Virus record (IMG/VR): IMGVR_UViG_3300030098_002231
Location: 1 to 29,709 of that record
Origin: a virus
Direction: 5' to 3' (one strand)
Length of the DNA: 29,709 nucleotides
Shown piece by piece: positions 1-29,709 of this stretch (within the stretch, counting starts at the first letter, position 1; each line of letters starts with the position of its first letter). A model generated the notes under the pieces. That model was not told the origin of the DNA. It searched no databases and saw only the letters and a program-made list of their open reading frames with translations. The translations under genes and the position numbers were made by a program.

Positions 1-112
1 GTTTTGATTTTTTATATCCAAAACTAGCTAGGGGGGGGTTATAAGCTATGGGTATCTAAACTAGTTTACTGAACTTAAACTGGTTTTAGTTTGGGTTTTG
101 AAAAAAAATAAA
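1..112. other. Left-end non-coding region, candidate packaging (cos) site
   Basis: No gene is visible before the Mom-like gene. The stretch holds a run of eight G at 31-38, exceptional in such an AT-rich genome. It also has a short dyad GTTTTG (1-6) / CAAAAC (19-24), the palindrome AAACTAGTTT (58-67), and several loose copies of a TAAACTNGTTT-like element up to position 100. In HK97-like phages cos usually lies between the HNH nuclease gene and terS, which is this location if the two window ends join. The cos role is inferred from position only. Confidence 0.35.
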
Positions 113-742
113 ATGAGTATAAAAAATAAATATAAAGTAAAATCTATCTCTAAGCATTTATGTAAAGAGTGGTTATTATATAAGCATTATGCTAAGAGAA
201 TCCCTAGCATAAGCTATGCTTTTGGTTTGTTTAATAATGATTTAATAGGTATAATTACTATAGGTAAACCAGCCTCTAATTCATTATGTATTGGAGTTTG
301 TGGTGTAGAAAATTCTAAGTATGTATATGAGCTTAATAGATTATGTGTAAATGATAATTTAGAAAAAAATGTTTTGAGTTTTTTTGTTTCTCAATCTTTA
401 AAAAAATTAGATAATTTAATTTTAGTTAGTTATGCAGATACAAAAATGAATCATCATGGATATATTTATCAGGCTACCAACTGGATATATACAGGTAAAA
501 CAAAAGAAAGAACAGATATAGGATTAGCAAATAATAATCATAGTAGGCATTATAGTAAAAATTTAGATTATTCAAAAAACAGAAAATTTAGAAGTGCTAA
601 ACATAGGTATATATATTTTACAGGTAATAAAAAAAAATGGATTAAAGAATTAAATTACAAAATAGAAAACTATCCAAAAGGAGAAAATAAAAGATATGAC
701 TCCAGTTATAAACCTACAATACAAAAAGAGTTATTTTTATGA
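113..742 (+). CDS. Mom-like DNA adenine modification protein
   Basis: This resembles the Mom family of phage DNA-modification proteins, which have a GNAT-like fold and, in phage Mu, convert adenine to a carbamoylmethyl-adenine that blocks many restriction enzymes. Recognisable blocks are HYAKRIPSISYAFGLF (about residues 25-40), ELNRLCVND (73-81) and SYADT followed by HHGYIYQATNWIYTG (106-128); these are the conserved core I associate with this family. The C-terminal third is basic and could contact DNA. I chose the ATG at 113, which has an A-rich upstream stretch like most genes here; an in-frame TTG at 98 is possible but less likely. The stop overlaps the terS start (ATGA), so the gene is co-expressed with the packaging genes. 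Family assignment is fairly secure from motifs; the exact chemistry and target sequence are unknown. Confidence 0.8.
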   Translation: MSIKNKYKVKSISKHLCKEWLLYKHYAKRIPSISYAFGLFNNDLIGIITIGKPASNSLCIGVCGVENSKYVYELNRLCVNDNLEKNVLSFFVSQSLKKLDNLILVSYADTKMNHHGYIYQATNWIYTGKTKERTDIGLANNNHSRHYSKNLDYSKNRKFRSAKHRYIYFTGNKKKWIKELNYKIENYPKGENKRYDSSYKPTIQKELFL

Positions 743-1218
743 CAGGTAGAAAAAAAATACCAACAGAATTAAAAAAAGCTAGAGGCACTTTAAGAAAATC
801 TAGAGAGCTAGATAATCCTATGGAGGTAGAGAAGGTTTGTACTTTACCAGTATCTCCTGAGTGGCTTTCAGAAATTGGAAAGGAGCAGTATGATTTAGTA
901 GTAAATCAGCTTAATAATATAGGTATGCTTTATCAAGTGGATTTAAAATTGATAGAGGCCTATGCTAATAGCATGGCTTTACATATTGAAGCAGAGCAAG
1001 AGCTGAGGAGAGTAGGTAGGATAATGGTTTATAAAGATGATGAGGGAAGGCCTAAACATTCTCAGATAGTACCTATGCAAACTATCTCTAAACAAGCTCT
1101 AGACCAAGCTATAAAAATAGCTTCTCATTTTGGATTAACTCCCAGCAGTAGAACTAAAATTACATCTCCTCAAAAATTAGAAATTAAAGATAATGAATTT
1201 AACTTTTTTAATGATTAA
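739..1218 (+). CDS. terS: Terminase small subunit, P27 family
   Basis: The 159-residue protein fits the P27-type small terminase family, which recognises the packaging site and loads the large subunit on phage DNA. The N-terminus is basic (GRKKIPTELKKARGTLRKSRE) with the family's typical LK-x-x-x-GTLRK pattern. A helical middle follows, with P-x-WLSEIGKEQYDLVVNQLNNIG at about 39-62. The C-terminal part has ISKQALDQAIKIASHFGLTPSSR (about 116-138), the characteristic family ending. Its start overlaps the end of the Mom-like gene by four bases, and the large terminase follows after one tiny gene. The length is normal for the family. Confidence 0.9.
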   Translation: MTGRKKIPTELKKARGTLRKSRELDNPMEVEKVCTLPVSPEWLSEIGKEQYDLVVNQLNNIGMLYQVDLKLIEAYANSMALHIEAEQELRRVGRIMVYKDDEGRPKHSQIVPMQTISKQALDQAIKIASHFGLTPSSRTKITSPQKLEIKDNEFNFFND

Positions 1219-1220
1219 CT

Positions 1221-1358
1221 ATGGCTCATAAAAAAAATGTTTGGAAATATACTCCTAATAAAAGAAAAAAAAGAAAGGGCATCCATGCCAAAACCAAGCA
1301 GAGCAAGAATAAAAATTCTGAGGGATATAAAAAATCTTATAGAGGTCAGGGTAGATGA
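1221..1358 (+). CDS. Tiny lysine-rich protein between the terminase genes
   Basis: This 45-residue ORF begins two bases after the terS stop and ends inside the terL start in an ATGA overlap, so it fills an otherwise empty 136-base gap exactly. The product is very basic: KRKKRKGIHAKTKQSKNK in the middle and a KSYRGQGR tail. It has no membrane segment and no cysteine. The tight fit, good codon match to its neighbours and strong charge bias argue that it is a real gene. I recall similar short basic proteins in this position in other Bacteroidetes phages, but their role is not known to me; contact with DNA during packaging is only a guess. Confidence 0.7.
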   Translation: MAHKKNVWKYTPNKRKKRKGIHAKTKQSKNKNSEGYKKSYRGQGR

Positions 1359-2908
1359 AATATAAATACAACAAAAAAAAAGCAGAGAGAGCAGTCGCTT
1401 TTATAGAAAAGTATCTAACTCATACTAAGGGAGAGCTAGGGGGTAAACCATTTATACTAGAGGAGTTTCAAAAGGAGGAGATATTAAAACCACTATTCGG
1501 ATGGGTAGATGAGAGTGGTATGAGAAAATATAGAACTTGCTATATAGAAATACCTAGGAAAAATGGTAAGAGTAATCTCTGTGCTGCTATAGTTTTGTAT
1601 CAATTATTTTGCTCAGGAGAAATAGGTCAAGAAATTATTTCAGCAGCAGCTGATAGGTCTCAGGCGAGTATAGTATTTTCAATAGCTAAACAAATGGTAC
1701 TCCAAAATCCTGAACTAAATAAAAGAGCTAAGGTATTTAGAAACTCTATTACTATAGAGAGTACTGGCTCATTTTATAAAGCTATCTCCTCAGAGTCTAA
1801 TACTGCTCATGGTATGAATATAAGTACTCTAATTTTTGATGAGCTACATACTCAGAAATCTAATGATTTATGGGAGGTATGTACTACTGCTACTGGAGCT
1901 AGGAGGCAACCTCTTATCATGGCTATTACTACTGCTGGATATGATAAACAGAGTTTATGCTTTCAGATGTCTGAGTATGCTACAAAAGTAAGAGATGGAA
2001 TTATAAAAGATGATACTTTTTTACCAGTATTATATAGAGCAGATTTAGAGGATGATTGGAAGTCTGAGGAGGTATGGAAGAAAGCTAATCCAGCCTATGG
2101 TACTATTATTAAAAAGGATTATTTTCAACAGCAATTTAAAAAAGCTGAGATTACTCCTAGTTTTCAGAATACATTTAAGAGACTCCATTTAAATATATGG
2201 ACTGGCTCTGAGAGTTTATGGATTACTGATGAGGACTATATGATGTGTAATATCTCTCCTATTGACCCTATTAAATTAAAAGGGAGAGACTGCTTCGCTG
2301 GATTAGATTTAGCTAGTACTAGAGATATATCAGCTCTAGTATTAATCTTTCCTGATGATGATGATAATTTTGATATACTACCTTATTTTTTTGTACCTGA
2401 GGATAAGGTAAATACTCAGGGGGTAGGAGATGGAGTGGATTATCTTAGCTGGGTAGATGAAAAATATATAATATCTACTGAGGGTAATGTACAAGATTAT
2501 AATTTTATAGAGGCTAAATTTAAAGAACTAGCAGAGGATTATAATATAATTTCTTGTGCTTTTGATAGGTGGAACTCATCTCAGATAGTAGTAAACTTAA
2601 TTAATGATGGAGCTAAAATGAATCCTATAGGTATGGGGTTTGTAAGTTTATCAGCTCCTACTAAACTCCTAGAAAAATTAGTCTTATCTAAACAGATTAA
2701 TCATGGAGGCAATCCAGTACTGAGATGGATGTTTAATAATGTACAATTAAAAGAAGACCCAGCTGGAAATATAAAACCTGATAAGTCAAAAAGTACTAAT
2801 AAAATAGATGGAGTGATAGCTCTTATATGTGCCTTAGCTGAATATCTTAACTCAATAGAGGGAGATAATCAATCAATTTATGAAGGTAGAGGCCTAGTAT
2901 TTATATAG
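1355..2908 (+). CDS. terL: Terminase large subunit (ATPase and nuclease)
   Basis: This is the packaging motor and DNA-cutting nuclease, 517 residues, of the HK97/Terminase_1 type. The ATPase domain has Walker A PRKNGKS (67-73), Walker B TLIFDELH (158-165, E163 catalytic) and coupling motif TTAG (192-195). The C-terminal RNase-H-like nuclease has acidic residues at GLDLAST (D318), CAFDRW (D404) and NKIDGVIAL (D485). Length and motif spacing are normal, so it appears intact. The start overlaps the tiny basic gene by four bases. An HNH nuclease gene near the other window end (29240-29584) is the usual partner of this terminase type for cos cleavage. Confidence 0.95.
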   Translation: MKYKYNKKKAERAVAFIEKYLTHTKGELGGKPFILEEFQKEEILKPLFGWVDESGMRKYRTCYIEIPRKNGKSNLCAAIVLYQLFCSGEIGQEIISAAADRSQASIVFSIAKQMVLQNPELNKRAKVFRNSITIESTGSFYKAISSESNTAHGMNISTLIFDELHTQKSNDLWEVCTTATGARRQPLIMAITTAGYDKQSLCFQMSEYATKVRDGIIKDDTFLPVLYRADLEDDWKSEEVWKKANPAYGTIIKKDYFQQQFKKAEITPSFQNTFKRLHLNIWTGSESLWITDEDYMMCNISPIDPIKLKGRDCFAGLDLASTRDISALVLIFPDDDDNFDILPYFFVPEDKVNTQGVGDGVDYLSWVDEKYIISTEGNVQDYNFIEAKFKELAEDYNIISCAFDRWNSSQIVVNLINDGAKMNPIGMGFVSLSAPTKLLEKLVLSKQINHGGNPVLRWMFNNVQLKEDPAGNIKPDKSKSTNKIDGVIALICALAEYLNSIEGDNQSIYEGRGLVFI

Positions 2909-3020
2909 ATTTTTCCTATAAAATACCTAAAAAGCAAAAAATTTTAAAAAAAAATTAAAAAAATTAACAGAGGTAGAACTATTTATTTTTACTTTTAAGG
3001 CATATTTTAGGTCAAAAAAC

Positions 3021-3051
3021 TTGCGAGAACCAATTATTTAAAATATATTTA
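3021..3051 (+). promoter_or_regulatory. Bacteroidetes-type promoter for the accessory gene
   Basis: TTG at 3021-3023 is followed after 20 bases by TATATTTA at 3044-3051, one base from the Bacteroidetes -7 element TAnnTTTG, with the usual spacing from the -33 TTG. Transcription would start near 3056-3060 and give a leader of about 75 bases before the ATG at 3134. The 225-base gap between terL and this gene is the largest in the window, which fits a separately controlled insertion. Confidence 0.5.
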
Positions 3052-3133
3052 CATTATAATTAACGACAAGGTTAATAAAAAAGATTGAGAAATTAACCAA
3101 GTCACAAACTAAAAATTTAAAAACAAATATAAA

Positions 3134-4387
3134 ATGAACAATACAAAAAACACTAAAATCACAATTGGAGAGGATGCAACAAGAGAAAGATTTGAGAAAG
3201 GGAAATCATATTTCGTTGCTAATTTTCCAAAGAAAGGAGATAGAGCAACTCTTGAAACTATGAAGACTGCACAACAAAGAGATGAATTTTTAGAATGGAG
3301 AAAAGAAGAAGAAGCACTGATACATGATACATCTACTTACCCATGTTTCGTTCAAATAGGTGCAGACAAATATGTGTATCATTCAGTTCATGCATCTCAA
3401 ATCATGTTTGCAGACTACTTTGATTGTCCCATAGTTGCTTATAAACTTGAAAGATATGGACATATCACACTTTCAGAATTAATTCACTTTTTCATCACAT
3501 GTGTCTCACAAACAGACACAAGCACTCCAACTGAATTTGAAATATATGAAGCATGTGAAATTCAGTCAAACAGAATGATAGAGGGTGCATTGAAAAGAAA
3601 CATCAAGGTTCTTAAGGAAATGAAGAAATCTTGTGTTGAATACTATGACCAATGGAAGAATTTTGAAATGAAGCAGTTAGATGTAAAAGATTTTTCATTA
3701 GGAGGTTCAAATTATAACAATGTTGAATTGCACCAATTAGGAGCAGATAACGGAGAACAAAAGGAATGTGAAAACTCATTGAGAAGAACTGCACAGAATT
3801 TGTCAAGTGCAATGATGGGTTCAGGATTGATGTCTGCATTAGACACAACAACAGACAGAGAAACATCTGAATGGTTTGAAAAAAGTGAGAAAATAATCAA
3901 TGACTTAAGAAATTCAAATGAACCATTAGAGGTGGAGATGGGAGAACTTATTGTTGATTCTTTTATACTATGGAAGATGTTATTGTCAGACATGACCAAA
4001 ATCAATTCACAGATAGAGAAAAGAAAAACATTCGCAGTTCCATGTCCAAAAGAAATCAAACAGGAAAAAATGAAAAACACAATAAATAACTTTTATGGTT
4101 TCAAAGGTTCATTGGAAGTTCTTTCAGAAGATTGGAAGAAAGATGCACCAAGAGTTCTTGATGCAGGATGGTGTGGAGTTGTGATAACAAGCAGAGAAAT
4201 TGCAGAAGAAATCAACAGAGATTGTGGTCAATCATTAAGACAAGACAACGCACAAGGAGGATGGATTCTTTGGTCTGATTCTACAAATGATTCTTTCACA
4301 AAGTTTGAAGGCAAGGTTCATGACATAGTGAGCAAATGGAGTGATAAGTTTTCAGGACATGTAAGAGTAGTTGCAAGACAATTATAA
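3134..4387 (+). CDS. Accessory protein of unknown function, moron-like
   Basis: I do not recognise this 417-residue protein. It has no signal peptide or membrane segment and looks soluble. The middle (about 130-300) is mostly helical and rich in Lys/Glu. Isolated cysteines occur at positions such as CPIVAY, CVSQ, EACEIQ and WCGVVI. The last 80 residues (from GWCGVV to HVRVVARQL) look like a separate mixed alpha/beta domain. Codon use differs from the flanking phage genes: Thr ACA, Ser TCA and Ala GCA dominate and Ile ATC is frequent, whereas neighbours favour ACT, TCT, GCT and ATA. It has its own promoter-like site and is followed by a hairpin. This is the pattern of a moron, an independently transcribed late arrival, here between terL and portal. 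Such genes often affect host fitness or phage competition; nothing in the sequence shows which. Confidence 0.85.
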   Translation: MNNTKNTKITIGEDATRERFEKGKSYFVANFPKKGDRATLETMKTAQQRDEFLEWRKEEEALIHDTSTYPCFVQIGADKYVYHSVHASQIMFADYFDCPIVAYKLERYGHITLSELIHFFITCVSQTDTSTPTEFEIYEACEIQSNRMIEGALKRNIKVLKEMKKSCVEYYDQWKNFEMKQLDVKDFSLGGSNYNNVELHQLGADNGEQKECENSLRRTAQNLSSAMMGSGLMSALDTTTDRETSEWFEKSEKIINDLRNSNEPLEVEMGELIVDSFILWKMLLSDMTKINSQIEKRKTFAVPCPKEIKQEKMKNTINNFYGFKGSLEVLSEDWKKDAPRVLDAGWCGVVITSREIAEEINRDCGQSLRQDNAQGGWILWSDSTNDSFTKFEGKVHDIVSKWSDKFSGHVRVVARQL

Positions 4388-4400
4388 ATAAATAATAACA

Positions 4401-4419
4401 GGGGGGTGAGATTCCCCCC
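4401..4419 (+). terminator. G6/C6 hairpin after the accessory gene
   Basis: GGGGGG (4401-4406) and CCCCCC (4414-4419) form a perfect stem with a 7-base loop, 14 bases after the stop codon. It lacks a T tract (ATTAAAAAAG follows), so it may be a weak terminator, an mRNA 3' end stabiliser, or a partial roadblock. The position suggests it closes the accessory transcript. Confidence 0.5.
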
Positions 4420-4436
4420 ATTAAAAAAGAAATAAA

Positions 4437-4655
4437 ATGAAAATATATATCGTAAGAAATAAAGTTAATATATATCCTTTTGAAGACATTAAAAAGGGAT
4501 TTACAAATAGAAAAAATGCTGTAAGTTTTATGAGTAAAGTCAATAGGGATATTAAAAATAATTTAGAAACATATAAAAAGGGATGTATAATTTTAGAGAC
4601 TAAAGATTTTCCTATAAGTAGAAAAGGTTTAATTAATGCAATAAATTATATATAA
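4437..4655 (+). CDS. Hypothetical protein, 72 residues
   Basis: Family not recognised. It is a small soluble basic protein beginning MKIYIVRNKVNIYPFEDIKKGF, which reads as a short beta strand followed by a helix-rich, lysine-rich middle. It has no membrane segment or motif. The start has the A-rich upstream context of this genome (GAAATAAAATG). The TAA stop shares its last base with the next ATG (TAATG), so the three small genes up to 5099 are translationally linked. Codon use matches the phage backbone (ATA, AGA, TTA), unlike the gene just upstream. Confidence 0.6.
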   Translation: MKIYIVRNKVNIYPFEDIKKGFTNRKNAVSFMSKVNRDIKNNLETYKKGCIILETKDFPISRKGLINAINYI

Positions 4656-4840
4656 TGGATTATCAAAAATTTAGATTTTGTATGACTTGTCAAAGACAAG
4701 CTCTAATAAAAGAAAAAAGATGTGCCTTCTGTGAGGGGGATTTTATTTTAGATAGTCCTAAACCTGATAGATATTTGGCTAATATAACGGAGTATAATAA
4801 ACAAAAAAAACAGAAACAAGATGAATTATTACAACATTAA
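4655..4840 (+). CDS. Small zinc-ribbon-like protein
   Basis: A 61-residue protein with two CxxC knuckles, C9-M-T-C12 and C23-A-F-C26, separated by ten residues: the layout of a treble-clef or zinc-ribbon fold. The C-terminal half is charged (NKQKKQKQDELLQH) and probably helical. The start overlaps the previous stop (TAATG) and the end overlaps the next gene by 20 bases. Zinc binding is a motif-based prediction; a DNA, RNA or protein target cannot be told from sequence. Confidence 0.65.
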   Translation: MDYQKFRFCMTCQRQALIKEKRCAFCEGDFILDSPKPDRYLANITEYNKQKKQKQDELLQH

Positions 4841-5099
4841 AAAACTTATTAAAGGATATAAGGTTTGTCCTGAGTTAAAAAGTAAAACACTTATAGCAAT
4901 ACCTGAGAAAAAAGTAAAGAGTATTTATGGTTTTACAAATACCATTATAACCTATAATAAACAAAAAATGAGTATTACTCGCAATACTCCCCTATTACAT
5001 AGAGACCAGTTTAGGGATAAATTTAATAGAGGTACTTTTTATACTTTATTATATTATGAATGGTTACCAAATAAAAACCAAATGGAGTTAGGATTATAA
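4821..5099 (+). CDS. Hypothetical protein, 92 residues
   Basis: Not recognised. The protein is soluble and basic, with a beta-rich middle (SKTLIAIPEKKVKSIYGF, NTIITYN) and an aromatic C-terminal part (FYTLLYYEWLPNKN). It is the last gene of the three-gene set after the accessory gene: it overlaps the zinc-ribbon gene by 20 bases, and a strong terminator follows 29 bases after its stop. The set therefore sits at the end of a transcript that does not read into the portal gene. Confidence 0.6.
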   Translation: MNYYNIKKLIKGYKVCPELKSKTLIAIPEKKVKSIYGFTNTIITYNKQKMSITRNTPLLHRDQFRDKFNRGTFYTLLYYEWLPNKNQMELGL

Positions 5100-5127
5100 T
5101 ACAAATACTATACCAAAATAAGAAAAT

Positions 5128-5155
5128 AAGGGGGAGGGGAATCCCCCTTTTTTTT
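5128..5155 (+). terminator. Intrinsic terminator before the portal gene
   Basis: Stem AAGGGGGA (5128-5135) pairs with TCCCCCTT (5142-5149) around a 6-base loop (GGGGAA), and a run of eight T spans 5148-5155. This is a textbook intrinsic terminator and separates the packaging/accessory block from the head genes. Confidence 0.85.
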
Positions 5156-5157
5156 GT

Positions 5158-5165
5158 TATATTTG
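5158..5165 (+). promoter_or_regulatory. Possible promoter -7 element for the head operon
   Basis: TATATTTG exactly matches the Bacteroidetes -7 element TAnnTTTG and lies directly after the terminator, 36 bases before the portal start codon. No TTG is found 19-21 bases upstream, and the element is expected by chance many times in such AT-rich DNA. The call rests mainly on position: after a terminator, the head genes need a promoter or an antitermination mechanism. Confidence 0.3.
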
Positions 5166-5200
5166 TATGGTTATTTGTAATATATCTATAATAATATATT

Positions 5201-6388
5201 TTGGGATTACTAGATTTTTTTAAAAAAGAAAAAAGAGGTTCAAATTTTTTATCATCTGCTAACTTATACGGAAATAATTCAGGAGTAGGAGTTAGTGAAA
5301 AATCCTCTATAGGATTGACTGCTGTTTGGGCTTCAGTTAGATTACTATCTGAGACTATAGCATCTCTACCTCTCAATTTATATAGAATGGATAATAAAGG
5401 GTCTAAATTTATAGATTTTAAATCTCCTTTAAATACTTTAATGTCTACCTCTCCTAGTCCTAATTATACTACTTATAATTTTATAGAGACTATGATGAGC
5501 AATCTTTTGCTGTGGGGGAATGCTTATGCTTTTATTAAAAGGAATGGAGGAGCTAGACCAGTAGAGTTACAAATCTTAAGTCCTGAGTATGTAGAGCCTT
5601 TTAAATCTGAGGAGGATGGATTAGTCTATTATAAAATAAAAGACTCAAATATATTATCAGATAGAGAGGTGATTCATATAGTGGGCTTTAGCTATGATGG
5701 AGTATTAGGTAAATCTCCTATTAAAGCCTGTCAGGAAGCTCTTGGTATAGGTATGGCTTCTCAAGAATTTGGAGCTAATTTTTTTGGTAGAGGAGCTAAT
5801 CTATCAGGAGTATTAGAGCATCCATCTAGATTATCAGATGATGCAGCTAATAGACTTAGACAAAGTTTTAGCAATAGATTTGCTGGTATTAAAAACTCAC
5901 ATCAAACAGCAGTACTTGAGGAGGGAGTAAAATTTAAAGCTATAGGGATGCCTTTATCAGATGCTCAATTTATAGAGACTCGGAGATTTAGTGTTGAGGA
6001 GGTAGCTCGTATCTTTAGAGTGCCTAATCATTTAATAAATGACCTAACTCGGAGTACTTACTCTAATATAGAACAACAGTCTTTAGAGTTTGCAAAATAT
6101 AGTCTTACTCCATATTTAGTAAACTGGGAGCAAGAACTAAACAGAAAATTATTAGCTAGTAGAGAAATATCTACTCACTTCTTTAAATTCCAAACCAAGG
6201 AACTACTGAGGTCTGATGCTAATAGTAGAGCTGATTACTATCGTAAACTATTTGAGGTAGGAGCTTTATCTCCTAATGAGATTAGAAATATGGAGGATAT
6301 GAATACTCTAGGAGCAGAAGGGGATGAGCATTATGTACCTTTAAACTTAGGACAGGTAGGAGATAATAATACTGATGATGAAGGATAA
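5201..6388 (+). CDS. Portal protein
   Basis: The HK97-type portal forms the dodecameric ring through which DNA enters the head. The 395 residues match the family length. Typical features are the MGLLDFFKK start, SIGLTAVWASVRLLSETIASLPLNLY (about 36-61), NLLLWGNAYAFIKRNGGARPVELQIL, and DLTRSTYSNIEQQSLEFAKYSLTPYLVNWEQELNRKLL near residues 285-320. The start is a TTG codon; I accept it because MGLLDFF is the usual portal N-terminus and no better in-frame ATG exists upstream. It follows a terminator and a possible promoter, and its end overlaps the kinase/protease gene by 14 bases. Confidence 0.93.
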   Translation: MGLLDFFKKEKRGSNFLSSANLYGNNSGVGVSEKSSIGLTAVWASVRLLSETIASLPLNLYRMDNKGSKFIDFKSPLNTLMSTSPSPNYTTYNFIETMMSNLLLWGNAYAFIKRNGGARPVELQILSPEYVEPFKSEEDGLVYYKIKDSNILSDREVIHIVGFSYDGVLGKSPIKACQEALGIGMASQEFGANFFGRGANLSGVLEHPSRLSDDAANRLRQSFSNRFAGIKNSHQTAVLEEGVKFKAIGMPLSDAQFIETRRFSVEEVARIFRVPNHLINDLTRSTYSNIEQQSLEFAKYSLTPYLVNWEQELNRKLLASREISTHFFKFQTKELLRSDANSRADYYRKLFEVGALSPNEIRNMEDMNTLGAEGDEHYVPLNLGQVGDNNTDDEG

Positions 6389-7478
6389 TAAAATATATTT
6401 AGTATTAGGTAGCTCCTGTAGTGGTAAGTCTACTTATGTGAGGAGTAATGCAGATAGTAATGATATAGTATTTGATTTTGATACGATACATCAAGCTATA
6501 ACTATTAATAAATCTCATATACATTTAAATCATATAAAAGATTATGTATTTGAAATAAGGAGAACTATATACAATAAATTAAAAGAGGATAAAAATATAA
6601 CAGCTTGGATTATTAATAGTACTCCATATAGAGAAAATAGGCAAAAAATAGTAGATGAGCTAGGAGCTGAAATAATATATTTAAAAAGGAGTAAAGATAG
6701 CTGTATAGAAATTGCAAAAAATGAAAGACCCGAGGAGTGGGTAGAATATATAGAAAATTATCATAAAAATTTTGAGGACTTTGAGGACTCAGAAAATGTA
6801 AAAGTAATAAACATGGATAAAGAAAATATAAATCATAGAAATAAAATTAACATAGAAGGCTTAGAGAGAAGAAACTTTAATAATTCTGAAATAAGAGTCT
6901 CTAATGCAGAGAGTAGAGAGGTGGTAGGTTATGCCTCTGTATTTACTGATGCAGAAGGTAATACGGCTTTATCTGAAAATCTAGGAGGATTTAGAGAAAA
7001 AATATCTCCTAATGCTTTTGATTCTGTATTAAAAGATGATGTACGAGCTTTATTTAATCATGACCCTAATTATATACTAGGTAGAACTACCTCAGGAACT
7101 CTATCTCTATCAGTAGATGAGAGAGGATTAAAATATAATTTTACTGCTCCTGATACTAGTTATGGTAGAGATTTGATGGTAAGTCTAGAGAGAGGAGATG
7201 TTTCTCAATCATCTTTTGGATTTATAGTAGAGAGTGATAGCTGGGAGGAGGATTCCGAAGGTAGAACTATTAGAACTATTGAAAAGGTAGGGAGATTATT
7301 AGATGTATCTCCAGTAACTTATCCAGCTTATCCTGATGCTGAGGCTGGTAAGAGGAGCTTTTTAAATTACAGAACTGAAAAAGAAAAAGAAGAAAACAAG
7401 AAACAGGAACAATACCAAATTAAGAGGAAACTATTAGAATTAAAAACTAAATTATTAAAACTTAAAAAAGATTATTAA
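6375..7478 (+). CDS. P-loop kinase-like domain fused to HK97-type prohead protease
   Basis: Two domains lie in one 367-residue chain. Residues 1-135 form a P-loop NTPase of the nucleotide/polynucleotide-kinase type: Walker A GSSCSGKST (12-20), a DFDTIH acidic motif (34-39) and NSTPYRENRQKIVDELGAEIIYL (81-103). Residues 165-330 form the S78/U35 prohead protease that cleaves capsid scaffold: GYASVF (185-190), FNHD with His229, GDVSQSSFGF with Ser280, and VSPVTYPAYPDA (311-322). The C-terminus is a charged coil. It lies between portal and capsid as expected. An in-frame ATG at 6813 (residue 147) could yield the protease alone. The protease assignment is secure; the substrate of the kinase-like domain is unknown. 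Confidence 0.88.
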   Translation: MMKDNKIYLVLGSSCSGKSTYVRSNADSNDIVFDFDTIHQAITINKSHIHLNHIKDYVFEIRRTIYNKLKEDKNITAWIINSTPYRENRQKIVDELGAEIIYLKRSKDSCIEIAKNERPEEWVEYIENYHKNFEDFEDSENVKVINMDKENINHRNKINIEGLERRNFNNSEIRVSNAESREVVGYASVFTDAEGNTALSENLGGFREKISPNAFDSVLKDDVRALFNHDPNYILGRTTSGTLSLSVDERGLKYNFTAPDTSYGRDLMVSLERGDVSQSSFGFIVESDSWEEDSEGRTIRTIEKVGRLLDVSPVTYPAYPDAEAGKRSFLNYRTEKEKEENKKQEQYQIKRKLLELKTKLLKLKKDY

Positions 7479-7479
7479 A

Positions 7480-8709
7480 ATGGATTCATTTAAATTAAAA
7501 GAAGAAAGAGCTACCATAATAAGTAATATGGAGGCGATTTTGGATTTTGCTAAATCTGAAGAAAGAGACCTTACTGAGGATGAGCAAAATAACTGGGATG
7601 GTTTTAATACTGAGATAGAAAATATAGATAAAAAAATTACTATAGCAGAAAGACAAGAAGATTTAAATAAGTCTATCGCTGCTAATATCTCAGCTACTAA
7701 ATCCACAAAACAACCAAAAGAATTAAAAAATTATTCGTTCCAAGAGGCTATGAAACAATCAGTTTCAGGGAATCTTTCAGGACTAGTTAAGGAGATGGAT
7801 GCTGAGGCTCGTATGGCACATCCTCACCAAATGTTTAGAGGTATAGCTATACCATCATCAGTACTAGAGCATAGAGCTGCTGTAGCTACTGCTGGTTCTT
7901 CAGCTACTGAGGTCATGTCTTTTACAGACCAATTAGAAGCTAATCTAGTACTAGCATCAGCTGGAGCTAATTTTTATTCTGGTGTAAATGATATGAAATT
8001 TCCTATCGTTTCTAGTATTACATCATCTTGGGTAGCTGAGGATGGAGAGTCTGATGTAGCTGCTAGTGGTAGTACTTCATCTCTTACCTTATCTCCAAAG
8101 AAATTAATTTCTGTTGTAGATATGTCAGCTGAAGCAATGGCTCAAAACGCTGGACTAGAGGGAGCTATTCGTAGAAATATGGCTGCTAGTGTGGCTTCTA
8201 CTTTAGAGACTGCTTTACTTACTGCTGGTAGTGATGATACTAATGCTCCACAGTCTATCTTTACAGATGCTTCAGATGGTTCAGCTGCTGCTACTGGTGT
8301 AACTGCTGCTGATTTTATAACTTTAGAAACTACAGTACTAGGTAATAATGTTCCTTTAGAAGGAGCTAGAATGGCTTATATCTTTGATAAGGATGCTTAT
8401 ACATCAATCCGTACTCTATTACAGACTACTGGTGTAGCTGCTTTATGGAATCCTGAGGATAGGAGATTAAATAACTATTTTGGTTTCTTCAGCACTAATG
8501 TAGGAAATGGTGGAACTGCTGATAAAGCTCATGCTTTATTTGGAGATTTCTCAAAAGTACATATTGCACAATTTGGAGGACTAGATATTTTATTTGACCC
8601 TTACACTAAATCTAGACAAGGTTTAGGCTCAATGGTCGTTACTTCTCTAGTAGATGGTAACGCTGTTCAAAATGATAAAGCCTTTGCTAGTCTTATTGAA
8701 GCAGCGTAA
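7480..8709 (+). CDS. Major capsid protein, HK97 fold
   Basis: This is the main head shell protein, 409 residues. The first 70 or so residues form the charged coiled-coil delta/scaffold domain (SEERDLTEDEQNNWDGFNTEIENIDKKITIAERQEDL), normally removed by the prohead protease encoded just upstream. The mature part has PIVSSITSSWVAEDGESDVAASGSTSSLTLSPKKLISVVDMSAEAM, the typical HK97-family N-arm to A-domain region, and a Gly/Ala-rich C-terminal half. I cannot place the cleavage site exactly; it probably lies between residues 90 and 125. The start has the A-rich AAAATG context, and a strong terminator follows the stop. Confidence 0.93.
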   Translation: MDSFKLKEERATIISNMEAILDFAKSEERDLTEDEQNNWDGFNTEIENIDKKITIAERQEDLNKSIAANISATKSTKQPKELKNYSFQEAMKQSVSGNLSGLVKEMDAEARMAHPHQMFRGIAIPSSVLEHRAAVATAGSSATEVMSFTDQLEANLVLASAGANFYSGVNDMKFPIVSSITSSWVAEDGESDVAASGSTSSLTLSPKKLISVVDMSAEAMAQNAGLEGAIRRNMAASVASTLETALLTAGSDDTNAPQSIFTDASDGSAAATGVTAADFITLETTVLGNNVPLEGARMAYIFDKDAYTSIRTLLQTTGVAALWNPEDRRLNNYFGFFSTNVGNGGTADKAHALFGDFSKVHIAQFGGLDILFDPYTKSRQGLGSMVVTSLVDGNAVQNDKAFASLIEAA

Positions 8710-8730
8710 TAATTATTAATTACATTAATA

Positions 8731-8760
8731 AAGGGGAGGGAAATATCCCTCCCTTTTTTT
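8731..8760 (+). terminator. Intrinsic terminator after the capsid gene
   Basis: GGGAGGG (8734-8740) pairs perfectly with CCCTCCC (8747-8753) around a 6-base loop, extended by A-T/G-T pairs outside, and a T tract begins at 8754. It would make capsid mRNA the most abundant part of the late transcript, with partial read-through into the connector genes. Confidence 0.85.
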
Positions 8761-8772
8761 ATTTATAGAAAA

Positions 8773-9429
8773 ATGGTAAAACTAACTTTACAGGGGTCTT
8801 TACCCTCAGCTACTGATATTATACCAGTATCTACAGCTAAAAATTTTTTAAGAGTAACCCATAGTGGTGATGATACTTTAATAGGTAATCTGATTACTGC
8901 TGCTGTAGAGGTAGCTCAGAATTATACAAATAGTAGATTCTTAGAGACTGAGTATAATTTAACTATGGAAACTTGGACAGATGTCTATGTAAGTAATACT
9001 TATGCTCAAATTTTGACTGATGGAGTAGAAACTATTACAGGTGGATATGTAGGCTTAGATGGTCTATCTCAGATAGTGTTACCTTATGCTCCTTTAGCTA
9101 GTGTTACTCATATTAAGTATTATGACTCAGATAATTCACAACAAACATGGCATACATCAAATTACTCTACTAATACATTTATAAATCAAAAAGGATTTGT
9201 AGAGATAAATAATACTGTAAATACTCCTAGTATTTATAATAGAGCTGATGCTATAGAGATAAGATTTAAGGCTGGATATGGTACGGATGGAGATGATGTA
9301 CCTGAATCTATAAAAACAGCTATCATGCTTATATTAGGATTTATGTATGAAAAAAGAGAGGACTCTGTAAGTAGACTACCCAAGGCATCAGAATACATAT
9401 TAGACCCATATAGATTTAAAACCTATTAA
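8773..9429 (+). CDS. Head-tail connector (gp6-like adaptor)
   Basis: The 218-residue protein has the gp6-like adaptor N-terminus, PVSTAKNFLRVTHSGDDTLIGNLITAAVEVAQNYTNSRFL (about 18-57), and the helical end VPESIKTAIMLILGFMYEKRED (about 177-198) typical of proteins that bind under the portal. The middle is beta-rich and makes it somewhat longer than minimal family members. It starts 63 bases after the capsid gene, behind a terminator, with AAAAATGG start context, and one base separates it from the next gene. Confidence 0.82.
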   Translation: MVKLTLQGSLPSATDIIPVSTAKNFLRVTHSGDDTLIGNLITAAVEVAQNYTNSRFLETEYNLTMETWTDVYVSNTYAQILTDGVETITGGYVGLDGLSQIVLPYAPLASVTHIKYYDSDNSQQTWHTSNYSTNTFINQKGFVEINNTVNTPSIYNRADAIEIRFKAGYGTDGDDVPESIKTAIMLILGFMYEKREDSVSRLPKASEYILDPYRFKTY

Positions 9430-9430
9430 A

Positions 9431-9805
9431 ATGGCTAAGAGTGAATTTTTAAAAGCTGGAGAACTAGATACTCCTATAGATGTATATACTAACACAAGTA
9501 CTCAAAATGAGTTTGGAGAGATAACTAAAAGTAAATCTCTTTTAAAAACTATTTGGGCCAAATTAATGTTAACAGGAACAAAAGGAAACGAAAAAACAGA
9601 GGATGATACAATAAGAGCAGAAAGCAAAGTAAATTTTTTAGTCAGATATGATTCTGATTTACAGATGAATAGCTCTAGTATTTCTCCTGAGAATTATTTT
9701 CAGATTCTTTATGAATCTAAGTACTGGAATGTATCTAGTATGGAAACACTAGGGAGAGGGAAAGGAATTTTAATAAGATGTTATATAACTGATAATACTT
9801 TTTAA
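9431..9805 (+). CDS. Head-closure / head-tail joining protein
   Basis: A 124-residue protein of the phage head-tail joining (SPP1 gp16-like) type: a small beta-barrel beginning with a PIDVYTNTSTQNEFGEITKS pattern, then IWAKLM, and ending in a beta-rich region with YWNVSSMETLGRGKGILIRCYI. The pattern 'x-IDVY... N-E-F-GE... W-A' is characteristic. It sits between the gp6-like adaptor and a gp10-like protein, as in other HK97-type phages. Its stop overlaps the next start (TAATG). Confidence 0.78.
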   Translation: MAKSEFLKAGELDTPIDVYTNTSTQNEFGEITKSKSLLKTIWAKLMLTGTKGNEKTEDDTIRAESKVNFLVRYDSDLQMNSSSISPENYFQILYESKYWNVSSMETLGRGKGILIRCYITDNTF

Positions 9806-10245
9806 TGAGTGCTACTAATAGAAATAGAGCTGTAGATTTAACTTTCTCTAAAAAAGATTTAAGAGATTTAAAATTAGGATTAGATAGGATTAGAGATGAA
9901 TTTACAGCAAAAGGAGCTAATACTAAAATAAATCAGATAGTATACAGAGCTGCTAAACCTATGAGAATGACTGCTAAAAGATTAGCTCCAGTAGATAAAA
10001 CAGGAATACTTAAAAAATCTACAGGAGGCTGGAGAACTAAATCGGGAGTAAGAGTAGGAGCTAACTATAAAGGTAAAGGAAGGAGAGGGGGATGGTATGT
10101 GCATCTAGCTACCTATCCTCATAAAACTAGAGGAGGGGGAATGACTCAAAAAAGTACTCCCTATCTAGCTGATGCCTTTAATCAAACTAAAAACATAGTA
10201 TCAAAAAACATAATAGAAGGAGTTAAATCATTTATAAAATGGTAG
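9805..10245 (+). CDS. HK97 gp10-like tail/neck protein
   Basis: The 146-residue basic protein fits the HK97 gp10 family, which attaches to the neck or tail terminus. Key features are a helical N-terminal stretch (FSKKDLRDLKLGLDRIRDEF), then KPMRMTAKRLAPVDKTGILKKS (about 50-71), the family's signature 'A...AP.dTG.L..S', and a GWYVHLATYPHKTRGG block, followed by a C-terminal helix. The order (adaptor, closure, gp10, tail completion) supports the call. It overlaps the next gene by seven bases. Confidence 0.82.
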   Translation: MSATNRNRAVDLTFSKKDLRDLKLGLDRIRDEFTAKGANTKINQIVYRAAKPMRMTAKRLAPVDKTGILKKSTGGWRTKSGVRVGANYKGKGRRGGWYVHLATYPHKTRGGGMTQKSTPYLADAFNQTKNIVSKNIIEGVKSFIKW

Positions 10246-11777
10246 GTCAGGCTTTAAAGTGGATGCTTACTGGATATGGTACTGATGGATATAATCCTCA
10301 GTATGATATATATAATTTTATAGGTAGTAATATCTATCCTAATATAATACCTCAGAATGTAAGCTATCCAGCTCTAACATATAAAATAGATAGAACTTAT
10401 CCTGATAGAGTAAAAGGTAGTAGACCTTTAGATAATAGAGTATCTGTAGAAATAGATATAAGAGATAGTAATTATTCTGTAGTAAGTCAGCTATCTACCT
10501 TAGTTATAAATCAATTACATAGATATAAAAATACATATAATAGTAATGACTCTGATGGTATAGGATATGGTACTACAGAAGGCAGTAATAAATATGGTAG
10601 ATTTGCTCCAGCTAGTACTGGAGTGATTCAGTATGTGGGTGGTTTACAGATTCAGTATTTATCTTTTGATAATTTATTAGAGACTTATGATGATAAATTA
10701 GATATATATACTAATACTTTAGTATTTGATATGATGTTTGTAGAAGACCCTAGTATATGGGGAGCTGATATGATGTTAAAATTAGAGGACTTAAATTTAA
10801 TGTCTACTAATGTGGGGGGTAGTGATGACCCATTATATACTCAGCCTATAGCTCTAAATCAGGGGGTAAATTATTTATTCACTCCCTGTGTGTTTTCAGA
10901 TACTGATAATGTGGAGAGCAGTACTCTAGATGGTATTTATGAGAATTTTAATGACCCATCAGGCACAAGTAATACTAATAGACCTACTTTAAAAGTAAGT
11001 GCTAATAATCCTCCTAAATATAATCAGCAGAATTATTTAGAGTTTTCATCTAGTCAGTATTTATTGTCCTCTAATGCCTCTGATAGATTAGCGAGAAAAT
11101 ATAAAGAATTAACTTTTTTTAGTGTAGTAGAATTACCATCATCTTATAATACTGCTAAAGGTTCATCTATTGTTTTTAAGAGAGATAGTACTTCAGATAG
11201 TAGTGGAGGAGTTTATGTTTTTACTGATTTAACAGGAGACCCTAGTACTACTGGGACTTGTACTTTTTATGGAGGAGCTATTTTTTTAGATGATGATGGA
11301 GCTGGAGGAGAAACTCATAAGGGAGTGGAGATGATTAGTGGTATAATATCATGGCCCTTTATAGGATTAAATGAGGATTTAAGTATGGAAAATCCATTTT
11401 ATTTTTCTTTTAATGTAAAAAGAGATGATGATGATTCTAATAAAGTTACAGGCACTTATGAGTGGATTACTTCTTCTGACCTTGCTTTAGAGGGGTCAAC
11501 GACTACCTCTCTAGGAGGAGATAGGAATCATTATGCAAGTTATACAGGTACTTCATCATCAGGATTTCCTGAGTATTTTTTTAATTTTGAGAGTTTACAT
11601 AGTGATATATCATCTTATGATACTAATGGAGCTGGTACTATAAATTTAAATGATGCTGTAAATATATATGACTGTACTCTAGTTCCTGAATATATTACTA
11701 TGGGAGATAATAGATATAATCAGATAAAACAATATATACTAACTAAACATAATTTATATCAAAGAGTTACGAATTGA
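10239..11777 (+). CDS. Tail-completion protein (DUF3168-like) fused to a lectin-like domain, copy 1
   Basis: The N-terminal part (about 1-175) resembles DUF3168 tail-terminator proteins: MVGQALKWMLT, then NIYPNIIPQNVSYPALTYKID and DSNYSVVSQLSTLVINQL. These are usually about 120-150 residues and cap the tail tube. Here the chain runs on to 512 residues. The extra part (about 210-512) looks like a concanavalin A/LamG-type beta sandwich: NYLEFSSSQYL (265-275), FFSVVELP, and a final IYDCTLVPEY... RYNQIKQYILTKHNL, the ending typical of such lectin domains. A second gene of the same design follows with a four-base overlap. The lectin domain may decorate the neck and bind carbohydrate; this is inferred. 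Not seen: catalytic motifs. Confidence 0.72.
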   Translation: MVGQALKWMLTGYGTDGYNPQYDIYNFIGSNIYPNIIPQNVSYPALTYKIDRTYPDRVKGSRPLDNRVSVEIDIRDSNYSVVSQLSTLVINQLHRYKNTYNSNDSDGIGYGTTEGSNKYGRFAPASTGVIQYVGGLQIQYLSFDNLLETYDDKLDIYTNTLVFDMMFVEDPSIWGADMMLKLEDLNLMSTNVGGSDDPLYTQPIALNQGVNYLFTPCVFSDTDNVESSTLDGIYENFNDPSGTSNTNRPTLKVSANNPPKYNQQNYLEFSSSQYLLSSNASDRLARKYKELTFFSVVELPSSYNTAKGSSIVFKRDSTSDSSGGVYVFTDLTGDPSTTGTCTFYGGAIFLDDDGAGGETHKGVEMISGIISWPFIGLNEDLSMENPFYFSFNVKRDDDDSNKVTGTYEWITSSDLALEGSTTTSLGGDRNHYASYTGTSSSGFPEYFFNFESLHSDISSYDTNGAGTINLNDAVNIYDCTLVPEYITMGDNRYNQIKQYILTKHNLYQRVTN

Positions 11778-13225
11778 TAGGGAAAGCTATACATAAAATG
11801 TTAACTGAGAAAATCTCTACTTTATCAAGTGGAGGGGTTTACCCTTTAGTAATACCTCAAAATGCTATAGGGGGTACTACTAAATATCCAGCTTTAGTAT
11901 ATAATCAATATAATGAATATGAATCCTCTAAAGATTCTGAACCTAATATGAGTTACTGTCAGCTATCGCTACAGATTATCTCTGATAGTTATAAAACCAT
12001 GGATGAGGTAGGTAATCAAGTTAGAGACTTATTAGACCATTATGAGGATAAAAGTACTGAGGGTTTATTTAGTGTGCCTAATTATACTGATAATGGTTAT
12101 GTACATAACTTTATAAATAATATAGATATTCAAAATATATTTTATACTGACCAAGAGGATGAGTATTATGAGAAACTCAATCTATTTACTAGGAGGATAG
12201 AGTATGATATTTATTATTATGATAATATAGGGAAATTTAGCTATAATCAAAAAAACTCTGATAATTATACTCCTACTAATCCTCTAGCTTTATATTATGA
12301 TTTTACAGCTAAAGGATTAATGAGAAAATCATCAGGGGCAGCTATTAATTACCATACAAAAATAACTAATAATACAGATGTAGACTATGTATTTAATAAA
12401 CTAGGAATAGTAAAAGACTTATCTTATAATACTATTACTACTACAAATGATACTTTTTATGAGTATTTACAATCAGGAAGGTCTCAGGCTGGATTTAGAC
12501 CTACTTATAAAGATGGCTTAACTGCTAGTACTTTACCCTTTTTAGAGTTTAGTAATTATGACTCTTTGGAGGTGGTTTCATCTACCTCTGCTCTGCCTAG
12601 TCAGTTTGTATTACCTTTTGGAGCTATGATTATTTATGTATACAAACCTATAGGAACAGGTTCAGAAAATTATTTACTAGGGTCTAAAAGTGAAACAGAG
12701 GATTTAAGACCTTTAATTTTATCTCATAAAAAGGTAGGAGATGATATTACTTTACATTTTAAACCTAATGGAATAACTTTTGATGATTCATCATCTGAGA
12801 GAACTTTAATAAGTTCTACAGATTCAACTAACTATTGGGATGCTGATTATCATTTTTTTTGCTTATCTTTGGGGGGTAGTAAGCAATATACTGGAGGCAG
12901 TTATAATCAGGTAGGATGGTATGAGTATTTTAACTCAAATTATAATCCTAAACTCACTACAGGACAAATACTAAAAAATAATCTTATAACAGGTAACACA
13001 GATAATCTAGATAATGATACGAATAATAATTTTTATCTATCTAGAATAGGTCAAAGGTCAGGAGATGCGACAGGGGAATTTAGAGTATATGAGCTGTTAT
13101 TATTTATACCTAATGAAGCTCAGACTCATAACATAGATGCAGATGCTGCTCCCTTCCAGCCTACAGATATAATATATAAAAAGGTAAAAGATTATATATA
13201 TAATAAATATGAATTATTAAAATAA
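11774..13225 (+). CDS. Tail-completion protein fused to a lectin-like domain, copy 2
   Basis: This is a diverged paralogue of the gene just upstream, 483 residues. The N-termini align as MVGQALKWMLT / MIGKAIHKMLT, then YPNIIPQN / YPLVIPQN and YPALTY / YPALVY, which also supports the TTG start at 11774. The C-terminal part (about 165-483) again resembles a lectin-like beta sandwich, with LPFLEFSNYDSLEVV, a GEFRVYELLLFIPNE strand pair and the closing IIYKKVKDYIYNKYELL helix. The two copies differ strongly between these anchors, so the duplication is old or the domains were exchanged. One copy may serve as tail terminator while the other became a neck decoration; which is which cannot be told. 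Confidence 0.7.
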   Translation: MIGKAIHKMLTEKISTLSSGGVYPLVIPQNAIGGTTKYPALVYNQYNEYESSKDSEPNMSYCQLSLQIISDSYKTMDEVGNQVRDLLDHYEDKSTEGLFSVPNYTDNGYVHNFINNIDIQNIFYTDQEDEYYEKLNLFTRRIEYDIYYYDNIGKFSYNQKNSDNYTPTNPLALYYDFTAKGLMRKSSGAAINYHTKITNNTDVDYVFNKLGIVKDLSYNTITTTNDTFYEYLQSGRSQAGFRPTYKDGLTASTLPFLEFSNYDSLEVVSSTSALPSQFVLPFGAMIIYVYKPIGTGSENYLLGSKSETEDLRPLILSHKKVGDDITLHFKPNGITFDDSSSERTLISSTDSTNYWDADYHFFCLSLGGSKQYTGGSYNQVGWYEYFNSNYNPKLTTGQILKNNLITGNTDNLDNDTNNNFYLSRIGQRSGDATGEFRVYELLLFIPNEAQTHNIDADAAPFQPTDIIYKKVKDYIYNKYELLK

Positions 13226-13230
13226 TTAGT

Positions 13231-13464
13231 ATGCGAGTAAAACAATATAGAGTAAGATTAATAAAAGATAAAGGGCCTTATAGTACAGGCGAAATGTATG
13301 GGCCTGTAGATATAGTAGGGTATAAGAGTCTATATGAGGCTGGATATATTAATGACTATCTAGGATTAATAGAAACTAAAAAAGCAGAAACTAAAAAAGC
13401 AGAAACTAAAAAAGCAGAAACTAAAAAAGAGGAAACAAAAAAAGAGGAAACAAAAGAAAAATAA
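13231..13464 (+). CDS. Small structural-region protein with a KKAET repeat tail
   Basis: 77 residues, not recognised as a family. The first 47 residues form a compact, mixed segment (MRVKQYRVRLIKDKGPYSTGEMYGPVDIVGYKSLYEAGYINDYLG by pattern a small beta domain with a short helix). The last 30 residues are six near-identical ETKKA/ETKKE units. Position between tail completion and tail tube suggests a minor neck or tail component. The repeat tail is highly charged and probably a helix or a disordered tether. Its start codon lies five bases after the preceding stop. Confidence 0.7.
   Translation: MRVKQYRVRLIKDKGPYSTGEMYGPVDIVGYKSLYEAGYINDYLGLIETKKAETKKAETKKAETKKEETKKEETKEK
13372..13461 (+). repeat. 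15-base tandem repeat inside the 77-residue gene
   Basis: Six consecutive 15-base units, GAAACTAAAAAAGCA for the first three and slightly diverged after that, encode ETKKA and ETKKE. Near-identity at DNA level indicates recent copy-number change by slippage, while the frame is kept because the unit is a multiple of three. Confidence 0.9.
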
Positions 13465-13491
13465 TAAATAATAATTTTAAAATTAAAATAA

Positions 13492-13998
13492 ATGGCTACA
13501 ATAATTAACGGGACTGGTATGGTTATAAAGGTAGATAATGCTAATTTAACATACAATACAGTTACAACTGAAGACCCCCCTAATGCTACAATAGCTACAC
13601 CATCCTCCTTAGGAACTCTAACTGCTATAGCAGCAGCTACATCTTGTACAGTATCTATAACAGTAGATACTTTAGAGGTAACAGATAAGGAGTCTAATGA
13701 CCGAAAAGAATTTATAGGTTTAGCGACTTCATGGACTATGGATGCTGAGGTATTTTATAATGAGGGAGGTAGTGATAAAAATATGGGTACTTTATTTGAT
13801 ATGGCTTATGGTGATTCTACAGCCTCACAAAATGGAGTAACTCAATATCCTACTCCTATATATGTACAATTTGATGGAGGAGATGATGAGTATGGAGGAT
13901 ATGGATATATCTCTAGTATTAGTGCTACTGGTGGTACTGAGGATGCTGGTACTTATTCTATAAGTATTCAGGGTACAGGAGTTTTAGATAAATCATAA
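13492..13998 (+). CDS. Major tail (tube) protein, copy 1
   Basis: The 168-residue protein fits the TP901-1-type major tail protein family, which polymerises into the tail tube. Visible pattern: an N-terminal strand (NGTGMVIKVDN), ATSCTVSITVDTLEVTDKESNDRKEFIGLATSWTMDAEVFY (about 49-89), the central 'T-K-S-D-x-x-K-x-F-I... SW-x-x-x-x-E-x-F' signature, and the closing GGYGYISSISATGGTEDAGTYSISIQGTG. It carries an insertion of about ten residues near the N-terminus (TVTTEDPPNATIATPSSLG) compared with copy 2. The neighbours, tail completion upstream and tail chaperone downstream, support the call. Confidence 0.82.
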   Translation: MATIINGTGMVIKVDNANLTYNTVTTEDPPNATIATPSSLGTLTAIAAATSCTVSITVDTLEVTDKESNDRKEFIGLATSWTMDAEVFYNEGGSDKNMGTLFDMAYGDSTASQNGVTQYPTPIYVQFDGGDDEYGGYGYISSISATGGTEDAGTYSISIQGTGVLDKS

Positions 13999-14034
13999 TA
14001 AAATAAATGTTTAATAATAATAAAATAGATAAAA

Positions 14035-14499
14035 ATGGCTGTTAAAACAATTTCAGGGAGTGATTTAGTAGTATCTTTAGACTTATCAGATGACCCAGCT
14101 AATCATAATGATGTGGTCGCTGTAGGTGGAGCTACTAATTGCACAATCAATTTAACTCAGGAGATGATAGAGACCACAAACAAGGACTCAGGTGGTAAGA
14201 AAGACTTTATAAATGGGGTTACTAGCTGGAGTTTAGATGTGGAGGCTTTCTATACGGATGGTACTGCTGATAACATGGCTGGAGAGACTAATAGACCTAG
14301 TACTCTATATGATGCTCTGACCAATGGTTATCTGATTGCAGTTAAGTTTTTTACTGCTACAGGTGTTACTGGTACAAAAAAGTATCAGGGATGGGGTTAT
14401 ATAACTAATGTTACTAATACTGGTACTGTCGGAGAGTGGGGAGTATATAGTGTAAGTATTCAAGGTACTGGTAACTTTAATATGACTACAGCAGTATAA
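14035..14499 (+). CDS. Major tail (tube) protein, copy 2
   Basis: This 154-residue paralogue of the preceding gene keeps the same signature: ATNCTINLTQEMIETTNKDSGGKKDFINGVTSWSLDVEAFY (about 33-73), then GWGYITNVTNTGTVGEWGVYSVSIQGTG at the end. The shared SW-x-x-D-x-E-x-FY and Y-S-(I/V)-SIQGTG motifs leave little doubt of common descent. One copy may form the tube and the other a minor or decorated ring, or the tube may be mixed. It follows copy 1 after 36 bases, and 57 bases of AT-only hairpin-prone DNA follow it. Confidence 0.8.
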   Translation: MAVKTISGSDLVVSLDLSDDPANHNDVVAVGGATNCTINLTQEMIETTNKDSGGKKDFINGVTSWSLDVEAFYTDGTADNMAGETNRPSTLYDALTNGYLIAVKFFTATGVTGTKKYQGWGYITNVTNTGTVGEWGVYSVSIQGTGNFNMTTAV

Positions 14500-14556
14500 T
14501 ACAGGTAGTATAATAATTTTAATTTTTGTTTATATTTAAATAAAATTTTAATTATT

Positions 14557-14901
14557 ATGACAAAAAACAAAACGATAGCAATAGGTAAAGAGGTTAGACC
14601 TATACATTATGGATTTGCTGCTCTAGGGGAGTGGTGTGATATGACTGGCACATCTTTAGAGGATTTAGGTTCTATAGGTAAAAATTTAGGCTTAACTGCT
14701 GCAATCCAACTCATCTACTGTGGATTAAAACATGGAGCAAGGAGAAATAAAGAGGATTTTAATTATACTCATTATGATGTAGGAGACTGGATAGATGATG
14801 AGGGGATGGAGGTTTTTAATGAATGTATGGAGATTTTTAGTGATTCTCTATCTAAGTTAAATCCTAAAGAGGAGGAAAAAAAAAAGAAGGGGGAGAAATA
14901 G
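14557..14901 (+). CDS. Tail assembly chaperone, short form (gpG-like)
   Basis: The 114-residue protein occupies the position of lambda gpG between tail-tube and tape-measure genes. It is mostly helical (YGFAALGEWCDMTGTSLEDLGSIGKNLGLTAAIQLIYCGLKHGARR) and ends in a charged tail (KEEEKKKKGEK) encoded by the slippery region. Chaperones of this type coat the tape measure during tail assembly and are absent from the virion. A fraction of ribosomes should slip back one base at 14880-14886 and continue into the next frame, giving a 227-residue gpGT-like fusion that ends at 15239. Confidence 0.82.
   Translation: MTKNKTIAIGKEVRPIHYGFAALGEWCDMTGTSLEDLGSIGKNLGLTAAIQLIYCGLKHGARRNKEDFNYTHYDVGDWIDDEGMEVFNECMEIFSDSLSKLNPKEEEKKKKGEK
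14880..14886 (+). promoter_or_regulatory. Programmed -1 frameshift site (A AAA AAG)
   Basis: The heptamer A_AAA_AAG lies in the right phase of the chaperone frame (codons AAA 14881-14883 and AAG 14884-14886), 13 bases before its stop codon. A -1 slip joins directly to the downstream open frame with no stop in between. A purine block GAGGAGG (14869-14875) just upstream resembles the internal Shine-Dalgarno stimulator of dnaX. A pyrimidine block (14907-14921, TCTCCTCCTCCCTCT) downstream could pair with GGGGGAG (14889-14895) or with the upstream purines to form a stimulatory structure. Confidence 0.85.
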
Positions 14902-15239
14902 ATGACTCTCCTCCTCCCTCTTTGGAGAAATTAATGGGATTAGCTATTGGCTTTCTTAATATGTCCTTGGATGAGTTTTGGGATTTTACTCCTAGACAGC
15001 TACAGATAAAATTAGATGCTAGGAGAGAGTATGAGGACTTATTACAGAGGTTTGAGTGGGAGAGGGTTAGATTTCAAACGACTGCTCTCATAAATAAAGA
15101 TAGAAAAAGGAGAGACCAAATTAAGCAAACCGATTTAATTAAATTTGACTGGGAGAAAGGTAGTGCTATTAAAAACAGGGAAGAAGAAAGAAAAAAGGCT
15201 CTTTATTTAATAGAAAAAGAAAAAAGAAAAAATAAATAA
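14886..15239 (+). CDS. Tail assembly chaperone, frameshift extension (gpT-like part)
   Basis: This frame is the C-terminal extension of the gpGT-like protein. After the slip it reads EGGEIDDSPPPSLEKLMGLAIGFLNM and continues for 117 residues. There is no good start codon of its own: the first candidates are TTG at 14922 and ATG at 14934, both without the usual A-rich leader. SLDEFWDFTPRQLQIKLDARREYEDLLQRFEWERVRFQTTALINKDRKRR is the typical content of the T part, with the W-x-x-TP-x-x-L pattern. The C-terminus is strongly basic. The stop overlaps the tape-measure start (TAATG), as in other siphoviruses. Confidence 0.83.
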   Translation, partial: EGGEIDDSPPPSLEKLMGLAIGFLNMSLDEFWDFTPRQLQIKLDARREYEDLLQRFEWERVRFQTTALINKDRKRRDQIKQTDLIKFDWEKGSAIKNREEERKKALYLIEKEKRKNK

Positions 15240-17584
15240 TGTCTAGTACAAAAACACTATCTATATTTCTGAAACTAAACTCTAAGGAGTTTACTACAGG
15301 AATAAAAAAAATAGAGGGTAAATTAGGTAAATTTAGTAAGAGACTAGATAGAATAGGCTCTAGCTTAACTCGGAATTTAACTCTCCCTTTATTAGCTGTA
15401 GGAGCTTCATCAGTAAAGGCAGCCTCGGACTTTGAGGCATCTATGACTAAGATTCAGACCTTAGTCGGTACATCTGCTTCAGATGTAAATAAATTAAGAG
15501 AATCTGTTTTACAATTATCAGGAAAAACTGCCACAGCTCCTAGAGAACTGGCTGAGGGTTTGTTTTTTATTCAATCTGCTGGATTTAAGGGTAAGGCATC
15601 TCTAGATGCTTTAGAGGTTTCTGCTAAGGCATCAGCTATAAAAATGGGAGATATGAAGGACATAGCTAATGCTTTGACTTCTATGATGACTGGTTATGCT
15701 AAGGAAAATATGACAGCTGTAAGGGCTGGAGATTTACTGCATGAAACATTAAAACAGGGTAAATTTGAAGCAGCTGACTTTATGGATAAGATAGGAACTG
15801 TAATTCCTACCGCAGCAGCTTTTGGTATATCTTTTGAGCAACTAGGAGCATCTGTAGCCACTATGTCTAGACTCTCAGGAGATGCAGCTAGTAGCTTAAC
15901 GGCAGTCAATAGGTTAATGATGTCTCTTAATGCTCCAGCAGAGCAACAGAGTAAAATTTTAAAAGATGTTTTTGGTAGCTATGATAATCTCGCTGAGTCC
16001 TTAAAAAAAGATTTCGCTGGTACTTTAGGAATTATATTTAAAGCTCTAGAGGGTAATAATAAAGAATTAACTAAAGTATTCGGCTCTACTAAGGCCGTAA
16101 AAGCAGCGTTTTCTACTGCTGGTCTACAGGCTGAAACTTATAGCGAGGTACTGGATAAAATGGACAAGTCTCTAGGTAATGTGAATAATGGTTTAAACAT
16201 AGCTTCTGAGACTGCTGAGTTTAAATTTCAGCAGAGTTTAGTAGATTTAGGAGTAGCTAGTATTAGACTAGGAGATACTCTCAAGCCAGTAGCTACTAAA
16301 ATAGCTACTTGGATTAGTAAAATGGCTAATAGATTTTCTAGATTAAGCTCTGAGACTGTAGAGAAAATATCTAAAATAGGTCTAGCTTTATTAGCGTTAG
16401 GGCCAAGTATATTGATTTTAGGTAAAATAGCATCTATGTTTAAATACTTACTAGTACTGGTAAGATTATTAATACCCACTTTACTAGCAGTCGGTAGATT
16501 TTTTATGGCTCTTACTCCTTTTGGTAGGATAATAACTTTAATAGCTGCTGCTATAGGATTAATGGCATCTCAATGGGATAAAACGAAAGAGATGATGGTA
16601 AAGGTGATTAATTTAGTTATAGGATTAGCTAACACCTTTATAACTTTGAAGGATGTAATGGTAGAGGCTGTGATATTTGGGTTTAAATTTTTTGTAGAAA
16701 AATCTAAACTATATCTGAATTTAATAGGGGGATTTTTTGAGGGATTAGGTAATGTTATTATAGATGTCTTAAGCTTTAATGACCCAAGAGAAAGTTTTAA
16801 AAAGTTTAAAGATGGTTTAAAAGCTGATATAGATGATTCTGCTGATGCTACCGCTAAGGCTTGGGATAAAGCTATGGATAAAATTAAATCTGATGATAAT
16901 AAATTAGGTTTACTAGAGGTAGAGGATATAAATAATATGGAGGGAAAGCTATTAGATACTTTTCAGTCTATGTTTGATAAAGTAGGTAATATGTGGGGAG
17001 ATACTTTTAAAGGTGGAGGAGGTGGAGGAGATTTTGATATAGGAGATGGTCTAGGTGGAGAGATTCCTGAATTTGAGGATATAGAGACTGGATGGGGGAA
17101 TATGCTTAAAAGTATGAAAGATATGACTACTGAGTTTTTTGAGGGATTTGATGAGAGATTCGCTGATATGGTAGCTAATACAATCGCTGAGGGAAGAAAT
17201 TTAGCTGAAGGATTTAAAGGCTTTGTTAAGGAGATAATAAAGGAGATGACTAGATTAATAGTTAAAATGCTAGTAATGAAGGCTATAATGGCAATCATAA
17301 ATCCAGCTGGTACAGCTGCTACAGCTGTAGCGGATGTGGGTTCTTCTGTTGCTGGGTTTGCTAAGGGAGGCTTAGTTACTGGCCCTACTTTAGCCATGGT
17401 AGGAGAGGGGTCAGGTACTACTCTATCTAATCCTGAGGTAATAGCTCCTTTAGATACTTTAAGAGGTATGATGGGAGGCCCATCTAGATTATCAGGAAGA
17501 ATACAGGGAGCAGATATATTATTATCATCAGATAGGTCTACAGATAGCAGATATAGGGTTTCAGGCTCAGTAACAGATTTTTAA
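15239..17584 (+). CDS. Tail tape measure protein
   Basis: 781 residues, matching TP901-type tape measures. The N-terminal region has SSTKTLSIFLKLNSKEFTTGIKKIEGKLGKFSKRLDRIGSSLTRNLTLPLLAVGASSVKAASDFEASMTKIQ, read in pieces as the usual coiled coil and 'A-x-DFEASM' motif, followed by the family block around residues 70-170. A hydrophobic stretch at about 378-445 gives several possible membrane segments, which may insert in the host membrane at DNA entry. The end, GFAKGGLVTGPTLAMVGEGSG...EVIAPLD, is typical. At about 0.15 nm per residue the tail would be roughly 115 nm long. There is no visible lysozyme or peptidase domain. Confidence 0.93.
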   Translation: MSSTKTLSIFLKLNSKEFTTGIKKIEGKLGKFSKRLDRIGSSLTRNLTLPLLAVGASSVKAASDFEASMTKIQTLVGTSASDVNKLRESVLQLSGKTATAPRELAEGLFFIQSAGFKGKASLDALEVSAKASAIKMGDMKDIANALTSMMTGYAKENMTAVRAGDLLHETLKQGKFEAADFMDKIGTVIPTAAAFGISFEQLGASVATMSRLSGDAASSLTAVNRLMMSLNAPAEQQSKILKDVFGSYDNLAESLKKDFAGTLGIIFKALEGNNKELTKVFGSTKAVKAAFSTAGLQAETYSEVLDKMDKSLGNVNNGLNIASETAEFKFQQSLVDLGVASIRLGDTLKPVATKIATWISKMANRFSRLSSETVEKISKIGLALLALGPSILILGKIASMFKYLLVLVRLLIPTLLAVGRFFMALTPFGRIITLIAAAIGLMASQWDKTKEMMVKVINLVIGLANTFITLKDVMVEAVIFGFKFFVEKSKLYLNLIGGFFEGLGNVIIDVLSFNDPRESFKKFKDGLKADIDDSADATAKAWDKAMDKIKSDDNKLGLLEVEDINNMEGKLLDTFQSMFDKVGNMWGDTFKGGGGGGDFDIGDGLGGEIPEFEDIETGWGNMLKSMKDMTTEFFEGFDERFADMVANTIAEGRNLAEGFKGFVKEIIKEMTRLIVKMLVMKAIMAIINPAGTAATAVADVGSSVAGFAKGGLVTGPTLAMVGEGSGTTLSNPEVIAPLDTLRGMMGGPSRLSGRIQGADILLSSDRSTDSRYRVSGSVTDF

Positions 17585-17595
17585 AATTTAAAAAA

Positions 17596-17790
17596 ATGAT
17601 TCAATTTATTATAGATAATTGGTTAGAGCTTTTAATAGCTGTAATGGCTTTTTTAAAAGTGGTAACTAATCTTACTCCTACTAAATATGATGAGGGGGTA
17701 TTTATATGGGTAGATAAAATTATTAATGTTTTTATCCCTAATTATGATAAAAAGGGGGGTAAACACAATAAAATAAATGACTATTTGTAA
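17596..17790 (+). CDS. Small membrane protein after the tape measure
   Basis: 64 residues with one N-terminal hydrophobic helix (FIIDNWLELLIAVMAFLKVVTNL, about 4-26), then a short polar linker, a second amphipathic stretch (GVFIWVDKIINVFIPNY), and a basic tail. The start is preceded by AATTTAAAAAA, the common A-rich context. Its stop overlaps the next start (TAATG). Similar one-helix proteins are common next to tape-measure genes in Bacteroidetes phages in my recollection, but their role is not established; a holin-related or tail-tip role is possible. Confidence 0.65.
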   Translation: MIQFIIDNWLELLIAVMAFLKVVTNLTPTKYDEGVFIWVDKIINVFIPNYDKKGGKHNKINDYL

Positions 17791-20495
17791 TGGCTTGGAA
17801 GAAATATAGCTGTAAATTTTTCTCTCAAAATAAAGTAGGAGGAGACTATACTAGTCCATCTTCTACTGATGCAAATCAGCAACAATATGAGATAGCAATA
17901 TGGAAAGAAACAGGTACAGATGAAGGGTCTACTACTTTTAAATGTACTGAGGAGGGTTTTGTACTTACTATGGATGGAGGAGGGGATAATATAGCATCTC
18001 CCATTAAAACTACTTCCATAGAGTTTGATATGATAATAGAGGGAGCATCTCAAGGAGCTATAATAGATGATATATTATCTGTAGCTACAGGTAATGAGGA
18101 TGAATTTTATGTAACTCTCTCTAGATATGATGTCAGTAATACTGAGTGGGTAAGTATTTGGACTGGCCCATTATTAGGAGATTTAGTATCTGTTCAGGAT
18201 GTAGGAATAAATAATATAGTGAAAGTCAAGGCTACTGATGGAATTACTCAGCTAAAATATAAAAATTTTGATATAGATACTAATGCTGGGGTAAGGAGTC
18301 TTTTATATATTATTAAAAAATGTCTAGCTGAGATTCCTTTAACTTCTGCTAGATTTGGAGCTACTGATGCCTATATAGCTCATACTCCTAATTTTTACTC
18401 TAAAGGTATGGCTGGAGGCTTAACAGGGAGTAATGCTGTAGACTCTGCTACATGGAGAGAAAATGTATCTCATGACCCTTTAGCTTTGACTTTATTAAAT
18501 GTGGAGTTATTTAGATATGATGATGGTACTAGCTGGAGCTGTTACCATATACTAGAGCAGATTTTATCTTGTATGCAGTTAAGGATAATGATGTGTGAGA
18601 TAGATGATGGAGGTACTGGGCATGGAGCAATGTGGTTTATACAGTCTCCTTTTATATATCATGATTCTGCTGGAGCTTTAGTAAATGAAAATCTATTATT
18701 TTTACATGGTAATACTGATGATGATGATGCTCTAAGTTATATTAATGATTTTTCTACAGCATTATTAAACCCTAATAAGAGAACTACTGGCAGCCTTACC
18801 ACCTATACAGCTCCTATGCTTAGTTATAAGAGTATCTATAATCATAAAATAATGGATAATCTTATTCATGGCCCTTTGAGTTTTAACTCTTATCAGTACT
18901 CTATAGATAATACTACTCCAGCTGATGACTTAACTTTAGATACTGGTACTAATTTTTCTATCCCTATAGCGAGAGATACGAGTGCTAATGCAGCCTCAGT
19001 ATTCTCTGTAGGTAATGTAGGAGATGATGAACCATCCACAGTTAGATTATTACTGACAGGTATAGTTAATTATTTTCCTTACCACTGGTCAGCTTGGGAT
19101 TTTTATAACGAGAATAATCAGGCCTTATCAAGTTTTGGAGATTGGACTAGAGTAGCATATATAGACCAAAATATATACTGGAGGATGGGGATAACAGTAC
19201 AGGTTAATAGTACTTGGAGTTCCACTAATAGTCTAGGAGAGCCTGAGGATTTTGATGTAACTAAAAATTATAATCTAGGAGATACTAGACAGGGTTATTT
19301 ATTTGGCTCTATTCCTTGGATAGGCCCTAGCGAATCTGATGCTGGAGCTGGTAATTATTACGCTGGATTTTGGGACACTACATGGCCTAATGTAGAAGAA
19401 TTAACTACTATTGAGGGTACGACTTTTCAACCTTGGGGGAGTGATTGGGGGTATAGTAAAATATACTGGGACCAGAATACTGTCTCTGTAACTGACACCG
19501 ACCATTTTCATTGGTTTAGTCCTATGTATATGTACTTAAATGCTAATTTAGTAGGTACTGCTGATAGTTATGCTGGTTTTAGTGATGGATGGCAGTCTTA
19601 TTCTGAGAATACTAAAGGCCCTAATGAGTTCGCTATATATTCTCCTCCTATTCCTATGCCTACTGAAGCTGGAGCTGAAACACCTCCTAGTAACTCAAAT
19701 TTAAAAAAAATAAATCTATATTATGCTTTAAAACGAGATATGTGGGATAATGATGGTAGTAATGATTATTGGACTTGTGCTTTAGATTGGTCAAATCAAA
19801 AAGAGTTATTACATGAAAATAGAGGGATAGGATATGGATGCAATTTACAACAGGTTAGATTGTATGTGGTAAGTAATAAAAATCAAAATGATGGATATTA
19901 TGATTATTCCATAGGCTCATATACTAATAATAATGGAACTCCCTCTGATGGTGATGTCCAAGACCCTGAGATACTTATGGGAGATGACCCTAATTTCCAT
20001 ACTTCTCAAATCTCTAACATATCAGAGGGTTTATCTCAGGTTTATTTTGGTCAATTTTTTATTAAAAATACTAATGCTCTTACTAATACTAATGAGCCAT
20101 ATTATATTGATGAGGATTCTCAAAAATGGATAAATATATGGGAGGATTTAAGCACAGGAGACCCTCAGAAACTACATATAAAAAGAGCTAAAAATCAGGT
20201 CTCTCATCATTATAAAATAAAACAGAGACTAGACTTAAATTTTATAGATAGGTCAGTAGGTTATAATAGTGTTACTGATTACAGATTGAGTAGCTATGGA
20301 TTTAGTGGTCTTTATTTTTGGAAAAGTACAGGCTCTAATCAGACTGAAAACACAGACTGGGAGGATATAAATTTTATTCCTACTGGGGGTACTTTTGTAG
20401 CTGGTACTATGGAGTGGCAGTTTCAGTTTACTGATGCTAGTACATTTTCTGAAAGTAATTTAACTGATAGCTCATATAATACTAATAATGTTTAA
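17790..20495 (+). CDS. Large distal-tail / baseplate-like protein
   Basis: 901 residues directly after the tape-measure block, where distal tail and tail-hub proteins are encoded. The first 200 residues contain FKCTEEGFVLTMDGGGDN-IASPIKTTSIEFDMIIEG, ATGNEDEFYVTLSRYD, WTGPLLGDLVSVQDVG and VKVKATDGITQLKYKNFD. This succession ('E-x-x-I-x-x-S-x-x-x-F-x-x-x-x-E ... G-x-L-x-x-D-L ... ATDG-x-x-x-LK') I associate with tail proteins of Bacteroidetes phages. The rest is rich in Trp, Tyr, Asn and Ser, as in surface-exposed beta structures. No peptidase or hydrolase motif was seen. Role as distal tail or hub protein is inferred from position and the N-terminal pattern. Confidence 0.68.
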   Translation: MAWKKYSCKFFSQNKVGGDYTSPSSTDANQQQYEIAIWKETGTDEGSTTFKCTEEGFVLTMDGGGDNIASPIKTTSIEFDMIIEGASQGAIIDDILSVATGNEDEFYVTLSRYDVSNTEWVSIWTGPLLGDLVSVQDVGINNIVKVKATDGITQLKYKNFDIDTNAGVRSLLYIIKKCLAEIPLTSARFGATDAYIAHTPNFYSKGMAGGLTGSNAVDSATWRENVSHDPLALTLLNVELFRYDDGTSWSCYHILEQILSCMQLRIMMCEIDDGGTGHGAMWFIQSPFIYHDSAGALVNENLLFLHGNTDDDDALSYINDFSTALLNPNKRTTGSLTTYTAPMLSYKSIYNHKIMDNLIHGPLSFNSYQYSIDNTTPADDLTLDTGTNFSIPIARDTSANAASVFSVGNVGDDEPSTVRLLLTGIVNYFPYHWSAWDFYNENNQALSSFGDWTRVAYIDQNIYWRMGITVQVNSTWSSTNSLGEPEDFDVTKNYNLGDTRQGYLFGSIPWIGPSESDAGAGNYYAGFWDTTWPNVEELTTIEGTTFQPWGSDWGYSKIYWDQNTVSVTDTDHFHWFSPMYMYLNANLVGTADSYAGFSDGWQSYSENTKGPNEFAIYSPPIPMPTEAGAETPPSNSNLKKINLYYALKRDMWDNDGSNDYWTCALDWSNQKELLHENRGIGYGCNLQQVRLYVVSNKNQNDGYYDYSIGSYTNNNGTPSDGDVQDPEILMGDDPNFHTSQISNISEGLSQVYFGQFFIKNTNALTNTNEPYYIDEDSQKWINIWEDLSTGDPQKLHIKRAKNQVSHHYKIKQRLDLNFIDRSVGYNSVTDYRLSSYGFSGLYFWKSTGSNQTENTDWEDINFIPTGGTFVAGTMEWQFQFTDASTFSESNLTDSSYNTNNV

Positions 20496-20497
20496 TT

Positions 20498-21439
20498 ATG
20501 TCGCTTAATAAACAAGGTAAAAGAATACAGATAAAAAATATCTCTCCTACTCCTAATACAGCGAGTAGTACCTTTATCTCATATAATAAAGGGCAAAATA
20601 TAAATCATAATAATTCTTTAATAAAGGGGGTTTCTCATCCTAGTCCTTTATTATTTGGGGACAAGACCTCTCCTACTCAGTTTATGGATATTTCATCTCA
20701 AAAAGACCCTTTTACTATATGGTTAAAACAAAATGCCATAACTACCATTACTGATGGTCTCGGAGGGGGTAATAGTAGTACTACCACTACTACTATCAAC
20801 ATTAATAGTCCTCAAAAGACTGGAGGTGGAGATTACTTATTACGAAAAGGAGATACTTTTTATATATATGATATATTTACTTTTAATAAAAAATCCTTGA
20901 GGTGTGATGCAGATTTGTTAAAAACAGATACTACTATAACTATTGCCTCTACTAGTTTTCATGGGCATGGAGACAGGTTTAGGAGTGGTAGTTTTATTAT
21001 TTATGATAACAAAACCCTCACAGAAATAGTCAGCAGCTCTCCTAGATATTTAAAATTAAGTATAGATAATACAACTATGACCAGCCTAGCTACTAGTCCA
21101 GTAACTTTATTAGGAGCTGGAACTGGTTATCTTCATATACCTGAAAGAGCTGTTATATCTTTTCATTATTCAGATAGAGAGACTACTGATGCTGATTTAT
21201 TTATAGGGTGGGACACTAGTGCTACTAGTACTAGTAGTTATTGGAGTAAGAGTAGTAGCTGGACTTATGGCTGGAGAGATAGTGGTTTAAGTTTTTTGTC
21301 TGCTGGAGAGAAAAATGTAGTTTATAGTGGTTTCGCAGGAGGTATAGGAGAAACTTTATATTTATATATGGATGCTGATTTAACTACTCCAACAAATACA
21401 GCGACTTTACATCTTTGGTATAATACTATAGTAGCATGA
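20498..21439 (+). CDS. Fibre-like tail protein, family unrecognised
   Basis: 313 residues, very rich in Ser, Thr, Gly and Asn, without membrane segment or signal peptide. Low-complexity parts such as GGGNSSTTTTTININSP (about 89-105) and SATSTSSYWSKSSSWTYGW suggest an extended, beta-rich tail fibre or tail-tip component. The last 90 residues read as a beta-sandwich-like module (AVISFHYSDRETTDADLFIGWD ... ETLYLYMDADLTTPTNTATLHLWY). It begins two bases after the large tail gene and overlaps the next gene by four bases (ATGA), so it belongs to the tail operon. No enzymatic motif seen; a receptor-binding role is a guess. Confidence 0.65.
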   Translation: MSLNKQGKRIQIKNISPTPNTASSTFISYNKGQNINHNNSLIKGVSHPSPLLFGDKTSPTQFMDISSQKDPFTIWLKQNAITTITDGLGGGNSSTTTTTININSPQKTGGGDYLLRKGDTFYIYDIFTFNKKSLRCDADLLKTDTTITIASTSFHGHGDRFRSGSFIIYDNKTLTEIVSSSPRYLKLSIDNTTMTSLATSPVTLLGAGTGYLHIPERAVISFHYSDRETTDADLFIGWDTSATSTSSYWSKSSSWTYGWRDSGLSFLSAGEKNVVYSGFAGGIGETLYLYMDADLTTPTNTATLHLWYNTIVA

Positions 21440-22476
21440 TAAAAAAAATTACATACATATTATTATTTATTTCTTTAGGAGCTAATGCTCAACTAGGATT
21501 ATTTAAGTACTCTACATTCTATGGGTCAGTAGGTATAAATCAGGTACTAGATGAGGTTAATACTTATACTATTGAGAATGATATATTAATAGAAACTACT
21601 AGAGATAATAAATATAATTATAGATATGCCTTTGGAGTGAGGAGATTAGCTCGGTTATCTATGGAGGATAGAAAAAATTACAAGGATGGTACTGAGACTG
21701 ACTTTGGTAAATTTAGGTCTTCTTTAATGAGTGGTTTAGAGTATCTAGTATCTTATGAAAATGTACGAGATAGAGGTATATCTTATATTAATCAGGATTA
21801 TTTTTTGAGGTATATATCCTCTTTATATGTTATTAAATTACAGAGTACTAATCTGCAAGGTATAGACTTAAAATATAGAGAGATAGATTTAAGATTAAAA
21901 AAAGATTTTAATAAGTTACAGGTATCTCTCGGAGCTGTTATGAGGTTTCATCCAGCTTACTCATTAAATCCTTTCTCTGTTTTTAGTGGTAATGATTATG
22001 TAGATGTCGCCAAGACCTTGGGTTATAATACTTATTATTGGTTTACTGATTTTAATAATAATGGATTTTGTGATAGAACTGAACCAAGGGGAAACGGATG
22101 GATAGACCCTGTAGGAGATACTATAGCTAGTACAGGCTCAGAATTTATGAAATATCATTACTCAGATGTAGTAAATAAATATAATACAGATGAAATAAAT
22201 AAAATGGGAACTCAGAGAGGTATATCTGCTGTTATTGGTATGAGTTATTATACTCATAGAGATAATTATCATACTCTAATATGGACTAATGTATTACCTT
22301 ATCATAAGCCTATTACAGAGTATGGATTTTCAGGAGGAGTAGATTATGAAATAGGAGTTTTAATACAAAAGAAATTAACTAAAATTCTATCTATATATAC
22401 AGAGGGTATTTATTTGAGATATTTAGATAGAAAAAATTATAATATAAAAATAGGCCTTAATATATTAATAAAATGA
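21436..22476 (+). CDS. Secreted, outer-membrane beta-barrel-like phage protein
   Basis: 346 residues with a clear signal peptide (MIKKITYILLFISLGANA, cleavage after about 18). After it comes QLGLFKYSTFYGSVGIN, then alternating aromatic/polar strands through to the C-terminal YLRYLDRKNYNIKIGLNILIK, a pattern of a membrane beta barrel. The block WFTDFNNNGFCDRTEPRGNGWIDP looks like a short Asp/Asn-rich calcium-binding-type loop. Similar proteins occur, in my recollection, in many flavobacterial phages right after tail genes, usually unannotated. A host-exported protein among late genes could be a superinfection-blocking outer-membrane protein or act in lysis; neither is shown. It overlaps both neighbours by four bases. 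Confidence 0.68.
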   Translation: MIKKITYILLFISLGANAQLGLFKYSTFYGSVGINQVLDEVNTYTIENDILIETTRDNKYNYRYAFGVRRLARLSMEDRKNYKDGTETDFGKFRSSLMSGLEYLVSYENVRDRGISYINQDYFLRYISSLYVIKLQSTNLQGIDLKYREIDLRLKKDFNKLQVSLGAVMRFHPAYSLNPFSVFSGNDYVDVAKTLGYNTYYWFTDFNNNGFCDRTEPRGNGWIDPVGDTIASTGSEFMKYHYSDVVNKYNTDEINKMGTQRGISAVIGMSYYTHRDNYHTLIWTNVLPYHKPITEYGFSGGVDYEIGVLIQKKLTKILSIYTEGIYLRYLDRKNYNIKIGLNILIK

Positions 22477-22769
22477 ATTTATCAGAATCCACTAAAATAA
22501 ATCTAGATTTAAAAACTCTTATAATGATAATAGGATTTACTGTTTCTATGGTTTCTATGTATGCTAAACTGCAATCGGATATAAATATAGCTATGAACGA
22601 ACCCGCTCCAGTAATTTCTCCTACTGAGTTTGAGATGAAAGATTTACTCGTAAGAGAAACTATAAAAAATACTCTTATAGCTACAGAGAATAATGCTCTA
22701 GCTTTACAAGAGATAAAAGACAAATTAAATACACTAGAAAATAGAATTTATGAGCTTAAAAATCAATAA
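22473..22769 (+). CDS. One-helix membrane protein with coiled coil
   Basis: 98 residues: a short polar start, one hydrophobic helix (LKTLIMIIGFTVSMVSMYAKL, about 13-33), then a charged region ending in a coiled coil with heptad-like Leu/Ile (IKNTLIATENNALALQEIKDKLNTLENRIYELKN, about 64-97). This topology is that of an inner-membrane spanin or a holin partner. The gene overlaps the preceding one by four bases and the next by 20 bases, and lies in a lysis-type cluster. A lipoprotein partner for a classical two-component spanin was not found, so the function remains open. Confidence 0.65.
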   Translation: MNLSESTKINLDLKTLIMIIGFTVSMVSMYAKLQSDINIAMNEPAPVISPTEFEMKDLLVRETIKNTLIATENNALALQEIKDKLNTLENRIYELKNQ

Positions 22770-23100
22770 AATACTGATACTCTTTTTTATAACTGCTTTG
22801 GGATATTCACAAAGTTTTTTAAAAAACGAGATTTCAGTAGTAGAATATAATACCTCTTGGAATAAAACTAATTTTATAAAGGGATTAGATAAACTAAAGA
22901 ACTGCAAACCATATACAGTAATCCTTTGTGAGAATCTAGATTACATGGATAAATTTGATATAAGACAGCCCACTATAGTAGTATATAATAATGGAGATGA
23001 GGTCGCAAGATTTAAAAGTACTATTATGCTAGATTTTGATGTATCATATAAAGACCTCCAAAAAGAGGTAGATAAATTATTACTAAATAAATTTAATTAA
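22750..23100 (+). CDS. Secreted thioredoxin-like protein lacking the CxxC site
   Basis: 116 residues with a signal peptide (KINKILILFFITALGYSQ, cleavage near residue 20). The mature part looks like a small thioredoxin fold: ISVVEYNTSWNKTNFIKG (28-45), where a redox-active thioredoxin would have WCxxC, and the cis-proline strand QPTIVVYNNGDEVARF (73-88). The active-site cysteines are replaced (SWNKTN); the remaining C52 and C60 are elsewhere. It is therefore probably a binding or structural protein, not an oxidoreductase. It overlaps the membrane-protein gene by 20 bases and ends two bases before the endolysin, so it probably acts in the periplasm around lysis or virion exit. Fold assignment is from motif pattern only. 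Confidence 0.62.
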   Translation: MSLKINKILILFFITALGYSQSFLKNEISVVEYNTSWNKTNFIKGLDKLKNCKPYTVILCENLDYMDKFDIRQPTIVVYNNGDEVARFKSTIMLDFDVSYKDLQKEVDKLLLNKFN

Positions 23101-23102
23101 TT

Positions 23103-23603
23103 ATGTATTTATCTAAAAATTTTACATTAAAAGAGATGACCTCATCAAATGTAGGAATAAGATTAGGTATAGATAATTCTCCTACTACTGAGGGGATTAG
23201 GAAACTTACAATCTTAGCAAACTCTTTATTACAGCCTATTAGAAATGATATAGGCCCATTAAGAATTACATCAGCTTTTAGAAATGAAGCTATAAATCAG
23301 GCTCTAGGGGGTAGTGTTAATTCTCAGCATTGCAGATATGAGGCAGCAGATGTCCAGTACTTTAAAGATGGTAAAATGGATAATCTTAAAATCTATGAGT
23401 CTATTATAAATAATTGTATAGAGTTTGACCAGCTTATATTAGAGTTTGGAGAAGGCTGTACAGAGTTTACAGATAGCTCTAATCCTTACTGGATTCATTT
23501 AAGCTATAAAATAGCTGATAATAGGAATCAGGTTCTCGTAGCTTATAAAGATGAAAATAATAAAACTAAGTATAGAAAACCTATAGAATATAAATCATTA
23601 TGA
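23103..23603 (+). CDS. M15-type peptidase, endolysin
   Basis: 166 residues of the D-Ala-D-Ala carboxypeptidase-like M15 family, single-domain as in many phage endolysins of Gram-negative hosts. Zinc-site residues are in place: R60 in TSAFR, SQHCRYEAADV with H76 and D83, and WIHLSY with H132. The likely catalytic acid is in the FDQLILEFGE segment (E113-E117). There is no signal peptide, so release through a holin is expected; the holin-like gene follows with a four-base overlap (ATGA). It would cleave peptide cross-links or stem peptides of peptidoglycan at the end of infection. Confidence 0.87.
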   Translation: MYLSKNFTLKEMTSSNVGIRLGIDNSPTTEGIRKLTILANSLLQPIRNDIGPLRITSAFRNEAINQALGGSVNSQHCRYEAADVQYFKDGKMDNLKIYESIINNCIEFDQLILEFGEGCTEFTDSSNPYWIHLSYKIADNRNQVLVAYKDENNKTKYRKPIEYKSL

Positions 23604-23995
23604 TAAAAAGTATAATCAGTAATTTAATGGGTAATGCCTCGGAAATTTTAGACCAAGTGGTAACTACTAAGGAGGAGAAATTAGAGGCTAAAAGAAAAAT
23701 AGAAGAACTATTAAAAACACACCAAAAGGATATGTACCAGCTGGAGATAGAGGATAGAAAATCAGCTAGAGTAATGTACCAAGATGATAGCAATATACAA
23801 AAAGTACTAGCTACTATTTTTACTATAGCTTATTTTGTAATCTCTTTTGTACTAGCTCGGTATTTTGTGATGGGAGATATAGATTTGGGAGAGTTTGAAA
23901 TTAGCTTTATAAGTACATTATTTGGAGCTATGAGCAGTAAAGTAAATACCATTATAGATTTCTTTTTTGGTGGTTCTGCTAAAAAAAATAAATGA
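23600..23995 (+). CDS. Holin-like membrane protein
   Basis: 131 residues. The N-terminal half is a charged helical region (TKEEKLEAKRKIEELLKTHQKDMYQLEIEDRKSARVMYQDD, about 23-63). Two hydrophobic segments follow: VLATIFTIAYFVISFVLARYFV (about 69-90) and a weaker ISFISTLFGAMSSKVNTIIDFFFG (about 101-124). The 'DR-x-x-AR ... I-Q-K-x-LA ... YF-x-GS' layout is like the 3-TM holin group found next to endolysins. Adjacency to the M15 peptidase supports a holin role. The stop overlaps the metallophosphoesterase start (ATGA). Confidence 0.65.
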   Translation: MIKSIISNLMGNASEILDQVVTTKEEKLEAKRKIEELLKTHQKDMYQLEIEDRKSARVMYQDDSNIQKVLATIFTIAYFVISFVLARYFVMGDIDLGEFEISFISTLFGAMSSKVNTIIDFFFGGSAKKNK

Positions 23996-24738
23996 GCTTT
24001 AGACCAAGGTTAAATAAATTTGTATATGATTTTATTAACTACCACAAGAGGTCAAATGTGGTGGGAATTATTTCTGATACCCACTATCCTTTTGCTCATA
24101 AAGACCATCTACAATTTCTTTATGAAACTTTTAATAAATTTCAAGTAAATAGAGTTATTCATATTGGAGACCTCGTAGATGGCTCAGCTTGGAATATGTG
24201 GGAAAAAGACTCAGATATGCCATCAGGAGGTAAAGAGGCTGAAATGGCTCAAAAAGATATAGATAGACTATTTAAGACTTTTGGCTCAGGAGATTTAATG
24301 ATGGGCAACCATGATGAATTAATCAACAGGCGAATGTTGAAACATTCTATCCCTAAGAAATTTTATAAGTCTTTTGCTGAGGCTTGGAACTTTCCTAAGG
24401 GGTGGAAGACTCATAATTATTTAGAGATAGATAATGTATTATACTTACATGGTACTGGTAAGAGTGGTCAAAATGCAGCAGTCTCGTTTATGCAAGACTA
24501 TAGACAATCAGTAGTAATAGGTCATACTCATAGCTCAGGAGGAGTTAATTATAGAGCCTCTTATAAAGAGCTGTGCTTTGCTCTTAATGTAGGATGTTTA
24601 ATAGGAAATGGTTTAGCTTTTGCTTATGGTAAAAACTTTAGTAAAAAGCCTACTCTAGGCTGTGGTATAGTAGTAGATGGTAAACATGGTTTTTTTATTC
24701 CTATGGATTTAGGTAAAAAAATAACTTATTCAAAGTAA
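23992..24738 (+). CDS. Calcineurin-like metallophosphoesterase
   Basis: 248 residues with all five metal-site motifs of the calcineurin-like phosphoesterase superfamily: SDTHYP (D29, H31), GDLVD (D60), GNHDE (N106, H107), HG (H153) and GHTH (H178, H180). The enzyme is therefore probably active on phosphate esters or phosphodiesters with two bound metals. Members of this family in phages include nucleotide and RNA phosphatases; the substrate here cannot be read from sequence. It is the last gene of the late block, and about 190 bases of regulatory-looking DNA follow. Confidence 0.88.
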   Translation: MSFRPRLNKFVYDFINYHKRSNVVGIISDTHYPFAHKDHLQFLYETFNKFQVNRVIHIGDLVDGSAWNMWEKDSDMPSGGKEAEMAQKDIDRLFKTFGSGDLMMGNHDELINRRMLKHSIPKKFYKSFAEAWNFPKGWKTHNYLEIDNVLYLHGTGKSGQNAAVSFMQDYRQSVVIGHTHSSGGVNYRASYKELCFALNVGCLIGNGLAFAYGKNFSKKPTLGCGIVVDGKHGFFIPMDLGKKITYSK

Positions 24739-24775
24739 TTAACAATTTAAAGTTAATAACAAAGTACTAAATAAT

Positions 24776-24806
24776 TTTTTTAAAAGTATATGTATTATTT
24801 ACTTTG
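24776..24806 (+). promoter_or_regulatory. Possible early promoter
   Basis: TTACTTTG (24799-24806) matches the Bacteroidetes -7 element TAnnTTTG except at position 2. About 19 bases upstream lies a TTTTT stretch (24776-24780) in place of the -33 TTG. The site falls in the 193-base gap between the late block and the early block, where a promoter is expected, and would start transcription near 24813, just before the ATG at 24827. Confidence 0.4.
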
Positions 24807-24826
24807 TGGAAACAAAAACAAATACC

Positions 24827-24913
24827 ATGGAAAAATTATTATTTTTTATTATTAAGCTAGGCTTTTTATATTTTATAGGTAGATTTTTAGTTACTATTAT
24901 ATTTGGAGTATAG
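24827..24913 (+). CDS. Tiny membrane peptide, first gene of the early block
   Basis: A 28-residue ORF starting at an ATG with A-rich upstream sequence. The product, MEKLLFFIIKLGFLYFIGRF followed by LVTIIFGV, is a single hydrophobic helix with basic residues at one third and two thirds. It sits directly after the proposed early promoter. Short AT-rich ORFs encode such hydrophobic peptides easily by chance, so the call is tentative; position and start context are the main support. Confidence 0.4.
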   Translation: MEKLLFFIIKLGFLYFIGRFLVTIIFGV

Positions 24914-24931
24914 AGATGGGGGGTAAGTAGT

Positions 24932-25282
24932 ATGGTTTACTCTGTTTATATTTGTAGAATGTTTATGGATGAACTATACTACTTACTAGAGTCTAATGGT
25001 ATATGCTTACAGGATGAGCAAACCGAGAGAAATAATGCTATTCATGTTTTATTACAATTAAAAAAGAAAAAAGCTAAAAAGCATATACACCAAGTTTTAA
25101 AAGATAAAGATATAATAGATGTTTACAGAAAAAAAGGAGTTCAGGGGATTAAAAAGTACATTAATAGGAATGTTTGTTATTTATATGATACGAATTTTGT
25201 GTATAATATATTATTTCATCATTACAAAAACAACTGGAGAGAAATAGAAATACTAATAAAACATAAAATCAATGACTATTAA
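24932..25282 (+). CDS. Hypothetical early protein, about 105-116 residues
   Basis: Not recognised. Several starts are possible: ATG at 24932 (116 residues), 24959 or 24965. The version beginning MDELYYLLESNG at 24965 looks the most natural as a protein start. The product is basic with a lysine-rich helix (LLQLKKKKAKKHIHQVLKDKD) and an aromatic C-terminal part (YLYDTNFVYNILFHHYKNNWREIEILIKHK). It has no membrane segment or motif. It overlaps the next gene by 11 bases. A small nucleic-acid-binding or host-takeover protein is possible but not supported by motifs. Confidence 0.6.
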   Translation: MVYSVYICRMFMDELYYLLESNGICLQDEQTERNNAIHVLLQLKKKKAKKHIHQVLKDKDIIDVYRKKGVQGIKKYINRNVCYLYDTNFVYNILFHHYKNNWREIEILIKHKINDY

Positions 25283-25586
25283 AAAATTTACTGATAAAGA
25301 ATCAAATAATATACTCTCTACTGTAGAGAAGCTATTTGCTCTTATGAATGATTGTGAAAGGAAAGCTATTTTATTTAAAATGGGATTACCTAAAAATGAA
25401 ATAGAGGATATGGATTCAATAGAACAAAATAAAAAAGTAAAAGAGTTTTATACTTTGTTAGTTAATGATTTTGATATGAATAATCCCCCTGATTTAGATG
25501 TAAAATATAAAGAAATATCTAGGTATTTAAGTGGTAAAAATAAAGATACATTAAAAACAGAAATAGAAAATTACAAAAAGCTATAA
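25272..25586 (+). CDS. Hypothetical early protein, 104 residues
   Basis: Not recognised. The protein appears all-helical and moderately charged (KESNNILSTVEKLFALMNDCERKAILFKMGLPKNEIEDM ... VKYKEISRYLSGKNKDTLKTEIENYKKL). It has no signal peptide, membrane segment or cysteine pair; a single Cys is at about 28. It overlaps the preceding gene by 11 bases and is followed two bases later by a 58-residue gene. Codon use is that of the rest of the phage. Confidence 0.6.
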   Translation: MTIKKFTDKESNNILSTVEKLFALMNDCERKAILFKMGLPKNEIEDMDSIEQNKKVKEFYTLLVNDFDMNNPPDLDVKYKEISRYLSGKNKDTLKTEIENYKKL

Positions 25587-25588
25587 CT

Positions 25589-25765
25589 ATGGAGAAACTA
25601 ACTGAAAGAGATTATAATTTATTATTATCAATGCTCTTAAAAAAGAAACTAAACAGAGAGGATGAATCTGCTTTAGATTTAGTTAAATTAAAATTATTAT
25701 ATAAAGTAAATAGATTAAAGGATTTTTATTATGACAAGAGACAAATTAAAAGAAATATACAATAA
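25589..25765 (+). CDS. Small helical early protein, 58 residues
   Basis: This ORF starts two bases after the previous stop and fills the 144-base gap before the next gene, which it overlaps by 35 bases. The product is helical and basic: MEKLTERDYNLLLSMLLKKK, then LNREDESALDLVKLKLLYKV, and a basic tail. The ELTERDYN..LL..L pattern is that of a short helical hairpin. Gap-filling position and phage-like codon use are the evidence; the long overlap with the next gene leaves some doubt. Confidence 0.5.
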   Translation: MEKLTERDYNLLLSMLLKKKLNREDESALDLVKLKLLYKVNRLKDFYYDKRQIKRNIQ

Positions 25766-26144
25766 ATATAATCTAGACAAAGATGATATTTTTATATTAA
25801 AATTTGGAGCTAAACAGACTCCAGTAATTCGTAGAGCTGGAGTAGAAAAAATACAAGCTCATCTAAAGATAGAGGTAAATTTTAAAATAGAGAGTAAATC
25901 AGATGACCATAAGAGCTGTATAATACTAGCTACTGGATGTATATTTAAAACTGGAGAGAGAGGAGAGAAAATACCTTCTAGAATGTGTCAAAGTTATGGA
26001 GAGGTGTCTCCAGCTAATAATACAAATAATTATCCTATAGCTATGGCTGAAAAAAGAGCTTTAGCTAGAGTAATTTTAAAAATGGCTAATTTATTCGGAG
26101 TTTACTCAGAAGATGAGGCAGAAGATTTCAAATCAAATGGATAA
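25731..26144 (+). CDS. Putative ssDNA-annealing or recombination-type early protein
   Basis: 137 residues. The N-terminal part is helical (TRDKLKEIYNKYNLDKDDIF), then KFGAKQTPVIRRAGVEKIQAHLKIEVNFKIES, a beta-rich section, and a closing GEVSPANNTNNYPIAMAEKRALARVILKMANLFGVYSEDEAEDF (about 90-132). The 'YP-x-AMAEKRAL-x-RVILK' helix resembles the core helix seen in phage annealing/Rad52-like and related unnamed recombination proteins. Its place among ssDNA-binding and replication genes agrees. I am not certain of the family; an uncharacterised phage protein without annealing activity is equally possible. Confidence 0.55.
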   Translation: MTRDKLKEIYNKYNLDKDDIFILKFGAKQTPVIRRAGVEKIQAHLKIEVNFKIESKSDDHKSCIILATGCIFKTGERGEKIPSRMCQSYGEVSPANNTNNYPIAMAEKRALARVILKMANLFGVYSEDEAEDFKSNG

Positions 26145-26382
26145 AGATTTTATTAAATATACTTGGATTATAATAACCGAGAATCTTAAAGATAAATGTT
26201 TAAATGAGATGCTAATAACTTGTACAAAAGATGAGATTAAAGATGTGTTATTAGATTTAAAAAAAGATAATAATATAAATTTTATTCAACATTTTATATA
26301 TAAATCTGATGAGTATTATATGTATAGAGAGGGGGATAATTATGATTCTAATAAAGATTACATAAATGAGGACAATAGATAG
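26137..26382 (+). CDS. Hypothetical acidic early protein, 81 residues
   Basis: Not recognised. I chose the ATG at 26137, with CAAATCAAATG context and an eight-base overlap with the upstream gene; an earlier in-frame ATG at 26113 would add eight residues. The product has a helical part (KYTWIIITENLKDKCLNEMLI), a short strand and a very acidic, aromatic end (YMYREGDNYDSNKDYINEDNR). There is no membrane segment or motif. It overlaps the next gene by 17 bases. Acidic small phage proteins are sometimes DNA mimics, but there is no specific evidence here. Confidence 0.55.
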   Translation: MDKDFIKYTWIIITENLKDKCLNEMLITCTKDEIKDVLLDLKKDNNINFIQHFIYKSDEYYMYREGDNYDSNKDYINEDNR

Positions 26383-26806
26383 GCTGGTTCGTATATCTTG
26401 CTATTATAATAAAGTTAAATTTGCTGATTTTCATAATGTCTATACTAATCCTAGGACTAAAGATGCTAGAGCTATGGTGTATCATATATTACATCATTAT
26501 GAGAATTATGGAGTTTCAGAGATAGCAGAAGCCTTCAATAAAGAGCTGCCTTTTGTAAAAAATTTAATAGAGTATCATTATACTGAATATGATGTAATCC
26601 ATCATTATACTAAAATGTATCATAATATATTCACTCAGTTTACTAACTGGAATAATAGTTCTTTAGATTTAGCTTACAGTATTATAAAAACTAAGTATGA
26701 CTATGACTATGATATAAAGTATGAGTCTTTATTAAATGAGAATAATAAACTAAATGAGAAAATAAATATATTAAAAAGAAAAAATAAAAAATTATGTATA
26801 AATTAA
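26366..26806 (+). CDS. DnaA C-terminal-like HTH protein with coiled coil
   Basis: 146 residues. Residues 28-72 (NPRTKDARAMVYHILHHYENYGVSEIAEAFNKELPFVKNLIEYH) match the plan of the DnaA domain IV DNA-binding helix-turn-helix: 'R...V.AR....YL...  ..S...I...F.....V'. The DnaA DHxTV signature is not conserved (KELPFV instead). A C-terminal coiled coil follows (about 116-143, NKLNEKINILKRKNKK). The gene lies four genes upstream of a replisome-organiser-like gene, so an origin-binding or early-regulator role fits. The HTH call is by pattern; homology to DnaA is tentative. Confidence 0.55.
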   Translation: MRTIDRLVRISCYYNKVKFADFHNVYTNPRTKDARAMVYHILHHYENYGVSEIAEAFNKELPFVKNLIEYHYTEYDVIHHYTKMYHNIFTQFTNWNNSSLDLAYSIIKTKYDYDYDIKYESLLNENNKLNEKINILKRKNKKLCIN

Positions 26807-27138
26807 GAGGTAAAGTATTAAATAAAAGAACTGAGGATATAAATACCAAAAAAGGAGATTTTAAAAAAATGTTATTTGAAATTGAAGAAAGTGAAACAGG
26901 TTTTAATCATAATTATCAGTTTGAGATTTTTGGAGATGAAAGTATAGTCATGTTTAAAGATAAGATAGTAGAGGGAAAGTTTATAAATGTAGAATTTTAT
27001 ATAAAATCAAATGAATGGAAGGGGAGATACTTTAATACTCTAGTCCCTAAACATATACACCTAGAGGGGGGGATAGTTTCAGATTTTGTTCTTAGGAAAG
27101 CAAATAAAAAAGAGATTAAAAATGATTTAGATTTTTAA
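26794..27138 (+). CDS. DUF3127-like OB-fold ssDNA-binding protein
   Basis: 114 residues resembling DUF3127, a Bacteroidetes family with an OB fold, likely to bind single-stranded DNA. Recognisable elements: MYKLRGKVLNKRTEDINTKKGDFKKMLFEIEE (N-terminal strands with the 'GF-x-K-x-x-F/L-I' pattern), NYQFEIFGDES, the central KIVEGKFINVEFYIKSNEWKGRYFNTLV (about 57-84, with the family's 'G-x-x-V-x-V-x-F-x-I-x-x-x-EW-x-x-x-YFN'). The C-terminus is charged and ends NDLDF, similar to the acidic tail of SSB proteins that contacts partners. It overlaps the HTH gene by 13 bases. Confidence 0.75.
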   Translation: MYKLRGKVLNKRTEDINTKKGDFKKMLFEIEESETGFNHNYQFEIFGDESIVMFKDKIVEGKFINVEFYIKSNEWKGRYFNTLVPKHIHLEGGIVSDFVLRKANKKEIKNDLDF

Positions 27139-27140
27139 TT

Positions 27141-27230
27141 ATGGATAAAGATATAGAAAAACTATCTAGAATAATAATTACAATAGTTAGTATAATAATA
27201 ATTTTACTTACTTATCTAGCAATTAACTAA
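27141..27230 (+). CDS. Tiny membrane peptide, 29 residues
   Basis: An ORF two bases after the DUF3127-like gene, ending 13 bases before the next gene, in the right position and with ATTATGG start context. The product is one hydrophobic helix: MDKDIEKLSRIIITIVSIII then ILLTYLAIN. Such hydrophobic short ORFs arise readily in AT-rich DNA, but it fits the only space between two otherwise tightly packed genes. Confidence 0.45.
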   Translation: MDKDIEKLSRIIITIVSIIIILLTYLAIN

Positions 27231-27243
27231 AAATGAGAAACAG

Positions 27244-28014
27244 ATGGCAAAATACAGACAACTACATACAACCTTTTGGAATGACCCTTTAATACTGGAT
27301 TTAACTCCTGAACAGAAATACTTTTATATTTATTTACTTACTAATCCTAATGTAAAACAATGTGGAATATATGAGATTTCAGTAAGGCAAATTACCTATC
27401 ATACTGGATATAATAAAGAAACTATAGAGAAACTATTAGAATTATTTGTAAATCTTAATAAGATAGTAATAAGTAAAAAGACTAATGAAATAGCTTTAGT
27501 CAATTTTTTAAAGTATAATTACTCTGCATCTCCTACTATAAAAAAATGTATAGAGAAGGATTTAGATGATGTAAAAAATAAAGAATTAATAAAGTATATA
27601 TACAGTATAGATAGTCTAGATATAGAGTATGTAGGTAATAATAAGAATAAGAATAAGAATAATAAAAAGAATAATAATAAGAATGAGTTACCTAAAACAG
27701 AGGATGAGTTTAGAGAGTATGTAAATAAATTAGAGCATAAGGAGCATCATAAAGATTTCATAGATTACTGGTGTGAAGGTTCTCCTAAAATGAGATTTAC
27801 CTATGAGAAAACTTTTGATATATCTAGAAGGTTATCTAGATGGGCTAATAATCAATACAGTACTAAAAAAAATAAGATTCCTGATTATTTTGATGAGCTT
27901 TTGTATAAAAGGATGGACTTAACAGCTAAAAAAGATTATGAGAATCATTTAAAAGATTTAGGGTATCAGTATTCTTATAATCCTAATAGCGGGGGTAAAT
28001 GGATAAAAAAATGA
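27244..28014 (+). CDS. Replisome-organiser-like replication protein
   Basis: 256 residues. The N-terminal domain (1-110) is a winged-helix type like phage replisome organisers: MAKYRQLHTTFWNDPLILDLTPEQKYFYIYLLTNP, then IYEISVRQITYHTGYNKETIEKLLELFVNLNKIVIS. A low-complexity N/K linker (about 131-147) joins it to a C-terminal domain (about 150-256) with HHKDFIDYWCEGSPKMRFTYEKTFDISRRLSRW, a block I know from Bacteroidetes phage replication proteins. Such proteins bind the origin and recruit host helicase. No phage helicase, loader or polymerase is encoded, so host enzymes must do the rest. The origin may lie in or near this gene, as is common for this protein class; not seen directly. Confidence 0.72.
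   Translation: MAKYRQLHTTFWNDPLILDLTPEQKYFYIYLLTNPNVKQCGIYEISVRQITYHTGYNKETIEKLLELFVNLNKIVISKKTNEIALVNFLKYNYSASPTIKKCIEKDLDDVKNKELIKYIYSIDSLDIEYVGNNKNKNKNNKKNNNKNELPKTEDEFREYVNKLEHKEHHKDFIDYWCEGSPKMRFTYEKTFDISRRLSRWANNQYSTKKNKIPDYFDELLYKRMDLTAKKDYENHLKDLGYQYSYNPNSGGKWIKK
27636..27685 (+). repeat. AATAAG-type microsatellite coding for an Asn/Lys linker
   Basis: Runs of AATAAGAATAAG and related AAT/AAG triplets encode NNKNKNKNNKKNNNKN between the two domains of the replication protein. The triplet basis keeps the frame. In several phage replication genes such repeats coincide with the origin; that is only a possibility here. Confidence 0.75.
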
Positions 28015-28208
28015 GAAAATATAGTTTTATAATATGTTGGATAATTACTATAGGTTTATTACTATATAGTATGAATATCATAAGAGACTTTAATTGTAAC
28101 ATGGATAATCTTAAAGATACATCTGAATTATTATTAATAGACTCTCTACAGTTAGAGATAATGGAAATAGGAGCAGAGCTTGACTCTTTAAATTTAATTA
28201 ATCAATAA
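28011..28208 (+). CDS. Small membrane protein, 65 residues
   Basis: One N-terminal hydrophobic helix (YSFIICWIITIGLLLYSMNII, about 4-24) followed by an acidic helical domain (DFNCNMDNLKDTSELLLIDSLQLEIMEIGAELDSLNLINQ) with a coiled-coil-like Leu/Ile spacing. I chose the ATG at 28011, which overlaps the previous stop as ATGA; an in-frame ATG at 27999 would add four residues. The stop overlaps the next start (TAATG). The single-helix type II topology resembles small host-membrane-targeting phage proteins; no function known. Confidence 0.6.
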   Translation: MRKYSFIICWIITIGLLLYSMNIIRDFNCNMDNLKDTSELLLIDSLQLEIMEIGAELDSLNLINQ

Positions 28209-28399
28209 TGAATATAGAATTACTAACATATAAAGAAGCTAAATCCCTAATGATTAATGATTGGGAATTTTTAGACAGAAAATTATCTGAACATTATAAA
28301 AAAGATGTAATAGCTTTAATTTGTGAAGGAACTAAAAATATATTTTTTGCATACAAAAAAACAGGAGAACCTATAAAAACATTATTGTATAATGATTAA
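28208..28399 (+). CDS. Hypothetical early protein, 63 residues
   Basis: Not recognised. It is a compact alpha/beta-type small protein: a helix (TYKEAKSLMINDWEFLDRKLSEHYKKD), a strand (VIALICEG), and TKNIFFAYKKTGEPIKTLLYND, which looks like a beta hairpin. It has no membrane segment or motif. Its start shares the TAATG overlap with the upstream gene and the end overlaps the HNH gene by eight bases, so it belongs to the early operon. Confidence 0.58.
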   Translation: MNIELLTYKEAKSLMINDWEFLDRKLSEHYKKDVIALICEGTKNIFFAYKKTGEPIKTLLYND

Positions 28400-28727
28400 T
28401 CATAAAAAAGTATATATAGATTATTTCGGATATGCTGTAGGAGATATAATTATATGTGAGGTTTGTAAGCATCAAGTATCTGATATAAATAATTTTAAAG
28501 AAAAGCCTCCAGTATTAAGAGAGGCTGTAGATATTCACCACATAATACCTAGGTCAAAAGGAGGTAGTAATAGAATTAGGGGGAGTAAATATCCTTTAGA
28601 CTTTCCTGAGAATCTTATAGCTTTATGCAGAGAGCATCATATTGAAGCTGAGAGCTGTAAAGAAACTAATAAAAGATTTAGGATAATACATTTAAAAAAT
28701 ATAATTAATAAGATACAAAATGGCTAA
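28392..28727 (+). CDS. HNH nuclease, early region
   Basis: 111 residues with a full HNH motif: C22-E-V-C25 zinc knuckle, VDIHHIIPRSKGGSN (H49, H50) and ENLIALCREHH (N74, C79, H82, H83). It is a compact zinc-supported His-Me finger nuclease. The 20-residue insert between the first and second halves (RIRGSKYPLDF) is a modest extension. The gene sits in the early operon, not next to the terminase, so it may act in recombination, host DNA degradation or as a free-standing homing nuclease. It overlaps both neighbours by eight bases. Confidence 0.83.
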   Translation: MINHKKVYIDYFGYAVGDIIICEVCKHQVSDINNFKEKPPVLREAVDIHHIIPRSKGGSNRIRGSKYPLDFPENLIALCREHHIEAESCKETNKRFRIIHLKNIINKIQNG

Positions 28728-28905
28728 GAATAAATTAAATATAGAAAATGAGATGGTAGAGTACTTCACTCATATAGGAGAGAGAGCTGTGATATATAAT
28801 AAAAAGATTAATAAAGAGATAGAAGGACTTGAAAAATTTAATAAAGAACAGAAGAAAATTATAAAAGAATTTTTTTTACATATACTAAAGGAGTTAGATA
28901 AATGA
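28720..28905 (+). CDS. Small charged early protein, 61 residues
   Basis: Not recognised. A lysine/glutamate-rich helical protein: NKLNIENEMVEYFTHIGERAVIYNKK, then INKEIEGLEKFNKEQKKIIKEFFLHILKELDK with coiled-coil-like spacing. There is no membrane segment or cysteine. It overlaps the HNH gene by eight bases and shares the ATGA overlap with the tiny ORF after it. Confidence 0.55.
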   Translation: MAKNKLNIENEMVEYFTHIGERAVIYNKKINKEIEGLEKFNKEQKKIIKEFFLHILKELDK

Positions 28906-28991
28906 AAATAATTAACTATATTTGTAGTTCCTCTTATGAGGTTTTTGTATTTGTTTCTATTGTAGAGGCCTTTATGCTATTCAGTATTTAG
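28902..28991 (+). CDS. Possible tiny ORF, 29 residues
   Basis: An ORF with the ATGA overlap to the upstream gene gives a hydrophobic peptide beginning MKIINYICSSSYEVFVFVSI. It ends in the 3' arm of a hairpin (28962-28999). The overlapping start suggests translation, but length and hydrophobicity allow a chance ORF. Confidence 0.3.
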   Translation: MKIINYICSSSYEVFVFVSIVEAFMLFSI

Positions 28992-29004
28992 GCCTTTACT
29001 TTTT
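28962..29004 (+). terminator. Hairpin with T tract, terminator or attenuator
   Basis: GTAGAGGCCT (28962-28971) pairs with AGGCCTTTAC (28990-28999), ten pairs including one G-T, around an 18-base loop, followed by TTTTT (29000-29004). It is more G/C-rich than its surroundings and lies 11 bases before the next ATG. It may end the early transcript or attenuate reading into the last two genes. Confidence 0.55.
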
Positions 29005-29015
29005 ATATATATACT

Positions 29016-29240
29016 ATGGATGAAATTAATATAGATGATTTGATAAAAATGGCTGGAGGTAATGTGTATGATACTGAGTATTCTCATAAACTTACTATAA
29101 GCTGTAAGGATAGTACTTATAAATTATTTAAGGAATTAAAAAAGAAATTACTTTTAATGGATATAAAGGTAAACAATGCTCAGTTATTTGAGTTTATGGT
29201 AATAGAGTTATATAATAGTAATTTAAATAGTTTGTCCTAA
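29016..29240 (+). CDS. Hypothetical protein, 74 residues
   Basis: Not recognised. It is acidic at the start (MDEINIDDLIKMAGG) and then YSHKLTISCKDSTYKLFKELKKKLLLMDIKVNNAQLFEFMVIELYN. A short strand followed by two helices resembles the plan of small ribbon-helix-helix DNA-binding proteins, and a 'strand plus helices with conserved I-x-x-A/F-x-x-F-M' layout is common there. This is a weak similarity. It shares the TAATG overlap with the HNH gene next to it, and follows a hairpin. Confidence 0.55.
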   Translation: MDEINIDDLIKMAGGNVYDTEYSHKLTISCKDSTYKLFKELKKKLLLMDIKVNNAQLFEFMVIELYNSNLNSLS

Positions 29241-29584
29241 TGCCTTATCTACCTACTACTACTAAATATAAATGGATAAGAAAATTAAAGAAGGACTATA
29301 ATAAATCTTATTCATCTCCTGAATTAGCTAAGGAGTATAATACTACTAGATGGAAAAAATTAAGGAGTTATTTTATTAAGAGAAATCCTTTGTGTGTTAT
29401 ATGTAAAAGGAATGATAGAATCAAAGAAGCTGTACTAGTAGACCATATTAAAGAGGTAGCTGATGGAGGAGGTATGTATGAGTATAATAACTTGCAAAGT
29501 TTATGTGACCCATGTCACAGGAGTAAAACTAGTTTAGCTGTACATAAAAGATATAAAAATAAATTAAAAAACAATACACCTTAA
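29240..29584 (+). CDS. Terminase-associated HNH endonuclease
   Basis: 114 residues: NTTRWKKLRSYFIKRNPLCVIC (about 34-55) with the usual 'W-x-x-LR-x-x-x-x-x-x-x-P-x-C' start, C52/C55, VDHIKEVADGGG (D68, H69), NNLQSLCDPCHRSKT (N83/N84, C89, C92, H93, K96). This is the class of HNH protein that in HK97-like phages is encoded beside the terminase and is needed for cos cleavage. If the window ends join, it is about 240 bases upstream of the Mom-like and terminase genes, the expected place. The last residues are basic. Confidence 0.87.
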   Translation: MPYLPTTTKYKWIRKLKKDYNKSYSSPELAKEYNTTRWKKLRSYFIKRNPLCVICKRNDRIKEAVLVDHIKEVADGGGMYEYNNLQSLCDPCHRSKTSLAVHKRYKNKLKNNTP

Positions 29585-29709
29585 AATCTTTGATTTAAGA
29601 GGTCTTTATTTAATATGAGTAAAAACACTATAAAAGATGGTTAAGCCCTTAAAAATAAAAATAAGAGGGGATAGGGGGTGTCAATCATACAGGGTTTTAA
29701 ACTCCATAA
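29585..29709. other. Right-end non-coding region
   Basis: No gene is seen after the HNH gene. The stretch contains G-rich patches GAGGGGATAGGGGGTG (29665-29680) and the dyad GTTTTAAAC (29694-29702). Together with 1-112 it would form a non-coding region of about 235 bases between the HNH nuclease and the Mom-like gene, the likely site of DNA packaging. No terminal repeat with the window start was noticed. Confidence 0.35.

Follow-up and report, generated by a model that had tools for sequence, protein, structure and literature searches.

Restriction-site avoidance is itself well known. About a tenth of phage genomes have been found to show elimination of Type II sites (PMC6286503), and in lactococcal 936-type phages the packaging region is a hotspot at which methyltransferases, including a GATC-specific one, have been inserted as a protection from host enzymes (PMC4190342). 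What distinguishes the locus described here is that close relatives have each erased different sets of sites. We analysed a linear virus record of 29,709 bases (hereafter the window, meaning this whole stretch of DNA) that lacks GATC, and we consider it very likely that all of its GATC sites were selected away by orthodox Type II enzymes recognising GATC (DpnII/MboI/Sau3AI type) in hosts, past or present, that were probably marine Bacteroidota. The sequences themselves show that GATC is wholly absent, that the loss is synonymous, that elimination across the family is specific to palindromes, that relatives differ and that modification genes are present; which enzyme and host were involved, and that selection works by cleavage, are the parts of this explanation that we infer.

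The window is a tailed-phage genome or near-genome, in which the following features were assigned.

98 to 742, plus strand: predicted Mom-like DNA modification protein of the adenine-modification family (Pfam Mom, E 1.3e-34; PHROG 1384, E 7.8e-59)
739 to 1218, plus strand: terminase small subunit, terS (Pfam Terminase_4, E 1.2e-16)
1219 to 1354, no strand: gap between terS and terL, the position that holds a C5-cytosine methyltransferase gene in relatives G001 and G005
1355 to 2908, plus strand: terminase large subunit, terL (47-48% to annotated phage terminases by tblastn)
3134 to 4387, plus strand: orphan gene of 417 amino acids, with no family match and not present in the sister contig G001
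5201 to 6388, plus strand: portal protein (PHROG 12, E 2.2e-122)
6375 to 7478, plus strand: head maturation protease (PHROG 80, E 4.8e-57)
7480 to 8709, plus strand: major capsid protein (tblastn to annotated capsid proteins)
15239 to 17584, plus strand: tail tape measure protein (PHROG 991, E 2.4e-50)
23103 to 23603, plus strand: endolysin (PHROG 894, E 2.4e-27)
28392 to 28727, plus strand: HNH endonuclease 1 (Pfam HNH_2/HNH)
29240 to 29584, plus strand: HNH endonuclease 2 (Pfam HNH, E 1e-11)

Other products include a connector, tail proteins, a holin, an SSB-like protein and a DUF3127 protein, together with a RecT-like fragment that scores under its cut-off. No integrase was found among the window proteins scanned, which represent part of the open reading frames of a record that may be incomplete. 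A 77-aa protein ends in tandem ETKKA/ETKKE repeats (13391-13464), a source of spurious genome matches. The orphan gene at 3134-4387 matched neither protein families nor phages; it recurs solely in L056/L057, at 87% amino-acid identity, and its DNA is about 92% identical in L056, a distant and likewise GATC-free phage, so that it appears to be a recent arrival by transfer. A part for this gene in GATC loss was considered and rejected, for it is present in GATC-free L056 yet missing from GATC-free G001.

The earlier note on this DNA had claimed from reading alone that GATC is absent throughout and that base composition predicts tens of sites. Both statements hold: a recount of all 29,709 bases gives 0, and base composition predicts 79.8. 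A maximal-order Markov model predicts 85.9, or 97 when both strands are counted, although Markov expectations drop where neighbouring words are also avoided. Codon shuffling that keeps the proteins and the codon usage gives 76.2 ± 6.1 GATC (range 56-97 in 1000 runs), placing the observed zero at z -12.6, and by both the Markov and the codon-shuffled tests GATC is the most depleted of all 4-mers in the window. Each 3 kb of the sequence should contain a similar number of sites (7-11), which makes the absence a property of the entire window, and nearly the whole effect must sit in genes, since only 1,510 bases are non-coding. (The count of ATC trinucleotides, which the earlier note put at about 300, is 384.)

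The avoidance is synonymous, as had been proposed, and its codon-level signature is sharp. Before a C, aspartate is encoded by GAC in 41 of 41 cases and never by GAT; before A, G and T the GAC fraction is 0.09, 0.00 and 0.25, with 175 GAT and no GAC before G. Among 96 isoleucine codons that follow a G, none is ATC, and a serine codon comes directly after an xGA codon just once in the window versus 49-51 times in each of three relatives. In relatives G002, G005 and G007, aspartate before C is GAT in 176 of 177 cases, and this reversal relative to the window indicates that codons have been exchanged synonymously. Ten individual aspartate sites had been cited in support: GAC before C is found at or within a few bases of nine of them, while position 12158 itself reads GAT-GAG, with the Asp-Gln pair a few bases away. 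High AT content and the rarity of the GAC codon might invite a trivial explanation, whether chance or an artefact of base composition, of codon bias or of library preparation with an enzyme that cuts GATC, but the lowest of 1000 codon-shuffled values is 56, GAC is used exactly where GAT would create GATC, and a separately assembled sister is also GATC-free; the codon-level evidence refutes this explanation, to which we give a negligible chance of being correct.

Comparison with related phages, which the earlier note had suggested, turns the window into one member of an informative series. Searches with the window's terminase (L002-L033), capsid (L034-L063) and Mom proteins returned about 90 loci in all, several of them fragments. 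The sister contig G001, which carries another metagenome collection number, is 98% identical to the window and likewise GATC-free. Relatives with 79-91% identical terminases retain GATC at observed/expected ratios of 0.6-1.0 (86 observed of 137 expected in G002, 105 of 118 in G005, 128 of 128 in G007 and 30 of 48 in G003), and at 72-75% identity in DNA the relatives hold GATC at or near expectation. Where GATC positions of G002, G005 and G007 can be aligned to the window (50, 72 and 71 positions, respectively), the window retains none, and the commonest change is to GACC; in the same alignments it retains about 36-55% of GATG and GATA and about 37-41% of CTAG. These four relatives keep GATC and may be without other sites: G002, for example, contains none of 55 expected CATG, a word present in the window. 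The presence of GATC at 72-75% DNA identity means that the trait turns over within the family, and the elimination predates the split of the window from its 98%-identical sister. The selection had been described as long-lasting, and that is right insofar as it is older than this split; it does not extend to the relatives at 72-75% identity, which keep their sites.

The same relatives bear on a possibility that the earlier note had raised beside restriction, namely that the phage must stay free of Dam-type methylation itself. Evading methyl-directed mismatch repair, or regulation that depends on methylation, would be a possible reason. MutH-type methyl-directed repair is not known from Bacteroidota, which counts against this idea. 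There is a precedent in phiX174, which is also without GATC and in which 20 restored sites lowered the mutation rate eightfold (PMC5014478). Against it stand the close relatives that hold GATC at the ratios given above, the like elimination of TCGA, CATG, CTAG and other words that have no link to Dam (TCGA and AATATT are both at zero in the window), and the outcome of a search of 34 records, in which no Dam-type (D12) methyltransferase scored above the cut-off. With GATC behaving like any other Type II palindrome, this part of the earlier interpretation loses its footing, and we judge it very improbable. A Dam-type methyltransferase of their own was likewise rejected as the cause of GATC retention in the relatives, which have no D12 match above the cut-off; the methyltransferases found in them are of N6/N4 or C5 types.

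Evidence for orthodox Type II restriction also comes from asking which 4-mers disappear. We tested 59 non-redundant contigs that belong to the window's family or carry Mom (some share the Mom gene alone, and the set therefore extends beyond a single family), requiring at least 12 expected copies and scoring a word as eliminated at 5% or less of expectation. Elimination was recorded in 55 of 679 tests of palindromic words versus 6 of 6460 tests of non-palindromic words; when the analysis was repeated by codon shuffling in 16 genomes, the corresponding figures were 29 of 197 and 16 of 1868. The palindromes concerned are GATC (eliminated in 14 of 53 contigs), CATG (14 of 57), CTAG (6 of 50), TCGA (5 of 31), GCGC (5 of 18), CCGG (4 of 16), ACGT, GGCC, GTAC and AGCT, and all ten are known Type II specificities. 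Because elimination is nearly confined to palindromes, the pattern is the one that orthodox Type II restriction leaves behind, and no reason peculiar to GATC or to Dam is needed. Together with the synonymous nature of the loss, this lends good support to the proposal of strong selection by a GATC-cutting specificity. A related reading would substitute a DpnI-like methyl-directed enzyme: methylation of GATC acquired in one host would expose the phage DNA to cutting in the following host, and a genome with zero GATC would fare best. In Flavobacterium psychrophilum, orphan methylation of GATC, with no cognate nuclease, is frequent (PMC11837570), and the methylated form of GATC (Type IIM) was avoided in 46 of 46 phages examined (PMC6286503). 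Nonetheless, some ten palindromes, GATC among them, have been eliminated here across different members; ordinary cleavage suffices to explain this, and we therefore consider the methyl-directed version unlikely.

At the same time, a single restriction specificity, as originally claimed, is too narrow: a GATC-cutting activity fits the data, yet TCGA and AATATT, which the earlier note overlooked, have been eliminated too, and they are probably not the only ones. Words at zero in the window also include ACGT and the non-palindromic pair GACG/CGTC, and CCAGA/TCTGG is reduced to 2 copies versus 33 expected. AATATT, the SspI site, is at 0 versus 33 by codon shuffling and is also at 0 in G001, G002, G005 and G006. 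GACG/CGTC, counted on both strands, is at 0 versus 38 expected by codon shuffling, with similar deficits in L041 (0 of 28), G002 (0 of 12) and L053 (1 of 21). GACC/GGTC is nearly eliminated in G002 and G005 (1 of 30 and 1 of 42), and ACGG/CCGT is at zero in three relatives. At Asp-Pro, Asp-Gln and Asp-His pairs the avoidance of GATC conflicts with that of GACC, one of the two words being unavoidable. CpG stands at 5-6% of expectation in G003 and G007 and at 17% in the window, compared with 152% in relative L036, and TpG/CpA is not raised in G003, G007 or the window. Orthodox Type II enzymes do not account for everything, GACG/CGTC being non-palindromic. Since GACG/CGTC, GACC/GGTC and ACGG/CCGT are lost and CpG is depleted with no rise in TpG/CpA, we tentatively raise the idea, to which we would give only a low probability, that these phages face a further, undescribed defence with a non-palindromic 4-base or CpG-type specificity, in addition to orthodox Type II enzymes.

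Avoidance may be only one of two layers of protection. The product of 98-742 is a predicted Mom-like adenine-modification protein, whose residues 12-194 cover positions 2-202 of the 202-position Pfam Mom profile (E 1.3e-34), a full-length family match. The gene is missing from the 98%-identical sister and from other terminase relatives, and the slot upstream of terS that it occupies in the window is filled in G007 (97-741) by an N6/N4 methyltransferase. A C5 methyltransferase lies between terS and terL in G001 and G005 and beside terL in G003. The terS/terL region is a swap site at which DNA-modification genes (Mom, C5, N6/N4) are exchanged between close relatives. In G005 (L095), a 281-aa gene at 1861-2706 (starting MKKVVSISGGKSSAYI) lies between the C5 methyltransferase and terL; it has no NCBIfam match and, judged by eye, its product is possibly PAPS-reductase-like. 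Among the carriers of Mom relatives, 22 kb of Acinetobacter phage JeffCo (L104) contain none of 66 expected CCGG. The Mom protein of phage Mu targets adenines in an S-A-S context, and because GATC is not such a context, Mom modification and GATC avoidance would be complementary. The two HNH genes of the window call to mind another form of self-protection, in which a phage-encoded endonuclease cuts host GATC and the phage must itself be GATC-free. Orthologues of HNH 1 (59-64% amino-acid identity) and HNH 2 (67-79%) are, however, conserved in G002, G005 and G007, which carry 86-128 GATC, and such self-cleavage is accordingly a highly improbable cause, slightly less credible even than the avoidance of Dam methylation.

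Several traits suggest that the host of the window belongs to the Bacteroidota: signal peptides of ANAQ/GYSQ type, read by eye, the DUF3127 protein, and the methyltransferases of the relatives, which have their nearest counterparts in Flavobacterium and Riemerella phages. The source samples are presumably marine, judging from the metagenome numbers of the relatives, and the host is probably a marine member of that phylum. No relatives of the window capsid were found in GTDB genomes, and the terminase found six distant loci there, at no more than 35% identity, in unrelated phyla and one Parabacteroides. Prophage and spacer matches in 395 genomes of the phylum of Parabacteroides were weak or of low complexity, falling mainly on the ETKKAETKK repeat at about 13374-13444, and only 2 of these 395 genomes gave a strong match in a DpnII family search. 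A complete DpnII-type operon, with a D12 methyltransferase, a DpnII nuclease and a DpnA-like methyltransferase, is present in L111, a genome of the same phylum; with no convincing host match, no cognate enzyme is tied to the phage.

The general course of events under selection by GATC-specific Type II enzymes can still be outlined. Consider a phage whose incoming DNA carries unmodified GATC, each copy of which would be a cut point for the host. Mutants with fewer sites would survive more often, and sites would be lost until none was left, mostly through synonymous changes that replace GAT by GAC before C, exclude ATC after G, and exclude codons of the form xGA before TCN. Other enzymes, acting by the same process, would bring about the loss of TCGA, AATATT and probably further sites, and the swappable modification genes beside the terminase genes, here the Mom-like one, would provide the second, complementary anti-restriction layer. 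The elimination of GATC is as complete as it could be and demonstrably synonymous, and close relatives that differ both in the sites eliminated and in the modification genes held in one slot amount to a natural experiment. The family permits tests of the pace at which site avoidance arises and disappears, of whether modification can stand in for avoidance and vice versa, and of whether the sites eliminated from an uncultured phage reveal which restriction enzymes its hosts have carried.

Among known systems, the cases of Rusinov et al. 2018 (PMC6286503) resemble the window in the near-complete loss of orthodox Type II sites, GATC included, from non-temperate dsDNA phages; the window differs from them in having lost several sites together, non-palindromic ones included, and in that its close relatives lack other sets. 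Staphylococcus phages K and fRuSau02 (PMC5618024) also have zero GATC, which was ascribed to host restriction enzymes, but they are large, unrelated phages of a Gram-positive host. Listeria phage A511 (Pecentumvirus) combines 0 GATC versus 46 expected, in the 28 kb examined, with a Mom-like gene of 60% amino-acid identity, yet it is a 137-kb phage of another host phylum and is not among the best capsid and terminase matches listed. The GATC-free genome of phiX174 is that of a 5.4-kb ssDNA phage of E. coli, in which the effect is discussed in terms of mismatch repair (PMC5014478). Finally, the lactococcal 936-type phages, like the relatives of the window, have methyltransferases inserted between terS and terL (PMC4190342); what sets the present family apart is that the slot also houses a Mom-like gene, the carrier of which is GATC-free rather than GATC-methylated.
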